A stretch of DNA of 64,000 nt from Niallia alba. Its GTDB lineage: Bacteria > Bacillota > Bacilli > Bacillales > Cytobacillaceae. How positions within the stretch are numbered: position 1 is the stretch's first letter; every line of letters starts with the position of its first letter. The DNA lies in NCBI RefSeq assembly GCF_012933555.1, contig NZ_JABBPK010000001.1:1342001-1406000 (forward strand). The letters run 5' to 3'. Shown one piece after another: positions 1 through 64,000 of this stretch. The notes under the pieces were generated by a model, which saw only the letters and a list, made by a program, of their open reading frames with translations, had not been told where the DNA came from and searched no databases. The position numbers and the translations under genes are program-made.

Positions 1-1424
1 AAAAGAAGAAAAGAATCGTACTTATTAAGGAAGAACGAGCTCAGTTACTTGCAATTATGGAAAAGGGACAGGGAATTTCTCCATATGAGGAACAGAAGCT
101 AGAAGATGATACAAAGTGTAGAGAGAAATTCACACAGCTTCAGTTTAAATTAGAGCAGCAGAATGAGAGCTATGAAAGAGTATTACAAGGATTTGAAAAG
201 TGGGAAGCAGATTTTCTTTCCCACCAGAAGCTGTTAAGACAATTGGCTAATGAGCTTAGAATTCCTTATGAATTGGCAACACAACAAATATATGATGCTT
301 TTTTGTTAATAGAAGAATGGAAAGCAAAAGATAGAGAAAGTAATTCTATTTATCAAGAGCTTGAGGAAATTCAACAGGAAAGGGAGCAGATTATTAGTAA
401 GATTATCCACCTTTTTGAGAAGTTTATCGGAATGGAGAAAGAAACGATTGCTAATATGTGTTACCGATTAAAAACAGCACTAACGGAAGAAAAAAAGAAA
501 AAAGACAGAATAGAAACCTTGCAGAGAAAACAAGATGACCTATCAGAACATATGGAAAAATATCAAACAGAGTATAATCGTTATGCAGAAGAAAAAACTG
601 CTCTCTTTTCAATTGCAGGAGTAAAGGAGGAAGAGGCATTTCTTGAAAAGGCAGCGCTGGAAAAAGAAAGAGATACATATAAGGAGAGGCTTTCCACGAT
701 TGATGTTCAATTAGATATAGCCTATATCTCCAAAGAACAAATTCCTTTGTACAAAAAAATCCTAGATCCTGAACGGCAATTAGATGAAAAACAAACAAAA
801 ATAGAAAGATTAGCGTCTCGCTTGAAAGAGCTTGTAGAAGAGGCGGCAGCGATTAACTTTACGCTTTCACGAATTGAGAGTGGGGGTACGTATACTGATT
901 TATTGCATACATTTAAACAATTTCAGTCTGAATTCAAAGAAGACGTAAGAGAATGGGCAAAATTTGCCGTTGCAAAACAGTTATTAGCCAAAACCGTTGA
1001 GCAATATAAACAAAAACAGCTGCCAGCTATGCTGCAGAAAGCAGAGGAAAATCTAGCTTTTTTGACAGAAGGGAAATACATTCGGATTTTGCCAAAGGAA
1101 GAAGGGGCAGGATTTTTAGTAGAAAGTCATCAGCATGTTTTCTATGAAGCGAAAGAATTAAGTCAAGGAACGACAGAACAACTATATTTATCTATTCGAA
1201 TTGCTTTGGCACAAACGTTTTATAAAAGCTTTTGGTTTCCGTTTATTATAGATGATAGCTTTGTTAATTTTGATGAAAAACGAACGGAGAAAGTGATTCA
1301 ATTATTAAAGAAGTGCGAGCAAAATCAATTGATTTTCTTCACATGTCATCGACATCTATTAAAGCATTTTCCAGATAATAGTTTGCATGTATTACCAGCA
1401 GAGGAAAGAGAAACAAGCTTATAA
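1..1424 (+). CDS. yhaN: YhaN-like SMC/Rad50-type ATPase, C-terminal part
   Basis: The frame is open from the left window edge (codon phase starting at base 3), so this is the 3' part of a longer gene; the ATG at 57 is internal. About 470 residues are visible: a long Glu/Lys/Gln-rich coiled coil, then a C-terminal ATPase lobe with an ABC-type signature ([10 protein letters not shown]) followed by a Walker B/D-loop ([16 protein letters not shown]) and a switch histidine (FFTCHRH). This is the arrangement of SbcC/Rad50-like proteins. YhaN of B. subtilis (about 960 residues) sits directly before yhaM, as here. The N-terminal Walker A lobe lies outside the window. A role in DNA repair or processing is inferred from the family only. 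Confidence 0.88.
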
Positions 1425-1480
1425 AGATGGAAGAGGTTCATGCTATACTAAATAAAGAGAAAGATAAAGGAGAGAGTGAG

Positions 1481-2428
1481 TTGGATAAAAAAGGAGTACT
1501 TCAGTATGAAGTTGGGGAACAATTTGAGTCCTATTTATTAATAAAGAGTGCGACAAAAGCAATTGCAAGTAACGGGAAACCGTTTATGACGCTTATTTTC
1601 CAAGATAAAACTGGTGAAATTGAAGCAAAGCTTTGGGATGCTACAGAAATGGATGAACAGAGCTATCGGCCTGAAACAATTGTAAGAGTTAATGGTGATA
1701 TTCAAAGTTATCGTGGAAAGTCTCAATTAAGAATTCGCCAAATTAAGGTTGCAACAGGGGAAGAGGGCGTTCGCCTAGCTGATTTCTTAGAAACAGCTCC
1801 ACTTACAACCGATGAAATGTTAAGTAAAATCACTCATTATATATTTGAAATGCAGAATCCTAATATTCAAAGAATAACAAGACATTTAGTAAAGAAGCAT
1901 CAGGAAGCATTTTTACAATTTCCAGCAGCGACAAAAAATCATCATGAATTTGTTTCTGGCTTGGCATATCATGTTGTCAGTATGCTAGATTTGGCTAAGG
2001 CAATTGCTTCGCTTTATCCAAGCTTGGATAAAGATTTGCTATATGGGGGGATTATTCTCCATGACCTTGGGAAAGTAATCGAATTATCTGGCCCAATTTC
2101 CACTTCATATACTTTGGAAGGAAATTTACTTGGACATATTTCCATTATGATTAATGAAATTGGTAAAGCTGCGGATGAGTTAGGAATAAGAGGAGAAGAA
2201 GTAGTGATTCTTCAACATTTAGTTTTATCTCATCATGGAAAGCCTGAATGGGGAAGTCCTAAAGCTCCATTAATTAAAGAAGCGGAAATTTTGCACTATA
2301 TCGATAACCTCGATGCGAAAATGAATATGTTGGATCGTGTATTAGAAAGAGCGAAACCAGGTGAATTCACGGAAAGAGTTTTCCCATTAGAAAACCGTTC
2401 CTTCTATAAGCCGACATTTCATAAATAA
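1481..2428 (+). CDS. yhaM: 3'-5' exoribonuclease YhaM
   Basis: The product has an N-terminal OB-fold nucleic-acid-binding domain (about residues 15-90, around [22 protein letters not shown]) and a C-terminal HD phosphohydrolase domain ([20 protein letters not shown]). This is the known architecture of YhaM, a metal-dependent 3'-5' exonuclease acting on RNA and single-stranded DNA in Firmicutes. I choose the TTG at 1481 because AAAGGAG lies 8 bases upstream and the resulting 315 residues match the family length (314 in B. subtilis); the ATG at 1427 has no ribosome site. It follows yhaN closely and ends in a hairpin terminator at 2435, so the two genes probably form one operon. Confidence 0.93.
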
Positions 2429-2434
2429 AAGATT

Positions 2435-2468
2435 AAGGAGGAGTTCCGATGGGATCTCTTCCTTTTTT
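2435..2468 (+). terminator. Rho-independent terminator after yhaM
   Basis: AAGGAGGAG and CTCTTCCTT form a 9-bp stem with one wobble, followed by a run of T. It lies just after the yhaM stop codon. Confidence 0.75.
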
Positions 2469-2692
2469 GTTTGACTATTTACTATAGAATGTTGTTTTTT
2501 AATAGAAAAAGTCAATCGTTCAGGCGAGGAATAATGGCAATAAACTATACGAAAATAGCCTTTTATATAATGGTTGTTAAGGATTATTTGGAAAGTTATT
2601 TCTTGTGAAAATCTGCGCTCCAGGGAATAATCTAGTTTTTCTAGCATAGGATGAAGTAAAAGGTAGTTATTACTAGAAAGGGGTAATTTTCA

Positions 2693-2887
2693 ATGCTAGG
2701 AATCCCACTTTGGATTATTTTTGTATTAGGAGGAATTGCAATAAGTGCGTTTATGGCAGTTAAAACAGGAAAAGAGGATAGAGCTACAGAAAATGAAATA
2801 ATTGAACAAGAAGGAGAAGTTTATATGAAGAGGCTAGAGGAGGAGAAAAAACGCAGAAATGGAGAAGAGAGGGCGTATGAGAATTAA
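2693..2887 (+). CDS. yhaL: Sporulation protein YhaL
   Basis: A 64-residue protein with one N-terminal membrane segment (about residues 4-22) and a highly charged, helix-prone tail rich in Glu, Lys and Arg (IIEQEGEVYMKRLEEEKKRR). Length, layout and the tail pattern match YhaL, a small sporulation membrane protein located directly after yhaM in B. subtilis. GAAAGGGG precedes the ATG by about 9 bases. In B. subtilis prsA follows; it is not present here. The molecular function is unknown. Confidence 0.85.
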   Translation: MLGIPLWIIFVLGGIAISAFMAVKTGKEDRATENEIIEQEGEVYMKRLEEEKKRRNGEERAYEN

Positions 2888-3464
2888 CAGCCTTAGTCTT
2901 CCTTCTTATTAGGAACTTCTTTTATTTCTATTTACTCCAAAGGATCTAATGCTATAAATTCATTTCTAAGCAGTGTACCTCTGCTAAGGAAACGAATTTT
3001 ATGGGTTGGGTCCTTTGTTTTTTATGTCTGTTTTTACAACATATTTATGGTATATCCTTTTGTCCTTTTTTTCCTGATAAAAAATGGGTATATGTCCTGT
3101 TCCGAATTTAGGTCAAATACATATGATAAATTGAGCTTGAATAAGAGTTCAAAAGAATTCGCGTTAAGCAAATTCAAAAGGTTGTTACGGTTACGTAGTA
3201 AAAAAGGCAAATAGAGTTGGCGTACTATATGGAATTATATAATTAACAGTAAATTCTTTTATTCGGATCTCAGCAAGCTCAATCGTTATCAAGTGATCAA
3301 TAGGTTTTAGTTTAGATAGAAGTGGACGGAGTTGTGTAAAACTGAAAGCATATTGATCATCGATTGGAAGAAATTAACGCAGTCATATGAATAAAAGAAA
3401 GAAGAAAACCGAAACACCATAAATTTATTTAACAAATGGTAGCAACCTTAAAGGAGGTGTTACT
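2888..3464. other. Intergenic stretch before the yjcZ genes
   Basis: I see no convincing gene in these 577 bases. The first part holds a long branched hairpin ending in a T run (listed separately). The remainder is AT-rich with only short imperfect palindromes such as GTATATGT...ACATATGA around 3090-3125. Promoters for the sporulation miniproteins downstream presumably lie near 3370-3440, but I cannot pick one with confidence. Confidence 0.5.
2937..3022 (+). terminator. Long branched hairpin with terminator tail
   Basis: Three nested stems can be drawn: CAAAGGATC with GGTCCTTTG outside, AATTCATTTC with GAAACGAATT inside, and GCAG/CTGC at the tip, followed by TTTTTT. It is likely the yhaL terminator, but its size and nesting are unusual for one. 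Confidence 0.6.
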
Positions 3465-3548
3465 ATGGGTAACGTTTACGGCGGAGGTTTTGCTTTAATC
3501 GTTGTACTGTTTATCTTATTAGTTATCGTTGGCGCTGCATGGCTGTAA
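3465..3548 (+). CDS. YjcZ-family sporulation miniprotein (first copy)
   Basis: A 27-residue protein: a short Gly-rich start (MGNVYGGGFA) then one hydrophobic helix ending in AAWL. The YGGGFALxVVLFILLVIxG pattern is characteristic of YjcZ-type miniproteins of Bacillus, related to the spore coat assembly protein SscA. A strong AAGGAGGTG lies 7 bases before the ATG. A close paralogue follows 93 bases later, so this is a tandem duplication. Function is known only as sporulation-associated for the family. Confidence 0.85.
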   Translation: MGNVYGGGFALIVVLFILLVIVGAAWL

Positions 3549-3641
3549 GCTATAAAAGCGTATAATGGCAATCTTACTAGGATGAGTGCCCATTTATGCG
3601 CCAAATGAACAACTGGAACGATAGAGAGAGGAGGAATCTTC

Positions 3642-3731
3642 ATGTCTGGTGGAGGAGTTTACGGTGGAGGCTTTGCTTTATTAGTAGTACTATTCATCTT
3701 ATTAGTGATCATCGGAGCAGCTTGGCTATAA
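3642..3731 (+). CDS. YjcZ-family sporulation miniprotein (second copy)
   Basis: A 29-residue paralogue of the preceding gene, with a two-residue longer Gly-rich start (MSGGGVYGGGFA) and the same hydrophobic helix ending AAWL. AGAGGAGG precedes the ATG. A strong hairpin terminator follows at 3752, so both copies probably share one transcript. Tandem yjcZ copies are common in Bacillus relatives. Confidence 0.85.
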   Translation: MSGGGVYGGGFALLVVLFILLVIIGAAWL

Positions 3732-3751
3732 GTTGATCTGAAGAAATATAA

Positions 3752-3803
3752 AAAGAAGCAAGTGTAACAGTCGGTATTATCGACTATTACACTGCTTCTT
3801 TTC
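3752..3803 (+). terminator. Terminator after the yjcZ pair
   Basis: AGAAGCAAGTGTAACAGTCG pairs across a short loop with CGACTATTACACTGCTTCT, followed by TTTTCT. It is a long, nearly perfect stem. Confidence 0.85.
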
Positions 3804-3865
3804 TACATATCTCTGTTTGCCAGTATGATTAAAGGAACAGAGATGGTTAAAAAAATAATTTGATG

Positions 3866-4045
3866 TTAAAAAAGAATATCTACATAGGAAGAAATCAAAA
3901 GAATCGTGATAAGAACATTTATTGTTCGAAAAACTTTTGGTTGTTTTTCTTCAGGAATTTCTTTTTGTAAACATAGGGCATTTGTTAGTCTATTAATATT
4001 ATATAAAATAAAAATAGCTAAAATAATGAAAATGGAGATCATCAT
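3866..4045 (-). CDS. Small two-helix membrane protein, unknown function
   Basis: A minus-strand frame of 59 residues. It starts MMISIFIILAIFILY (first membrane helix), has a polar centre with basic and acidic residues (LQKEIPEEKQPK), and ends with a second hydrophobic stretch (INVLITILLISSYVDILF). The ribosome site AAGGAGGGA lies 5-8 bases before the two adjacent ATG codons, which is strong support. I do not recognise the family. A plus-strand frame over the same bases has no ribosome site and is a shadow. Its neighbours suggest a sporulation or envelope role, but that is only guilt by association. Confidence 0.7.
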   Translation of the reverse strand: MMISIFIILAIFILYNINRLTNALCLQKEIPEEKQPKVFRTINVLITILLISSYVDILF

Positions 4046-4271
4046 TGATTCCCTCCTTATAAGCGGAATTTATTGTATGTTATTTACATTATCAAATAAC
4101 AGGATAAAAAGATAGTATTATCAACTATTTTAGACGGTAACTTAGTATTTTTGTTCTGGAAAGAGCTCGGATGATTCTCTTGCCTCCTTGCAATCTATCT
4201 TAAGGAGGCTGTTAAACAAGCATTCAAGTTTTATATCATTGTATGTTTCGTCAGACAATAATAGAATCTCT

Positions 4272-4826
4272 TTACGATAATTCACTAACATTATTTATCA
4301 ATATCTCAAATCCATCTTCGTTTTCTTCGACATAACAAGAACGAGGAGAACGCCATAGGTTTTTCATTCGAATAAAATCTGGGACACACATCCCTGTATG
4401 ATAAGCGAAAAGCATTAAAAAATAATGAACATAACTTGTAAAAAGAAAGCAAGATAATAATAATAGTCCACTAATAATGACAAATGGAATAATTAAGGCA
4501 AACTGAAAGTGTATTTTACCGATTGGTTCTTTTACCTGAATGTGAAGAACAGGCAAAAATTGCAAATGTCTATTCCATGTCTTTTTAATTTTATCCCCTA
4601 GATGAATCATCGGCAATAAATGTAATAATTTGTGTAAAGGATACATAAGTAAAATCATTGCCATAAATAATAAAAAGTAATCGTCAGAAAGTTTATTATG
4701 TGCAAAATAGGTTGTAATTGGTACATATAGAAAAAGGAAACAACCAATCATTGTCATAGAAGACAGAATAAATAGGCGCTGAGCTCCATATTGTTTATGG
4801 AAGTTGACAGTCTTCCAACAGTTCAT
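4272..4826 (-). CDS. DUF3267 membrane protein
   Basis: A 184-residue protein with about four membrane segments (roughly residues 20-42, 50-70, 105-130, 133-155). The pattern PLHKLLHLLPMIHLG corresponds to the degenerate zinc-site region of DUF3267, a family annotated as putative zincin peptidases, but a full HExxH is not visible here, so catalysis is doubtful. The ATG at 4826 is chosen because GGAGGG lies 8 bases upstream; an upstream ATG would overlap that ribosome site. It lies between the small membrane protein gene and scoC, all on the minus strand. Confidence 0.7.
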   Translation of the reverse strand: MNCWKTVNFHKQYGAQRLFILSSMTMIGCFLFLYVPITTYFAHNKLSDDYFLLFMAMILLMYPLHKLLHLLPMIHLGDKIKKTWNRHLQFLPVLHIQVKEPIGKIHFQFALIIPFVIISGLLLLSCFLFTSYVHYFLMLFAYHTGMCVPDFIRMKNLWRSPRSCYVEENEDGFEILINNVSELS

Positions 4827-4845
4827 GTTAATACCCTCCATAGGG

Positions 4846-5192
4846 AGAAATTTTTAGTTACTTGTGATATTACTTTCTTGCTTGAATAACTAATAATTGG
4901 AAGAATATCTTTTCTTTGCCTTATCTTGCGTTTTAATCAAGCAAACTCACCTTGCTACTTTACGATGAAAAGAGTAAAAAATCAATAGTCTCTTTATACA
5001 AATTTAAGACATTTTTTTATTTTAGATTGGAAAGAAATGAAGGATCATTCTCTCTATGTATTTTTTACATTTGTAACAGTTGTTTAAATTTTCCGAAAAA
5101 AAGACAAGAAAGCAAGCTGCCCTCTTATCTTTTTTTACCACCGGTCTAGAATGTCCCAAACCTGGAGTCCTTTTCCCCAATTTTTTATTTCT
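4846..5192. other. Intergenic stretch between scoC and the DUF3267 gene
   Basis: AT-rich sequence with frames on the plus strand that have no ribosome site and no protein-like composition. B. subtilis has yhaI in this neighbourhood; nothing similar is recognisable here. Confidence 0.4.
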
Positions 5193-5762
5193 CTATTTAG
5201 TAAATACAGGATCTTTTTTCTTTAGATGCCCTTCGTCCTCTTCCAAAATATCGTCAAGATTAGTAAAGGATTTTTCAAAAATTTCTATGAAGTTATCTCC
5301 GTAAATATGCTTAACGATTGTCATCATTTCTAAAAGCTCTGGAAACTTGCCATATAAATTTTTGATTGGTAAGGAGGCAGATAATGCTGAGCTGTTACTT
5401 GGATTATAATCTTCCATAATTTGAACAAATACTTCTTTGCCTTTATCTGTAAGACAAACGTACGTATTTCTTTTGTCATTTTCTTTTTTCGAGAATTGTA
5501 GTAGTCCTCTTTCTTCTAATTTCTTCGAAAAATTAAATGCTGTTGAGACATGCATTACCCCAAAATTTGCTACATCTGAAATAGAGGCACCATTTAACTG
5601 GTAAGCAATCCAAAGTATGTGGTGCTCATTAATGTTCAAATCATACGGCTTAATCCAATTTTGCCAATCCTTTTCGATTGCCTTCCATAATGCTTTGCTA
5701 AGTTGTCCAATTCTTTGAGTGAAGAGTAAAGCGTCCTTCATTGAGATCTGACTTTCATTCAT
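5193..5762 (-). CDS. scoC: Transition-state regulator ScoC (Hpr), MarR family
   Basis: A 189-residue MarR-type winged-helix regulator. The segment [20 protein letters not shown], followed by [19 protein letters not shown] and [20 protein letters not shown], is near-identical to Hpr/ScoC of B. subtilis, which represses protease genes, oligopeptide permeases and sporulation genes during the transition to stationary phase. The helix-turn-helix spans roughly residues 40-100 and the C-terminal dimer region holds [14 protein letters not shown] choose the ATG at 5762 (GGTGAT upstream); longer starts add non-homologous sequence. It is a single gene, downstream of yhaH in the same orientation. Confidence 0.95.
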
Positions 5763-6405
5763 CCACAAATCACCTACTTTTCTGTTATCTATAAACATTA
5801 TGCCAATAAAACAAAAATTAATAAAGATAAAAATTAACAAAATTTTTAGAAATAAGAAATTTTGTTTAAAGTAAGCGCTTTAATGTATAAATATGTATCA
5901 ACCCGAATGGAAATCCCTTAAAATGTCTATAGATTTTAAGGGATCGGAAGAGAGGAAAAAAGAAGAATAAGCATTTTGTGTGTTCCAAAAAAGACGTAAT
6001 AGTAAAATCTAGAAAAATCATAAAAAAAAGAAGTGAATAAAAAATTAATTTTCACAAAAAGAGCAGCTAGGTAGAGTTAAGCAGAAATGGCATAAAAGAG
6101 AAATGAAAAATTATATGCGAATAGAAATTTAACATAATCGTGTAATGAAATATAACATGGAGAGAGAGGGTGAGGAGAAATAAAAAAATGGAGGATATTC
6201 ATGTTAGAAATCCTCCGTTTTTTATCTGCTATTCGATTGTTAAAGCATCATTCTTATCCCACTTTTAACGGACAGTAGACTCCCATCTCAAGCTTATGAG
6301 AATACGAGGAAGATAGGAGGGAGATCAACTGCCCGTAAAGGTCCGATTGGTTCAACTAACCATCAGTGGGGGATGAAGGAACCCCCCACTGATGGAAGTT
6401 TCACT
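5763..6405. other. Intergenic region between yhaH and scoC
   Basis: It holds repeat copy 1 (6253-6409), a bidirectional terminator (6182-6223), a palindromic hairpin at 5922-5943 (CCCTTAAAAT with ATTTTAAGGG), and an inverted repeat TTAAAG-N6-CTTTAA near 5868 in the likely scoC promoter area. AATTTTTAGAAATAA near 5841 is only a weak CodY-box resemblance (about 11 of 15). No gene is seen. Confidence 0.5.
6182..6223. terminator. Bidirectional terminator downstream of yhaH
   Basis: GGAGGAT pairs with ATCCTCC across a short loop, with A-rich sequence on one side and T-rich on the other, so it can work on both strands. On the minus strand it ends the yhaH transcript, beyond repeat copy 1. Confidence 0.75.
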
Positions 6406-6409
6406 TTAT
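6253..6409 (+). repeat. TTTAT-bounded structured repeat, copy 1
   Basis: Left boundary CTTAT, right boundary TTTAT. It shows the common parts: ACGGACAGT near the start, a CTC...GAG inner hairpin, GGTTCAACTAACC, and a perfect CATCAGTGGGGG/CCCCCACTGATG stem before the right end. The partner arm reads ACTGCCCGT, one mismatch. The right TTTAT supplies the stop codon of convergent yhaH. Confidence 0.92.
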
Positions 6410-6756
6410 TTTAAATCATTTTCTAACTCATTGATCGTAGATTGTAATTCATCAAGTTCCTTCTGAAGCAATTCTTGATGTGGCTTTACTTCTTCTTTCC
6501 ACGTTTCTAATGATAGCTTAAGATCTTCAATAAAAGTGCTAAATACGGTTTTACCCTCTACTGTGGCTGTTTTTACAGAATCTTTTATTTCATTTAAATC
6601 CAATTTTAGTTCTTGGATATGTTGAAGAAATGCTTTTCCATTTTCATTGCAGGCTTTTCTTACTTCTTTTCCTGAGTAAGGAGTAGTTAGTAAGGTAGTG
6701 ATTCCCGCTGCAATTCCTCCGATTAAAAATCCTGATAAGAATGATTTTGCGCTCAT
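6406..6756 (-). CDS. yhaH: YtxH-domain protein YhaH
   Basis: A 116-residue protein with one N-terminal hydrophobic segment (SFLSGFLIGGIAAGITTLLTTPYSGKEVR), the hallmark of YtxH/YhaH general-stress proteins, followed by a long amphipathic, probably coiled-coil tail (residues 35-116). GAGGTG lies 7 bases before the ATG. In B. subtilis yhaH lies between hpr and serC, as here. Its stop codon TAA is contained in the TTTAT (ATAAA on this strand) at the right end of repeat copy 1, so the element sits exactly at the gene's 3' end. Confidence 0.9.
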   Translation of the reverse strand: MSAKSFLSGFLIGGIAAGITTLLTTPYSGKEVRKACNENGKAFLQHIQELKLDLNEIKDSVKTATVEGKTVFSTFIEDLKLSLETWKEEVKPHQELLQKELDELQSTINELENDLK

Positions 6757-6847
6757 TTACTTACACCTCGCTCTTTTTTCCATCATTATAACGTATTCAA
6801 GCGATCATTACTATTTTTTAGGTTCTCCTCTTATACTTTGTCATAAG

Positions 6848-7930
6848 TTATTGATTTTTGCGTTGGAATTCCTTCATGAATTTAGTAAGCTCCATTACAT
6901 GTTCAAGAGGAACAGCATTATAAATGGAAGCACGGCAACCACCGACAGATCGATGTCCATTAAGACCAACAAATCCTGCTTCCTTTGCCTCTTGTAAGAA
7001 AGCCTTTGTGAGGTTTTCTGACTGTAAAGTAAAGGTAACGTTCATTTTAGAACGGCTTGTTTCTTCTGCATGACCACGATAAAAACCATTACTTTGATCG
7101 ATTACATCATATAAGTGTTTTGCTTTTTCATTATTGATGGCAGCAATTCCTTCCACTCCACCTTGTTTTTTTACCCATTTTAAGACAAGGGATAAAAGAT
7201 AAATTGCTAAAGTTGGTGGTGTATTGAATAAAGAATTATTTTTAGCATGTGTATGAAAACTTAACATGGTCGGTAAAGCAGCATCTTCTTTTATCAAATC
7301 TTTTCGAATAATGACGACAGTCACTCCAGATGGTCCAAGATTTTTTTGAGCACCTGCATAAATCAAGCCGAACTTCGAAACATCTATTGGAGTACTTAAA
7401 ATATCGCTGGACATATCAGCAATTAAAGGAACAGATACATTGGTAGGATAGCTGCTCCATTGGGTGCCATAAATCGTATTATTACTTGTAATATGAAGAT
7501 AAGCAGCATCTTTTGGTACTTCAATCTGTTCTGAATTAGGAATATATGAATAATTTTCATTTTTGCTTGAAATGGAAATAGCTGTATTACCAAGTTTAGA
7601 AGCTTCCTTTAATGCTTTTTCTGACCATATGCCAGTGAGTGCGTAATAGGCAGTTTGATTTTTAGGAAGCAAATTCATTGGGATCATCGTAAATTGAAGA
7701 CTTGCGCCTCCTTGTAAAAAAAGAATTTCATAATTATCTGGTATAGAAAGTAAAGATGTAAGGAGCTCTTTTGCTTCATTATGTACAGCCTCATAGTCAG
7801 CGCTACGATGACTTAATTCCATTAAGGACATGCCTGTATCATTAAAGTTCAACCAATGCTCCTTTGCTTCTTGTAGAACCCATTCTGGTAAAGCTGCAGG
7901 ACCTGCGTTAAAGTTATATGCTCTTTTCAA
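6848..7930 (-). CDS. serC: Phosphoserine aminotransferase
   Basis: A 360-residue class V aminotransferase. SerC catalyses 3-phosphohydroxypyruvate to phosphoserine in serine synthesis, and the matching step in pyridoxal phosphate synthesis. Family marks: FNAGPAALP at the start, GGASLQFTMIPMNLL, the PLP-lysine motif YAGAQKNLGPSGV, TPPTLAIYLL, and the C-terminal GLNGHRSVGGCRASIYNA. The start is TTG at 7930, supported by AGGAGG 8 bases upstream. It is transcribed alone, with a terminator-like hairpin for hit in the upstream intergenic. Confidence 0.97.
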   Translation of the reverse strand: MKRAYNFNAGPAALPEWVLQEAKEHWLNFNDTGMSLMELSHRSADYEAVHNEAKELLTSLLSIPDNYEILFLQGGASLQFTMIPMNLLPKNQTAYYALTGIWSEKALKEASKLGNTAISISSKNENYSYIPNSEQIEVPKDAAYLHITSNNTIYGTQWSSYPTNVSVPLIADMSSDILSTPIDVSKFGLIYAGAQKNLGPSGVTVVIIRKDLIKEDAALPTMLSFHTHAKNNSLFNTPPTLAIYLLSLVLKWVKKQGGVEGIAAINNEKAKHLYDVIDQSNGFYRGHAEETSRSKMNVTFTLQSENLTKAFLQEAKEAGFVGLNGHRSVGGCRASIYNAVPLEHVMELTKFMKEFQRKNQ

Positions 7931-8000
7931 CGTGCTTTCCTCCTAAATTAACTTGTTCAAATTGTAATGCGGTAAAGACAAAATGAATACCCTTATACTA

Positions 8001-8019
8001 ACAAATTCAGCTGATTTGT
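8001..8019. promoter_or_regulatory. Palindrome in the serC promoter region
   Basis: ACAAATTCAGCTGATTTGT is palindromic apart from one extra base. On the minus strand it lies just upstream of a TATAAG that could be a serC -10. It may be an operator; the regulator is unknown. Confidence 0.35.
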
Positions 8020-8025
8020 ACAGAT

Positions 8026-8074
8026 TAAAAAAACACCTTTTTTGAAAAAATTAGAATTTTTCAAAAGGGTGTTT
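8026..8074 (-). terminator. Terminator downstream of hit
   Basis: On the minus strand AAACACCCTTTTGAAAAATT pairs with AATTTTTTCAAAAAAGGTGTTT and is followed by more T. It lies 170 bases after the hit stop codon and before the serC promoter. Confidence 0.75.
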
Positions 8075-8245
8075 AGTAATTTTGTACTATTAAAAAAGTA
8101 TTTCCCCCAAGCTAAAAAATTTTGATTGTTGATAGGTAAGGGGGAAGGAATTAGTGGAATAGAATTGAAACTATTATTAAATAGCTTTTTGGAAAAAGTG
8201 AATTTTTTTAGAAAATTCTTTTGTCTCGGTATGTTTGGTAGGTAC

Positions 8246-8668
8246 TTATCTCACTTTTTCTTCAATTTTCTTCGCAATCTCTGTCAATTCTTCATTTGAA
8301 TATCCATCAAAGTTTGTTTTCCATACTGCGCCAAAACCATCACCTTTTCCATAACGTGGGATAAGATGCATATGATAATGGAAAACAGATTGTCCTGCTT
8401 TTTCGCCATTATTATTAAGGAGATTTAAACCAACTGGTTCATATGTTTCTTTAATTGCAGATGCAATGCTTGGCACGACTTCAAATAGATTGCTTGCAAT
8501 TTCAGGTGTTAATTCATAAATATCTTTCACATGTTGTTTAGGTACAACCAATGTATGTCCTTTTGTAACTTGGCTAATATCTAAGAACGCCATAACATGT
8601 TCATTTTCAAAAACCTTTTTAGACGGAATTTCTCCAGCCATTATTTTGCAAAAAATACAATCACTCAT
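8246..8668 (-). CDS. hit: HIT-family protein Hit
   Basis: A 140-residue histidine-triad protein. It begins with the zinc-binding CxxC of this subfamily (DCIFCKIMAGEIPS) and carries the triad FHYHMHLIPRY near residue 100. HIT proteins hydrolyse nucleoside phosphoramidates and related adenylyl conjugates. Start at the ATG at 8668, with AAGGAAGG 7 bases upstream; a longer start would overlap that site. It is divergent from ecsA, the same relation as in B. subtilis. Confidence 0.93.
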   Translation of the reverse strand: MSDCIFCKIMAGEIPSKKVFENEHVMAFLDISQVTKGHTLVVPKQHVKDIYELTPEIASNLFEVVPSIASAIKETYEPVGLNLLNNNGEKAGQSVFHYHMHLIPRYGKGDGFGAVWKTNFDGYSNEELTEIAKKIEEKVR

Positions 8669-9366
8669 AAAAATACCTTCCTTCATTATGTATTACCAAT
8701 ATTTTAACACAGGAGCTATTTTAGTGAACACCAAAAGGAAAGAGGGTGCCTAGTAAAGGCTGTTCTTACATGAATTGTCCAAGTAAGAAGTTTAAGCAAA
8801 CTCCGTACATTTCTGGCAATACATGTTAAGAAAACCTTGTTAGGACACCCTCTTATTGAAGGAGAGAACTTCTTCATGTTTTAGGGTTCTTCTCTTTGAT
8901 AAACACCTCATTTAAAAATGAATTGTTATTATGAGAAAAATCGATCATTGTTCAAACGAACCATCCCCTTAAAATGTCTTTATATGTTCAAAAACTTATA
9001 AAGAATGGATGACTGTCTGCGACAAACACCTCATTTCAAAGTGGAAATGATTTATAGGGCTGCTTTTGATAGAAAGCAACTTGGTGTTACTGATCTCATG
9101 TTTATATCTCGCTTATGCAAGGCAAACATCCCCTTTTAAAAACGAATGGAAGTTTATTTTAAAAGATCTTTATAGAATCTTTTGCAAACACCTCATTTAA
9201 TATTGGAGTTATACTGCAATATTCCTTTGGTGCTCCCCTTCAATAATTAGAATGTCCCCGAACTGAAATTAATATACAAAAGAATAAAAAATTTTTCTGT
9301 GCAATCATTTTTAATTAAAGAAGAATGTTGTTAAACTATAGATAATACATATTGGAGGTACAATAG
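8669..9366. other. Long hit-ecsA divergent intergenic with motif array
   Basis: Nearly 700 bases without a credible gene. It holds a long stem-loop (8741-8857) and an alternating set of two related motifs: RACAAACACCTCATTT-like (near 8898, 9021, 9184) and AACATCCCCTT-like (near 8957, 9122, weaker at 9228), most of them followed by a local hairpin. Possible reading frames are under 30 codons and lack spaced ribosome sites. The stretch must also contain the promoters of hit and ecsA. Confidence 0.55.
8741..8857. other. Long stem-loop upstream of hit
   Basis: GAGGGTGCCTAGTAAAGG near 8743 pairs with CCTTGTTAGGACACCCTC near 8838 with few mismatches. An inner hairpin TTCTTAC/GTAAGAA lies in the loop. 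There is no T run, so it is not an ordinary terminator; it could be a leader structure of hit or a small inserted palindromic element. Confidence 0.5.
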
Positions 9367-10107
9367 ATGGCATTATTAGAAATAAAAAATGTTACTGGAG
9401 GCTATACGAAGAATCCTGTTCTAAAAGATATTTCTTTTTCCATCAATAAGAATGAGATGGTTGGTTTGATTGGTTTAAATGGAGCTGGGAAAAGTACAAC
9501 AATCCGGCATATAATCGGGTTAATGGAGCCACATAAAGGAGAAATCCTTATTAATGGAAAGACGTTTGAGGGAGATAAAGAGGCGTATCGAAAAGAATTT
9601 ACCTTTGTACCAGAAACACCTATATTATATGATGAATTAACATTGGAAGAACATTTGAAGATAACGGCAATGGCATATGGTTTGTCTGAATCAGAATATC
9701 AAAAACGAATGGACGTACTATTAAAAGAGTTCCGTATGGAGAAAAGATTAAAATGGTTTCCTGCTCATTTTTCCAAAGGAATGAAGCAAAAGGTTATGAT
9801 AATGTGTGCTTTTCTAGTAGAGCCATCGCTTTATATAGTTGATGAGCCATTTGTTGGTTTAGATCCTCTTGGAATTCAATCATTATTAGACCAACTAAAG
9901 AAAATGAAGGAAAAAGGTGCAGGTATTTTAATGTCCACTCATATTCTTGCTACAGCGGAAAGATATTGTGACCGGATTATTATCATTCATGAAGGGAAAA
10001 TAAAGTGCCAGGGAACGATGGATGAGTTAAGGGCAGCATTTAATATGCCAGGTGCAACATTAGATGATTTATATATCCTTCTAACAAAGGAAGAAGAACA
10101 TGTTTGA
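9367..10107 (+). CDS. ecsA: ABC transporter ATP-binding protein EcsA
   Basis: A 246-residue ABC ATPase: Walker A GLNGAGKST (residues 36-44), signature FSKGMKQK (about 137), Walker B LYIVDEPFVGLD and switch His in MSTHI. In B. subtilis the EcsAB transporter is needed for secretion, competence, sporulation and site-2 protease (RasP) function; its substrate has been proposed to be peptide. Position after hit and overlap by 8 bases with an ecsB-type permease support the assignment. GGAGG lies 8 bases before the ATG. Confidence 0.95.
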   Translation: MALLEIKNVTGGYTKNPVLKDISFSINKNEMVGLIGLNGAGKSTTIRHIIGLMEPHKGEILINGKTFEGDKEAYRKEFTFVPETPILYDELTLEEHLKITAMAYGLSESEYQKRMDVLLKEFRMEKRLKWFPAHFSKGMKQKVMIMCAFLVEPSLYIVDEPFVGLDPLGIQSLLDQLKKMKEKGAGILMSTHILATAERYCDRIIIIHEGKIKCQGTMDELRAAFNMPGATLDDLYILLTKEEEHV

Positions 10108-11320
10108 ATTTAATGAAAAGCAACTGTGGAGAGCGCGAGCTGGACAAACAGCTAAAGAATATGGCCAATATTTAAAGTATATTTTTAATGGACATCTTGT
10201 CATTGTTTTAGTTTTTTTACTAGGAACTGCTGCCTACTATTATCAAGCATGGTTAAAAACGATTCCTAATGATTTTCCTGTTGCTCTTATCATGAGCTTT
10301 ATCCTTACTCTTTTTGTGACGAATAGCCCAACCTACACCTTTTTGAAGGATGCTGATCGAATCTTTTTAATTGCAGTGGAAACAAAAATGAAAAAGTATT
10401 TTCTGCAATCGATGATGGTTAGCTTTGTCATTCAAGGGTATGTACTGGTTATAATTCTTGCTGCTTTAATGCCATTATATGCGCAAGTACATGGCGGAGA
10501 TTTTAGTCAATTTTGGTATTTGCTTATTGTGTTACTAATTAGTAAAGGAGCTAATTTGCTGATTCGTTGGCATATTCAATACTATGTAAATGTTCGCTAT
10601 CATTATATAGACACGGTTGTGCGCTTCTTGATTAACTTAGCTATCCTGTATTTATTATTTGCCGATTCTTCTCCGCTTTTTATACTTGCTTTGCTCCTTA
10701 TCATGGCATTCTTGCTTATATATTTTCAGAAGGCAACTAGCAACAAAGGAGTAAAATGGGAATATTTAATTGAGCAGGATGAAAAAAGACTAGCATCTTT
10801 TTATCGTTTCGCTAATATGTTTACAGAAGTACCAAAGCTAAGAAACCGTATTAAACGAAGACGTTTTCTTGATGTATTGTTTAACCGTGTTCCTTATGCG
10901 AAAGAAAAAGTATTCACCCATTTATACTGGAGGACCTACGTTCGTGCAGGTGATTATTTCGGATTAACGATTCGGCTTACAGCAATAAGTGGAATTTTCA
11001 TCTTTTTCTTGTCTTTTGGACCTGGACAAGTATTCATAAGTGTATTGTTTGTTTTTTTAACAGGATTGCAGTTACTGCCCCTTTGGAATGCATATGATAA
11101 TAAACTGTGGATTACTATTTATCCGGTGGAATCTTCTTATAGAGAAAAATCATTTAAGCAAATTATGGCATCTATTTTAGGCTCCCAAGGGATTATTTTA
11201 TCTCTTATTATTGCCTCAAAAGGGGACTGGATGTATGCATTGATTTCTTTCATTGTAAATGTTGTTTTTATTATCTTCTTTGTGCTGTTTTACATAAATA
11301 AAAAAGTGAAAAACGGATAA
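10100..11320 (+). CDS. ecsB: ABC transporter permease EcsB
   Basis: A 406-residue polytopic membrane protein with about 9-10 hydrophobic segments and a conserved cytoplasmic stretch (SFYRFANMFTEVPKLRNRIKRRRFLDVLF) typical of EcsB. It is the membrane half of the Ecs transporter, translationally coupled to ecsA (8-base overlap). A hairpin terminator follows, after which ecsC starts 130 bases later, so ecsC may have partial readthrough or its own promoter. Confidence 0.94.
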   Translation: MFEFNEKQLWRARAGQTAKEYGQYLKYIFNGHLVIVLVFLLGTAAYYYQAWLKTIPNDFPVALIMSFILTLFVTNSPTYTFLKDADRIFLIAVETKMKKYFLQSMMVSFVIQGYVLVIILAALMPLYAQVHGGDFSQFWYLLIVLLISKGANLLIRWHIQYYVNVRYHYIDTVVRFLINLAILYLLFADSSPLFILALLLIMAFLLIYFQKATSNKGVKWEYLIEQDEKRLASFYRFANMFTEVPKLRNRIKRRRFLDVLFNRVPYAKEKVFTHLYWRTYVRAGDYFGLTIRLTAISGIFIFFLSFGPGQVFISVLFVFLTGLQLLPLWNAYDNKLWITIYPVESSYREKSFKQIMASILGSQGIILSLIIASKGDWMYALISFIVNVVFIIFFVLFYINKKVKNG

Positions 11321-11327
11321 TTGTGTC

Positions 11328-11377
11328 AGGAGCTTTAACCTTTGTGTGTTTATAGAAGGTACTGAGGCTCCTTTTTT
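11328..11377 (+). terminator. Terminator between ecsB and ecsC
   Basis: AGGAGC/GCTCCT with an inner AACCTT/AAGGT stem, followed by TTTTTT. It sits 8 bases after the ecsB stop. Confidence 0.75.
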
Positions 11378-11450
11378 GTGATTAGAAACAAAGAAAAAAG
11401 GGAACCATTCTTTCTATTGTACGTAAGAACAAGCATAAGGAGGAAGGGAA

Positions 11451-12176
11451 ATGAATGAATATGAACAAAGAGCTTTAGAAGAAGTAGAGGAGTGGAAACG
11501 TAAAATTCAAAAGCGTTCGTCCATTTTAAATAGAGTGTCTAAGAAAGCGCAAACCAAAATAAATTCTTATATACCAGACAAAGTTCACCAAACAATCACG
11601 GAAGCAATCAAGCAGATGATTCAAGCTACCTTAGCTGGCAGTAATATTATAAAGAAAAAGAATCCGCCTTTCTTCCATTCTTTACAAGGAAAAGATGAAG
11701 AGTTAACTAAAAAAATTAGTCAATACAAAAAAGTTGCTGTTGTGGAAGGAGCGGGAACAGGTGCTGGCGGGCTATTGCTTGGTTTGGCGGATTTTCCGCT
11801 GTTACTTTCCATTAAAATGAAGTTTTTAATGGAGGCAGCAACTACGTACGGATACGATACGGATCAATTAGAGGAAAGAATCTACTTACTGTATATTTTT
11901 CAGCTAGCTTTTTCGAGTGAAGAAAAAAGAAGAGAAACATTAGAGGTAATCGAAAATTGGGAAGAAGAAAGGCATAAAATTGCTTCTCTTAATTGGCAGG
12001 AGTTACAGCAAGAATATCGCGATTTTATTGATTTTGTAAAAATGCTTCAATTAGTACCAGGTATCGGGGCAGCTGTAGGTGCATACGCCAATTATAATTT
12101 AATGGATCAATTAGGAGAAGCAGTTAGAAACGTTTATCGCTGGCGCTATTTTCAAGAACAGAATCAAACAAAATAA
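11451..12176 (+). CDS. ecsC: EcsC family protein
   Basis: A 241-residue protein of the EcsC family (Pfam EcsC), recognised by the Gly-rich hydrophobic segment VVEGAGTGAGGLLLGLADFPLLLSIKMKF and the C-terminal VPGIGAAVGAYANYNLMDQLGE. Function is unknown; in B. subtilis it is the third ecs gene and less important than ecsAB. GGAGGAAGG precedes the ATG. The stop codon lies in the stem of a terminator shared with the convergent amidohydrolase gene. Confidence 0.92.
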   Translation: MNEYEQRALEEVEEWKRKIQKRSSILNRVSKKAQTKINSYIPDKVHQTITEAIKQMIQATLAGSNIIKKKNPPFFHSLQGKDEELTKKISQYKKVAVVEGAGTGAGGLLLGLADFPLLLSIKMKFLMEAATTYGYDTDQLEERIYLLYIFQLAFSSEEKRRETLEVIENWEEERHKIASLNWQELQQEYRDFIDFVKMLQLVPGIGAAVGAYANYNLMDQLGEAVRNVYRWRYFQEQNQTK

Positions 12177-12213
12177 ACGGAATGGGTTCATTAAGATGAA
12201 TCCATTCCGTTTT
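12175..12213. terminator. Bidirectional terminator between ecsC and the amidohydrolase gene
   Basis: AAACGGAATGG(G)TTCAT pairs with ATGAATCCATTCCGTTT. Runs of A and T flank it on both sides. It serves two convergent genes. Confidence 0.85.
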
Positions 12214-12225
12214 CCATTCGGAAAT

Positions 12226-13434
12226 TTACGAATTTATTGTTGTATTAGTTTTTTCTTTCGAATAGGAAAGGTCGTATTGGACAGCGGCAGAGCACAAAGT
12301 TTTTGCAGCAATAAGCATGGCCTTTTCGTTAATATCGAATCTTGGATGATGATGAGGATAAGTTGGCTCGTTCGTATCAGGCATTGCACCTGTGAAGAAA
12401 AAAGTTCCTTTAACATGCTGAAGATAATAGGAAAAATCCTCCCCGGTTAATTCTGGTTCGCTTTCTTGTACAAGCAATCCTGGAATAGTTTGTGCACAGC
12501 GAGCTAAAAAGGAAGTCTCTTCTGGATGATTTACAACAGCAGGATAGCCATCATCATAAATAAATTCATACGTACTGTTTGCAGTATAGCAGGTTCCCTT
12601 GATTACTCTTTCTAGTTCTTCTTTTATTAATGCTTGCGATCCTAAATCAAATGTGCGAACTGTTCCGCCAAGTGTTGCTGTATCGGCAATTACATTAAAA
12701 GCATTACCGGATTCAAGATAACCTACTGTTACAACAGCATGATGAATAGGATTAACTTTTCTGCTGACAATTTGTTGGAGATTTATGACTAGCTGAGAAG
12801 CGGTCACAAGAGAATCTTTTGTTTTATGGGGCTGTGCTCCGTGTCCGCCTTGGCCTTGAATTTTAACTTTGAATTCATCTGCAGCAGCCATCATTGGACC
12901 AGCTTTGTAGGCGACAGTACCTGTCGGGAGTGTCGCCCATAAATGCGTTCCAAAAATTACATCCACGTTTTCGAGGCAGCCTGCTGCAATCATTGCTTTT
13001 GCTCCGCCAGGGTTTGATTCCTCTGCATGCTGGTGGATAAATACAAAATTTCCTGATAGCTCTTCTTTATATTCATTTATTACTTTAGCAAGTATTAATA
13101 ATGTTGCTGTATGTCCATCATGACCACAGGCGTGCATCACACCTGGAATCTTTGATTTATAGGGTACTTCTTTTTCATCTTGTATCGGAAGGGCATCAAA
13201 ATCAGCACGTATTGCTACTGTTTTTCCAGGCTTTCCTCCATCTATTTTTGCGACAACTCCATTCCCACCAACATTTCCAGTAACATGAATTCCTAATTTT
13301 TCATAGAAAGAGATGATATATTGAGCGGTTTTATGCTCTTTAAATGATAATTCTGGATATTGATGAAGGTATCTCCGTATTTCGATCATCTCGTCGTAAT
13401 AAGTTTCTAATCGTTCCCACATAGTTTGTAGCAT
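12226..13434 (-). CDS. yhaA: M20-family amidohydrolase (YhaA-like)
   Basis: A 402-residue M20D metallo-amidohydrolase (N-acyl amino acid or hippurate hydrolase type). Metal-site motifs are visible: VMHACGHDGHTA, FIHQHAEESNPGGA, the dimer-domain GQGGHGAQPHKTKDS, and the C-terminal ELTGEDFSYYL and THHHPRF-like region (YPHHHPRFDINE). Start at the ATG at 13434, with GAGGTG upstream; the GTG three codons earlier overlaps the ribosome site. YhaA occupies the position after ecsC in B. subtilis. The natural substrate cannot be read from sequence. Confidence 0.9.
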   Translation of the reverse strand: MLQTMWERLETYYDEMIEIRRYLHQYPELSFKEHKTAQYIISFYEKLGIHVTGNVGGNGVVAKIDGGKPGKTVAIRADFDALPIQDEKEVPYKSKIPGVMHACGHDGHTATLLILAKVINEYKEELSGNFVFIHQHAEESNPGGAKAMIAAGCLENVDVIFGTHLWATLPTGTVAYKAGPMMAAADEFKVKIQGQGGHGAQPHKTKDSLVTASQLVINLQQIVSRKVNPIHHAVVTVGYLESGNAFNVIADTATLGGTVRTFDLGSQALIKEELERVIKGTCYTANSTYEFIYDDGYPAVVNHPEETSFLARCAQTIPGLLVQESEPELTGEDFSYYLQHVKGTFFFTGAMPDTNEPTYPHHHPRFDINEKAMLIAAKTLCSAAVQYDLSYSKEKTNTTINS

Positions 13435-13604
13435 CTCTTTCACCTCGTTTTACTATTTAGAATATTTTCATTATAGCATGGAAAAAGTAAGAAGATAGGA
13501 GAAAAGAGAGCAAAGTAAATACCGTTCATGTGAATTTTTCCTATCCTAATAAGGTTGATGTTGCTAAAATAAGGATAATATGGAATATCATTTAGGAGGA
13601 AATT

Positions 13605-14264
13605 ATGGATATTAGAAATTCAAAAATGGCTTGGGGATTACTAGTTCTATCATTCCTGTTCTTTATAATTCTAATTGTCGCTGTCAATGGACAGGAGAAT
13701 TTATCGTTTGAAACAGGGCTAACTGAGTTTATAGATACACTTTTTCCAGCTAGTTTCAATCCTTTTTGGAAAGGAATATCTTACTTAGGAGATAAAATGG
13801 GAATTGGGATTATTGCTTTGTTATTTATCCCATTTCTTTGGTGGAAAAAGAAAGATTATACGGGGATTGCAGCATTTGTCTTATGTGTGGGACTTGGAAA
13901 TGAACTGAATAAATGGGTCAAAGATTTGGTGGCAAGACCCAGACCAGTAACTGCTGATGCCATGGAGACAGACAGTTTTAGCTTTCCTAGTGGGCATGCG
14001 ATGGTAGGTTTACTTCTTTATTTATTTATTGCTCATATTCTTGCGAATGAGATAAAAAGAAATGTAGGAAAGCTAATTTTAGCAGCTGCTTCATTTTTGT
14101 TAATTATTTTAATCGGAATAAGTAGAATTGTTTTAGGTGCTCATTACCCAACAGATGTTATTGGTGGTTATTTATTAGGAGGTATCTGGTTGTTTTTATG
14201 GGTTAGCTTGTATGAAACTTTTAAAGATCGACTTAATAAACAGGAGAAAAAGGTTGGGACATAA
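13605..14264 (+). CDS. PAP2-family membrane phosphatase
   Basis: A 219-residue membrane protein with about six helices and all three PAP2 phosphatase motifs: KDLVARPRP, FPSGHAM and SRIVLGAHYPTDVIGG. Such proteins dephosphorylate lipid pyrophosphates, for example undecaprenyl pyrophosphate, or phosphatidyl compounds at the outer face of the membrane; the sequence does not tell which. GGAGG lies before the ATG. The gene is isolated between two minus-strand genes. Confidence 0.88.
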   Translation: MDIRNSKMAWGLLVLSFLFFIILIVAVNGQENLSFETGLTEFIDTLFPASFNPFWKGISYLGDKMGIGIIALLFIPFLWWKKKDYTGIAAFVLCVGLGNELNKWVKDLVARPRPVTADAMETDSFSFPSGHAMVGLLLYLFIAHILANEIKRNVGKLILAAASFLLIILIGISRIVLGAHYPTDVIGGYLLGGIWLFLWVSLYETFKDRLNKQEKKVGT

Positions 14265-14516
14265 CTAAATAGATACTTTGTAAAAACGAACAATCTCTAA
14301 TTTAGCTAGTAAATAGTGGCTGTTTTTGCACGTTTTTTACAAGAGGAAATATAATTAGTTGGGAAAACACAGCAGCCGGAATCGCACCAAACTTCATGGA
14401 AACATCCTTTAAAAAACCAAACAAAAAACCAAACAATTATACGGAACTTTCATTAGTATCGTCGTATAATTGCTCGGATCTATCCTTGGCTGGAATACTT
14501 ATGACCCAGCCTTTTT
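14249..14516. repeat. Split terminator or structured intergenic element
   Basis: AGGTTGGGACATAA at 14251 is complementary, with two mismatches, to TTATGACCCAGCCTTTTT at 14499, so a terminator-like stem appears to be split by about 235 bases. The interior has its own perfect hairpin (CAATTATACG/CGTATAATTG, 14434-14472) and TTTGTAAAAACG pairing with CGTTTTTTACAA. No frame is open through it. It looks like one of the large palindromic intergenic elements of Bacillus. Confidence 0.45.
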
Positions 14517-14542
14517 GTTGGTTTCTAAGTGTTAGTAACTAG

Positions 14543-15946
14543 TTAGATAAGGAACATGGCAAAAATAGTAGTTACCACTAATCCAATACAGACGGGAAGA
14601 AGATTTCTTCTTGCTAATTCGAATGGATCGACGTTACAGATTGCAGCGGCGGGTATTAGTGCCCAAGGAACTAAAGTTCCGCCTCCAACCCATATAGCAG
14701 CAATTTGCCCTAAAGCAGTTAATGTACTTATCCCACTGCCAATCGCATGTGCAAACAAACCTGCAATCGATCCTGCTAACGAAATTCCTGAAAAGCCAGA
14801 GCCGTCTAAGCCTGTAATAACTCCCACAGCTGTTAATGTAATGGCGCCGATTTCTTTTGTTAATGGAACAGTTGAAGCCAAGGCTACGCCGAGATCATTG
14901 ACGATTCCATGGGATTCTTTTGGAAGAAAGTCACCGATGATCGTACTAAAACCTGAGTCACCTAAATAAAAGAAGGCGGCGATTGGAATAACAGGACCAA
15001 AAACTTTAAAGCCAAATTGGAATCCTTCGATCAAATAACTTGTTGTTTTCTCCAACCCTTTATTTTTATAACTTACTAATGTTATTAAAAGTAGAATGAA
15101 AATCGATGTTCCGCCAACTAGTGCCGTAGCATCTCCCCCCTGTAAATCTAAAAGAGACATGGCAACGACATCAAGGATAAAGAGAATCGGAATAAGGATA
15201 GCAAACAATTTCCTTTGTGTGCTGCTAAGTAGTAATCTATTTACTTGCGGAAGAATATCCGATTTATTAGCAGAGGTGGCTCCAGTTGAAAACGTAAGAG
15301 TTCCTCTTTTCATATCGCGTTTAATAAAATAGAACGCAGTAATAGTTGTCACAAGCCCCATAACAATGACAAGTGGAATGCTTGCATGCATGACATCTTG
15401 GACTGGTATACCAGCTGCATCTGCTGTAAGCTTTGGAGCAGCTTGAATGATAAAATCTCCTGATAATGCTATGCCGTGACCAAATAAATTCATTGCCATG
15501 GCAACTGCTATTCCTGGCAGACCGACACGTAAAGCTACTGGCAACAGTACAGCCCCGATTAATGCCACAGCTGGTGATGGCCAGAAGAAGAAAGAAATCA
15601 ACATCATTACTATCCCTATCGTCCAATAAGCGAGACCAGGTGAACGAATGAGTTTGGAAAAGGGAGAAATCATCACATCATTAATACCAGTTTTCGTCAG
15701 AATTTTACTCATTGCCACAATAATAGAGATGACAACGATAGTAGGTAACAATTCTGTAATCGCAAAGATGAAGCTATTAAAAATGCTGCTAATCGAGGTA
15801 CTTAGGGAACCTGTCGCTGTTATCGCCAAAAGAAAGATTCCGACGATACAAATAAAGGTAGTATCTCTTCTCATTACCATAAAGCCGATGATAAAGACAA
15901 TGAATAATACATATATCCAATGAAGTGCTGTTAATTCGATATCCAA
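14543..15946 (-). CDS. YhfA-like membrane transporter
   Basis: A polytopic protein of 467 residues with 11-12 membrane segments, resembling the Na+/H+ antiporter and citrate (CitMHS/GntP-like) superfamily: FWPSPAVALIGAVLLPVALRVGLPGIAVAMAMNLFGHGIALSGDFIIQ and a mirrored C-terminal half (GLDGSGFSGISLAGSIAGLF). I choose the TTG at 15946, since AAGGAG lies 9 bases upstream and the resulting length equals that of B. subtilis YhfA (463). The upstream extension overlaps that ribosome site. The substrate is unknown. Confidence 0.75.
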   Translation of the reverse strand: MDIELTALHWIYVLFIVFIIGFMVMRRDTTFICIVGIFLLAITATGSLSTSISSIFNSFIFAITELLPTIVVISIIVAMSKILTKTGINDVMISPFSKLIRSPGLAYWTIGIVMMLISFFFWPSPAVALIGAVLLPVALRVGLPGIAVAMAMNLFGHGIALSGDFIIQAAPKLTADAAGIPVQDVMHASIPLVIVMGLVTTITAFYFIKRDMKRGTLTFSTGATSANKSDILPQVNRLLLSSTQRKLFAILIPILFILDVVAMSLLDLQGGDATALVGGTSIFILLLITLVSYKNKGLEKTTSYLIEGFQFGFKVFGPVIPIAAFFYLGDSGFSTIIGDFLPKESHGIVNDLGVALASTVPLTKEIGAITLTAVGVITGLDGSGFSGISLAGSIAGLFAHAIGSGISTLTALGQIAAIWVGGGTLVPWALIPAAAICNVDPFELARRNLLPVCIGLVVTTIFAMFLI

Positions 15947-16020
15947 ATAAATACAGCTCCTTTCCCGATTTAAAGTCGATGATGCTATAGGCATCTATCA
16001 CAATTCGGTTAATACAGATT

Positions 16021-16200
16021 ATGTCGCTGTATGTAAAAGGTGATTGGTTCTCCTGTGAAAAATGGGGAGTTTACCTTATTCCTTTTGAAGCAGATGAAAC
16101 GTTCATGTTAAAAGAATCAAGAAAGAATAAAGGAGGTGTAATAGACTCCTTCTCAAGATGGAGAAAAAAACATCGAAAGAAGGAGCAAAAAAATTCATAA
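16021..16200 (+). CDS. Possible small protein or gene fragment
   Basis: An open frame of 59 codons with protein-like composition: MSLYVKGDWFSCEKWGVYLI, an acidic stretch (FEADETF) and a strongly basic end (SRWRKKHRKKEQ). There is no ribosome site before the ATG, so it may be the 3' remnant of a larger gene rather than an expressed gene. It lies in the 380-base gap between the yhfA-like gene and liaF, and I recognise no family. Confidence 0.35.
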   Translation: MSLYVKGDWFSCEKWGVYLIPFEADETFMLKESRKNKGGVIDSFSRWRKKHRKKEQKNS

Positions 16201-16326
16201 TGGTAGTACAATAGGTTTATATTTTAAAAATGTAATACTTTTTAGAATTATACGAATACAAAGGATGTTTTGTTTGTTGAAACCCAATATTCTAGATATA
16301 GATGTCTAAAGAAAGAAGGGGAGTTT

Positions 16327-17061
16327 TTGAGAAAATCTATCTCCAAAATAATGTTTTCTATTAGTTTACTGATTGTGGGAGTAATTTTATTACTTGTTAA
16401 TATCGGTGTCATTTCCTTGGAAATAAAAAAATTATTTGTCATAATATATCCGTTTTTGTTGCTTATTTACGGGCTGCTTTCTCTCTATCAAATAGCGATT
16501 AAGCGAAAAAGTAATTTGTTTTTCACCTTGTTTCTTCTTACCTTCTCCAGTCTCTTAATATTGGATCGTTTTCAAATATTAGAATTCAAATTTATGGATT
16601 TTTGGAGGTTGTGGCCATTAATTATTATTTTAATGGCATTAGGATTAATAAAACCTAAATTTACCTTTGAAATAAATAGTATGGGAAAACGGTATACTAC
16701 GAAATCTTTTCGAATCGGAGATGTTAAATATAACACAGACAATTGGGCTGTTGAGCCGATGGAGATTTCGCATGGGATAGGAGATGTCTATCTCGATTTT
16801 AGCAAAGCTTTTATTCCTGAAGGGGAAACAGAACTATTTATCCATGCAAGAATTGGTGATGTGAAAATTATTGTTCCAGATGATCTAGCGATTTATGTGC
16901 ATGCAGAAGCAAAGATTGGAGAAGTACGAATTCTCCAGTCGATTAAGGACGGGATAGGAAATAGCATGGAGTTTAAATCTGCTGATTATGAAGAGGCCAT
17001 AAAAAAGATTAAGTTAAATATTTTACTTAATATAGGCGATATTACAGTGCAAAAAGTATAA
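16327..17061 (+). CDS. liaF: LiaF-like cell-envelope stress protein
   Basis: A protein of about 244 residues with four N-terminal membrane helices (residues 5-110) and a C-terminal LiaF/YvqF-type beta-rich domain with Gly-Asp repeats (RIGDVKYNTDN, GIGDVYLDFSKA, RIGDVKIIVPDD, KIGEVRIL). LiaF inhibits the LiaSR two-component system. The start is uncertain: I use the TTG at 16327 behind GAAGGGGAG, though spacing is short; a TTG at 16270 would add 19 residues. It is followed after 9 bases by the kinase gene, giving a liaF-liaS-liaR order. Confidence 0.82.
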   Translation: MRKSISKIMFSISLLIVGVILLLVNIGVISLEIKKLFVIIYPFLLLIYGLLSLYQIAIKRKSNLFFTLFLLTFSSLLILDRFQILEFKFMDFWRLWPLIIILMALGLIKPKFTFEINSMGKRYTTKSFRIGDVKYNTDNWAVEPMEISHGIGDVYLDFSKAFIPEGETELFIHARIGDVKIIVPDDLAIYVHAEAKIGEVRILQSIKDGIGNSMEFKSADYEEAIKKIKLNILLNIGDITVQKV

Positions 17062-17070
17062 GGGGGAAAC

Positions 17071-18099
17071 ATGAAACAGACAAATAGCCGCTACGGGTAT
17101 TACCGAAATGTAGTGTTAACAAGTTTAATTAGTTCATTGTTGTTATTTATAAGTATGTACACATTTCCATATTATGTAATGTCGACGATAGGAAGTTTTG
17201 TTTTAGCTGTAATCTGGTTTTTCCTCACAACAATGATCGGTTTTTATTTTGCTTTTAAATGGAACAGCACGCTAAAGAAACAGTTAGATGAAGTATTTTG
17301 GTTTACATCCTCTTTAAGGAGAGGGAAAGTACCGCAAAAAATGCAGCTTGCAACAAATGAGTATGTGTATGATTTAAAAGAAGAACTTAATCAACTTGCT
17401 GATTATCAACAAGAGCAAGTGCATTCTCTGCAGAGATTAGCAAATGAAAAAACAACACTAGGTCAAACAGCGCACAATGCTGCAGTAATAGAAGAAAGAC
17501 AACGACTGGCAAGGGATTTGCATGATGTAGTTAGTCAACAATTATTTGCTTTAAATATGATGTCTTCTGCTGCTTATAAAATTTTTGATAGTGATCCCAT
17601 ATTAGCGAAACAACAGTTAAAGGAAATTGTTTCGATTGCTGGAAAAGCTCAAGGAGAAATGCGAGCGTTATTACTTCATTTAAGACCTATTGAATTAAGC
17701 AATGATACACTGTGCGATGGCATTATTAAACTTATTCAAGAGCTGAAAGGAAAAACAACGCTTCATTTTTCTGCAAGTATTGATGAAATAGAAGGCTTAT
17801 CTACAGCTGGACAAGAACATTTATTTCGAATTGTTCAAGAAGCTTTGTCAAATGTGCTTCGTCATTCTCATGCAGATAAAGTAAGAATCATTTTGGAAGA
17901 ACGTGGAGAATATGCTTCTCTACATATAAGTGATAACGGCAAAGGCTTTGATCCAACTATAGAGAGGATTGCATCATATGGATTAAAAACAATGAGAGAA
18001 CGATGTGAGGAAATTGGTGGTGTGATGGAAATTCGTTCGAAAATTGGTGAAGGCACATATATCGATATTAGAGTTCCGATAAAGGGGTGGGAGAAATGA
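17071..18099 (+). CDS. liaS: LiaS-type sensor histidine kinase
   Basis: A 342-residue kinase: two membrane helices near the N-terminus (about 15-60) with a very short outer loop, a HAMP-like/coiled linker, a HisKA_3 dimer region with phosphoacceptor His151 (RQRLARDLHDVVSQQ), and a HATPase domain (NVLRHSHADKV, SDNGKGFD). The short external loop defines intramembrane-sensing kinases such as LiaS and VraS, which respond to cell-wall antibiotics. It overlaps the regulator gene by four bases (ATGA). Confidence 0.9.
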   Translation: MKQTNSRYGYYRNVVLTSLISSLLLFISMYTFPYYVMSTIGSFVLAVIWFFLTTMIGFYFAFKWNSTLKKQLDEVFWFTSSLRRGKVPQKMQLATNEYVYDLKEELNQLADYQQEQVHSLQRLANEKTTLGQTAHNAAVIEERQRLARDLHDVVSQQLFALNMMSSAAYKIFDSDPILAKQQLKEIVSIAGKAQGEMRALLLHLRPIELSNDTLCDGIIKLIQELKGKTTLHFSASIDEIEGLSTAGQEHLFRIVQEALSNVLRHSHADKVRIILEERGEYASLHISDNGKGFDPTIERIASYGLKTMRERCEEIGGVMEIRSKIGEGTYIDIRVPIKGWEK

Positions 18100-18731
18100 T
18101 TAAAGTGGTAGTAGTAGATGATCATGAAATGGTGCGAAAAGGAATCATTTCTTATTTAATGACAGAGTCTAATATGCAAATCGTGGGAGAAGCAAATAAT
18201 GGCAAGGTAGCAGTTCAGCTTGTGTTAAAGGAAAAACCAGATATTGTGCTAATGGATTTATTAATGGAAAATGGCAATGGAATGGAAGCAACAAAGGCTA
18301 TTTTAATGGATTATCCTAGCTGCAAAGTTATCATTATCACTAGCTTTTATGATGAGGCACAAGTAATTCCGGCAATAGAGGCAGGTGCTTTTAGCTATCT
18401 ATTAAAAACGGCAAGCGCTTCTGAAGTTGTTCATGCCATTAATAAAGCATATAGTGGGGAAGCAGTGATTGAACCGAAAGTTGCTAACGTAATGGTGAAA
18501 AAATTGCGAGCAACAGAACGAAAACCTCATGATGAGTTAACGGAAAGAGAATTTGAAGTACTAATGTGTATTGGTGAGGGGATGACAAATCAAGCAATTA
18601 GTGAAGAACTTTACATAGGGATAAAAACAGTGAAGACTCATGTTAGCAATATCTTATCAAAATTAGGAGTAGCCGACCGAACACAAGCAGCTGTGTATGC
18701 GAATAGAAATGGCATTATTAAAACAAGGTAG
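18096..18731 (+). CDS. liaR: LiaR-type response regulator
   Basis: A 211-residue NarL/FixJ-family regulator: receiver domain with the acidic pair near the start (VVDDHEMV), phosphoacceptor Asp54 (IVLMDLLMENG) and Lys in LLKTAS; C-terminal LuxR-type helix-turn-helix (LTEREFEVLMCIGEGMTNQAISEELYIGIKTVKTHVSNIL). The ATG at 18096 overlaps the liaS stop and has AAAGGGG 8 bases upstream. The output genes are not in the window; no liaIH pair is nearby. Confidence 0.92.
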   Translation: MIKVVVVDDHEMVRKGIISYLMTESNMQIVGEANNGKVAVQLVLKEKPDIVLMDLLMENGNGMEATKAILMDYPSCKVIIITSFYDEAQVIPAIEAGAFSYLLKTASASEVVHAINKAYSGEAVIEPKVANVMVKKLRATERKPHDELTEREFEVLMCIGEGMTNQAISEELYIGIKTVKTHVSNILSKLGVADRTQAAVYANRNGIIKTR

Positions 18732-18759
18732 TCATTTGTTCATAGGCTACAAGGATTTT

Positions 18760-18918
18760 TTTATTCCACACTTAACGGACAGTAAGACTTTGGCAGTAAG
18801 CTTAAGAGCATTTGAGGAAGAGAGGCGGGAGATCAACTGTCCGTAAAGGTCCGAATGATTCAACTAACCACCAGTGGGGGATGAAGAAGAACCGCCACTG
18901 ATGGAAATTTCATTTTAT
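18760..18918 (+). repeat. TTTAT-bounded structured repeat, copy 2
   Basis: TTTAT at both ends. This is the most diverged full-length copy (start TCCACACTTAACGGACAGT, end stem CACCAGTGGGGG/CCGCCACTGATG). The ACGGACAGT/ACTGTCCGT stem is intact. The right TTTAT contains the stop codon of the convergent hmoB gene. Confidence 0.9.
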
Positions 18919-19439
18919 GACTCCACTTCTTCAGGAATAGTTAATTGGACAAAGTAGGGTTTTCCATTAAAGATAGAGTGTTGGGAAGAATTCCAGCTCT
19001 TTTCACTGTTTTTGCCAATTGGCGCATTAGCATTTTCTGGCTGTTGCTTCCACTTAATATAACTAGCTTTTTCTTCCCATAGGCAAAAGAGAATATAAGT
19101 GTCTCCCTTTCTAGGGCGAAGAAATCGAATAGCCGTCATTGTTCTGTTCGGGTGAGAAGTAAAGTAATGGAGCATATTATGTTCGAAAATAGGTTTATTC
19201 TCTTCATTTACTGGAATGTGATTCATTGTAATAAAACCTTTGTTTTCTAACACTCCATCGCTGAATAAAATATCATAGCTTCTTGGTTCTTGAAATAAAG
19301 AAGGGGTTTGGCTTTCATGAAGCAGTATCGCCCGATCGCTAGTTTCATCTTGCATTAACAATAATGTTTCTTTAGAAAATTCACTCTCGTATTTTTTCCT
19401 TAAATAATCATAGGTTCCGCTTGTAAGATAGATATTCAA
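18915..19439 (-). CDS. hmoB: Heme-degrading monooxygenase HmoB (YhgC)
   Basis: A 174-residue protein with a C-terminal ABM ferredoxin-like domain (about residues 75-165: FRFLRPRKGDTYILFCLWEEKASYIKWK). Length, domain position and genomic place before the hem genes match YhgC/HmoB of B. subtilis, which degrades heme to release iron. The final codon GAG-TCA is followed by TAA, which lies in the TTTAT boundary of repeat copy 2. GGAGGG lies upstream of the ATG. Confidence 0.85.
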   Translation of the reverse strand: MNIYLTSGTYDYLRKKYESEFSKETLLLMQDETSDRAILLHESQTPSLFQEPRSYDILFSDGVLENKGFITMNHIPVNEENKPIFEHNMLHYFTSHPNRTMTAIRFLRPRKGDTYILFCLWEEKASYIKWKQQPENANAPIGKNSEKSWNSSQHSIFNGKPYFVQLTIPEEVES

Positions 19440-19861
19440 TAATCTCCCTCCAATATAACAAAGATTTTAAGCATACAATAGAAGGGGAAGGTTACGATGA
19501 AATCCCCTTAAACTTCTACATAACTAATTATATAACCTATTTTGTATATCCTTATAATAAAAATTGTTTTATTTCACAAATTAATATTATAAGCATACCT
19601 CTTTCATTGTAACTTATTTTTACCTACAACCTATTCAAATAGGTTTTCACAAAGTAAATTTTTTTCGCGTGCTTTCAGTATAATTGTTAGAGTAAAGGTC
19701 TTCGGTTTTTTCGGGTAAAAATGTCTAAATTGTGACAAAGTGATAAGTTATCTATGCAAAGGTAGTGAAAAAGATATATTATTAAAATATATGTATATGG
19801 AAAATGAATATTTTTACATTAAGTAAAGAGAGAGTGGGGTGTCTAGATGTGGACATTCCTT

Positions 19862-20019
19862 TTTAGCCCACTCTTAACGGACAGTAAGACTCAACCGTAA
19901 GCTTATGAGAATACGAGGAAGCTAGGTGGGAGATCAACTGTCCGTAAAGGTCCGATTGGTTCAACTAACCATCAGTGGGGGAGGAAGGAAAACCCCCACT
20001 GATGGAAGTTTCACTTTAT
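19862..20019 (+). repeat. TTTAT-bounded structured repeat, copy 3
   Basis: Left boundary TTTAG, right TTTAT. Both long stems are perfect: ACGGACAGT/ACTGTCCGT and CATCAGTGGGGG/CCCCCACTGATG. It lies between hmoB and hemE. Confidence 0.93.
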
Positions 20020-20104
20020 TGGTAATGGTATGGCTATAAGAAGAGGGATAGGTAGTTTCTTTTATAAAAAATCCTCCCCACAAAACTTTTTACTTGCATA
20101 TTAT

Positions 20105-20136
20105 TTATAAATATTATAACTTAATAATGATTATAA
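20105..20136. promoter_or_regulatory. Two tandem PerR/Fur-like boxes before hemE
   Basis: TTATAAATATTATAA (20105-20119) and TAATAATGATTATAA (20122-20136) each match the PerR box TTATAATNATTATAA in all but one position. They overlap the likely hemE promoter area, about 70-100 bases before the start codon. PerR and Fur boxes are similar, so either regulator is possible; the region is AT-rich, which raises the chance of coincidence. Confidence 0.5.
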
Positions 20137-20204
20137 ATAAGTGGAATGTATAAATTACTATAGATAAATGGAATACATACCTTTGAAAGGTGGACTTATA
20201 GAGG

Positions 20205-21263
20205 ATGAGCAAACAAGTGAAAGATACATTTATTAAAGCGGCAAAAGGACAGCAGACGGATTATGTTCCAGTTTGGTATATGCGGCAAGCTGGCCGTTCC
20301 CAGCCTGAGTACCGAGCAATTAAAGAGAAATATTCTTTATTTGAAATAACACATCAGCCAGAATTATGTGCTTATGTGACAAAATTACCTGTTGATCAGT
20401 ATGATGTAGATGCTGCGGTATTATATAAAGATATTATGACACCACTGCCGGCAATTGGTGTGGATGTGGAAATAAAATCAGGAATTGGACCAGTGATAGA
20501 GAATCCTATTCAGTCAATGGATGATGTTTCAAGACTTGGTATGTTACATCCTGAACAAGATATTAAATATGTCCTTGACACAATTAAGCTCCTTACAACT
20601 GAGCAATTAAATGTACCTTTAATTGGTTTTTCTGGTGCTCCTTTTACCCTTGCTAGTTACATGATTGAAGGTGGACCATCCAAAAACTATCATAAAACAA
20701 AAGCATTTATGTATGCGAAACCAGAAGCTTGGTATGCTCTAATGGAAAAACTTGGTGATATGGTTGTTACTTACGTGAAGGCACAGATTAGTGCAGGAGC
20801 AAGTGCGATTCAAATTTTTGATTCATGGGTGGGAGCATTAAATGTGGAGGACTACCGCTTATTTATAAAGCCTGTAATGAAAAGAATTTTTTCAGAGTTA
20901 GCGAATGAAAATGTACCTTTCATTATGCATGGAGTAGGGGCAAGTCATTTGGCTCTTGAATGGAATGATCTTCCTCTTGATGTTGTTGGGCTAGATTGGA
21001 GATTACCTATATCTAAAGCAAGAAAAATGGGGATAACCAAAGCTGTTCAAGGAAATCTAGATCCTGCTGTGCTTCTTGCACCATGGAGTGTTATTGAAGA
21101 AAGAGCGAAAACAATCATTGAGCAGGGAATAGAACAACCAGGCTTTATCTTTAATTTAGGACATGGTGTATTTCCGGATGTAGATCCTGCTGTGTTGAAA
21201 AGATTGACTGGTTTTATTCATGAGTATTCTGGTGATTTATTAAGTAAGCTTGTTGGTAAATAA
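20205..21263 (+). CDS. hemE: Uroporphyrinogen decarboxylase
   Basis: A 352-residue enzyme converting uroporphyrinogen III to coproporphyrinogen III in heme synthesis. Signatures: [16 protein letters not shown] near the N-terminus with the catalytic arginine, [28 protein letters not shown], and GNLDPAVL with [13 protein letters not shown] near the end. It is followed after 68 bases by hemH. In B. subtilis hemE-hemH-hemY form an operon; hemY is absent here. Confidence 0.97.
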
Positions 21264-21331
21264 AAATCACTTTTACGGATATCTACAGTTAGAAGGATAT
21301 AAAATATATAGAAAGAAAAGAGGTAATGAAA

Positions 21332-22276
21332 ATGACTCGCAAAAAAATGGGCCTTCTAGTCATGGCGTATGGAACTCCATATAAGGAAGAAGATATTGAA
21401 AGATATTATACAGATATTAGACATGGAAGAAAGCCGACAGATGAAATGCTTGAAGATTTAAAAAGTCGCTATGAAGCAATCGGAGGCATTTCCCCTTTGG
21501 CAAAAATCACGCTGGAACAGGCAAAGGGATTAGAAGCGCATCTTAATGAGATTCAAGCTGATATTGAATTTAAAATGTATTTAGGTTTAAAACACATTGA
21601 ACCATTTGTAGAAGATGCAGTAAAGATGATGCATGACGATGGAATTCAAGAGGCATTTAGTATTGTTTTAGCTCCTCACTATTCTACTTTCAGTATTAAA
21701 GCTTATAATACTCGTGCGAAAGCAGAAGCAGACAAACTAGGTGGCTTAACGATTCATAGTATGGAAAGCTGGTATAAGGAGCCTAAGTTTATTAACTATT
21801 GGGTCAACCAATTAAAAGAGACGTACGCAAAAATGTCTCAGGATGAAAGAGAAAATGCAGCTTTAATTGTATCTGCACATAGCTTACCAGAAAAAATTCT
21901 TCAATATGGAGATCCTTATCCGGAACAATTAAAGGAAACAGCAGAGTTAATAGCAAAGGGAGCAGGAATTTCTACTTATTATCTTGGCTGGCAAAGTGCA
22001 GGTAATACACCAGATCCTTGGCTTGGTCCAGATGTTCAGGATTTAACAAGAGATTTACATGCTAAGTATGGATATAAAGCATTTGTGTATGTTCCAGTAG
22101 GCTTTGTAGCTGAACATTTAGAAGTTTTATATGACAATGATTACGAATGCCTCGTCGTTACGAAAGAAGTTGGGGCAAGTTATTATCGACCAAAAATGCC
22201 GAATGCACAGCCAGAATTTATTGATGCATTAGCAACAGCTGTTTTAAAAGAAATTGCTGCGCCTATTAAAGGGTAA
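21332..22276 (+). CDS. hemH: Coproporphyrin/heme ferrochelatase HemH (CpfC)
   Basis: A 314-residue ferrochelatase inserting iron into coproporphyrin III (the route of Gram-positives). Signatures: [43 protein letters not shown] with the metal-binding His, [19 protein letters not shown], and [15 protein letters not shown] with the catalytic Glu. Start at the ATG at 21332, 7 bases after GAGGT; the ATG at 21326 is too close to the ribosome site. A clean terminator follows. Confidence 0.96.
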
Positions 22277-22320
22277 ATGACAAAATTATTTTTTTCTTGT
22301 TATTATTATATTGTAAACGG

Positions 22321-22358
22321 AACCAAGTGATTTTTACGAAAATCACTTGGTTTCTTTT
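22321..22358 (+). terminator. Terminator after hemH
   Basis: AACCAAGTGATTTT pairs perfectly with AAAATCACTTGGTT across a four-base loop, followed by TCTTTT. Confidence 0.88.
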
Positions 22359-22401
22359 GTTGCAACAGATTTAACACTGTGATATATTCATTTTTGTACT
22401 A

Positions 22402-22434
22402 ACTGACCGAAATGTTATTTTAGTCAGTTTCGGT
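22402..22434. promoter_or_regulatory. Candidate TetR-family operator upstream of yhgD
   Basis: ACTGAC...GTCAGT and ACCGAAA...TTTCGGT form two interleaved inverted repeats. TetR regulators often bind such symmetric sites near their own gene, but the site is about 180 bases upstream of yhgD. Confidence 0.35.
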
Positions 22435-22611
22435 GGAAAATAAGGCTGATTTCATAAAAAGCATGTTCCTTTTGACATTATTGAAAAGCGCGATGGAACG
22501 AACCTAGACTAAAGATTAGTCATAATAAAGTTAATTAATGGAGAACGTCAAAGCAGACTGGTGTATGTTTTCTTCAACATGAAAAGATAACTTAAGAAAG
22601 AGGTGGGAGAT

Positions 22612-23199
22612 TTGGCTGTTGATCGTAGGAAGCTTATTTTAGAGGCGGCAACAAAATCATTTTCTATGTTTGGCTATAAAGCAACTACTATGGATCATGT
22701 CGCTAAAATTGCAAACGTAGGAAAAGGAACGATTTATACCTTTTTTAAGAATAAGGAAGAACTGTTTTTTGAAATTATTAATGATTTGATTGTGGAAATG
22801 AAGGAGAAAGCAGATGAATCATTTGATTCTTCCTCTACATTTATGGAAAATGCGCATCGAGCACTGATGAATATGATTGAATACCGAAAAGAGCACCAAC
22901 TTACGGTTAAGCTTTTCCAAGAGCAACGCGAAATGGGTACTTTGGAAGTGAAAGAAGTAATTAGTCATTTAGAAAATGCCATATTAAATTACATGAAAAT
23001 ACGTGTCCAAGAAGCTGTTGATAAAGGAGAAATTAAAACACAGAATACGGAGTTAACTTCCTTTATTATTTTTAAAGTATATTTAGCGTTAATTTTTGAG
23101 TGGGAGAAACAGCACCCACCCCTAACTGCAGAGGAAATAGCTTCTAACTTTGAATTACATCTTTTTCATGGTTTAGCAAGTACGTCCAAAAGCTACTAA
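22612..23199 (+). CDS. yhgD: TetR-family regulator YhgD
   Basis: A 195-residue TetR regulator: N-terminal helix-turn-helix (KLILEAATKSFSMFGYKATTMDHVAKIANVGKGTIYTFFKNKEELF) and an all-helical ligand domain. The TTG at 22612 is used because AGAGGTG lies 6 bases upstream; a GTG three codons earlier is inside that site. YhgD precedes yhgE in B. subtilis and most likely controls it. Here repeat copy 4 has inserted between the two genes. Confidence 0.85.
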   Translation: MAVDRRKLILEAATKSFSMFGYKATTMDHVAKIANVGKGTIYTFFKNKEELFFEIINDLIVEMKEKADESFDSSSTFMENAHRALMNMIEYRKEHQLTVKLFQEQREMGTLEVKEVISHLENAILNYMKIRVQEAVDKGEIKTQNTELTSFIIFKVYLALIFEWEKQHPPLTAEEIASNFELHLFHGLASTSKSY

Positions 23200-23266
23200 A
23201 GGAAAAAGATAGATAAATTCGATGCTTGTCCTTTATTGTTATCGGAAATTGTAAAGGATAAAATGA

Positions 23267-23414
23267 TTTATCCCACTCTTAACGGACAGTAAGACTCCCC
23301 CCTCAATCTTCTGAGAATACGAGGAAGATGGGGGGGAGATCAAAGGTCCGATTGGTTCAACTAACCATCAGTGGGGAGGAAGGAAAAGCCTCACTGATGG
23401 AAGTTTCACTTTAT
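23267..23414 (+). repeat. TTTAT-bounded structured repeat, copy 4
   Basis: TTTAT at both ends. It lacks about 11 bases containing the ACTGTCCGT arm (GAGATC runs straight into AAAGGTCCG), so the first long stem cannot form. The terminal stem persists as CAGTGGGG/CCTCACTG with a wobble. It lies between yhgD and yhgE, 20 bases before the yhgE ATG. Confidence 0.92.
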
Positions 23415-23434
23415 TAAAAATGGAGGGAAATTAC

Positions 23435-25654
23435 ATGAAACAAAGTTTATTAAAGGCAGAGCTGTCCTCTATTTTTAAAAATAAAATGATGCTGATCTCT
23501 GTCATTGCTATTGTATTTATTCCAGTTTTATATGCTGGTATCTATTTATGGGCCTTCTGGGATCCGTATGGAAACTTAGATAAATTACCTGTTGCCGTTG
23601 TTAATGAAGATACCGGGACAGAGATGAATGGTAAATCGTTAGATATCGGAAAAGATTTAGTGGAAAATTTAAAGGATAGTGAAGATTTTAATTTTATTTT
23701 TGTAGATAAAGAAACGGCATATAAAGATTTAGAAAAACAAAAGTATTATATGCTGATTGAAATTCCCAAGGAATTTTCGGAAAATGCGACAACATTATTG
23801 GAAGATAATCCGCAAAAATTAGATTTGAAGTATGTTTCAAATCCAGGATATAACTTTATTTCTTCTCAAATAGGGAATTCTGCGATAGAAAAAATAAAAC
23901 AAGGTGTTAGTAAAGAAGTGACTGAAACCTATGCGGAGTCTATATTTGAAAACATTACAGAAATGTCAGATGGCTTAAAAACGGCAAGTACTGGTGCAAA
24001 GGATTTAGAAGAAGGCACAGACAAAATTAAATCAGGCACGGAAGAAGTGTATAAAAATCTAGAAACGCTTGCTGAAAAGTCTATACAATTTTCTGATGGT
24101 GTAAATAGTGCAAATGATGGAGTGAAAGAGCTTGCTACTGGTGCAGGTGATTTAAATCAAGGATTATCCCAATTACAATCAGCACAGGGAGAATTAAATA
24201 GTGCTGCACAGAAATTGCAAGGGGGAGATCAAGCGATCCTTGATGGCGTTTCTCAAACGAAAGATGGAATTAATACAGTTAAAACAAATCTACCTTCCTT
24301 AATAGAGGGAGCAGATCAACTGCAATCAGGTTCAAATAAGTTAACGCAAAATTTGACTGAGTGGAGTGATAAATCTGAACAGTTAGCAGTTGGTGCAAAT
24401 CAGTTGAATGAAGGGGCTAAAACCTTACAGGAAACAATTAATGCAATGATGCCAATGTTGCAAGGATTACCAGAAGAAAACAAACAACAGCTAGTAGCAG
24501 CACTTCAAGGCTTAGTGGACGGTAGTTCGTCGATTGCAACAAATACGAAAGCTTTGAGTCAAGCTGCAGACCAACTGGCAGCAGGTGGCGAGGGCTTATC
24601 TAATGGGTTAACGGACTTAAATGAAGGACAAAAACAGCTGCAATCAGGTGTTAATCAGCTAAGTGATGGTAGCAGCCAATTAGAAAATGGGGTAAAACAG
24701 CAGGTAGCTGGTCAAGAACAATTTGTTGCTGGGATGAATAAGTATGCTGCAGAGTTCTCAAAAGCTGTCGACGGTTCTTCTAAGTTAGCTACTGGTGCTA
24801 ATACTCTGGTATCCGGAATGAATACACTTGCATCAGGATCGACTGCCTTATCAGATGGAACTAATTTACTAAAAAGTGGTTCAAAGGAATTGGTGAACGG
24901 AACTTCTTCCTTAGTTGATGGCAGTAAAGAGCTTGCCTCCAAATTATCAGATGGAGCAGAGGAAGCAAGTTCCATTCATTCAGATGAAAAAACATATGAC
25001 ATGATAGCTGAGCCAATCTTAGTTGATCAAGAAAAGGTATCAGACGTTCCAAACTATGGTACTGGTTTGGCACCATATTTCATTTCTCTTGGCTTATTTG
25101 TTGGTGCATTAATGCTCTCTATTGTGTTCTCTTTTGCAGAACCAGAAGAGCAGCCGAAGAGCGGTATTCGTTGGTTCTTAAGTAAAACAATCATTTTAAT
25201 CGGTGTGGGTGTCTTACAGGCTCTTGTTGCTTCCTTTGTATTATTAGTCATTTTAGGTATGGAAGTGCAAAGTGTACCATTGTTCATCCTATTTACCGTG
25301 CTAACTAGTTTAGTATTTTTCTCGATTATCCAATTTTTTGTTACTTTATTTGGAAATCCTGGACGGTTTATTATCGTCATCATCATGATTTTCCAATTAA
25401 CAACAAGTGCGGGTACTTTCCCGTTAGAGTTAATACCAAATGTGCTACAGCATATCCACAATCTATTGCCAATGTCTTATTCTGTAGCTGGATTAAAAGC
25501 TGTTATCTCTACAGGTGATTTAGAATTTATGTGGCATAATGCAGAGATTCTTGGTATTTATCCACTAATATTCTTTGCTGGTACAGCTGCTTACTTTATC
25601 TTTAAGTACAAACGTTATTATACAAATACGAAAGTAGAAGCAACTGTCGAATAA
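23435..25654 (+). CDS. yhgE: YhgE/Pip-family membrane protein
   Basis: A 739-residue protein of the YhgE/Pip family: one N-terminal membrane helix (about 15-40), a long outer domain with repeated heptad-like units of the form LxxGxxxLxxG (LATGAGDLNQGLSQL, LAAGGEGLSNGLTDLNEG) typical of this family, and about six C-terminal membrane helices with an ABC-2-like fold. Homologues act as phage receptor (Lactococcus Pip) or ESX-linked EsaA/YueB-type proteins. The ATG at 23435 has GGAGG 8 bases upstream. It ends in a complex terminator. Confidence 0.92.
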   Translation: MKQSLLKAELSSIFKNKMMLISVIAIVFIPVLYAGIYLWAFWDPYGNLDKLPVAVVNEDTGTEMNGKSLDIGKDLVENLKDSEDFNFIFVDKETAYKDLEKQKYYMLIEIPKEFSENATTLLEDNPQKLDLKYVSNPGYNFISSQIGNSAIEKIKQGVSKEVTETYAESIFENITEMSDGLKTASTGAKDLEEGTDKIKSGTEEVYKNLETLAEKSIQFSDGVNSANDGVKELATGAGDLNQGLSQLQSAQGELNSAAQKLQGGDQAILDGVSQTKDGINTVKTNLPSLIEGADQLQSGSNKLTQNLTEWSDKSEQLAVGANQLNEGAKTLQETINAMMPMLQGLPEENKQQLVAALQGLVDGSSSIATNTKALSQAADQLAAGGEGLSNGLTDLNEGQKQLQSGVNQLSDGSSQLENGVKQQVAGQEQFVAGMNKYAAEFSKAVDGSSKLATGANTLVSGMNTLASGSTALSDGTNLLKSGSKELVNGTSSLVDGSKELASKLSDGAEEASSIHSDEKTYDMIAEPILVDQEKVSDVPNYGTGLAPYFISLGLFVGALMLSIVFSFAEPEEQPKSGIRWFLSKTIILIGVGVLQALVASFVLLVILGMEVQSVPLFILFTVLTSLVFFSIIQFFVTLFGNPGRFIIVIIMIFQLTTSAGTFPLELIPNVLQHIHNLLPMSYSVAGLKAVISTGDLEFMWHNAEILGIYPLIFFAGTAAYFIFKYKRYYTNTKVEATVE

Positions 25655-25658
25655 ACGG

Positions 25659-25747
25659 AAAGCTGCTAACTTTGTATCTTCACAGGAACATCTATTGAAC
25701 TTATTATCAATAGATAATGGTGGAGTTACTTAGTTGCAGCTTTTTTT
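25659..25747 (+). terminator. Composite terminator after yhgE
   Basis: The outer stem AAAGCTGC/GCAGCTTT is followed by TTTTTTT. An inner perfect hairpin ATCTATTGA/TCAATAGAT occupies the loop. Confidence 0.75.
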
Positions 25748-25894
25748 AATGCTGTTACAAAAAAAACTTTGCCAATTCTATGAAAAAAGTACAAATGAAG
25801 TGATTATTTGCCGTTTTTTCGTTATAGTATAAAAGGGCAATTAAATTCGGGAAATTTGGATATAATTCTACAAAATTATAAGGGGTGTCTTTTT

Positions 25895-26884
25895 ATGCTA
25901 TTTATAGATAATAAAGGGATTACAGATCCGCGCATTAATCTAGCAATAGAAGAATATGCTTTGAAAAATTTAGACATAAATGAAACTTTTCTTTTATTTT
26001 ATATAAATGAACCTTCTATCATTATTGGGAAAAACCAAAATACAATAGAAGAAATTAATACTGAATATGTTGAATCAAAAGGTATACATGTTGTTAGAAG
26101 ATTGTCTGGCGGCGGTGCTGTTTATCATGATCTAGGTAATTTAAATTATAGCTTTATCACAAAGGATGACGGAGATAGCTTCCATAATTTTAGAAAATTC
26201 ACGGAACCCGTTGTCCAAGCTCTTAAAAGTATGGGAGTAAATGCTGAATTAAGCGGACGTAACGATCTGCTTGCAGAAGGTAGAAAAATTTCAGGGAATG
26301 CCCAATTTTCTACAAGAGGCAGAATGTTTACACATGGTACCTTGTTATTTGATTCTGAAATGGATCATATTGTATCAGCCTTAAAAGTGAAAAAAGACAA
26401 GATCGAATCAAAAGGGATTAAATCAGTACGAAGCAGAGTTGCAAATATCACTGAGTTTCTTCCAGAAAAAATAGCAGTCGAAGAATTTCGCCGCTTGCTA
26501 TTAATTTATCTTTTTGATGGGGAAGAGAATATTCAAGAATATGTATTAACAGCTGAAGATTGGGAGAAAATCCATCAACTATCAAAAGAAAGATACCAAA
26601 ATTGGGATTGGAATTACGGAAAATCCCCTAAATTTAACTTACAGCATTCTCATCGTTTCCCAGTTGGCCAAATTGATGTAAGATTTGATGTAGTTAAAGG
26701 AATTGTGAAAAACTGCAAAATTTATGGTGACTTCTTTGGGGTTGGCGATGTAGAAGATATCGAAAAGCGATTGATTGGTGTCCGCTATGACCGCTCTGAA
26801 TTAGAAAAGGCATTAGAAGACATTTCTATTAAGCATTATTTTGGAAATGTAACAAAAGAAGATTTTCTGCAATTAATTTATTGA
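25895..26884 (+). CDS. lplJ: Lipoate-protein ligase LplJ
   Basis: A 329-residue ligase that activates free lipoate with ATP and attaches it to lipoyl domains. Signatures: NLAIEEYAL, IIIGKNQNTIEEIN, the lipoate-binding RRLSGGGAVYHDLGNLNYSF, GRNDLLAEGRKISGNAQF and THGTLLFDSEM; the C-terminal domain (YGKSPKFNLQHSHRFPVGQIDVRF) is the LplA accessory fold. The ATG at 25895 sits 7 bases after AAGGGGTG; a longer frame start lacks a ribosome site. Confidence 0.95.
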   Translation: MLFIDNKGITDPRINLAIEEYALKNLDINETFLLFYINEPSIIIGKNQNTIEEINTEYVESKGIHVVRRLSGGGAVYHDLGNLNYSFITKDDGDSFHNFRKFTEPVVQALKSMGVNAELSGRNDLLAEGRKISGNAQFSTRGRMFTHGTLLFDSEMDHIVSALKVKKDKIESKGIKSVRSRVANITEFLPEKIAVEEFRRLLLIYLFDGEENIQEYVLTAEDWEKIHQLSKERYQNWDWNYGKSPKFNLQHSHRFPVGQIDVRFDVVKGIVKNCKIYGDFFGVGDVEDIEKRLIGVRYDRSELEKALEDISIKHYFGNVTKEDFLQLIY

Positions 26885-27222
26885 TCATATAGAAGAATAA
26901 TTTTTAGGCATCTTAAATGATAGTAGGTATCTTATTATTTTGGATGCTTTTTTGTAGTTAAAAGTAAAAGCGGGTCCGTTCCATTGCGCTCACACTTTTA
27001 AAGTAAAGTGTAGCAGGGAATATGTTTTTTTAAATTAATGCGACTGTTGTCAGACTAATGATCTATGATAACGAGGAGTTTGCTTCCCTAAGGAAATAGT
27101 ATCGGCTGAGACGCCTGGACAGAAGTAAAATAAATAGCAAAAATATCTCCTTTTAGTTCTAAAAAACTCTTTTTGGGACTACTTATTATAATAGGTTGTA
27201 CTAGGCAGGCAGGAGGGAGATT
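26885..27222. other. lplJ-yhfN intergenic region
   Basis: A weak terminator (GCATC/GATGC, then TTTTTT, 26906-26953) follows lplJ. From 26970 to 27130 there is a more G+C-rich, hairpin-prone stretch (for example ACACTTT/AAAGTGT near 26992) that looks unlike the flanks and may be a decayed intergenic repeat. No gene is seen. Confidence 0.4.
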
Positions 27223-28500
27223 ATGACTAGAAAAATTGGTTTTTATGCAGTAGTTGCCTATGTGTTATACGGCTTGTTTTTTTATTGGTATTTATTTCAA
27301 TACACTAGTCCAACTTTACCATTTGAATATCAGGGGTCACAAGCCGATCCGAGTACTTTTCTAAATAGTAGAGAATTGCTATTAAGTGAGGAATATTCGC
27401 GGGTAAGGAACTTTTTGTTTTTTATATCTACACCGTTTGAATGGCTTCTTTACTTATTTATTTTGTTATTTGGTTTTTCCAAAGTGTTTAAAAAGTGGGG
27501 AGAGACTTCTGCGAAACATAAGCCGTTGCAAACGGCAATTTATTTATTTTGGCTGAATATAACAGCGTTTATTCTTACATTTCCCATTAGTTATATCAGT
27601 TACTCTTTGTCGAAAACGTATCATATTTCTACCCAAAGCTTTCCTTCTTGGATGAAGGATCAATTAATTGATTTTTGGGTGAATTTTGTTATTGTATACC
27701 TTGTTGTCGTAGTCTTATATTGGCTAATGAGAAAGAGCCAAAAGAGATGGTGGCTTTATGGATGGTTTTTATCTATTCCGTTTACATTATTTCTTACGTT
27801 TATCCAGCCTGTCGTCATTGATCCTTTATATAATGATTTCACGCCTTTAAAGGATAAAGAATTAGAGACTGAGATATTGAAGCTGGCCAGTGCCTCCAAT
27901 ATACCAGCTGATCATGTATTTGAAGTGAATATGTCGGATAAAACGAGCGCATTAAATGCCTATGTAACAGGAATAGGAAGCAATGCAAGAATCGTGCTTT
28001 GGGATACAAGCTTAAAAGAATTAGAGAATGAGGAAATTTTGTTTGTAATGGCACATGAAATGGCTCACTATGTAGAAAAACATATTTACATCGGAATTAG
28101 TATTTCCTTATTCTTTTCCTTGTTTGGTTTGTATTTTGTTTATAAATTAATGCACTGGATTGTGAATAGATGGGGACCAGCCCTTAAAATATCGAAAATA
28201 GAGGATATCCAGTCTTTCCCTCTAGTTCTTTTATTAATTTCCATGTTACTTTTTGCTGTAAATCCATTAACTAATTTAATTTCAAGATATGAGGAAAAAA
28301 GGGCGGATAACTATGCAATCCAATTAACAGACAATCCGGAAGCTGGTATTGTTACTTTTCAAAAGCTAGCGAAAACAGGGTTGAGTGAGGTGAATCCCCC
28401 ATTATTAGTAAAAATATTCCGCTATAGCCATCCGACAATGCTAGAAAGAATTAGTAAACTGGAAGAGGAAAGCATTCGTTTACAAAATGAGAAGCAATAA
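27223..28500 (+). CDS. M48-family membrane metallopeptidase (YhfN-like)
   Basis: A 425-residue Ste24/CAAX-type zinc peptidase: seven or so membrane helices, the zinc motif HEMAH at residues 278-282 (VMAHEMAHYVEKHIY), the third ligand region RYEEKRADNYAIQLT, and FQPVVIDPLYNDFTPLKD, typical of this subfamily. The B. subtilis homologue YhfN lies between lplJ and comK. GGAGGGA precedes the ATG. Targets are unknown; family members work on membrane-protein quality control. Confidence 0.9.
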   Translation: MTRKIGFYAVVAYVLYGLFFYWYLFQYTSPTLPFEYQGSQADPSTFLNSRELLLSEEYSRVRNFLFFISTPFEWLLYLFILLFGFSKVFKKWGETSAKHKPLQTAIYLFWLNITAFILTFPISYISYSLSKTYHISTQSFPSWMKDQLIDFWVNFVIVYLVVVVLYWLMRKSQKRWWLYGWFLSIPFTLFLTFIQPVVIDPLYNDFTPLKDKELETEILKLASASNIPADHVFEVNMSDKTSALNAYVTGIGSNARIVLWDTSLKELENEEILFVMAHEMAHYVEKHIYIGISISLFFSLFGLYFVYKLMHWIVNRWGPALKISKIEDIQSFPLVLLLISMLLFAVNPLTNLISRYEEKRADNYAIQLTDNPEAGIVTFQKLAKTGLSEVNPPLLVKIFRYSHPTMLERISKLEEESIRLQNEKQ

Positions 28501-28534
28501 GGAACGGTTTTTACTTTTGGTTTGTTCATCTGAT

Positions 28535-28624
28535 AGCAACTTGAATACACTTTGGAGTTCTTTCGGCGAATGGTGAGACAAGGTTTCACTATTTCTACAA
28601 GAATCAATGTATATTCAAGTTGCT
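28535..28624. other. Long inverted repeat after the M48 gene
   Basis: AGCAACTTGAATA and TATTCAAGTTGCT are perfectly complementary over 13 bp with a loop of about 64 bases. It could be a terminator with a large loop or a small palindromic insertion. Confidence 0.5.
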
Positions 28625-28660
28625 CTTTGTATTTTTAAAAATATTCTATACAAAAAGATA

Positions 28661-28719
28661 AAAGGATGATTCAAAGAGCGTAATCCTAGCTAAGTGATTA
28701 GGCTTTTTGAATCATCCTT
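28661..28719. terminator. Bidirectional terminator between M48 and yhzC-like genes
   Basis: AAGGATGATTCAAA pairs with TTTGAATCATCCTT, with an inner TAATC/GATTA stem and T-rich tails on both strands. It separates two convergent genes. Confidence 0.8.
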
Positions 28720-28743
28720 ACATTTTAAGTAAATCTATTATTA

Positions 28744-28974
28744 TCAAGTACCAAAGCGCTTACATAATAAGTTGAATTTAATACTTAGTTCATTGAACTT
28801 TTCTCTATCTTGTTCATCAATGGCTTTATCGATCAAGGACATCAAACTTGCTTTTTCATTATTTAATTGAATTTCTGAAAGCAACATTTCAATATAGAGG
28901 TCTTTTACATAAGTTTCCGCGTTTTTTTTAAGGGCACTTAACTTTGTAAACTCAGTATACGACTTGTCATTCAT
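28744..28974 (-). CDS. IDEAL-domain protein, YhzC-like
   Basis: A 76-residue acidic-helical protein ending in an IDEAL-type motif (LMSLIDKAIDEQDREKFNELS). B. subtilis has the IDEAL-domain protein YhzC directly beside comK and divergent from it, as here. ComK regulation has not, to my knowledge, been tied to it. The ATG at 28974 is preceded by AGGAGGG at 7 bases; the longer frame overlaps the comK promoter region and is not used. Confidence 0.8.
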   Translation of the reverse strand: MNDKSYTEFTKLSALKKNAETYVKDLYIEMLLSEIQLNNEKASLMSLIDKAIDEQDREKFNELSIKFNLLCKRFGT

Positions 28975-29164
28975 TGTCTTTCCCTCCTGATGCCTTTTTA
29001 ATATTATATGGGAAAATTTGATAATTATCAATTTGTTTTTTAAAAATTTAGAAATTTGATTATAAAGTATGTCTATATTCTTAAAAATGAAATAAATAAT
29101 TAAGTTTATTAGGTGAAAAGTGCTATTATAAGGGAGAATTACTAATAAAAGGAGTGGTTTATGG

Positions 29165-29743
29165 ATGAAAGAAAATTACTTAATAGTAGATAAGTATTGT
29201 ATTAATTACTACACGCTCGCAGTATTGCCTTACATCTTAACTAACGGTACTATTTATTCAAAGGTATATGAACATGATAAGGTATTCTTGTGCAAACTCA
29301 CCCCGTTAATGATTGTCAAAACTACATGTGGTTATCTGGGCAGTTCCTATGAAGGGAGAAGAGACGGGACACGTAAATTAATGACATATCACCACAAGCT
29401 GCCAATTGTTATTGATGATTTTAATTCCATTTATTTTTTTCCAACTCACTCTCCTAGAAATAACAACTGCGCATGGATTTCTCTTCATCATATTCTCGAT
29501 ACCAAAAAAATAGAAGTGTCCAAAGTGAGAATCACCTTTCAAAATTTACAGAAAATAGAAGTGGATATTTCTCTTTATACGCTAAGAAATCAAATTATGC
29601 GGACGAACTCATTAAAAACTTTACAGCGCTATAATCATGAAGCAAGCATTAATCCTAAATTAACCTATAAAAGTTTACTGGTGGAAAAACAGAAGAAATT
29701 AGCTGAAACGCAAATGATCTATAAAAAAAAGAAGGGAAAATGA
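29165..29743 (+). CDS. comK: Competence transcription factor ComK
   Basis: 192 residues, the same length as B. subtilis ComK, with the family segments MKENYLIVDKYCINYYT-like start, TPLMIVKTTCGYLGSSYEGRRDGT, LPIVIDDFNSIYFFPTHSPRNNNCAWISLHHI and the central QIMRTNSLK. ComK activates the DNA-uptake genes and its own promoter. AAAAGGAG is 10 bases before the ATG at 29165; an overlapping ATG at 29161 leads to a 10-codon frame. The upstream region is extremely AT-rich, as expected for a ComK-autoregulated promoter, but I find no perfect K-box. An IS element is inserted 57 bases downstream. Confidence 0.95.
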   Translation: MKENYLIVDKYCINYYTLAVLPYILTNGTIYSKVYEHDKVFLCKLTPLMIVKTTCGYLGSSYEGRRDGTRKLMTYHHKLPIVIDDFNSIYFFPTHSPRNNNCAWISLHHILDTKKIEVSKVRITFQNLQKIEVDISLYTLRNQIMRTNSLKTLQRYNHEASINPKLTYKSLLVEKQKKLAETQMIYKKKKGK

Positions 29744-29800
29744 GATAGCTAACGCATGGATTTTTTTTATTTGTTATTGTTAACTAATAGTAAACCGCTT

Positions 29801-31205
29801 CACTAGCGTCGCATAAACATTGACGGAATTTTCCGTTATTAATTATCCTTACTTTTGAGTAAAAAGAAAGATGATTAAACATAGGTAGTAAACATCCATT
29901 TTTTTACTATACCTTGTGGCGAGTGTGATAGAGACAGTGATTGGCTTATGGGACAGTGTTTCCCCCTATTTTTCTCAACCAAATGTGTTCCGGTTTCCAT
30001 AAAGCTGCTTTCAAATAACGACTAATTTGTAAGTACGATCGCTTACTTTTCGTGTTCCGTTGAGCCAGTACATTCAAGCAATAGACGATCATCGCTATAT
30101 ACACTTGGTTGTGCACAGCTTGTTCACTCTGTCCAAAGAATTTTTTGATATTCAAATGCTGTTTCATCCATTTGAAAAACAGTTCAATGGCCCACCGTGA
30201 TTTGTAAAGTTCAGCGATTTCATCCGCACTTAAATCAAAACGATTCGTTAACAAGTGTAGCTCATTTCCTTTTGTATCCCATACTTTGATCAAACGGAAA
30301 ACATTCTCCGATCGATTTTGTGTGGTTCCAATGACGACCATCTCATCCGATAACACAGAAGAATCTTCTGGTAACGAGAGTGTTTCAAGGCTACGTACAA
30401 CCGCATTTTTACGCAGTCGAGAGACGAAGAAATAGCCTTCATCTGTCATGCGATCGAATCGTTCATAGTCCAAGTATCCACGATCAAACACATACATGCA
30501 TTCTTTGTCATCGACCAGGATCTCAAGCTGGCCTCGGTCATGTTCGTTGGCATTTGTAAGCACGGATTGATCTGGATAGGAATGACCTTTTTCCATAAAT
30601 ACGAGGCGTAGATGGAGCTTCACACCAGATTTGGTTTTTCGAAATTTTGCCCACTTATGGTTGTTCAAGTTTAATGGTAATGTACTGGAATCAATAATTT
30701 TAAGAGGTGTTGTCGTTTTTCGTCTCGCTTGAAAATCAGTCTTCCGATGAATTTGCTTGACTAAATCAAGAAAAATAGTTTGGAAAAACTCCGTTGGAAC
30801 CAGATTTAATCGCCTACCCAGTTGAGAGAAACTAATGGAATCAAGTTGAGTGGCGTTTTGTAATTCTTCTGAAAACACGCAATCACTTAATGCACGCAAA
30901 CTCTCCGTTTCATGGAGTTGTGCATATAGTAGTAATTTCAAAAAGGAAGTCATATGCAGCTTCTTCGTATAGTAATTTAATTGATAGTTTTTCACTTGTT
31001 CCTCTAACAAATTGTTGGAAATAGGTGAAAGCCATTGTTCAAATGATGTTTTTCGTGTAAACTTATCCATGCGTTAGTCCTTTATTTTGGATTTGGATAG
31101 GTTACTACCACCAACCCATTATAAAGGCTTTTTTTATAGAAAAGTTTATTTGCGGAAAATTTAATTTATTTAGCTATGTTGAATTATTTTAATGCGACAC
31201 TAGTG
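29801..31205 (-). mobile_element. IS4-family insertion sequence, complete
   Basis: A 1405-bp element. Terminal inverted repeats: CACTAGCGTCGCATAAA at the left and, read from the right end, CACTAGTGTCGCATTAA (15 of 17 identical). Flanking direct repeats AAACCGCTT lie at 29792-29800 and 31206-31214, a 9-bp target duplication. One transposase gene fills the element on the minus strand. A perfect palindrome ACGGAATTTTCCGT lies just inside the left end. The insertion falls in the last codons of the yhjD-like gene. Confidence 0.95.
29946..31070 (-). CDS. IS4-family transposase
   Basis: A 374-residue DDE transposase. First Asp in LKIIDSSTLPLN, second in YVFDRGYLDYERF, and the YREK-type block YKSRWAIELFFKWMKQHLNIKKFFG containing the catalytic Glu. 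No frameshift or stop is visible, so it is probably functional. Reading direction is toward comK. The ATG follows GGAC-rich sequence with a weak ribosome site (AGGAC), usual for transposases. Confidence 0.95.
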   Translation of the reverse strand: MDKFTRKTSFEQWLSPISNNLLEEQVKNYQLNYYTKKLHMTSFLKLLLYAQLHETESLRALSDCVFSEELQNATQLDSISFSQLGRRLNLVPTEFFQTIFLDLVKQIHRKTDFQARRKTTTPLKIIDSSTLPLNLNNHKWAKFRKTKSGVKLHLRLVFMEKGHSYPDQSVLTNANEHDRGQLEILVDDKECMYVFDRGYLDYERFDRMTDEGYFFVSRLRKNAVVRSLETLSLPEDSSVLSDEMVVIGTTQNRSENVFRLIKVWDTKGNELHLLTNRFDLSADEIAELYKSRWAIELFFKWMKQHLNIKKFFGQSEQAVHNQVYIAMIVYCLNVLAQRNTKSKRSYLQISRYLKAALWKPEHIWLRKIGGNTVP

Positions 31206-31559
31206 AAACCGCTTATATAAATAATACTCTAATAATTCCTGAGCTTTATTACGAAGGCGTGGGTTAAAGTAGTTATGAAATTCCTCATATCCGTTATAAA
31301 TAAATAAAAACATGGTAAATGCTTCATCACGATTTACTTCTTGTATCTTCATTGTATGCCTATACATATAACTCTTCGTTTTTTTAAACTCCAATTGTAC
31401 TGCTTTCATTGAATTTTCGATAAGGTCTATATAAGGTTGTTTTAATTTAAAATTACTTATTTTGACGACCTGTAGATCCCGATTAAGTATAGTTAAAAGC
31501 ATAGGAAGATAAATGGCCTTTTCCATAATGTCTCTTTGTATTTCAGGAATTCGTGTCAT
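31200..31559 (-). CDS. YhjD-like protein, 3' end altered by the IS
   Basis: A 119-residue protein beginning MTRIPEIQRDIMEKAIYLPMLLTIL and containing DEAFTMFLFIYNGYEEFHNYFNPRLRNKAQELLEYYLY. I match it to YhjD from the comK-yhjE neighbourhood, from memory of B. subtilis. The IS supplies the present end (KRF-His-stop). Removing the IS and one AAACCGCTT restores YKRFTIS-stop, so only the last three residues were replaced by one. The gene is therefore probably still functional. Function unknown. Confidence 0.75.
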   Translation of the reverse strand: MTRIPEIQRDIMEKAIYLPMLLTILNRDLQVVKISNFKLKQPYIDLIENSMKAVQLEFKKTKSYMYRHTMKIQEVNRDEAFTMFLFIYNGYEEFHNYFNPRLRNKAQELLEYYLYKRFH

Positions 31560-31919
31560 ATCCTTTAGCCCCTTCTTTTTTTGATGGATAGAACGTTTGT
31601 TCTTATATGATAATACTTGTTTTGTTTCTTATTTTCAAGTGAATAATTGCAGGAAGTGGAATGTTAAGCATACAATTTCTTTAAAAACTTCTAAAAGATG
31701 TTTGTTTTTTCAATAGGAAAACTTAAGGTATAGAATAACTAAGCAGCCTGAATTATGTAGACTCATGCAAGGATTAGCGAGACCCTGGAAATCGAAGGTA
31801 TTCAGTCTACAGATCAGTAGCAACAAACTTTACAAAAATAGGCAAAATTTTAAAAGGAAATAAGGAGGGGAAAGTATTTCATTCGTCGAAATATATAATA
31901 ACTTTAACAAGGAAGGAAG
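31560..31919. other. Intergenic region before the S9 peptidase
   Basis: It contains the divergent promoters of the yhjD-like and S9 genes and a perfect 8-bp stem TGTAGACT/AGTCTACA (31756-31811) enclosing about 40 bases. GGAGGGG at 31865 looks like a ribosome site but has no start codon nearby. No gene is seen. Confidence 0.45.
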
Positions 31920-33911
31920 ATGGAAGTGAAAGAAAGTAAAAGAATAAATGCAGAGGATTTATATGAATTAAAATCTGTGGTGGATCCACAAGTTAATGGA
32001 ATAGGGCAAGAATGTTTATATGTACTCACTTCCATTTGTAAAGAAACCGATAAGTATTATTCTAATATTTTTCATAAGAATTTAAATACACTTGAAACCT
32101 CTCAATGGACATTTGGGAAGGATCGAAACCATTCTCCAAGATGGTCACCAAATGGAGAACAAGTTGTCTTTATTTCTAATCGTTCTGGGAAAAATCAATT
32201 ATTTTTATTAAGTAAAAAAGGGGGAGAAGCAAAGCAGCTTACTTATTTAGTGAATGGAGTAAGTAATCCAGTCTGGTCTCCCGATGGCAAAGAAATAGCT
32301 TTTCAAAGTAATTTCAAAACAGGTGAAACCGTAGCAGACAAAGAGTCTAAAAAGGAAGACAAAGAGGACAACCTTACTGCCTTAGAGGTAACTAACATGA
32401 AGTACAAATCAGATGGCAAAGGCTTTTGGGATGGAAGTTATGATCATATTGCGGTGATCGATATCGAAAGTGGTAATATGGAGCAACTTACGACTGGAGA
32501 CAATAATTATTACTTGCAAAGCTGGTCACCAGATGGACAATATATAGCTATTAGTGCAGATCAAAATAAAGAGAAGGATTTTAGTTTTATCTCTGATATT
32601 TATTTATATAACAGAAAAGAGAAAAACTGGAAGAGGATTACGGAAAGCAATGGGAATTATGGGAAAGTAACATGGACGCCTGATAGTAAAAGAATAGGAT
32701 TAATCGGAAGCGACAGAGAGTATGAGAATGCTACTCTATCAAAACTATGGGTATATGATTTAGAATCTGATTTTCTACAATGCTTGACTCCAGAGTGGGA
32801 TGTTAATGTTGGCGATTATGCAATCGGTGATTTTCAACAGGGAGTAGTAACACCTGGAATGCTGTGGGGAGAGGATAATGAAAGCTTTACTTTCTTAGCA
32901 TCCGATCATGGAAATACAGTTGTTTATTTTGGAAATATTTCTGGAGCAATCTATCCATCTCTCATTGATAATCAGCATGTATACGGCTTATCCACTGGAG
33001 GAAGTTTAAAAAAGGCGGTTGTAGCTATTAGTACACCTACACATCCAGGAGATTTATATACTCTAGATTTAGAGACAGGAGAGATTCAGCAAATTACAGA
33101 GGTGAATAAAGAATTTGCTGAATCGCATGCTTTTTCCGAAGCTGAACCGCTACAATTTGCGTCTCGAGATGGCTGGGAGCTTCATGGTTGGTTAATGAAG
33201 CCACAAGGTTTTAAAGAGGGAGAAAAATATCCATTAGTATTAGAGATTCATGGAGGGCCGCATGCCATGTATGCTAATTCTTATTTTCATGAATTTCAAA
33301 CACTAGCTTCCAATGGCTTTGCTGTATTATTTATTAATCCGAGAGGAAGCCATGGCTATGGACAGCAATTTGTAGACGCTGTCCGCGGCGATTATGGTGG
33401 GAAGGATTATGAGGATATTATGGATGCTGTAGACTATTGCTTAGAGACATTTAATTTTATTGATTCTTCACGTTTAGGTGTTACAGGCGGTAGTTATGGC
33501 GGCTTTATGACTAACTGGATTGTGGGACATACCGATCGTTTTAAGGCTGCAGTCACACAGCGATCCATTTCTAATTGGATAAGTTTTTATGGGGTTAGTG
33601 ATATTGGCTATTATTTTGCTGATTGGCAAATTAAAGCAGATTTAAATGATATCGAAACACTGTGGAAGCATTCTCCCTTAACCTATGTAAAGAATATTAA
33701 AACTCCATTGCTTATTTTGCATGGAGAAAAGGATTATCGCTGTCCAATTGAACAAGCAGAGCAATTGTTTATTGCATTAAAGATACAGAAGAAGGAAACA
33801 AAATTTGTTCGTTTTCCAGAATCAAATCATGAACTTTCCAGAAGTGGAAAACCTGCCCTTAGAATAGAGAGACTGAACTATATTAACAATTGGTTTTTGG
33901 AATACGTATAA
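31920..33911 (+). CDS. S9-family prolyl oligopeptidase-type serine peptidase
   Basis: A 663-residue peptidase with an N-terminal beta-propeller (residues about 20-400, with TolB-like SPRWSPNGEQVVFIS and SNPVWSPDGKEIAFQS repeats) and a C-terminal alpha/beta-hydrolase domain. The catalytic triad is visible: Ser524 in GGSYGG, Asp605 in HGEKDYRCP, His637 in ESNHE. It resembles YuxL and acylaminoacyl-peptidases. No signal peptide, so cytoplasmic. It is not part of the B. subtilis comK-yhjE order and appears to be an addition or relocation. AAGGAAGGA precedes the ATG closely. Confidence 0.92.
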   Translation: MEVKESKRINAEDLYELKSVVDPQVNGIGQECLYVLTSICKETDKYYSNIFHKNLNTLETSQWTFGKDRNHSPRWSPNGEQVVFISNRSGKNQLFLLSKKGGEAKQLTYLVNGVSNPVWSPDGKEIAFQSNFKTGETVADKESKKEDKEDNLTALEVTNMKYKSDGKGFWDGSYDHIAVIDIESGNMEQLTTGDNNYYLQSWSPDGQYIAISADQNKEKDFSFISDIYLYNRKEKNWKRITESNGNYGKVTWTPDSKRIGLIGSDREYENATLSKLWVYDLESDFLQCLTPEWDVNVGDYAIGDFQQGVVTPGMLWGEDNESFTFLASDHGNTVVYFGNISGAIYPSLIDNQHVYGLSTGGSLKKAVVAISTPTHPGDLYTLDLETGEIQQITEVNKEFAESHAFSEAEPLQFASRDGWELHGWLMKPQGFKEGEKYPLVLEIHGGPHAMYANSYFHEFQTLASNGFAVLFINPRGSHGYGQQFVDAVRGDYGGKDYEDIMDAVDYCLETFNFIDSSRLGVTGGSYGGFMTNWIVGHTDRFKAAVTQRSISNWISFYGVSDIGYYFADWQIKADLNDIETLWKHSPLTYVKNIKTPLLILHGEKDYRCPIEQAEQLFIALKIQKKETKFVRFPESNHELSRSGKPALRIERLNYINNWFLEYV

Positions 33912-34264
33912 TGAATCAATAATCGAAGGTGCCATTTGGTGCCTTCTTTTTATAGGAGGAGAGGTTGTTATTTTAGATCATTATATACATCAACAGCCTT
34001 TCTAAAAATAACGAAGAATGAGTAGATGAATAGACAAAAAAAGTACAGTGTTACCCTGCAATGTAATTTTAAGCAAGAAAAAAATGTCTAATGGAACTTT
34101 TTTTGATATGATAGTAAAAAGAAAGTTTATGATTAAGTAATTAAGGGGTTAGATAATAAGTAGGATTTTACATAGAAAAGAAGGTCTATATTTTTGTGCA
34201 AAGGTTACAATTGATAATAATACATGCTTAAAAACGATTATGAATATGGAAAGGATTAAATGAA
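33912..34264. other. Intergenic between S9 peptidase and LCP genes
   Basis: A terminator for the peptidase gene (33925-33951) and then AT-rich sequence that must hold the LCP promoter. Nothing else is recognisable. Confidence 0.5.
33925..33951 (+). terminator. Terminator after the S9 peptidase gene
   Basis: GAAGGTGCC and GGTGCCTTC fold with two wobble pairs around ATTT, followed by TTTTT. Confidence 0.75.
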
Positions 34265-35206
34265 ATGGGGAGAACGGAATATAGAAAAGGAAAGAAAAGA
34301 AGGAGATTACGAAAAGGAAGAGTCTTCTTTCTATTCCTCATTCTATTTATATTATTTGCAGGGATATATAGTATTTTTCAATTTAAACAAGGAGAAAAGC
34401 AATCATTAGGTAAACTTGGTGTGGATGAGGTTAAATATGAATTTAATGGGGAAGAGGATATTAACGGAGGAACGAATATTCTTTTACTAGGAAGTGACCA
34501 GCGTAAAGGAGAAACACAATCTCGCACAGACACGATAATGATTGCCCAATATCATCCAGATAAAGGTACATATAAAATCATTTCCTTAATGAGAGATATG
34601 TATGTAGAGATACCAGGATATGGACAAGGTAGGATTAATACAGCTTATACAATTGATGGTCCTGAACTACTTAGACAAACAATCAAACAAAATTTTGATA
34701 TAGATTTGCAATATTATGCCATTATTAATTTTGAAGGATTTGAAGCAGTTATTGATGAAGCCTTCCCGAATGGCGTAGAAATCGATGTAGAAAAACAAAT
34801 GTCAAAAAATATTGGTGTTACGTTAGAGCCAGGAGTACAGCATTTAAATGGAAAGCAGTTATTAGGATATGTTCGTTTCCGCCATGATGCAGAATCTGAC
34901 TTTGGAAGAGTAGCGAGACAGCAAAAAACGTTACAAGCAATCGCTGATCAAGTTTCTGCAGTCCAGACATTTGCTAAGCTACCAAAACTTGCAGGGGTAA
35001 TTATGCCTTATATAAATACGAGCATGGACACGGGAGATATGCTGTTTATCGGAAAAGATTTATTAACTTCAAAAAATCACGAGGTAGAATCATTACGAGT
35101 TCCTGTAGATGGAAGCTTCCAGGATATGAAAGTGAACGGAGCCGCTGTCTTATTGATTGATTTAGAAGCGAATAAAGCAGCAATAAAAGAATTTTTAGCT
35201 CAATAA
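34265..35206 (+). CDS. LytR-CpsA-Psr (LCP) family protein
   Basis: A 313-residue membrane-anchored LCP protein: a very basic N-terminus (KGKKRRRLRKGR), one membrane helix (about 20-38), then the LCP domain with NILLLGSDQR, SRTDTIMIAQYHPDK, SLMRDMYVEIPGYGQGRINTAY and LLGYVRFRHDAESDFGRVARQQ. These enzymes transfer anionic polymers such as teichoic acids from lipid carriers to peptidoglycan on the outer face of the membrane. AAAGGAT lies 8 bases before the ATG. It is not in the B. subtilis order here. Confidence 0.92.
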   Translation: MGRTEYRKGKKRRRLRKGRVFFLFLILFILFAGIYSIFQFKQGEKQSLGKLGVDEVKYEFNGEEDINGGTNILLLGSDQRKGETQSRTDTIMIAQYHPDKGTYKIISLMRDMYVEIPGYGQGRINTAYTIDGPELLRQTIKQNFDIDLQYYAIINFEGFEAVIDEAFPNGVEIDVEKQMSKNIGVTLEPGVQHLNGKQLLGYVRFRHDAESDFGRVARQQKTLQAIADQVSAVQTFAKLPKLAGVIMPYINTSMDTGDMLFIGKDLLTSKNHEVESLRVPVDGSFQDMKVNGAAVLLIDLEANKAAIKEFLAQ

Positions 35207-35580
35207 TTCGGATTTTTTTTAACATATTCTTTATATTTAGATAGTAATAGATGAATTAAAATGGAATAGTCAGGTAGAGTTATCCCACTCTTAACGGACA
35301 GTAAAACTCCCGCCTCGAACTGATGAGAATATGAGGAAGATCAACTGTCCGTAAAGGTTCGAATGGTTCAACTAACCATCAGTGGGGGAGGAAGGAAAAC
35401 CCCCACTGATGGAAGTTTCACTTTATTTTGTTCATTGAAATGCTATAAGTAAATTGTTTAGTTAGAAGAGGAAAGGTACAAGGAATCCTTACGTTTTTTA
35501 ATGGGATTCATTGAAACGAACTTAATTAAAAGAATACACATACGAAAAGATGCGTAAGTTATACAAGGGGTTTTGTGCTC
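35207..35580. other. LCP-yhjE intergenic with repeat copy 5
   Basis: Apart from repeat copy 5 the sequence is AT-rich and featureless. A yhjE-sip promoter presumably lies in 35440-35560. Confidence 0.5.
35279..35426 (+). repeat. TTTAT-bounded structured repeat, copy 5
   Basis: Left boundary GTTAT, right TTTAT. About 10 bases of the inner hairpin (the GGTGGGAG part) are missing, yet the outer ACGGACAGT/ACTGTCCGT stem and the CATCAGTGGGGG/CCCCCACTGATG stem are intact. Confidence 0.92.
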
Positions 35581-36201
35581 ATGGATATCAACTTAATTAA
35601 AGAATGGTTTACGCTTGAAAAAATAATGGATTTAATAGATAGTTATCGTTCATTTGGACCGTTGCCAGGTGTCTTATTGCCAATGATAGAAGCGTTTATC
35701 CCTTTTTTGCCGCTTTTTGTTTTTATTATGGCTAATGTAAATGCATTTGGATTTTGGCTGGGATTTCTATATTCATGGGCTGGAACAATTTTAGGAGCAT
35801 TGCTTGTATTTTCGATTATAAGAAGATATGGAAAAAAAAGATTACTAAGGTTTTTAAGTAATCACAAAAAGGTGCAGAAACCAATGATTTGGATTGAAAA
35901 GCATGGATTTGGTCCCTTGTTTTTGCTTCTATGTTTTCCGTTTACACCTTCTGCCCTTGTAAATATAGTCGCTGGTTTGTCGAGAATAAGTACGAGCCAA
36001 TATGTTCTCGCAGTAATTGCAGGAAAGCTAGTTATGATTAGTACAATTAGCTTTATCGGTTATGATTTGAAGTCAATGATTACTCAGCCGTTACGTACGA
36101 TTCCTGTCGTAATTGCGATCTTTATTCTTTGGGTTATTGGAAAAAGGATCGAGATAAAAATGAATAGTGCAGGTATAGATGAGAAAGAGAGAAGCCATTA
36201 G
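35581..36201 (+). CDS. yhjE: TVP38/DedA-like membrane protein YhjE
   Basis: About 206 residues with five or six hydrophobic segments and the SNARE-associated/VTT domain pattern: EAFIPFLPLFVFIMANVNAFGFWLGFLYSWAGTILGALLVF and CFPFTPSALVNIVAGLSR. B. subtilis yhjE is directly before sipV, as here. Start uncertain between the GTG at 35575 and the ATG at 35581; I take the ATG (AAGGGG 10 bases upstream). The adjacent signal peptidase gene suggests co-transcription. DedA-family members act in lipid scrambling or flipping. Confidence 0.88.
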   Translation: MDINLIKEWFTLEKIMDLIDSYRSFGPLPGVLLPMIEAFIPFLPLFVFIMANVNAFGFWLGFLYSWAGTILGALLVFSIIRRYGKKRLLRFLSNHKKVQKPMIWIEKHGFGPLFLLLCFPFTPSALVNIVAGLSRISTSQYVLAVIAGKLVMISTISFIGYDLKSMITQPLRTIPVVIAIFILWVIGKRIEIKMNSAGIDEKERSH

Positions 36202-36240
36202 AAAATATGGTCTGTAAATTTTGTTTGGAGGAGATAGAGG

Positions 36241-36795
36241 TTGAAAGAAGCAATAAAGAAAGAAAGCATAGAATGGTTAAAGGCATTTGCGATCGGGATT
36301 ATCATCTTTGTTATAATTCGTGCTTTTTTCTTCTCCAATTATGTAGTGGAAGGTGAATCGATGATGCCAACATTACAGGACGGAAATAAATTAGTTGTTA
36401 ATAAAGTTGGTTATAAAATGACTGATTTTAATCACTTTGATATTATTGTTTTTCATGCTAACGAAAATGATGATTATGTGAAACGAGTAATTGGCATCCC
36501 TGGAGATAAAGTAGAATATAGAGATGACCATCTATTTATAAATGGGAAAAAGTATGAGGAGCCTTTTCTAGATGATTACCGGAAACAAGTATCTACCGGA
36601 AGATTAACTGGGAATTTTACGTTGGAAGAGATCACGGGAGAGGTTACGGTGCCAAAAGGAAAATTATTTGTATTAGGGGACAATCGTTTAGGAAGCTGGG
36701 ATAGTCGACATTTTGGTTTTATTCCGATTGATCAAGTAGTTGGAAAGGTAAGTTTGCGTTATTGGCCATTTAATGAAATACAATTTTCCTTTTAG
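36241..36795 (+). CDS. sipV: Type I signal peptidase (SipV position)
   Basis: A 184-residue serine/lysine signal peptidase with one N-terminal membrane helix (about 12-32). Catalytic Ser40 is in VEGESMMPTL and Lys81 in DYVKRVIGIPGDKV; the box E motif LGDNRLGSWDSRHFGFI follows. It removes signal peptides at the outer membrane face. Start TTG at 36241 with GGAGGA 8 bases upstream. The gene follows yhjE as sipV does in B. subtilis; the symbol rests on that position. Confidence 0.93.
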   Translation: MKEAIKKESIEWLKAFAIGIIIFVIIRAFFFSNYVVEGESMMPTLQDGNKLVVNKVGYKMTDFNHFDIIVFHANENDDYVKRVIGIPGDKVEYRDDHLFINGKKYEEPFLDDYRKQVSTGRLTGNFTLEEITGEVTVPKGKLFVLGDNRLGSWDSRHFGFIPIDQVVGKVSLRYWPFNEIQFSF

Positions 36796-36811
36796 TTTTG
36801 CTGGATTAAAT

Positions 36812-36839
36812 GAGAACTCAAAATTGGGTTCTTTTTTTT
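36812..36839 (+). terminator. Terminator after the signal peptidase gene
   Basis: AGAACTC and GGGTTCT form a short stem around AAAATT, followed by seven or more T. Confidence 0.75.
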
Positions 36840-36962
36840 CGTTACTTATAGGAAGAGAAAAAATATCCAGTATCACTTTTCTATGGAAACATGTGTTTCT
36901 ATGATATGATGTTATTTACATATAAAATATTATTGAGATAAAGAAAAAGGGGGGAGCATTGG

Positions 36963-39900
36963 ATGAGTGTTCGTTTATTACTAGGTCGATCTGGTACCGG
37001 AAAAACAAGGTTTTGTATAGAAGAAATCCAAGCGAAACTTGCCGAAAATCCGGAAGGCAATCCCATTATTTACATCGTTCCAGATCAGATGACCTTTTTA
37101 TCCGATCAGCGTTTACTATCTGGTTCCGAGGTGCAAGGAATGTTTCGGGCGCAAGTATACAGTTTTACCCGTCTTGCATGGAGAGTATTGCAAGAAACAG
37201 GCGGAATCAGTCGCTACCATATAAATAGCATGGGCGTAAGTATGCTAATTCGAAAAATTATTGAAGAGAATAAGAATGAACTAACCCTTTTCAAAAAGGT
37301 TGCCGATAAAAACGGATTTATTGATCAAGTAGAACAATTGGTCACAGAATTTAGAAGATACACGGTTACTCCAGACGAACTATTATCGACGAAAGAGCAG
37401 TTGGGGGAAACAAAAGAATCTACAAAAGCATTAATGGATAAAATAAGTGATCTTGAATTAATATATGAAAAATTCGAAGCAAGAATTGTTGGGAAATATA
37501 TCGATGGAGAGGATTATTTCCGTTTGCTTGCAGAAAAGATTAGCGAATCTTCTTATTTACAAAATGCAGAAATTTATATTGATGGTTTTTACAGTTTTAC
37601 CCCACAAGAATATTTAATCATTCAACAGTTAATGCATATATGTGAACGAGTGACAATCACAAATACATTAGAACCGTTATCTTCCCAAATGGATGATTTA
37701 AGTTTGTTTCGTATGACGACTGAATCTTTCCAAACAGTCCAGACGATGGCAAAGCAATTAGGAGTGGAAGTCGAACTTGTAAAGTTCAAAGAATCAAAAA
37801 AGAATAGCCATCCATCGTTAGCATATATAGAAAGTCATTTTGACAGTAGACCAGCAAAAGCTTATAAAGAAGAAACAACAATCACATTTGCTGAAAGTAT
37901 TAATCCTCGAGCAGAAATAGAAGGAATCGCACGTGAAATAATCAAGCTTGTTAGAAATAAGAATTACCGCTATCGAGAGATCAGTCTGCTTTCTCGTAAT
38001 TTGTCTACATATCAGAATATTATGGAGACTGTTTTTAGAGATTATCATATTCCTTTCTTTATTGATCAAAAAAGTAGAATGCATGATCATCCTTTAGTGG
38101 AGTTAATTCGATCATCTTTGGAAATTTTTGAAACAAATTGGCGCTATGAGCCCGTCTTTCGGTCGATAAAGACAGAATTACTATTTCCTCTTCATGAACG
38201 CAAAAATAATATTAGGGAAAAAGTAGACAGGCTTGAAAATTATTGCCTTGCCTATGGAATAAAGGGAAGCAGGTGGACTTCAAAAGAACGCTGGAAGTAT
38301 AGAAGAATCAAAGGGCTAGAATTTGATCAAGGTGTTCAGACAGACGCAGAAAAGGAATTCGAGCAAGAATTAAATGAGTTGCGCCTCTCTTTAACTGCGC
38401 CGTTAATTCGGCTTCAAAATCGTTTGAAAAGAGGGAAAACAGGTAGAGCAAAATGTGAAGCATTATATTTATTTTTAGAAGAACTTGAAGTACCAGTGAA
38501 AATGGAACACTGGAAGAATGAACTAGAGGAAAAAGGAGAGTTAGTAAAGGCTGGAGAACATGATCAAGCTTGGAATAGTATAGTAGATTTACTAGATCAA
38601 TTTGTCGAGATACTAGGGGAAGAGGAGTTTTCAATAAAGCAATTTGCAACTGTTATTGGTGCAGGCTTGGATACATTAAAATTTTCCCTAGTCCCTCCAG
38701 CATTGGATCAAGTATTGATCGCTGATTTAGAACAATCGCGTTTAAATGATATAAAAGTTGCGTTTGTCATTGGTCTAAATGAGGGTGTTTTTCCATCAAG
38801 ATTCCAGGATGAGGGCATACTTGCGGATAGTGATAGAGAAGCATTACAACAAAAAGGCATGAAGCTTGCTCCTACTAGTAAAACAAGACTGTTAGATGAG
38901 GAGTTTCTTGCCTACAAAGCATTTACAACGCCATCCGATCATCTTTACTTAACTTACCCGCTGGCAAATGATGAAGGAAAATCTATTTTGCCATCTACTT
39001 ATATCAAAAGAATGCAAGATTTATTTCCTAAAGCGACAACCATCTATTATATGTCAGATCCAAAAGAACTGTCAGAAGAAGGACAGTTAGATTATGTAGT
39101 TCATTTTCAAACAACCTTATCTTACTTAACAGGGCAGCTTTATTTAAAGAAAAGAGAGTATCCAATTTATGATTTTTGGTGGGATGTTTACAATGAATAT
39201 ATCGGACATCCAAACTGGAAGGAACCAGCCAAAAAAGTATTTTCTAGTTTAACCTATCAAAATAAAACGGAGCAATTATCGGAGCAAACAAGCAGCGAGT
39301 TATATGGGGAAACTATTTCAGCCAGTGTTTCAAGAATGGAATTATTTCACGCGTGTCCATTTTCACATTTTGCAACCCATGGATTAAAGCTTCGAGAACG
39401 GCAAGTATATCGCTTAGAAGCACCTGCTATAGGGGATTTATTTCATGCTGCTTTAAAATATATTGCAGAAACGGTTATGCATAAAGAGTTAATGTGGTCT
39501 AGCTTAACGAGGGAGCAGTGTGAAAGATTAGCAAGAGATGCGGTAGATATGTTAGCACCGAAATTGCAAAATGAGATACTACTTAGCACTAATAGACATC
39601 ATTATATAAAAAGAAAGCTAGAGCAAATTATTAGCAGAGCTTCACTTATTTTGAGCGAGCATGCCAAACATAGCGGATTCGCACCAATCGATTTAGAGCT
39701 TGAATTTGGACCACAAGGTAAGCTGCCGTCTATTTCTTTTCCGTTGAAAAATGGCACAAATATGAATTTAATTGGCAGAATCGATCGTGTTGATAAAGCA
39801 GTTGTTGGTGATGAAGTATATTTACGAGTAATTGACTATAAATCAAGCGGCCAAGAATTGAATATGAACGAAGTATATTATGGTTTATCCTTACAGATGC

Positions 39901-40454
39901 TTACTTATTTAGATTTAATCATTACAAATAGCACGATTTTAGTAGATAAGGAAGCGAGTCCAGCTGGAGTACTATATTTTCATGTTCACAATCCGATGAT
40001 TTCAAGTAAGAAAATATTAACGCTAGAAGAAATTGAAGAAGAGCTATTAAAGAAATTTAAAATGAATGGACTAATGCTTGGAGAAGAACGAGTCATTCAA
40101 TTAATGGATGAAACGTTGGAAAAAGGGAATTCTCCGATTGTACCAGCTGGCTTTAAAACAGATGGAACTCTTACAAAAGCGTCTAAAGTAGCCACTAGAG
40201 ATGACTTTAATGAAATGCAAAAATTCGTTCGTCACAAATATAGGGATTCAGGAAATAAGATTATTAGTGGCGAAGTAGGAATTGAGCCATATCGATTAAA
40301 TGATAAGAAGCCTTGTACTTTCTGTTCCTTTAAGTCTGTTTGTCAATTTGATGAAGCGCTGGAAACAAATCAATATAGACAATTGCCAGCCTATTCAAAG
40401 GAAGAGGTGCTGCAATTAATCAGAGAGGAGGCTAATACAAGTGAAAGAGATTAA
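36963..40454 (+). CDS. addB: ATP-dependent nuclease subunit AddB
   Basis: 1163 residues, normal length for AddB. Walker A at the very start (LLLGRSGTGKTRF), degenerate helicase domains, and a C-terminal RecB-type nuclease domain (GRIDRVDK, RVIDYKSSGQELN). Four cysteines of the iron-sulfur cluster are seen: one in LFHACPFSHF and three in PCTFCSFKSVCQF. AddAB resects double-strand ends and recognises Chi. GGGGGGAG precedes the ATG. It overlaps addA by 14 bases. Confidence 0.97.
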   Translation: MSVRLLLGRSGTGKTRFCIEEIQAKLAENPEGNPIIYIVPDQMTFLSDQRLLSGSEVQGMFRAQVYSFTRLAWRVLQETGGISRYHINSMGVSMLIRKIIEENKNELTLFKKVADKNGFIDQVEQLVTEFRRYTVTPDELLSTKEQLGETKESTKALMDKISDLELIYEKFEARIVGKYIDGEDYFRLLAEKISESSYLQNAEIYIDGFYSFTPQEYLIIQQLMHICERVTITNTLEPLSSQMDDLSLFRMTTESFQTVQTMAKQLGVEVELVKFKESKKNSHPSLAYIESHFDSRPAKAYKEETTITFAESINPRAEIEGIAREIIKLVRNKNYRYREISLLSRNLSTYQNIMETVFRDYHIPFFIDQKSRMHDHPLVELIRSSLEIFETNWRYEPVFRSIKTELLFPLHERKNNIREKVDRLENYCLAYGIKGSRWTSKERWKYRRIKGLEFDQGVQTDAEKEFEQELNELRLSLTAPLIRLQNRLKRGKTGRAKCEALYLFLEELEVPVKMEHWKNELEEKGELVKAGEHDQAWNSIVDLLDQFVEILGEEEFSIKQFATVIGAGLDTLKFSLVPPALDQVLIADLEQSRLNDIKVAFVIGLNEGVFPSRFQDEGILADSDREALQQKGMKLAPTSKTRLLDEEFLAYKAFTTPSDHLYLTYPLANDEGKSILPSTYIKRMQDLFPKATTIYYMSDPKELSEEGQLDYVVHFQTTLSYLTGQLYLKKREYPIYDFWWDVYNEYIGHPNWKEPAKKVFSSLTYQNKTEQLSEQTSSELYGETISASVSRMELFHACPFSHFATHGLKLRERQVYRLEAPAIGDLFHAALKYIAETVMHKELMWSSLTREQCERLARDAVDMLAPKLQNEILLSTNRHHYIKRKLEQIISRASLILSEHAKHSGFAPIDLELEFGPQGKLPSISFPLKNGTNMNLIGRIDRVDKAVVGDEVYLRVIDYKSSGQELNMNEVYYGLSLQMLTYLDLIITNSTILVDKEASPAGVLYFHVHNPMISSKKILTLEEIEEELLKKFKMNGLMLGEERVIQLMDETLEKGNSPIVPAGFKTDGTLTKASKVATRDDFNEMQKFVRHKYRDSGNKIISGEVGIEPYRLNDKKPCTFCSFKSVCQFDEALETNQYRQLPAYSKEEVLQLIREEANTSERD

Positions 40455-43400
40455 GATACCGGACAAACCAGCAGATGTTACCTGGACAGACGATCAATGG
40501 AAAGCGATTATGTCTAGCGGGCAGGACATTTTAGTTGCTGCAGCAGCTGGTTCTGGTAAAACAGCTGTATTAGTAGAAAGAATGATTCGAAAAATAGTAT
40601 CTGATCAGCCTATAAATGTCGATGAATTGCTTGTAGTTACGTTTACGAATGCATCAGCAGCGGAAATGAAGCACCGGATTGGCGAGGTATTGGAAAAGGA
40701 AATTAACGCAAATCCAACGTCGCAGCATTTAAAAAGACAATTGGCGCTTTTAAATAAAGCTCATATTTCTACAATTCATTCTTTTTGTTTAGAAGTCATT
40801 CGAAAATATTATTATGTCATTGATTTGGATCCAGGCTTTCGAATTGCCGATGAAACAGAAGCGCAATTGTTAAGAGATGAATGTTTAGAAGATCTTTTTG
40901 AAGAAGAATATGGAAAAGAAAACAATGTTGCATTTTTTGATCTAGTAGATGCATTTACGAACGATCGTAGTGACGATGCTCTCCAACGTATGATTCAAGA
41001 AATCTATGATTTTTCTCGTGCTAATCCATTCCCGTCTGCTTATTTACAGTCTTTAATCAAGATGTATGCTATCGGTGAAGATACGGACATTATGGAATTA
41101 CCATTTATGCAGCATTTAATCGATGATGTGGAGCTACAACTAGAAGGAGTAAGAAAGCTGCTTGAGTATGGCTATGAATTGACACAGCTTCCAGGAGGAC
41201 CTGCTCCGCGTGCTAGTAATTTCTTGGATGATTTAGAAATAGTGTCTATCCTAGAAAAGGCAATGGCTCATTCTTGGGGAACATTATATGAGGCAATGCA
41301 GTCCTTAAAGTTTTCTCGAGCAAAGCCATGTAAAGGAGACGAGTATGATCCCGCGCTAATAGAAGAAGGACAAAGAATCAGAGATCGCGCGAAAAAAATA
41401 TTGCAAGAATTGCAAAGTGATCTATTTACAAGAAAGCCGCAAAGCTTTTTAAAAGATATGGCGGAGATGAAGCCACATGTGGAGACACTTGTTTATCTTG
41501 TGGCAGCGTTTGGGGAAAGATTTCAACAAGTAAAAATGGATAAAGGATTAGTGGACTTTGCCGATTTGGAACATTATTGTCTAGCAATCTTAAGTCAGAT
41601 TGGAGAAAACACTACAGCACTTATCCCATCAGAAGCAGCATTATTTTATCGAAATCAGTTTAAAGAAGTTCTTATAGATGAGTATCAGGATGTCAATCTA
41701 GTTCAGGAATCGATTCTAAAGCTAGTAACAAAGGATATTGAGTCTGAAGGAAATCTCTTTATGGTTGGGGACGTAAAACAGAGTATTTATCGATTTCGAT
41801 TGGCAGAACCGAACTTGTTTTTAGCCAAATATCTTCGTTTTCAAGAGCGCGAGGATGCTGGTTTTAAAATTGATTTAGCGAAAAACTTTCGAAGTAGAAA
41901 AGAAGTATTAGAAGGAACCAATTTTCTCTTTAAGCAAATTATGGGAGTGAAAGTAGGCGAAATTGAGTACGACGAAAGTGCAGAGTTAAAGCTAGGTGCA
42001 AGTTATCCAGAAGAAACTCCTTACCCAATTGAAGTTGCTTTAGTAAATCAAAGCACGGAAATTAGTGATGACAGTGAAAGTGAAGGAGAGACAACGGGAC
42101 TTGATGCAGCAGAGCTTGAACAATCACAACTGGAAGCTAGGGTCATCGCCGAAAAAGTAAAAGAATTATTTGAAACAAACCAAGAGGTATATGATGCAAA
42201 GCAAAAAGCATATCGACCAATTCGCTATAAGGATATGGTTATCCTATTAAGATCCATGACATGGGCTCCACAAATTATGGAAGAATTAAAGCAATATAAC
42301 ATACCGACCTATGCTAATTTAACGACCGGCTATTTTGAATCAACAGAAGTGGATATTATGATGTCCTTATTAAAGGTTATTGATAATCCATATCAAGATA
42401 TTCCGCTTGCTTCGGTTCTTCGCTCCCCAATTGTTGGTTTATCGGAAGAGGAGTTAAGCAGGCTGCGAATTGCGAAAAAGCAAGGAGCGTTTTATGAATC
42501 CATTCAGGCATTTATTCATTCGAGCAGTCAGAAAGAAGAGGTTCTGTATGAAAAAATAAGACCGTTTTTTGATCGACTTGCTGACTGGCGCTCGGAAGCA
42601 AGAAGAGGCTCATTATCGGAGTTGATTTGGAAGTTATATCGAGAAACATACTTTTATGATTTTGTTGGTGGATTACCAGCAGGAAATCAACGTCAGGCAA
42701 ATTTGCGTGCACTTTATGATAGAGCACGTCAATATGAAGAGACATCATTTCGTGGCTTATTCCGCTTCCTTCGATTTGTGGAGCGAATGAGAGATCGAGG
42801 AAATGATTTAGGAGCAGCAAGAGCCTTAACGGAACAAGAAGATGTTATTCGGATCATGACAATCCATAGTAGTAAAGGTTTAGAATTCCCATTTGTTTTT
42901 ATAGCAGGGATGGGACGTAATTTCAATACAATGGATTTAAGAAAGAATTTTTTATTAGATAAAGATTTAGGCTTCGCTACAAAATATATCGATGCAAAAA
43001 AACGAATATCTTATCCATCTCTTCCGCAAATTGCTTTTGCAAAAAAGAAAAAAATGGAGCTACTTGCAGAAGAAATGCGGGTCTTGTATGTTGCTTTAAC
43101 TCGAGCGAAGGAAAAACTTATTTTAATAGGTGCTGTAAAGGATATAGAAAAAGCAAAACAGAAATGGGCGCAAATAGCGGGACATTCCAATTGGCTTTTA
43201 AATGAATTTGATCGTGCCCAAGCGAAGTCTTATTTAGATTGGATTGGTCCTGCATTAGTTAGACATCGTGACAATACATGGATTCATTTAGAAAGCTGGA
43301 GTGAAAAAGAAGCAATCTCTGTTCACCCATCTAATTGGGAAGTAAGGATTCTTCAAAAAGAAGAGCTTTTGAGTCGATCAGTGGAAGAAGAAAATAAAGA

Positions 43401-44184
43401 AAATGAATGGTTGGAAAAGGTAACAGAAGGAAAAAGAATGGAGAGTACTTCTACCTATAAAGAAGCAATCAAAGAAACATTTGCATGGTCATACGCTTCT
43501 AAAGAAAGCACTTCTCATCGATCGAAGCAGTCGGTATCTGAATTGAAGCGCCAAGGAGAATTACGTGATGTTCAAAGTGGGATAGAACTTGCAAAAGCGT
43601 GGAAGCAAACGGTTTGGAATCGCCCTAAATTTATGCAGGAAAAAAAATTAAGCCCAGCAGAAATCGGAACCGCTATGCATATGGTTATGCAGCATATAGT
43701 GATAAAAGAAGAAGTAACAGAAGCTAGTCTGAATCATTTAGTAGAGGATATGGTCAAAAAGGAATTATTAACGATCGACCAAGCGGAAGTTATTGATATT
43801 TCCTCTATTCTATCCTTTTTCCAATCTCCTTTAGGAAAAAGAATGCAACAGGCACCAAAGCTTGTACGAGAAATCCCGTTTAATATTGCCTATCCAGCGA
43901 GTCGAGTATATGCAGACTGGAAAGGAGGCGAGGAGCCGGTTCTCGTGCAAGGGATAATAGATGTATTCTTTGAGGATGAATTAGGTACAGTATTGCTTGA
44001 TTATAAAACAGACACGATATCTGCTCGATATAAGGGTGGATATGAAGAAGCTAAACCAATATTGGAATCACGCTATAAAGTCCAAATAGAGCTTTATACA
44101 GAAGCATTAGAAAAAATCTTAAAACGAAAAATTGAAGAGAAATACTTATTCTTCTTTGATGGTGCTCATGTGCTTAAGCTATAA
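40441..44184 (+). CDS. addA: ATP-dependent helicase/nuclease subunit AddA
   Basis: 1247 residues, a UvrD-like helicase with a C-terminal nuclease domain. Motifs: WTDDQWKAI (Q motif), AAAGSGKTAVLVERM (Walker A), LLVVTFTNASAAEM, VLIDEYQDVN (Walker B), GDVKQSIYRFR, MTIHSSKGLEFPFVFIAG, EEMRVLYVALTRAKEKL, and nuclease IDVFFEDELGTVLLDYKTD. GTG start within the end of addB, with GAGGAGG 9 bases upstream, so translation is coupled. In B. subtilis sbcDC follow; here a structured repeat and the gerP operon follow. Confidence 0.97.
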   Translation: MKEIKIPDKPADVTWTDDQWKAIMSSGQDILVAAAAGSGKTAVLVERMIRKIVSDQPINVDELLVVTFTNASAAEMKHRIGEVLEKEINANPTSQHLKRQLALLNKAHISTIHSFCLEVIRKYYYVIDLDPGFRIADETEAQLLRDECLEDLFEEEYGKENNVAFFDLVDAFTNDRSDDALQRMIQEIYDFSRANPFPSAYLQSLIKMYAIGEDTDIMELPFMQHLIDDVELQLEGVRKLLEYGYELTQLPGGPAPRASNFLDDLEIVSILEKAMAHSWGTLYEAMQSLKFSRAKPCKGDEYDPALIEEGQRIRDRAKKILQELQSDLFTRKPQSFLKDMAEMKPHVETLVYLVAAFGERFQQVKMDKGLVDFADLEHYCLAILSQIGENTTALIPSEAALFYRNQFKEVLIDEYQDVNLVQESILKLVTKDIESEGNLFMVGDVKQSIYRFRLAEPNLFLAKYLRFQEREDAGFKIDLAKNFRSRKEVLEGTNFLFKQIMGVKVGEIEYDESAELKLGASYPEETPYPIEVALVNQSTEISDDSESEGETTGLDAAELEQSQLEARVIAEKVKELFETNQEVYDAKQKAYRPIRYKDMVILLRSMTWAPQIMEELKQYNIPTYANLTTGYFESTEVDIMMSLLKVIDNPYQDIPLASVLRSPIVGLSEEELSRLRIAKKQGAFYESIQAFIHSSSQKEEVLYEKIRPFFDRLADWRSEARRGSLSELIWKLYRETYFYDFVGGLPAGNQRQANLRALYDRARQYEETSFRGLFRFLRFVERMRDRGNDLGAARALTEQEDVIRIMTIHSSKGLEFPFVFIAGMGRNFNTMDLRKNFLLDKDLGFATKYIDAKKRISYPSLPQIAFAKKKKMELLAEEMRVLYVALTRAKEKLILIGAVKDIEKAKQKWAQIAGHSNWLLNEFDRAQAKSYLDWIGPALVRHRDNTWIHLESWSEKEAISVHPSNWEVRILQKEELLSRSVEEENKENEWLEKVTEGKRMESTSTYKEAIKETFAWSYASKESTSHRSKQSVSELKRQGELRDVQSGIELAKAWKQTVWNRPKFMQEKKLSPAEIGTAMHMVMQHIVIKEEVTEASLNHLVEDMVKKELLTIDQAEVIDISSILSFFQSPLGKRMQQAPKLVREIPFNIAYPASRVYADWKGGEEPVLVQGIIDVFFEDELGTVLLDYKTDTISARYKGGYEEAKPILESRYKVQIELYTEALEKILKRKIEEKYLFFFDGAHVLKL

Positions 44185-44552
44185 ATGTTTTTAAAAACTA
44201 ACCTAAAAAGACAGCCAGACTAATAGTGGAGATCACTGAAAAAGTTTTTTTCGTGCGAAATGAAGAGCAAGTATATTTGAAAGTGAAAATAAGGTTGGTT
44301 TGGAGAGGCGTCCGCTCGACTCCTATGGGAGCTGCGAGAAAGTCCGAGACCCCGCAGGAACGTAGTGACGAGGAGGATTGGCGCTCGCCCCATGGAAAGC
44401 GAGCGGACGCCTCGGAAAACAAATCCATCATCTTATGTTTAAAAAGTGGCTATTGCCCATCATCATTAACTAGCCAGTTTTTCAGTGCCCTCCTAATAGT
44501 GCGGGATGCTTTTTTAGATTAAAGAAAAATGTTTTCCTAAAGAACATTCTTA
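44185..44552. other. addA-gerPF intergenic region
   Basis: Most of these 368 bases form one nested palindromic element (44231-44497, listed separately). Frames across it are by-products of the palindrome. No gene is seen. Confidence 0.6.
44231..44497. repeat. Large nested palindromic intergenic element
   Basis: Outer arms GGAGatCACTGAAAAA and TTTTTCAGTGccCTCC are complementary. Inside, GAGGCGTCCGCTCG (44305) and CGAGCGGACGCCTC (44399) pair perfectly over 14 bp. The core (CTCGACTCC, GACCCCGCAGG, GACGAGGAGG) is far more G+C-rich than its surroundings. I recall very similar GCGTCCGCTCGACTCC-type repeats scattered in many Bacillaceae genomes. No coding capacity. Confidence 0.75.
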
Positions 44553-44771
44553 TCAATTATTGTCAGCTATTGGTTGATCCACACCGCTGCCATTTGTATA
44601 ATTGCTGGAATTGATTGCATTATTGGTGATAACAAACGCACCGTTATTACCGGTACCTGAGCCTATCGTTGCTTTTGAATTGTCCTTAGGCGAGATAAAT
44701 AAGGAATCTCCGAATTGAACAATTCCTGCTCCTGTGTTAACAATTTGAATCGGACCTATTATAGCAGGCAT
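44553..44771 (-). CDS. GerPF paralogue (second copy)
   Basis: A 72-residue GerPA/GerPF-family protein starting MPAIIGPIQIVNTGAG and containing VQFGDSLFISPKDNSKATIGSGTG. It is strongly similar to the gerPF gene immediately upstream, so it is a tandem duplicate. The ATG at 44771 is preceded by GGGAGG at 8 bases; the longer frame overlaps gerPF. It is the last gene of the gerP operon here. GerP proteins are needed for germinant passage through the spore coat. Confidence 0.9.
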   Translation of the reverse strand: MPAIIGPIQIVNTGAGIVQFGDSLFISPKDNSKATIGSGTGNNGAFVITNNAINSSNYTNGSGVDQPIADNN

Positions 44772-44808
44772 GATTCTTTCCTCCCTAAAAAAATTAATGA
44801 TTCTATGC

Positions 44809-45027
44809 TTAGTTATTTGCAACAACTGGTTGATCAATTAAACTAGTGTCTACATAGTTACTAGCGTTCAATCCGTTATTTGTAATAATAAATGCTCCAG
44901 TATTGGAGGTACCTGAGCCTAAAGTTGCCTTGGAATTCCCTTTAGGAGAAATAAACAACGAATCTCCAAATTGAACAATTCCTTCCCCCACGTTAACAAT
45001 TTGTACTGGTCCTACGATTGCAGGCAT
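44809..45027 (-). CDS. gerPF: Spore germination protein GerPF
   Basis: A 72-residue protein, MPAIVGPVQIVNVGEGIVQFGD at the start and ending VDTSLIDQPVVANN, the classic GerPF pattern. AAGGAGG precedes the ATG. It is separated from gerPE by about 400 bases in which repeat copy 6 is inserted, only about 25 bases upstream of the start codon, so its ribosome site is just preserved. Confidence 0.93.
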   Translation of the reverse strand: MPAIVGPVQIVNVGEGIVQFGDSLFISPKGNSKATLGSGTSNTGAFIITNNGLNASNYVDTSLIDQPVVANN

Positions 45028-45051
45028 TTTTTAACCTCCTTGTTTCGTATC

Positions 45052-45209
45052 TTTATCCCACCCTTAACGGACTGTAAGACTCCCCCCTCAAGCTTATGAG
45101 AATACGAGGGAGAAAGGTGGAGATCAACTGTCCGTAAAGGTCCAATTGGTTCAACTAACCATCAGTGGGGGATGAAGGAAAACCTCCACTGATGGAAGTT
45201 TCACTTTAT
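45052..45209 (+). repeat. TTTAT-bounded structured repeat, copy 6
   Basis: TTTAT at both ends. The first arm reads ACGGACTGT (one mismatch to ACTGTCCGT). The final stem is CATCAGTGGGGG with CCTCCACTGATG, one wobble. It is inserted inside the gerP operon, antisense to the operon transcript. Confidence 0.93.
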
Positions 45210-45236
45210 CATGTTGATACTTCATATTTAGCCAGT

Positions 45237-45356
45237 ATGAACGAAACAGTAAAACCATATTTTAATAGCATTGCAGGTTTGGCTGAAAAACTGGATATAT
45301 TGGCTGATAAAGCGATTGATTTGGCTGAAATCATTAAGCTTTTGGCTGATATTTAG
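45237..45356 (+). CDS. Doubtful 39-codon frame with heptad repeat
   Basis: The frame MNETVKPYFNSIAG then LAEKLDI-LADKAID-LAEIIKL-LADI comes from three and a half 21-bp units beginning TTGGCTGA. The heptads would form an amphipathic coiled coil. There is no ribosome site, and it lies antisense within the gerP operon, so it may be only a tandem DNA repeat. Confidence 0.2.
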   Translation: MNETVKPYFNSIAGLAEKLDILADKAIDLAEIIKLLADI

Positions 45357-45433
45357 AAGTTTAACCGAAATAGCCCTATTGGTTCCATGCATAATCGCCC
45401 TAAATGGAAAGAATATAGATTGAGATTACACTT

Positions 45434-45946
45434 TTATTGTTCCTGCTCTGGCCCCACCCCTGAAAAAGGCGATCCCATAATATCTGTACCGGTAACAGAA
45501 ACGGGACTTTCAGAGGTTGGGATACCTAATTGGCTAGGTTCATTTAATTGAATCAAATTATCCCCAACTTCTGTTGCTATCGATTGCTCGATTTGGCGAA
45601 TATGCTTAATTCTTGCTTCTGTATACATATGACGACAATTTCCTATTTGTAATAAGGAAGAAGAGGATATACCTGTAATATCTATATGATGAACTTTAAT
45701 AATGGGTTTCACATTTTCAAAATGACATTCTACATTTTCGATAATCGGTATTAAAGGGATAGGTTCCTTAAAGACATCATACTCTTCGTAAACACCTTCT
45801 GTTCCATAAAAGAGTTCCTGTTGTCTTTGAACAGCTAAAGCTCGTGAAAAAGCTTGATGATAAGTAGCGTCCCCAATTTCCACAATCGAAGAAAAGGATA
45901 CTGTCCTGACCTTCACTGAATCGACAACAGATGTACGCTGTAACAT
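45434..45946 (-). CDS. gerPE: Spore germination protein GerPE
   Basis: A 170-residue protein placed between gerPD and gerPF. It starts MLQRTSVVDSVKVRTVSFSSIVEIGD and has a second SSSLLQIG motif (HHIDITGISSSSLLQIGNCRHMYTEARIKHIRQ), features of GerPE. It begins 2 bases after the gerPD stop. The C-terminal third is low in conservation, as usual for this subunit. Confidence 0.9.
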   Translation of the reverse strand: MLQRTSVVDSVKVRTVSFSSIVEIGDATYHQAFSRALAVQRQQELFYGTEGVYEEYDVFKEPIPLIPIIENVECHFENVKPIIKVHHIDITGISSSSLLQIGNCRHMYTEARIKHIRQIEQSIATEVGDNLIQLNEPSQLGIPTSESPVSVTGTDIMGSPFSGVGPEQEQ

Positions 45947-45948
45947 AA

Positions 45949-46128
45949 TTAAATTTTCGGATGCAGTGGAACAAAGGGACCGATTATTAGTGATTCAGCT
46001 GGTGTATCAAATGTAGAAGCTAATTGGATTGTTTGGGCATCGCCAACAAGGCAAATAGAGGAACTTGCAACCCCAATAATATTGATATTTCCTACTTGAA
46101 GCTCTCGGTTGTATACTTGAAAATTCAT
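45949..46128 (-). CDS. gerPD: Spore germination protein GerPD
   Basis: A 59-residue protein, MNFQVYNRELQVGNINIIGV then ASSSICLVGDAQTIQLAST and a GPFVPLHP end. This matches GerPD in length and in the SSSxxxxGD motif shared with GerPB. The ATG overlaps the gerPC stop (ATGA), and gerPE starts two bases after it, so the position in the operon is unambiguous. Confidence 0.92.
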   Translation of the reverse strand: MNFQVYNRELQVGNINIIGVASSSICLVGDAQTIQLASTFDTPAESLIIGPFVPLHPKI

Positions 46129-46760
46129 TCATTTCCACTTCCCTTCATATTATCTGGTATATGGCTTAGGAATAGGTGAACCCCGTTTTCCATTTCCTCC
46201 TTTAAAGCTTGGATAATTGCTTCGTTCGATAAATTGTTTCCATTTTGTTTGCGATTGGCACCTTGTTGTAAATAATATTGAATTCTTGTTGGCAATTGTT
46301 TGTTGATGTCATCTTGAATAAAAGTGACATAAGATTCTTCTTCTGGCATATTTAGTTCTGTTTGTTTTTTTCGAATGATGTCAGGCAGTTCTAGTTGAAT
46401 AAATTGATTCATTTCCTCTTCTATATCCATGGATCGGTTCATCATTTGCTTTGGATCGATGGGCGGATAGAAAGGGGCATGCGGCTGATTAATTGGTGAA
46501 TTTTGATTAATCGCAAGCTCTTCAATATTGCTTAGATCTTCTGGATTAAGACCGATATTTAGTGTTCCTTCTAATGTTTCCACTTTTAATTGATCAAAGC
46601 TGTAGTCAATTCGATCAATATGAACAGTAGGTTTTTCTTTTATAGTTGTTAGATCAATGGTTAAGGCAGCAACTTGCTTTTCTAAATCTTTTATCCTTTT
46701 TTCAAGCAACTGTAAATAATTACGCATTTTTTCACTGTATTGGTAGAAATCATAAGACAA
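46125..46760 (-). CDS. gerPC: Spore germination protein GerPC
   Basis: A 211-residue GerPC: an N-terminal coiled coil (YLQLLEKRIKDLEKQVAALTIDLTTIKEK), the VHIDRIDYSFDQLKVETLEGTLNIGLNP segment that defines the family, and a helical C-terminal half. It is the largest and structurally distinct GerP subunit. It overlaps gerPD by four bases. Confidence 0.93.
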   Translation of the reverse strand: MSYDFYQYSEKMRNYLQLLEKRIKDLEKQVAALTIDLTTIKEKPTVHIDRIDYSFDQLKVETLEGTLNIGLNPEDLSNIEELAINQNSPINQPHAPFYPPIDPKQMMNRSMDIEEEMNQFIQLELPDIIRKKQTELNMPEEESYVTFIQDDINKQLPTRIQYYLQQGANRKQNGNNLSNEAIIQALKEEMENGVHLFLSHIPDNMKGSGNE

Positions 46761-46792
46761 TTCTATCCCCCTTTCCTTATTGCAAATCTTTC

Positions 46793-47032
46793 CTATTTTC
46801 GAGGAGCTTGCAAGGGAACTGCAGGTGAGAAAACCGTTTCTTCATCTGCAATGTTTAATCCAGGCTGATCTGGCTTAAGTTCGGGAGCTGATTCGGTGAA
46901 TCCGCCTGTATTGTATAAATAAGAGGCAGGTTTAATGATACCGGCGCTACCTATTTGTAATACAGAGGAGTTTGAGATACCTCCGATTTTAATCGTGTTA
47001 ATGACTATGGATTGTTGGATAAAATAATTCAT
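46793..47032 (-). CDS. gerPB: Spore germination protein GerPB
   Basis: A 79-residue protein starting MNYFIQQSIVINTIKIGGISNSSVLQIGSAG, typical of GerPB, with a Pro-rich variable tail. It follows gerPA by 23 bases and precedes gerPC by 32. Confidence 0.92.
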   Translation of the reverse strand: MNYFIQQSIVINTIKIGGISNSSVLQIGSAGIIKPASYLYNTGGFTESAPELKPDQPGLNIADEETVFSPAVPLQAPRK

Positions 47033-47055
47033 TTACACATCACCCTTTAGTCTAC

Positions 47056-47277
47056 TTACGCATTTCCTGCAATTGGTTGATCCAGACCGTCGTTATCATA
47101 CGTATTAGTAGAACTACGATAGTTAGTAACTTTTAATCCATCACCTGTATTAAAAGAGCCAGATCCAGAAAAAGTCTTCGCATTAGAGATAGGCATCATT
47201 TTATAAACATCGCCAATATTAAAAATAGAGCTACCCCCAACAGATATGACTTGAGCTACTCCAACGATTGCTGGCAT
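47056..47277 (-). CDS. gerPA: Spore germination protein GerPA
   Basis: A 73-residue protein: MPAIVGVAQVISVGGSSIFNIGD, KTFSGSGSFNTGDG, and the ending LDQPIAGNA, as in GerPA. The ATG at 47277 has AAAGGAT 8 bases upstream; the start three codons earlier overlaps that site. It is the first gene of the operon, with a SigK-like promoter just upstream. Confidence 0.94.
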   Translation of the reverse strand: MPAIVGVAQVISVGGSSIFNIGDVYKMMPISNAKTFSGSGSFNTGDGLKVTNYRSSTNTYDNDGLDQPIAGNA

Positions 47278-47308
47278 ATTCAACATCCTTTATACAATAT
47301 TCTTATAC

Positions 47309-47334
47309 ATACTATGGAACACAACAGAATAGGT
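47309..47334 (-). promoter_or_regulatory. SigK-like promoter of the gerP operon
   Basis: On the minus strand an AC element (in CACC, 47332-47334) is followed after 16 bases by CATAGTAT (CATANNNT), about 32 bases before the gerPA ATG. This fits the mother-cell SigK consensus. In B. subtilis gerP is transcribed by SigK late in sporulation. Confidence 0.55.
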
Positions 47335-47557
47335 GATACATTTACCTAGATAGATAAATTCTTCTCCTAATTAACTTATTCTTATGAATGGTTGTACTAT
47401 GACTAGAAATCTGTCCATAAGCAAGCGGAAAATAATTGTGTTAGGTAGTTAATTATCTTGATGAGTTTAAGCAAGTCTTTTTTCTATTTGGAAAAAGCAT
47501 TTAGAAAGTTTATAATTTTCTTAAATGATTTTAGTCATAAAAATGGGGGGAAGAGAA

Positions 47558-48463
47558 ATGAAGTTTGCGACAATTTCTTTAGAAGAGAAAATTTTGGTAG
47601 GAATAGTGGATGAAAATGGAATAGTGCCATTGAATGATGCGGAAGAAAAGCGTACAGGCAGACGCCCCTATGCAGAAGACTTAGTTACATGTATGGAACA
47701 AGAAGACTTTTTAAATAATGTAAGAAGTTTAATTCATTGGATAGAAGAACAAAATGATCAAGCTAATTTTTATATTCCAATGGAAAAGGTGAAGTTCTTA
47801 GCCCCTATCCCGAGACCGAGAAAAAATATCTTTTGCGTTGGGAAAAACTATGTAGAACATGCAATAGAAATGGGAAGTAAAGAAGATATTCCTAAGCACG
47901 TAATGGTCTTTACAAAAGCTCCGACAACGGTTATTGGACATCTGAATGATGTTCTAGAACATAAAGAAGTAACCGAACAGCTTGATTATGAAGGTGAACT
48001 TGCAGTTGTTATTGGGAAAAGAGGAAAGGGGATTGAAAAGGAGAAGGCATTGGATTACATATTTGGCTATACTATCTTAAATGATATTACAGCAAGAGAT
48101 TTGCAGAAGAAACATAAGCAATTTTTCATTGGAAAAAGCTTGGACACGAGTGCTCCGATGGGGCCATGGATTGTGACAAGTGATAGTATAACAGATCCCA
48201 ATTCATTAAATATTACTACAACGGTAAATGGAGAAGTTAGACAGCAATCTAATACTACGCATTTTATTTTCCCAATCGAAGAGGTTATCAGTGTATTGTC
48301 TAAAGGAATGACGTTAGAGCCAGGGGATATTATTGCAACAGGGACACCTGCTGGAGTAGGGAAAGGATTTAATCCGCCTCGGTTCTTAAAGGCAGGAGAT
48401 ACCATTGAAATATCGGTTGAAGGGATTGGCACTCTTATAAATAAAGTAGCAAGAGATAAGTAA
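47558..48463 (+). CDS. yisK: Fumarylacetoacetate hydrolase-family protein YisK
   Basis: 301 residues, identical in length to B. subtilis YisK. The C-terminal FAH domain carries the metal-binding pattern: NIFCVGKNYVEHAIEM, LDYEGELAVVIGKRG, and GYTILNDITARDLQ; GTPAGVGKGFNPP near the end. B. subtilis YisK acts as an oxaloacetate decarboxylase and affects cell-wall synthesis. GGGGGGAAG precedes the ATG at 47558. It is followed closely by yisL. Confidence 0.93.
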   Translation: MKFATISLEEKILVGIVDENGIVPLNDAEEKRTGRRPYAEDLVTCMEQEDFLNNVRSLIHWIEEQNDQANFYIPMEKVKFLAPIPRPRKNIFCVGKNYVEHAIEMGSKEDIPKHVMVFTKAPTTVIGHLNDVLEHKEVTEQLDYEGELAVVIGKRGKGIEKEKALDYIFGYTILNDITARDLQKKHKQFFIGKSLDTSAPMGPWIVTSDSITDPNSLNITTTVNGEVRQQSNTTHFIFPIEEVISVLSKGMTLEPGDIIATGTPAGVGKGFNPPRFLKAGDTIEISVEGIGTLINKVARDK

Positions 48464-48530
48464 AGAGTCGAAAATAGAGGAAATGAAGCGATATATGTTA
48501 AAATAATGGAGAAAAGGAGGGGGAATATAT

Positions 48531-48869
48531 ATGAGTTCAACAGATGCTCATGTACTGACGTGGATTATTGGGCTAGTTCTATTTGCCTTATCATTCGGTT
48601 TACATAAAGCTGGAAAAGAAAAGGGAAGTAAAATCCTACATATGGTGTTACGGGTTGTATACATTCTTATTATTGGTTCTGGGATTGGCTTAATCGCAAA
48701 AACAGGGATGGATTTCATGCATACGATAAAGATGCTTGTAGGTATTTGGGTTATTGGCATGCTTGAAATGGTACTTATTCGCACAAAAAAAGGGGAAAAT
48801 ACAAAAACACTATGGATTTTATTGGTAGTTTCCTTTATTCTCGTATTAGTGATTGGATATAGTATTTAA
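48531..48869 (+). CDS. yisL: UPF0344 membrane protein YisL
   Basis: A 112-residue protein with four hydrophobic helices, starting with DAHVLTWIIGLVLFALSFGLHKAGKEKGSKILHMVLRVVYILI, a recognisable YisL/UPF0344 pattern. Position after yisK matches B. subtilis. GGAGGGGG is upstream of the ATG. Function unknown. A good terminator follows. Confidence 0.92.
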   Translation: MSSTDAHVLTWIIGLVLFALSFGLHKAGKEKGSKILHMVLRVVYILIIGSGIGLIAKTGMDFMHTIKMLVGIWVIGMLEMVLIRTKKGENTKTLWILLVVSFILVLVIGYSI

Positions 48870-48883
48870 TAGAAACAACGAGA

Positions 48884-48919
48884 GGGCTTGTAGAAGAGAT
48901 ATCTTTTACAAGCCCTTTT
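48884..48919 (+). terminator. Terminator after yisL
   Basis: GGGCTTGTA pairs with TACAAGCCC with extra AAG/CTT pairs in the loop, followed by TTTTAT. Confidence 0.85.
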
Positions 48920-49052
48920 ATAAAAGGGCCATTTTTTAAAGAAGTGTTGCTTTCAATAAGAATAATATTAATTACTCAGGATTGCCGGTAATGAGCAATA
49001 AACTCTACGAAAACATCCTATAAAAAAGAGATGCTGTTAGAAAGGGGAACTA

Positions 49053-50183
49053 ATGAAGGTCTTTACGATAAAAACAGGAATTCTGTTTTTCTTATGTTTA
49101 GGTGCGTTATATCAAGCATATAACACAGATGCTTGGCATTTTGTCATGCTATTATTTCTTTTATCTATTATTCTGGCATTCTATTTTCTTGTACCTGTGT
49201 TTACAAGAAAAAGCATTCCGTTTCTTTCCATCATCGTTATTCTAGAATTAATCCAGTTTGCAGTCGGAAAAGAATTATATGCGTATCTCTTGCTTTTTCT
49301 CTTTTATTTTATGATAGAAATGAGTTCAAACACATCAAGCGATTTCTTTCGAATGGTTGTAATCCTGTTTTTATTGCTGAGCCTAGCTATTGGCATTATA
49401 TTATTTTCCTATCCTACTATGATCTGGATAAGTTTCTTCTTGCTAATTTCGTATCTACTTGTACGTTTAAATGAACTGGACGAAGATTATCAACAAATCA
49501 GGGAGACATACGAATCTTTATTAAGTGATTATCGTATACAAAAAAGACAATCTTATTACAATGAGCATGCTGCAAGAGTGGAGGAGAGAAATCTTATTGC
49601 CAGAGAAATGCATGATTCTGTCGGTCATCAGCTGACAGCCTTAATGATGCAAATTGAACAATATTGGATTAAAGAGAAGAAAGAGCAATATCTCCTTTTG
49701 AAAAATATGACAGAGGAATGCTTAGAAGAAACGAGAAAAGCGGTTCGGCTTTTACAAGTTGAAGAACTTGGAGGAATTGCTTCCATTATTGCTCTTGTTA
49801 AAAAATTGGAAAGTGAAAACAATATTCATGTTCACTTTACAACGAAACAAGGAGTACTTCAAGTCAATCTGAGTAATAAGCAAAGTGCAGTTCTATATCG
49901 TTGTATCCAGGAAGGAATAACAAATGCGATGAAATATGGGAGTTCAAGGGCAGTATATATTACGCTAGGTGTTTCACCAATTGGCAGCTTAACGTTTGAA
50001 ATTAGAAACCCTTATATACATAAACATCCTTTTCATTACGGATTTGGGTTAGAAAACATGAAAAAAAGAATGGAAGAAGGACATGGCAAATTAGAGATTC
50101 TTCAATTGGATGGAGAATTTATTTTACAAGGAAATATTCCTGTTGGGGAGGAATGTAGAGATGATTCGCGTGTTAATTGCTGA
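49053..50183 (+). CDS. NarL-type sensor histidine kinase
   Basis: A 376-residue kinase with six hydrophobic N-terminal helices (residues 8-145), a short coiled linker, a HisKA_3 domain with His187 (RNLIAREMHDSVGHQLTALMMQ) and a HATPase domain ending GFGLENMKKRMEEG. The multi-helix sensor resembles DesK- or YxjM-type kinases that sense membrane or envelope changes. It overlaps its regulator gene by 23 bases. AAAGGGGA precedes the ATG. Confidence 0.88.
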   Translation: MKVFTIKTGILFFLCLGALYQAYNTDAWHFVMLLFLLSIILAFYFLVPVFTRKSIPFLSIIVILELIQFAVGKELYAYLLLFLFYFMIEMSSNTSSDFFRMVVILFLLLSLAIGIILFSYPTMIWISFFLLISYLLVRLNELDEDYQQIRETYESLLSDYRIQKRQSYYNEHAARVEERNLIAREMHDSVGHQLTALMMQIEQYWIKEKKEQYLLLKNMTEECLEETRKAVRLLQVEELGGIASIIALVKKLESENNIHVHFTTKQGVLQVNLSNKQSAVLYRCIQEGITNAMKYGSSRAVYITLGVSPIGSLTFEIRNPYIHKHPFHYGFGLENMKKRMEEGHGKLEILQLDGEFILQGNIPVGEECRDDSRVNC

Positions 50184-50805
50184 GGATCAAGCGATTGTCA
50201 GAAATGGTTTAAAGATGATTATCGAACAAGATGAAGAAATCCAAGTTGTTGCTGAAGCGGGAAACGGAAAAGAAGTATTGTCTTTATTAGAGCGTACAAT
50301 TGTCGACATTGTCCTTTTGGATATTCGAATGCCAATTATGGATGGAATGCAGACAACAAAAGAAATTCATCAGCAATTTCCGCATATAAAAATACTGATC
50401 CTTACGACTTTTAATGATGAAGAATATGCAATACAAGCATTTCAAGAGGGTGCTAATGGCTTTCTGCTAAAGACGACAGATAGTGTTACGCTAGTAAATA
50501 GTATAAAAAGCTGTTTAATAGGTGGTATGGCGATACATGATCAAGTTGCAGCTAAATTAATGCCTAAGCTCTTAAAGAGAGAGAGCCATTACGACAATTC
50601 TTTGAATCAGATGGTTGCACTAACAAAACGTGAAATCGAAATCGTAAAAAAAGTTGGTCAAGGAAAAACAAATAAAGAAATCTCCAGTGAATTATTATTA
50701 TCAGTTGGAACGATAAAAAATCATATCACCCAAATTTTAGCTAAATTAGAATTAAGAGATAGAACTCAATTAGCCATATATGCAGTGCGGAATGATTATA
50801 TATAA
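50161..50805 (+). CDS. NarL-type response regulator
   Basis: A 214-residue regulator: receiver domain (LIAEDQAIVRNG, Asp54 in IVLLDIRMPIMDGM, Lys in LLKTTD) and LuxR-type helix-turn-helix (LTKREIEIVKKVGQGKTNKEISSELLLSVGTIKNHITQIL). Start at the ATG at 50161 with GGGGAGGA upstream; a longer frame would lie inside the kinase gene. Its target may be an ABC exporter operon such as the one at 53.8 kb, but this is only proximity. Confidence 0.9.
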   Translation: MIRVLIAEDQAIVRNGLKMIIEQDEEIQVVAEAGNGKEVLSLLERTIVDIVLLDIRMPIMDGMQTTKEIHQQFPHIKILILTTFNDEEYAIQAFQEGANGFLLKTTDSVTLVNSIKSCLIGGMAIHDQVAAKLMPKLLKRESHYDNSLNQMVALTKREIEIVKKVGQGKTNKEISSELLLSVGTIKNHITQILAKLELRDRTQLAIYAVRNDYI

Positions 50806-50911
50806 ATCCCAGAGCGGAATAGAACATGAAGTAATTTCTTTGTTGGGTAAATCTAGTATCTAGTAGTGCAAAATCTGAGTAGATTTCAACTTACATATAC
50901 ACAAATAAGCC

Positions 50912-50942
50912 AAAGGGGGGATTTGGCCCAGAAATCCCCTTA
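50912..50942. terminator. Hairpin between the regulator and yitT-like genes
   Basis: AGGGGGGATTT pairs with AAATCCCCTT around GGCCCAG. It lies in a convergent gap and may end transcripts from both sides. Confidence 0.6.
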
Positions 50943-51782
50943 TTATGCTTTAGAGAGATGGATAAAACCTTCACCAAAGACGTCCCTTACATCGTGAATG
51001 GTAATAAAGGCGTTCTCATCTGTTTGCTTTACTATTTTCTTTAGTTTAACAACTTCTTGTTTATTAATAATAATATACAGTATTTCTTTTTCATCTTTTG
51101 TATAATAGCCATGTCCAGATAATACAGTGACTCCACGATTTAATTGCTCGTTTACCTGATCGGCAATTTCAGTGGGGTGACTGGAAATAATCGTGACTGC
51201 TTTCTTCGGATTAACGCCTTCAATGACAAATTCCATTACCTTTGTTCCAACATAGAGCATGATAATTGTCAGCATGACCCCTTCTGCTTTTATAAGGAAA
51301 AAGGATGCAAATACAACAAGTAGATCAAAAAATAATAAGCCATAACTAATACTCCAACCGAGATACTTATTGGTTAGCTTTGCGAGAATAGTAGAACCAG
51401 CTGTTGTACCGCCTACTCTTATAATTAAACCGATTCCAACCCCAGCAAAAACTCCACCAAAAATGACATTAACAAATAATTCATCAGAATATATCGTCCA
51501 TGACTCTGTTAGATGTAAAAATAATGAGTTGAAGAAGACTGCAATAATGGTATAAACAATCATTTGTTTACTTAAAAATTTATAGCCGATTATTAATAAA
51601 ATGCTATTTAACGTAAAGTTAACAATACCTGGCGACCATTTAAATAAGTAATAAGCAATAATGGCTACCCCGGTAACTCCTCCCTCTCCTAAGTCATTAG
51701 GAATAACAAATAAATTGACAGCTAATGCAAAAAGGAAGGATCCAAATATAATTACAAGGATATCCTTTCCGTATTTTTTCAT
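50943..51782 (-). CDS. YitT-family membrane protein (DUF161/DUF2179)
   Basis: 279 residues: five or six membrane helices in two repeats (LGEGGVTGVAIIAYYLF and RVGGTTAGSTILAKLTNKYLG are the paired motifs) and a C-terminal soluble DUF2179 domain (NRGVTVLSGHGYYTKDEKEILYIIINKQEVVKLK). B. subtilis has several such paralogues (YitT, YpjC, YqfU, YvjA); I cannot say which this is. Function unknown. Confidence 0.9.
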   Translation of the reverse strand: MKKYGKDILVIIFGSFLFALAVNLFVIPNDLGEGGVTGVAIIAYYLFKWSPGIVNFTLNSILLIIGYKFLSKQMIVYTIIAVFFNSLFLHLTESWTIYSDELFVNVIFGGVFAGVGIGLIIRVGGTTAGSTILAKLTNKYLGWSISYGLLFFDLLVVFASFFLIKAEGVMLTIIMLYVGTKVMEFVIEGVNPKKAVTIISSHPTEIADQVNEQLNRGVTVLSGHGYYTKDEKEILYIIINKQEVVKLKKIVKQTDENAFITIHDVRDVFGEGFIHLSKA

Positions 51783-52316
51783 AAAAAAACCTCCAATAGA
51801 ACATAAAGTAAATGCTAAATCATTATCAAGTATAATAAAGGTAGCCGTTAATTCATAGGAAAAATTTTATCCCACTCTTAACGGAAAGTACGACTCGCCC
51901 TTCAAGCTTATGAGAATACGAGGAAGATAGGTGGGAGATAAAGGTCCGATTAGTTCAACTAACCATCAGTGGGGGAGGAAGGAAAACCACCACTGAATGG
52001 TTAGTTGAACTTTAGGAAGGGGAAAATTTACTTAGTACATATTGATGGAATAGGAAGAAGAAAAGAGGGATTACATTAGTACAGGTATGGTGGCAACAGG
52101 AAAGTTACTGTTACTTAAATTACTTGTGAACGATTCAAAGGATAGTATTTGCTTGGTGATATTTTAGGCGAATAATCGGGAATAAATGTGAAGAAATGAG
52201 AGGGATAGAGTAAACTCCCACTCATCATGTCGGAAGTGGGAGTTTCAAATATATCAATTTTTTACAAAGTCTGCTGCTTATTTAGGTAAAGATAAGCCAT
52301 TTTTCTTTTGAAAGAG
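51783..52316. other. Intergenic between the CNNM and YitT genes
   Basis: Contains degenerate repeat copy 7 (51866-52015), and a strong hairpin AAACTCCCACT/AGTGGGAGTTT (52212-52247) downstream of the CNNM gene without a clear T run. The rest is unassigned. Confidence 0.5.
51866..52015 (+). repeat. TTTAT-bounded structured repeat, copy 7 (damaged)
   Basis: Left TTTAT intact, right boundary TTTAG. It lacks the ACTGTCCGT arm, and the normal 3' end after CACTGA is replaced by ATGGTTAGTTGAAC, which is the reverse complement of the internal GTTCAACTAACCAT, so a small inversion or template switch has occurred. Confidence 0.88.
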
Positions 52317-53645
52317 TCATTTTTCTAAAGTATTGTTTGTTGGTGATTCTTCTTCGATTATTTTCGTTACTTTTATTTGGCTGATTCTGCGATCTACAAT
52401 CTCTTCTACTTGAAATTCAAAGTTTTTGAAAGTGATGGATGGTTTTTCCTGATCATTTGGAATATAGCCAATCTTACTAATGAGAAAACCACTTAATGTA
52501 TCATAAATTTCTATCGGCAAGGTAATTTTCAATAATTCTTGCACATCGTCTAAACTAATAGTCCCTTGCAATAGATAGGTATGTTCCCCGATAATCTTAA
52601 TTTCAGGAGGTTTTGGTTCATCGTATTCATCAAAAATATTGCCGACGATTTCCTCAACTAAATCCTCCATTGTAACAATTCCATCTGTTCCGCCATATTC
52701 ATCGACGACAATGGCAAAAAGAACATTATTTTTTTGCATCTGGATAAATAATTCATCGATTCTTTTTGATTCCAATACAAAATAAGGTTTGCGAATAATC
52801 TCACTTAATTGAAATGAGGTATCTTCTTTGCCCATATAGGCTAACAGATCTTTGGAATGTAGGATGCCAATAATGTTATCAATGTTTTCCTCGTAAACAG
52901 GGTAGCGAGTATACATTTCACGGTTCACTAGAGTAGCTATCTCCTTTAATGTGTAATCGGAAGGAATGGCTACCATATTGGAGCGATGGGTCATAATATC
53001 CGTGACATTTTTATTATCAAATTCAAAAATATTATGGATCATCATTCGCTCATCTTCGTCAATACTTCCTCTTTCATTTCCTACATCTATCATCATTTTT
53101 ATATCTTCTTCTGTTACTTCCTCATCTTCCTCACCTGGACGTACTCCGAATAGGCGTGCAACTAGATTGGTGGAGAATGTTAAGAAGGCGACAAATGGTG
53201 CTGTTATTTTGGAAAGTACCGTTAATGGACTTGCAGCAAACATCGCAATACCTTCTGCTTTCTTTAAAGCCACTCGTTTAGGAACTAATTCACCAAAAAC
53301 AAGGGTGAAATAGGATAACAGTAGAGTAATAATAATGACTGAAATAGAATCAAGCAGTCCTTGAGAGAGAGGAATTCCCATTGTTAAAAATAACTCTGTC
53401 AATTGACCAGAAAAGCTATCAGCTGCAAAGGCACTGGCTAGAAATCCTGCAAGGGTAATACCAATTTGGATGGTGGCTAAAAATTTACTAGGCTCTGATA
53501 GTAGTTTATAGACTATTTTAGCTTTCTTATGACCTGTGTCCGCCATATGTTTAATTTTATTGTCATTTAAGGAAATGAGCGCAATTTCTGCGGCAGCAAA
53601 GAAAGCATTTAATGCAATTAGAATGACTAGGACTAAAATGCCCAA
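52317..53645 (-). CDS. CNNM/CorC-type hemolysin-family membrane protein
   Basis: 442 residues: N-terminal CNNM (DUF21) domain with four membrane helices (LIALNAFFAAAEIALISL), two CBS domains (MTHRSNMVAIPSDY and IRKPYFVLESKRIDELFIQMQKN, with IVVDEYGGTDGIVTMEDLVEEIVGNIFDE) and a C-terminal CorC_HlyC domain. Such proteins are linked to magnesium export or homeostasis (MpfA/YhdP group). TTG start with AAAGGAG 8 bases upstream. Single gene. Confidence 0.92.
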   Translation of the reverse strand: MGILVLVILIALNAFFAAAEIALISLNDNKIKHMADTGHKKAKIVYKLLSEPSKFLATIQIGITLAGFLASAFAADSFSGQLTELFLTMGIPLSQGLLDSISVIIITLLLSYFTLVFGELVPKRVALKKAEGIAMFAASPLTVLSKITAPFVAFLTFSTNLVARLFGVRPGEEDEEVTEEDIKMMIDVGNERGSIDEDERMMIHNIFEFDNKNVTDIMTHRSNMVAIPSDYTLKEIATLVNREMYTRYPVYEENIDNIIGILHSKDLLAYMGKEDTSFQLSEIIRKPYFVLESKRIDELFIQMQKNNVLFAIVVDEYGGTDGIVTMEDLVEEIVGNIFDEYDEPKPPEIKIIGEHTYLLQGTISLDDVQELLKITLPIEIYDTLSGFLISKIGYIPNDQEKPSITFKNFEFQVEEIVDRRISQIKVTKIIEEESPTNNTLEK

Positions 53646-53840
53646 ATCTTTCAGCTCCTTTCCGAGAGATTATCTTCTTTATGTTTTACCCTTTTTAAGG
53701 GAAAGTATGCTTTTTGCCAATTTGCTGTAATTTTCAATAAGAATAAAAAATATATGACCTGAGTCATTTTATTTTTGGAAAAAAATGACCTATAGGTATA
53801 GGAATCGAGGTGTATTTTCATTATTCTGTATATAGAAAGG

Positions 53841-54782
53841 ATGATGACCTTGTTAGAGATAATGAATTTATCTAAATCATTTAAACAAAAACAAGCTGTA
53901 AATTCCGTTAATTTATATTTAGAGAAGGGAGAAATAGTAGGATTGCTTGGACCAAATGGGGCTGGGAAATCTACTACAATCTCCATGATATCTTCGTTAA
54001 TTGCTCCCGATGTTGGAGATGTAAGACTAAATAACGAAAGTATTTTAAAAACACCACAGACATTACGAAAAATACTTGGAGTAGTCCCACAGGATATTGC
54101 TGTTTATCTGGATTTATCTGCACGAGAAAACTTACTTTTCTTTGGAAAAATGCACCGAATCCCTAAAAATATACTACAAAAGAGGGTAGATGAAGTTCTT
54201 GAAATAATCGGTTTAAAGGAGCGGGAAAAGGATTTAGTGAAAACTTTTTCCGGTGGGATGAAAAGAAGATTAAATATTGGTGTTGCATTAATTCATGAAC
54301 CAGAAATTATTATTATGGATGAACCAACCGTTGGAATTGACCCCCAATCAAGAAATTACATTTTAGAAACCGTTAAAAGGCTAAATAAAGAAAAGCAAAT
54401 GACTGTCCTATACACCAGTCACTATATGGAAGAAGTCGAATTTCTTTGTGATCGCATTTATATTATGGATCATGGTGAAATTATTGCTTCTGGCGCGAAA
54501 GAGGATATAAAAAACATCCTCTCCGCAGAAACTGCCATTAATATTAAGGTGGAAATAGTAAAGCATGAATTTACAGAAGCACTCCGCCATCATAAAAATA
54601 TTAAAAATATCTCCATTCAACAATCAGTAATTACTGTAATCGTGCCACGACAAGTTCATTTACTGAAAGATATTTTGCGAATTGCCGAAGAGCAGAAAAC
54701 AAATGTACTCTCTGTCCATATTGAGACACCTACTTTAGAAGATGTTTTCTTGCATTTAACAGGTCGTCAATTAAGGGATTAG
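53841..54782 (+). CDS. ABC exporter ATP-binding protein
   Basis: About 313 residues of the NatA/CcmA-like DrrA group: Walker A GPNGAGKST, signature FSGGMKRRLNIG, Walker B IIIMDEPTVGIDPQ, and a C-terminal extension. The start is uncertain: AAAGG favours the TTG at 53850 over the ATG codons at 53841 and 53844. The two following permease genes form an operon with it. Substrate not predictable; such systems often export antibiotics, peptides or sodium. Confidence 0.9.
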   Translation: MMTLLEIMNLSKSFKQKQAVNSVNLYLEKGEIVGLLGPNGAGKSTTISMISSLIAPDVGDVRLNNESILKTPQTLRKILGVVPQDIAVYLDLSARENLLFFGKMHRIPKNILQKRVDEVLEIIGLKEREKDLVKTFSGGMKRRLNIGVALIHEPEIIIMDEPTVGIDPQSRNYILETVKRLNKEKQMTVLYTSHYMEEVEFLCDRIYIMDHGEIIASGAKEDIKNILSAETAINIKVEIVKHEFTEALRHHKNIKNISIQQSVITVIVPRQVHLLKDILRIAEEQKTNVLSVHIETPTLEDVFLHLTGRQLRD

Positions 54783-54793
54783 GAGGGTACCAT

Positions 54794-56047
54794 ATGCTTT
54801 GGCAAATGATAAAGAAAGAATTATTGATGATTTGGAGAAGACCACGGGAACTAATTGTATTACTGCTTATGCCATTTGTACTCATAACTATTCTTGGAAG
54901 TGCTTTAGGGGCATTGAATAATAATGAAGAGGTAGAAGTGACTGCAAAGCTCGCTGTTGTAGTGGAAGATGAAGCAGACCAAGCACAACAACAAGTAATA
55001 GAGAAAATTAGACAGTCTAATGCAGCCGAACAGAAAAAAGCAGCTAACATAGCGCTTATTGAATCCCTTGAACCGATAAACATATTTATTAATGTAGTAG
55101 GAAAGAGTCCAGAATTAAAGAAAGTTCTATCTATCACCGAATATCGGAACATAAAAGAAGTGAAGGAAAAAGATTATGACGGTGTGTTACTTATTCCAGA
55201 AGGCTTTACTACTAAATTTTATAATAATCTTTTAGAAAAAAACACAACGATTCCGGCGTGGATCCTAAAGACAAAGGATGAACAATCCCTTCGTGCAACC
55301 ATTATCCAAGATATTATTACAAATTATCAAAAAGAATGGGTTTATCAAAAAACAGCACAAGATCTTCAAATTGATTATTCCGCATTAGTAAATACAAACA
55401 TATATGGACAAATTGAGAATATTGAAAAGAAAAAAGAGATTAGTGCTTTTGCTTATTATGGAGTGGGAATGTGTGTCATGTTTGTGTTCTATATTTCTAC
55501 AACCGTAGCGGGTTTTGCTTTTCAGCAAAAGGAAGAGCTTATGTATGAGCGAATCTTATTAGCAAATGTTCCAAAAATCGTATTTTTTACTGGCGTTTTT
55601 ATGGCAGCATTTATATTATCTTTATTACAATTAACGATTTTATTTAGCTTAACAGCATTGATTTATGGAGTAGTCTTTCCTAGTATAATCAATCATTTAT
55701 TCGTAACTTTGACTGTGAGCATAATGGCAGCAACATTCGCCACATTTACTACTGCGGTTGCTTTTGCTACTAATTCACGAAATGTGGAAAGTATTTTTTC
55801 GTCTCTCATTGTTCCGATCCTAGCTTTTATTGGCGGCAGTTTTTTCAATGTGAGTGCAATTGGCGGATTTATGGAAACATTAGGTGAATATTCTCCTGGG
55901 GGAGCTGCGCTTACTGCGTATTTAAAAGTATATCAAGGGTACTCCTTAGGGGATATATGGAGTCAGCTAAGAGCAATTCTTTTGTTTTCTGTTCTTTTGC
56001 TTTTACTTAGTGTAGTTACCTTGAAGAAAAGAGGAGGGATACGATGA
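54794..56047 (+). CDS. ABC-2 exporter permease, first subunit
   Basis: 417 residues: a membrane anchor near residue 25, a large outer domain (residues 45-215) and five C-terminal helices with an ABC2_membrane_3 pattern (ISTTVAGFAFQQKEELMYERILL). GGAGGGT precedes the ATG, 11 bases after the ATPase gene. Overlaps the next permease by four bases. Confidence 0.87.
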   Translation: MLWQMIKKELLMIWRRPRELIVLLLMPFVLITILGSALGALNNNEEVEVTAKLAVVVEDEADQAQQQVIEKIRQSNAAEQKKAANIALIESLEPINIFINVVGKSPELKKVLSITEYRNIKEVKEKDYDGVLLIPEGFTTKFYNNLLEKNTTIPAWILKTKDEQSLRATIIQDIITNYQKEWVYQKTAQDLQIDYSALVNTNIYGQIENIEKKKEISAFAYYGVGMCVMFVFYISTTVAGFAFQQKEELMYERILLANVPKIVFFTGVFMAAFILSLLQLTILFSLTALIYGVVFPSIINHLFVTLTVSIMAATFATFTTAVAFATNSRNVESIFSSLIVPILAFIGGSFFNVSAIGGFMETLGEYSPGGAALTAYLKVYQGYSLGDIWSQLRAILLFSVLLLLLSVVTLKKRGGIR

Positions 56048-57138
56048 ATGCAGTACTATGGGGGAAATGCAAGAAATTTATAAGAAAGCCAAGCGGATTT
56101 ATTATAACCTCCCTTATCTGTATCGTATTTGCTTATTTAGTCGGGATCTCTTCCTTTACAAAAGTAGAGGTGCCAATTTTCACTGATCAGTCGACGAAAG
56201 CAAATAACATTTTAAAGGATTTGAATAAAAGTGAGAGTTATTCGTTTGTTTCATATACAGAAGAAGAAGTAAAGGAACAATTGGCAAAAGGGGAAGCAGA
56301 TGTAGGGGTATCGATAAATGCAGATACTTATACGATCTTTAAAATAGCCGTAACTGCCAATGTATTAATGGTGCAAAATTTTCTTCAAACCTATTATGGT
56401 TATATGCTGAAGGAAGATGCATTATTAAATAATGCAGCGGATAAAGAAGAAGCAAAAAGGGTGCTTATAAGTAATAAAGAAACGCCAATTATTCCGGTAT
56501 CAAATGAACAAACTTTATCAGAAAAAGAAGCGACTTATAATCAGTCACTCCAGTCGTTATTTGGATTTACTTTATTCTTCTGTATTTATACCATTTCATT
56601 TACGGTAATAGAGATACTAAGAGATAAACAAAATGGAATATGGGATCGTTTTATCTTATCCTCTACGTCGAAAGCCCAAATATATTTAGGACATCTAGTA
56701 TTTAGCTTTTTCATAGGATACGCACAAATTATTATGATCTTTCTTCTTTTTAAATATGGATTAAATATTGATTTTAATGGAAATTTTTATTTGGTGTATG
56801 TACTAATCATTCCATACTTATTTTCCATCGTGGCATTAACGATTCTCCTTACAGGTCTTGTTAAAACACCAAGCCAGTTCAATGCCATTATTCCACTTGT
56901 ATCAGTTAGCTTTGCTATGCTTGGCGGAGCATATTGGCCAATTGAAATCGTTACATCGAAAGTAATGCTTCTTTTATCTAAATTTATTCCCATTACTTAT
57001 GGAATGGAGCTATTAAAAAAAGGGATTATTGAAAGTGCCTCATGGATGGACATCATGGTTCCAGCAGGAATTCTTTGTTTAATGGGAACGATTATGCTAG
57101 GCATCGGCATTCAGCTTATTGAAAAAAGACATGTGTAA
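56044..57138 (+). CDS. ABC-2 exporter permease, second subunit
   Basis: 364 residues with the same ABC2_membrane_3 layout as the preceding permease (EILRDKQNGIWDRFILSS, AMLGGAYWPIEIVTSKVMLLLSKFIPITYGMELLKKG). The two likely form a heterodimer with the ATPase encoded at 53.8 kb. ATGA overlap with the previous gene shows translational coupling. Confidence 0.87.
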   Translation: MNAVLWGKCKKFIRKPSGFIITSLICIVFAYLVGISSFTKVEVPIFTDQSTKANNILKDLNKSESYSFVSYTEEEVKEQLAKGEADVGVSINADTYTIFKIAVTANVLMVQNFLQTYYGYMLKEDALLNNAADKEEAKRVLISNKETPIIPVSNEQTLSEKEATYNQSLQSLFGFTLFFCIYTISFTVIEILRDKQNGIWDRFILSSTSKAQIYLGHLVFSFFIGYAQIIMIFLLFKYGLNIDFNGNFYLVYVLIIPYLFSIVALTILLTGLVKTPSQFNAIIPLVSVSFAMLGGAYWPIEIVTSKVMLLLSKFIPITYGMELLKKGIIESASWMDIMVPAGILCLMGTIMLGIGIQLIEKRHV

Positions 57139-57231
57139 AAAAATGTTATGATGGAATATTTCGAAAAAATAAAAAACGGTGTATAATAAAGGAAATAGAT
57201 TCCAAAATTGATGAGGAAGGAGCTGAAACAC

Positions 57232-57514
57232 TTGATACGAAAAATAGTTAAAGGATATTTATCCCACTCTTAACGGGCAGTAAGACTCCCCCCTCAAGCT
57301 TCTGAGAATACGAGGAAGATAGGTGGGAGATCTACTGTCCGTAAAGGTCCGATTGGTTCAACTAACCATCAGTGGGGGGGGGAAGGAAACCCCCACTGAT
57401 GGAAGTTTCACTTTATATGTGGTTGTTCTGCCTCTTACCTTATTAATTTCTGTTATTTTTGAGCCAAGTGGTAGCCTCGTGCGATTAACGAATGACACTA
57501 TTAGAGATATGTAG
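57232..57514 (+). pseudogene. Small membrane protein gene interrupted by repeat copy 8
   Basis: TTG at 57232, with AAGGAG 9 bases upstream, opens the frame MIRKIVKGY. The repeat then brings a stop. Deleting the repeat and one TTTAT (57258-57411) restores an uninterrupted 42-residue frame: MIRKIVKGYLYVVVLPLTLL then a polar end finishing NDTIRDM. It has one membrane helix. At present a GTG inside the repeat could start a chimeric 63-residue product carrying the native C-terminus. Function unknown. Confidence 0.75.
57258..57416 (+). repeat. TTTAT-bounded structured repeat, copy 8
   Basis: TTTAT at both ends. The hairpin loop of the last stem has gained G residues (nine G in a row). First arm ACGGGCAGT shows a wobble-compatible change against ACTGTCCGT. 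It lies inside a small gene. Confidence 0.95.
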
Positions 57515-57568
57515 TAAGTAAAAAAGGTAGTTAAATAAGTATCTGTCTGTGGAAGGCAGGTACTTATT

Positions 57569-57750
57569 TATGGAGATAAAGGATATGGAACAGCAGCCCT
57601 TTTAACATTGGGAAAATACGTTCAAACTTTAGGTGCAAAGAAACTTTCATTACATATACTTGGACATAATACAAGAGCTATTCATCTGTATCAAAAAAAC
57701 TAAACTTTCAAATAACAGATTTAGTAATGAGCAAAAATGATAAGGGGATT
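57569..57750 (+). pseudogene. Remnant of a GNAT acetyltransferase gene
   Basis: The frame GDKGYGTAALLTLGKYVQTLG, KKLSLHILGHNTRAIHLYQK is the acetyl-CoA-binding half of a GNAT enzyme (R/Q-x-x-G-x-G/A region followed by the N-x-x-A-x-x-L-Y-x-K end). There is no N-terminal half. A run of seven A (57693-57699) should be eight: adding one base restores KLNFQITDLVMSKNDKG. So it is truncated and frameshifted. Confidence 0.75.
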
Positions 57751-57753
57751 TGC

Positions 57754-58231
57754 ATGAAAAGTATCTATATAATTTTAGCAACTTTAACAGTCGAAACATT
57801 GATAATATGGTTTGCATCCTATTTATTAGGATGGAACTTTACCCCACTCTTAACGGACAGTAAGACTCCCCCCTCAAGTTTATGAGAATACGAGGAAGAT
57901 AGGTGGGAGATCAACTGTCCGTAAAGGTCCGATTGGTTCAACTAACCATCAGTGGGGGTTGAAGAAAAACCCCCAATGATGGAAGTTTCACTTTATCGAC
58001 ACCATCTTATTAGGCAGTCTTTTGCTTTTTGGAATTGTTTATCTTTTTCGTCTATATATTCATCAAACCAATGCAACCTTCAATGCAAACATTGCCGGCT
58101 GGACATGGGAGGAAGCTGGAATTGGTCCTTTTCATTTCCGGATTTCGCCAATAATTATTGGACTTATTTTATTTATCGTTATTAGTATTCTCGTTACCTT
58201 TATTACCTACTATCGTTATTTTTTCGATTAA
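57754..58231 (+). pseudogene. Membrane protein gene interrupted by repeat copy 9
   Basis: ATG at 57754, GGGG ribosome site upstream. The first 28 codons read MKSIYIILATLTVETLIIWF then ASYLLGWN; the repeat follows. Removing 57838-57991 joins WN directly to FIDTILLGSLLLFGIVYLF and gives an uninterrupted 107-residue protein with about three helices, ending TFITYYRYFFD. I do not recognise the family. A TTG at 58022 could allow expression of the last 69 codons, but no good ribosome site is present. Confidence 0.78.
57838..57996 (+). repeat. TTTAT-bounded structured repeat, copy 9
   Basis: Left boundary TTTAC, right TTTAT. The first stem is perfect; the last stem has one mismatch (CCCCCAATGATG). 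It interrupts a membrane protein gene in frame-restorable fashion. Confidence 0.95.
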
Positions 58232-58394
58232 GAATGATAGGAAAAATGGTATACAACAATGGTTATATAAATAAGCTTGAGAGGATGCGAAGATATGAGA
58301 TTACTGGAACATGAAATATAAAATCATTATTGCAGAGGCCCTCCACTATCCACTATCTTTTGTAGGAAAAGAGAAAATAGAGGAGGAATAAAAA

Positions 58395-59156
58395 GTGAAA
58401 GATTCAAATTTTCATAGGTATTTAGAGGAAATAAACGAGAAGTTTGAAGGCTGGGATTTTTCGAGCATCTATGATACAGGGAGAATCCAAAACAGCCTGC
58501 TTTCCTGGTCTTATGGTAGTAAAGTGATCTCCGCAATGCAGGGAGCTACTGCTATATTGGATATGGGTACTGGTGGCGGAGAGTTTCTTTCTCTATTAAA
58601 GGGGTACTATCCACCAACCGTCTATGCAACAGAAGGCTATAAACCGAATGTACCGATTGCGAAAAGGAAGTTAGAACCTTTAGGAGTCAAAGTATATGAA
58701 GTTGTTGATAATGAGCATTTGCCGTTTCCAGATAATCACTTCGACTTAATAATTAACAGGCATGAATCATACTCTGTAAAGGAGTTAAAAAGGATAATAA
58801 AGACGAATGGAATCTTTATCACCCAGCAAGTAGGTGGCTGGGATTGCAAGGAGTTAAATGACTGGTTTGGAGTTGCTGTTAATTCTGAATTTAAGGAGTG
58901 GAATCTTCAATCAGCTCTCAAGAATTTTTCTATTGACCAATGGGAGATTCTAGAGCAAAGAGAGGAGTTTCCTACACAGCGATTTTATGACTTGGGCTCA
59001 GTTCTTTTCTATTTAAAAGCGATTCCTTGGCAAATTCCAGATTTTAGCGTAGAAAAATACCAAGATGCATTGTATCGGCTTTATCAGCATTTAGAAGAAG
59101 TGGGATACTTGGATGCTACCCAATCTCGCTTTTATATGAAGGTAAAATGTAAATAA
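58395..59156 (+). CDS. Class I SAM-dependent methyltransferase
   Basis: 253 residues with a Rossmann-fold methyltransferase domain: motif I AILDMGTGGGEFLSLL (about residue 55), the acidic end of strand 2 in VYATEGYKPN, and motif IV region FDLIINRHESYSVKELKRIIKTNG. GTG start with GAGGAGG 8 bases upstream. The small-molecule or RNA substrate cannot be predicted. A terminator follows. Confidence 0.87.
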   Translation: MKDSNFHRYLEEINEKFEGWDFSSIYDTGRIQNSLLSWSYGSKVISAMQGATAILDMGTGGGEFLSLLKGYYPPTVYATEGYKPNVPIAKRKLEPLGVKVYEVVDNEHLPFPDNHFDLIINRHESYSVKELKRIIKTNGIFITQQVGGWDCKELNDWFGVAVNSEFKEWNLQSALKNFSIDQWEILEQREEFPTQRFYDLGSVLFYLKAIPWQIPDFSVEKYQDALYRLYQHLEEVGYLDATQSRFYMKVKCK

Positions 59157-59172
59157 ACGAGAATAATAACAG

Positions 59173-59214
59173 AAACTCAGTTAGAAGCCTTAAAGGCTTT
59201 TGCTGAGTTTTTTT
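59173..59214 (+). terminator. Terminator after the methyltransferase gene
   Basis: AAACTCAG pairs with CTGAGTTT and AGCCTT with AGGCT inside; TTTTTTT follows. The T run supplies the TTTAT at which the degenerate repeat relative begins. Confidence 0.85.
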
Positions 59215-59312
59215 ATCCCACTTTTAACGATCCAGCTCAAGATTTGGTCGAAAAGCTAGGTGTTGAAACTCGCGGGGAATGAGGAAAAAGCCCTGCTAAT
59301 GAAATTTTTCTT
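59212..59312 (+). repeat. Degenerate relative of the TTTAT-bounded repeat (copy 10)
   Basis: After TTTAT the sequence CCCACTTTTAACG matches the repeat's start; then similarity is lost, with only fragments such as GCTCAAG, AAGCTAGGTG, and a weak end CTGCTAATGAAATTTTTCTT recalling CACTGATGGAAGTTTCACTT. Probably an old or rearranged copy. Confidence 0.5.
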
Positions 59313-59441
59313 AACATGGTTTTTATCGAATATAAAAACATATTACAAATGCTGTAAAGAGGAATGGTACAATGGATAGAAAGGATATTTTTTCCTTTTT
59401 AGAATAATAGAGACAGAAAAGTCTATAAGGGAGGAAAAGCA

Positions 59442-60230
59442 ATGGCTACAGAAGAAATCATTACAATAAAAGGATTACGGAAAAACTATGGTGTAAAGGA
59501 GGTTTTAAAAGGGATTGATCTTCATGTTTCACGCGGGGAGATTATTGGTTATATTGGACCGAATGGAGCTGGAAAAAGCACCACCGTTAAAATTATCCTT
59601 GGGATTGAAAGTTATAATGAAGGGGAAGTAAAACTTTTCGGAAAAGAAATTAATCAAGATTCAATCGAGTATAAGCGGAGAATTGGGTATGTACCAGAGA
59701 TAGCAGAGGTGTATGATAATCTAACTGCCTATGAGTATTTAACCTTTATAGGCCAATTATATGGGATGAATGCAGATTTTGTTGATCAAAAAGCGCAAAG
59801 ATTAATGGAGCTGTTTGGAATTGGTGAGGTTTATCATTCCAGAATATCCTCTTATTCAAAAGGAATGCGGCAAAAACTATTAATTATTTCTAGTGTTTTA
59901 CATAACCCTGATATTTTATTTCTAGATGAACCAATCAATGGGCTAGATGCTAATAGTGTGATGATATTTAAGGAAATTCTTGCACAGCTCGCATCATCTG
60001 GAAAAACAATCTTCTATTCTTCTCATATTATGGATGTTGTAGAAAAGATAAGTAGTCGAATTATTTTATTAAATGAGGGAAAGATTGTGGTAGATGGAAG
60101 CTTCAAAGAGCTTCAGACACAAAATGAACAAGGAAGTTTAGAAGGTATCTTTAATCAACTTACAGGATTTCATAATCATAGAGAAATTGGGGAATCCTTC
60201 GTATCCGTTGTGCAAGAGGTGCAATCATGA
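59442..60230 (+). CDS. ABC transporter ATP-binding protein
   Basis: 262 residues: Walker A GPNGAGKST, signature YSKGMRQKLLI, Walker B DILFLDEPINGLDA and switch HI in YSSHIMDVVEKIS. Overlaps the following permease by four bases. GGAGGAAAAG precedes the ATG. Resembles EcsA- and YthP-type exporter ATPases; substrate unknown. Confidence 0.9.
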   Translation: MATEEIITIKGLRKNYGVKEVLKGIDLHVSRGEIIGYIGPNGAGKSTTVKIILGIESYNEGEVKLFGKEINQDSIEYKRRIGYVPEIAEVYDNLTAYEYLTFIGQLYGMNADFVDQKAQRLMELFGIGEVYHSRISSYSKGMRQKLLIISSVLHNPDILFLDEPINGLDANSVMIFKEILAQLASSGKTIFYSSHIMDVVEKISSRIILLNEGKIVVDGSFKELQTQNEQGSLEGIFNQLTGFHNHREIGESFVSVVQEVQS

Positions 60231-61873
60231 CAGATTATACGGTATTAAAACTTCTTGATCGCTTTAAAGCTTTTTTTCAGAAATTAGGCATCGATTATGA
60301 GGTGTTAAGGGCCATTCTTCAAGTAAAACTTATGATGGATCAACGCAAACTACCAACCATCTTCTCACAGTCTAATCAGAAAAAAGAAAAGAAAGAAGAT
60401 AAATATGCCTATATAAAATCTTTATGGTTATATGCTTTTATGGGATTAGTTCTTATTCCGTTTATGGCATTCGGTGACAACTACCTTTTTCAAATGAGTA
60501 TTTCTTTTGGAATTATTTTATTTCTCGTTATGACTTCTATGATTTCAGATTTTTCTGCTGTATTATTGGATGTTCGCGACAAGCATATTGTACACACGAA
60601 ACCAATTAATAGGCGAACAATCAATGCAGCAAAAGTGGTACATATAATGATTTATCTGTCTCAACTAACAATTGCGATCACCTTTATTCCGTTAGTCGTA
60701 AGTCTCATAAAACAAGGCATTGTCTTTTTCTTAATAACGGTTGTTCTTCTTGTTTTAGCCAACTTATTTATTGTTGTTATTACAGCATTACTATACATGA
60801 CTATTCTGCGTTTTTTTGATGGAGAAAAACTAAAGGATATAATCAACTATGTTCAGATTGGCTTGTCTATCGTTATTATGGTAGGGTATCAGCTTGTTAT
60901 TCGAAGCTTTGAGTTTGTTGATTTAAATATTGTGTATCAAGTACATTGGTGGCATATTTTTATCATTCCAATGTGGTTTGCAGGTCCGTATGAATGGATT
61001 TTGAATGGGAATACCGAAAAGATGATGATACTTCTCGCCACTCTCGCTCTTGTTTTACCAATTATCGCGATTAATATTTATGGGAAGCTAATTCCTGTTT
61101 TTGAGAAAAACTTAGAAAAATTGACGAGCCAAAGTAAAGCGAAAAAAAGAAAGGTTTCAAAGTTTAGAAAATGGCTATTATCACTTTTTATAAAAAGCAG
61201 GGAAGAAAAGGCTTTTTATGATTTTACAGGACAAATGATTAGCCAGGAAAGAGATTTTAAACTAAAGGTTTATCCGTCATTAGGTTTTTCCATCGTTATT
61301 CCCTTTTTGTTTCTTTATAGTGGCACAAATTTTGAGGAAATCGAATTTGGAACAAGTTCTTCTTATTTAACGATTTATTTTACAATGATTAATATCCCGA
61401 CGATTATTTTTATGTTGAGGTATTCAGGAAAATATAAAGGAGCATGGATTTTTACAACACTCCCAGTTTCAGATTTTTATGCCTATTATAAAGGTTCGTT
61501 AAAAGCGGTCATAATTAAATTATATTTACCCATTTATTTTTTATTAAGTATAGTGTTTGTGTTTCTGTTTGGAATAAGAATTATTCCTGATTTATTAGTA
61601 GTGTTTCTATCTGCTTTCTTTTATGCTATTGTTTGCTATCAATTATTAGATAAACAAATCCCTTTTTCCATGTCTTTTGAATCAGGTGGGAACCAGCAAA
61701 GCTGGAGATTGTTTCTGCTGTTGATCCCTCTGCCGATTTTGGCGGGTATCCATTATATCAGTATATCTCTTCCTTTTGGTGTTTATATATACGGTCTGTT
61801 GCTTTTCCTTGTTAACCTTCTGTCCTGGAGGAAAATGAAAAGTAAACAAAGTGCTACAAATAGTGTTTACTAA
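60227..61873 (+). CDS. Large ABC transporter permease
   Basis: 548 residues with roughly 12 hydrophobic segments and basic cytoplasmic linkers (TSQSKAKKRKVSKFRKWLL). It starts with a soluble 60-residue stretch. Being coupled to the ATPase gene it is the membrane partner; the two transporter halves appear fused or duplicated. I do not recognise a named family beyond ABC-2-type exporters. Confidence 0.83.
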   Translation: MTDYTVLKLLDRFKAFFQKLGIDYEVLRAILQVKLMMDQRKLPTIFSQSNQKKEKKEDKYAYIKSLWLYAFMGLVLIPFMAFGDNYLFQMSISFGIILFLVMTSMISDFSAVLLDVRDKHIVHTKPINRRTINAAKVVHIMIYLSQLTIAITFIPLVVSLIKQGIVFFLITVVLLVLANLFIVVITALLYMTILRFFDGEKLKDIINYVQIGLSIVIMVGYQLVIRSFEFVDLNIVYQVHWWHIFIIPMWFAGPYEWILNGNTEKMMILLATLALVLPIIAINIYGKLIPVFEKNLEKLTSQSKAKKRKVSKFRKWLLSLFIKSREEKAFYDFTGQMISQERDFKLKVYPSLGFSIVIPFLFLYSGTNFEEIEFGTSSSYLTIYFTMINIPTIIFMLRYSGKYKGAWIFTTLPVSDFYAYYKGSLKAVIIKLYLPIYFLLSIVFVFLFGIRIIPDLLVVFLSAFFYAIVCYQLLDKQIPFSMSFESGGNQQSWRLFLLLIPLPILAGIHYISISLPFGVYIYGLLLFLVNLLSWRKMKSKQSATNSVY

Positions 61874-61983
61874 AAGTTAGTTCTTGGATTCTTGAGAATA
61901 ATTTGTATATACCCAATTTTTGTATGAGGAGAATGGAAAGTGGAGAAAGAAATAGACCTCGCTTAATGTTTATTTTTTAATCC

Positions 61984-62026
61984 CTCCCTAGTTTAAAATA
62001 GCAACACATTTAGACTAGGGATTTTT
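61984..62026. terminator. Terminator between the ABC permease and the RpiR regulator genes
   Basis: CCCTAGTTTAAA pairs with TTTAGACTAGGG and is followed by ATTTTTC. Convergent genes on both sides. Confidence 0.8.
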
Positions 62027-62034
62027 CTTATCTT

Positions 62035-62889
62035 TTAAAAAAGAAAGCTATCGATTAATTCCGTACTTTTTCTTTGGTGTTCTATGTTCTGTGAGTAATT
62101 AATTTGATATAAGCTGGAAAACAACACATTAAGTACATAATCAATAGCTACTTGTGATGAAAAGGTAGCTATTTTGTATGTTTCTTTTTTTTCTAAAGCT
62201 GGTATGGTTAAAACAACATCAGCCATTTTGGCTAGTTTACTTTCAGGAAAGGCTGTAAGTAATAAAATTGGCACCTGTCTCTCTTTTAATATACGAGCAG
62301 CAATTAAGTCATCCTTTGATTTAGCTTCATAAGTAATAAAGAAGGCACAATCATTTATATCAATGTTAACAGTATTGTTGGCAAATTCATTACGAGCCGT
62401 TGCAATTATTGCATATTTATTTATTTTTAAAAGTTTATTTTGAAAACTTTCTGCCCGAATTTGGGAATCCCCTACAGCATACATAAAGATTCGTTTTGAC
62501 TTGTATAGATACTTAGTCATCTTAAACAGTGATATTTCATTTAATAATTCGTAACTCTCTTTGATTGACTGTTGAGTTAAATACATCATATCTTGACTAA
62601 TCTTCATAAGGGAAGCTTCATTTTCAAAAGGAATATTGGGATTAATTTCAGATAAGACATGGTTTTTCTGTTCGATAGATTTAACAAGCATAATCTTAAA
62701 ATCCTTAAAGCCCTTCATCCCTAATTTTTGAGTAAAGCGAATGATAGAAGTATGTGAAGTAAATGTTTTTTGTGCTAACTCTTGGATTGTCATTCTCTCA
62801 ATTAAGTTAGCATTCTCCAATATATATTTTGCAATATTTTTTTCTGCTGCAGTATAATCCGTTCTATTTGCAATTTGTTCTAGCAACAA
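62035..62889 (-). CDS. RpiR-family transcriptional regulator
   Basis: 284 residues: N-terminal HTH_6 domain (AEKNIAKYILENANLIERMTIQELAQKTFTSHTSIIRFTQKLGMKGFKDFKI) and a C-terminal SIS sugar-phosphate-binding domain (MYAVGDSQIRAESFQNKLL, ILLLTAFPESKLAKMADVVL). Usually controls sugar or amino-sugar use. TTG start with AAAGGAG 9 bases upstream. Divergent from the oxidoreductase genes, which it probably regulates. Confidence 0.9.
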   Translation of the reverse strand: MLLEQIANRTDYTAAEKNIAKYILENANLIERMTIQELAQKTFTSHTSIIRFTQKLGMKGFKDFKIMLVKSIEQKNHVLSEINPNIPFENEASLMKISQDMMYLTQQSIKESYELLNEISLFKMTKYLYKSKRIFMYAVGDSQIRAESFQNKLLKINKYAIIATARNEFANNTVNIDINDCAFFITYEAKSKDDLIAARILKERQVPILLLTAFPESKLAKMADVVLTIPALEKKETYKIATFSSQVAIDYVLNVLFSSLYQINYSQNIEHQRKSTELIDSFLF

Positions 62890-62910
62890 ACCGTCAAACT
62901 CCTTTAAAAT

Positions 62911-62925
62911 TGAACATTTTGTTCA
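62911..62925. promoter_or_regulatory. Palindrome in the RpiR-oxidoreductase intergenic
   Basis: TGAACATTTTGTTCA is a perfect palindrome with a three-base centre, 22 bases upstream of the RpiR start. A half-site TTGAACATTTTAT recurs about 42 bases away. Candidate RpiR operator. Confidence 0.45.
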
Positions 62926-63055
62926 TCAAAACAGCTTTATTTTAGGTTAAGTCTTGAACATTTTATCCTAAATCCGTTAAATCAAGATCCTTACATGGAA
63001 TTCTCTATTATTCCATCCTATAATAAACTCATTGAGGATAAAAAGGAGTATTTTT

Positions 63056-63250
63056 ATGCTAACAATTGGATATATAAGAAATGGTAAAAGTACAAATCGG
63101 TATCACCTTCCTTTTGCTTTACAAAGAGAAAATATAAAGGTGAAAACAATTTATTATACTATCATACATCGGGAGGAATAAATAATAAAAGATGACGAAA
63201 CACTATTACAATTGGCAATTTTAGAAGAGGGAATGAAAGGATGTAAATGA
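63056..63250 (+). pseudogene. Collapsed Gfo/Idh/MocA oxidoreductase gene
   Basis: AAAAGGAG and an ATG at 63056 open a frame MLTIGYIRNGKSTNRYHLPF then ALQRENIKVKTIYY, the start of a Gfo/Idh/MocA NAD-binding domain. After 41 codons it stops (HREE-stop) and continues in the same frame as IIKDDETLLQLAILEEGMKGCK-stop, which looks like an oxidoreductase C-terminus. About 300 residues are therefore deleted. The usual GxGxxG glycine is also replaced (YIRNG). It ends one base before the intact paralogue. Confidence 0.7.
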
Positions 63251-63251
63251 A

Positions 63252-64000
63252 ATGAAACTTGGAATAGTGGGAGCAGGAATGATTGTTCAGGATTTATTAC
63301 CTGTGTTTAAATCTATACCCCAAATAGACTTGGTGGCGATTTTTGGAAGACCAGCTAAAAAAGAATTCTTATTATCTTTACAAAAAGAATATCTTATCAA
63401 AAAAATATATGTAGATTATAAAGAAATGCTTGCTGATACTGAAATAGATGTAATTTATATAGCATTACCAAATCATCTTCATTATTCCTATACAAAACTA
63501 GCATTAGGAGCTAGAAAACATGTTATCTGTGAGAAGCCTTTTACATCTAACTTAGATGAATTAAAGGAATTGGAAAGTATCGCACGAAGTAACGATCTTT
63601 ATTTAATAGAGGCAATTACTAATCAATATAGAGGAAACTATTCACAAATAAAGGAATTGTTACCTAAATTAGGTGATGTAAAGGTTGTAGAAGTAAATTA
63701 TTCTCAATATTCATCTCGGTACAATGCCTTTAAAGAAGGCAATATCTTACCGGCTTTTAATCCTGAGATGTCAGGTGGTGCATTAATGGATATTAATAGT
63801 TATAATATTCATTTTGTTGTAGGGATATTTGGGAAACCAAACGGTGTACAGTATTATCCAAATCTGTCTCAGGGAATTGATACTTCTGGAGTCTTGATTT
63901 TAGAATATGATCGCTTTAAAGCGGTCTGTATCGGATCTAAAGATAGTATGGGTCAATCATTTGCTACTATTCAAGGAGAGAATGGCTTCTTAACAGTTAA
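63252..64000 (+). CDS. Gfo/Idh/MocA-family oxidoreductase, 5' part
   Basis: The frame is open to the window edge; 249 residues are visible. N-terminal Rossmann domain MKLGIVGAGMIVQDLLPVF, ALPNHLHYSYTKLAL, and the conserved HVICEKPFTSN with the EKP motif; the C-terminal alpha/beta domain begins with EVNYSQYSSRYNAF and GGALMDINSYNIHF. It is an NAD(P)-dependent sugar or inositol-type dehydrogenase. AAAGGA lies 10 bases upstream. The divergent RpiR regulator suggests control by a sugar phosphate. Confidence 0.88.
   Translation, partial: MKLGIVGAGMIVQDLLPVFKSIPQIDLVAIFGRPAKKEFLLSLQKEYLIKKIYVDYKEMLADTEIDVIYIALPNHLHYSYTKLALGARKHVICEKPFTSNLDELKELESIARSNDLYLIEAITNQYRGNYSQIKELLPKLGDVKVVEVNYSQYSSRYNAFKEGNILPAFNPEMSGGALMDINSYNIHFVVGIFGKPNGVQYYPNLSQGIDTSGVLILEYDRFKAVCIGSKDSMGQSFATIQGENGFLTV

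What the first reader, a model, noticed from the sequence alone, without database searches (positions are those of the whole stretch)
6253..59312. A family of nine (plus one decayed) 155-bp TTTAT-bounded structured repeats
Nearly identical non-coding units lie at 6253, 18760, 19862, 23267, 35279, 45052, 51866, 57258 and 57838, with a degenerate one at 59212. Each starts CCCACTCTTAACGG, ends GATGGAAGTTTCAC, and is flanked by TTTAT or a one-base variant. Three stems recur: ACGGACAGT/ACTGTCCGT enclosing a branched inner hairpin, GGTT/AACC, and CATCAGTGGGGG/CCCCCACTGATG. Nine copies in 64 kb implies a very high genome load. Size and flanking pentamer recall the bcr1 repeat of the B. cereus group, but I cannot compare sequences here.
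Basis: partly seen in the sequence, partly recalled or inferred. Interest (0 to 1): 0.85.

Follow-up and report, generated by a model that had tools for sequence, protein, structure and literature searches.

The report
Oriented gene-less jumping DNA hairpins
A piece of DNA of about 154 bases with no gene of its own has spread to more than a hundred places in one bacterial chromosome and occurs patchily in related bacteria; it mostly faces the way the chromosome is replicated, which suggests that it jumps as a folded single strand, though the enzyme that moves it is not known.

Summary
In detail: nine copies and one decayed copy lie where stated, all on the + strand; the genome holds 136 right ends with at most one mismatch. 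It is a gene-less mobile element: all six window copies tested are absent from sister species, a single pentamer-like site being left at five, unclear at one. A covariance model finds it in 97 of 299 genomes of the order. Features arguing for IS200/IS605-like single-strand transposition: hairpins instead of inverted ends; a right TTTAT more constant than the left (19 left-only against 5 right-only deviations); orientation with the replication fork at 73 of 82 sites, and 24 of 25 between oppositely directed genes. Stems covary without RNA's G-U excess. Eight tandem arrays share TTTAT; in seven the odd unit is 3'-most, and the eighth ends in a broken 3' unit. No transposase could be assigned; Y1 genes do not track with copies. 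Kinship with bcr1 is likely but untested: no bcr1 sequence was available. It works like an IS200/IS605 MITE; membership unproven.

The parts
6253..6409 (+). copy 1; left pentamer CTTAT, right TTTAT
   Evidence: absent from four sister species
18760..18918 (+). copy 2
   Evidence: absent from four sister species, but the join is gapped and no clear pentamer is left there
19862..20019 (+). copy 3; left pentamer TTTAG
   Evidence: absent from four sister species, which read TTTAT
23267..23414 (+). copy 4; left-hairpin 3' arm partly deleted
   Evidence: absent from four sister species
35279..35426 (+). copy 5; left pentamer GTTAT
   Evidence: empty site not tested
45052..45209 (+). copy 6
   Evidence: empty site not tested
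51866..52015 (+). copy 7; right end altered (hairpin foot reads GGTTAGTTGAACTTTA)
   Evidence: empty site not tested
57258..57416 (+). copy 8; inserted after the TTTAT at 57258-57262 inside a short frame that reads through in sister species
57258..57262 (+). target pentamer TTTAT of copy 8, inferred to predate the insertion
   Evidence: single TTTAT in G300 and G308, TTTAG in G299
57263..57353 (+). left domain of copy 8: CCCACTCTTAACGG... hairpin (approximate bounds)
   Evidence: structure counted on A1
57356..57411 (+). right domain of copy 8: AACT(AA)CCATCAGTGGGGG / CCCCCACTGATGG(A)AGTT hairpin and TTTCAC tail (approximate bounds)
57412..57416 (+). right TTTAT of copy 8, inferred to be part of the element
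   Evidence: left/right asymmetry; array junctions TTTAT 32 of 32 flagged
57838..57996 (+). copy 9; left pentamer TTTAC where sister G302 has TTTGT
59212..59315 (+). decayed copy
   Evidence: (19.4 bits, E 0.0046)

Best explanation
A non-autonomous single-strand transposon. An enzyme supplied in trans, most likely of the HUH/Y1 kind, cuts after the left-hand TTTAT-like pentamer and after the TTTAT that ends the element, releases the strand between them, and joins it 3' to another TTTAT-like pentamer in lagging-strand template elsewhere. The left pentamer is the old target; the right one travels with the element, so the pair looks like a duplication without being one. Shown here: absence from sister sites, the target, the orientation with the fork, covariation without G-U excess. 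Inferred: single-strand intermediate, cut positions, enzyme class. The enzyme itself was not found.
For: Sister species lack the element at six of six window copies tested; a single pentamer-like site is seen at five of the six. Target information is confined to the five left bases and boundaries are sharp (regions there were largely chosen by the right end). In samples chosen by inner motifs, left-only deviations are 12 against 3 right-only in the own genome (p 0.035) and 7 against 2 in other species (p 0.18) (together 19 to 5, sign test about 0.007 by my arithmetic); in these two samples no copy deviates on both sides. Array junctions read TTTAT in 32 of 32 flagged. Orientation follows the fork at 73 of 82 sites (p 1.4e-13) and at 24 of 25 where neighbouring genes point opposite ways; GC skew of the fetched regions is positive in the ten bins below 2.75 Mb and negative in the nine above. 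Two-sided changes in 13 of 41 pairs, with G.T/A.C counts of 133/98 (own) and 35/44 (other species). Published traits of IS200/IS605: no terminal inverted repeats, no target duplication, insertion 3' of a tetra- or pentanucleotide, lagging-strand template (PMC7290912 passages; PMC6006769 passages).
Against: No relative with a gene between these ends turned up in the 162-165 sequences scanned, of whose 30 unpaired partial matches 11 were read. Y1 genes do not track with copies: sister G306 has 23 inner motifs and no Y1 match, G304 has Y1 and no motif, and G104 has six copies 96.5% alike with only Y1 fragments. G104 and G306 are drafts, and the copies read in G306 look old (77% alike), so this is not decisive. 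No guide sequence could be shown. The asymmetry of the ends is modest. Orientation in other genomes, judged from a capped list and assuming that contigs start at the origin and replication ends half-way (not checked), fits in G080 (8 of 9 places), G067 (5 of 6) and G244 (4 of 5) but poorly in G171 (5 of the 8 best-scoring places that I compared). Where both neighbours run against the fork the own genome gives 2 with and 2 against.
Confidence: 0.62

Rival explanations
1. Site-specific recombination or a cut-and-paste enzyme acting on double-stranded DNA moves the unit and leaves a 5-bp TTTAT repeat on either side, as has been proposed for bcr1.
For: TTTAT on both sides in most copies (32 of 47 and 36 of 45 solo copies); [quoted passage not shown] Head-to-tail arrays sharing one TTTAT would also arise by site-specific recombination.
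Against: In the inner-motif samples none of the 19 left-deviating copies deviates on the right as well (one copy of the wider own sample does); no inverted ends seen by eye; it does not by itself explain orientation with the fork at 73 of 82 sites.
Confidence: 0.17
2. The functional form is RNA: a structured transcript spread by reverse transcription, or a cis-acting RNA in untranslated regions.
For: Strong fold as RNA (z -5.6 against shuffles), covariation, a slight own-genome excess of G.T over A.C (133 to 98, p 0.025), and bcr elements are partly transcribed (PMC3446304 passages). Retroelement insertion can also favour the lagging-strand template (recalled).
Against: G.T 35 against A.C 44 in other species, while 33 tRNAs in the fetched loci give 47 against 0, a control that ARAGORN's own scoring favours. 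Orientation follows replication more than transcription. No Rfam family at gathering score.
Confidence: 0.1
3. A chromosome-organising polar motif whose orientation is kept by selection (KOPS-like, recalled) rather than by the way it inserts.
For: Orientation bias over both replichores.
Against: Patchy: no inner motif in six of 13 genomes of the genus; insertions absent from sisters; genome-specific subfamilies in the three genomes compared.
Confidence: 0.05

Closest known systems
bcr1 (Bacillus cereus repeat 1)
   Same: TTTAT association, mobility, structure, high copy number (published descriptions seen as passages); size 147-167 bp in one table (PMC2267715)
   Different: bcr1 is described as restricted to the B. 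cereus group (PMC6542083); this element is found across Bacillales genera. Sequences could not be compared.
IS200/IS605-derived gene-less elements (PATE, MITE)
   Same: No inverted ends seen, hairpin near each end, fixed pentamer on the left, no sign of a true target duplication, fork-linked orientation
   Different: No IS200/IS605 element with these ends was found; both ends carry TTTAT, so units stack head to tail
REP with TnpA-REP (RAYT)
   Same: Dispersed, palindromic, repeated; probably moved in trans
   Different: REPs are 20-40 bp palindromes (PMC3733652, start of abstract); RAYT-like Y1 genes (label mine, from score and length) are missing from the copy-bearing sisters G303 and G306
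Bacillaceae-1 RNA (Rfam RF01690)
   Same: Sits between left and right domains in 14 of the 26 elongated copies scanned
   Different: A separate repeat: found in 146 of 299 genomes, none in the window's genome, and with no match to this element in 23 of 30 loci looked at

Membership tests
IS200/IS605 non-autonomous element | no terminal inverted repeats; hairpin near each end | tested here: met
   hairpins; absence of inverted repeats judged by eye on A1
IS200/IS605 non-autonomous element | insertion 3' of a fixed tetra- or pentanucleotide, no target duplication | tested here: met
   sister sites (unclear at 18760), target profile, asymmetry 19 against 5, which is modest
IS200/IS605 non-autonomous element | insertion linked to the lagging-strand template | tested here: met
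   73 of 82 sites in the own genome; not universal in that family (10 of 22 leading in PMC7290912)
IS200/IS605 non-autonomous element | shares its ends with a TnpA (Y1) element that moves it | tested here: inconclusive
   no match to the repeat near the own Y1 and TnpB loci; among 30 Y1 loci of 16 copy-bearing genomes three have a match nearby, no linkage shown
bcr1 | size, TTTAT ends, mobility | tested here: met
   against passages
bcr1 | sequence similarity to the bcr1 consensus | not testable with these tools
   papers not held; no B. cereus-group record among the plasmid hits, which is indirect
bcr1 | restricted to the B. cereus group | tested here: not met
   named hosts among the 80 rows shown include Cytobacillus, Neobacillus, Niallia, Metabacillus, Heyndrickxia
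REP/RAYT | short palindrome co-occurring with a RAYT gene | tested here: not met
   unit about 154 bp
any Rfam family | match at gathering score | tested here: not met
   0 matches in the window

The most novel reading that the evidence does not exclude
A Bacillales-wide family of gene-less single-strand transposons, of which bcr1 may be the B. cereus branch, moved by an enzyme other than the known Y1 transposases. Because target and right end are the same pentamer it stacks into head-to-tail arrays, and these grow from the 5' side: in seven of eight arrays the odd unit is the 3'-most, and the eighth ends on its 3' side in a unit that has lost its right end.
Probability: 0.3. Interest if true: 0.78.

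Novelty: new variant of a known kind. Interest (0 to 1): 0.56.

Why it matters
Many copies sit in genomes across Bacillales and Rfam does not name them in this window. If the reading holds, the question of how TTTAT-flanked repeats such as bcr1 move becomes directly testable (single-strand excision), and an unknown trans-acting enzyme remains to be found. The strand and fork linkage, the target and the array polarity give sharp predictions.

Tried and rejected
Autonomous copy: left-only and right-only matches were sought in 162-165 sequences; of 30 unpaired ones (17 right, 13 left) 11 were read and were decayed, short or elongated gene-less copies; the other 19 were not read. Y1 and TnpB loci of the own genome: no match to the repeat. 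Y1 loci of 16 copy-bearing genomes: matches near three of 30 loci, no consistent linkage, no chance expectation computed. Phages: no match. Klebsiella as host: rejected, the record looks like Bacillaceae DNA. Papers that led nowhere: PMC4666352 (passages and abstract), PMC4877379 (only a reference entry names bcr1). B. cereus-group test through the family of G068: that family has two genomes and says nothing on bcr1.

A first count of end pentamers gave 19 left-only against 1 right-only, but the regions had been picked with a pattern that includes the right TTTAT; it was replaced by samples chosen by inner motifs. One search scored register slips as deviations (own inner-motif sample 14 against 5, other species 5 against 1) and was replaced. 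Rows dropped: array members (18 of 65 own, 3 of 48 other) and copies whose ends did not align within four positions; two of the twelve own left variants (TATCC, GTATT) may still be slips. One search dropped duplicate and antisense rows (127 to 107 own, 94 to 83 other).

String search of the held papers for six terms: three papers, each matching only 'Bacillaceae-1 RNA'; none prints the element's strings that I searched for.
Full report
Observation. The right-end motif with at most one mismatch occurs 63 times forward and 73 times reverse, against 0 and 0 for the reversed control; an inner motif occurs 162 times (some palindromic copies count on both strands). In 80 fetched regions plus the window, 147 matches were found and 113 full-length copies read.

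Mobility. For the copies at 57258 and 57838, BLAST of the region against 13 genomes of the genus showed matches to both flanks abutting with a 3-5 base overlap in sister genomes. Read directly, the site of 57258 has one TTTAT in G300 and G308 and TTTAG in G299, and the site of 57838 has TTTGT in G302. For the copies at 6253, 18760, 19862 and 23267 the joined flanks aligned across the site in 16 of 16 comparisons with four sisters. One pentamer-like site is seen at three of these four, with variants; at 18760 the join is gapped and no clear pentamer is left. Six of the nine window copies were tested; 35279, 45052 and 51866 were not.

Distribution. A covariance model found matches at E 1e-5 in 97 of 299 genomes, the own one included, and in 56 of 117 genera of the order (strict filters, about ten matches per genome at most). 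Within the genus six of 13 genomes have no inner motif. Copies in a genome resemble each other: 96.5% in G104 (six copies), 96.5% in G250 (seven), 93.9% in G080 (seven), 87% among 74 solo copies of the own genome, 83% among ten of G303 and 77% among eleven of G306.

Anatomy. On 28 diverse copies (A1) the structure that I wrote down has 41 pairs; 94.3% of cells pair, 13 pairs change on both sides, and none of 500 shuffles reaches those values. Relatedness inflates such counts, as the tool warns; the slid controls reach at most 10 pairs and 52% of cells. RNAalifold on its own gave 31 pairs, ten with two-sided changes, but a covariation term of only -0.31. GGTT/AACC pairs in 96.4% of cells with no two-sided change, so it is neither shown nor excluded. 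AACT pairs with AGTT beyond the right stem, with a compensated change in L072.

DNA or RNA. If the pairing served RNA, G.U pairs should be tolerated far more than A.C mismatches. In the model's stems G.T counts 133 and A.C 98 in 107 own rows (p 0.025), and 35 against 44 in 83 rows from other species. In 33 tRNAs of the fetched loci the counts are 47 and 0, a control biased by the finder. I read this as selection at the level of DNA; the small own-genome excess speaks mildly the other way.

Ends and target. In the own genome base preference is confined to the five left bases; twenty bases before and fifteen after are near background, at most 0.13 bits (on regions mostly chosen by the right end). 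In samples chosen by inner motifs, and allowing two bases of register, the own genome has 32 copies with both TTTAT, 12 with only the left deviating and 3 with only the right; other species 36, 7 and 2. Left variants recur (TTTAC, TTTGT, NTTAT). At 57838 sister G302 has TTTGT where the own left end is TTTAC and the right TTTAT. At 19862 the sisters read TTTAT, so the own TTTAG there is probably a later mutation. Altogether the right TTTAT behaves as part of the element, on modest numbers.

Orientation. Of 82 sites (arrays counted once), 73 point with the fork if replication ends at the middle of the contig; two of the nine exceptions lie within 8 kb of that assumed point. GC skew, from the fetched regions and the window only, is positive in the ten bins from 0.25 to 2.75 Mb and negative in the nine from 2.75 to 5.0. 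To separate replication from transcription I called ORFs of 120 codons or more by a simple script: between oppositely directed neighbours 24 sites are with the fork and 1 against; between two genes against the fork 2 and 2; between two genes with the fork 44 and 5; four sites lacked a neighbour on one side (3 and 1). An earlier count on the exact right ends gave 66 of 72 sites with the terminus at 2.635 Mb, 65 with it at the middle. In other genomes I have only the capped list, and assume without check that contigs start at the origin and that replication ends half-way: G080 8 of 9 places, G067 5 of 6, G244 4 of 5, G171 5 of the 8 that I compared.

Arrays. Eight arrays of 3-8 full-length units share one TTTAT at each junction (32 of 32 flagged). 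Units are 97.5% alike within arrays and 89.7% between. In seven of eight the most divergent full-length unit is the 3'-most one in the element's own direction (370315, 628123, 1976727, 1997775, 3063928, 4053948, 4070539). In the eighth (4422221) it is an inner unit; but a sixth unit on its 3' side, left out above, has lost its right end (its 87-88% identity includes sequence beyond the break). One reading is that new units enter at the left TTTAT of a resident copy, another that the upstream unit is amplified; this is inference.

Enzyme. The own genome has ten Y1 matches, which I label by score and length as eight IS200-like and two RAYT-like, and three TnpB-type matches; the profile finds no copy near them. 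In the genus, Y1 presence does not follow copies. G104 has recent copies and only Y1 fragments, but it is a draft of about 40 contigs. So the class of enzyme is inferred from anatomy and orientation, not from a gene.

Literature. bcr1 is described as TTTAT-associated, mobile and specific to the B. cereus group, with 11 to 130 copies (PMC6542083, passages), as MITE-like and partly transcribed (PMC3446304, passages), with 57-63 copies in B. cytotoxicus (PMC8725734, passages). The original papers could not be read. IS200/IS605 traits are taken from passages of PMC7290912 and PMC6006769. A string search of the held library found no paper printing this sequence.

Verdict. Ordinary in kind (a mobile, gene-less repeat), unusual in the strength of its link to replication, the width of its range and the missing enzyme. 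It works like an IS200/IS605 gene-less element; I do not file it as a member.

Noticed in passing
L052, L059, L064, L071, L074, L100, L104, L128, L135, L137, L141, L150, L153: Bacillaceae-1 'RNA' (RF01690) lies between the left and right domains in 14 of the 26 elongated copies scanned (six more were not scanned), and once more inside the right hairpin (L150); in L124 it lies in the insert on the other strand. RF01690 is itself a high-copy repeat in 146 of 299 genomes, often nested in other repeats, so its label as an sRNA deserves a second look.
   Followed up: partly
L041 and L367 / record CP079755.1 (pNY3A): A plasmid filed under Klebsiella grimontii carries Bacillaceae-type genes (AbrB/SpoVT, S-layer homology, DUF2325) and a short form, under 100 bp, of this element; it is probably misassigned.
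   Followed up: partly
L106:1717-1792: In Cytobacillus citreus a short form of the element sits directly before what reads by eye as a 16S rRNA gene start.
   Followed up: no
window 57200-57470: Copy 57258 interrupts a short frame (about 42 codons, TTG start guessed, hydrophobic) that reads through in three sister species (frame read by eye).
   Followed up: partly
window 3745-3807 and 22308-22368: Stretches that give weak hits on both strands to microRNA families, below gathering score; probably palindromes.
   Followed up: no
L069, L087, L130, L133: Other elongated copies carry a different, unnamed insert with the motif CATCGCACGAAGAAAAAG or a close variant; no Rfam match there.
   Followed up: no
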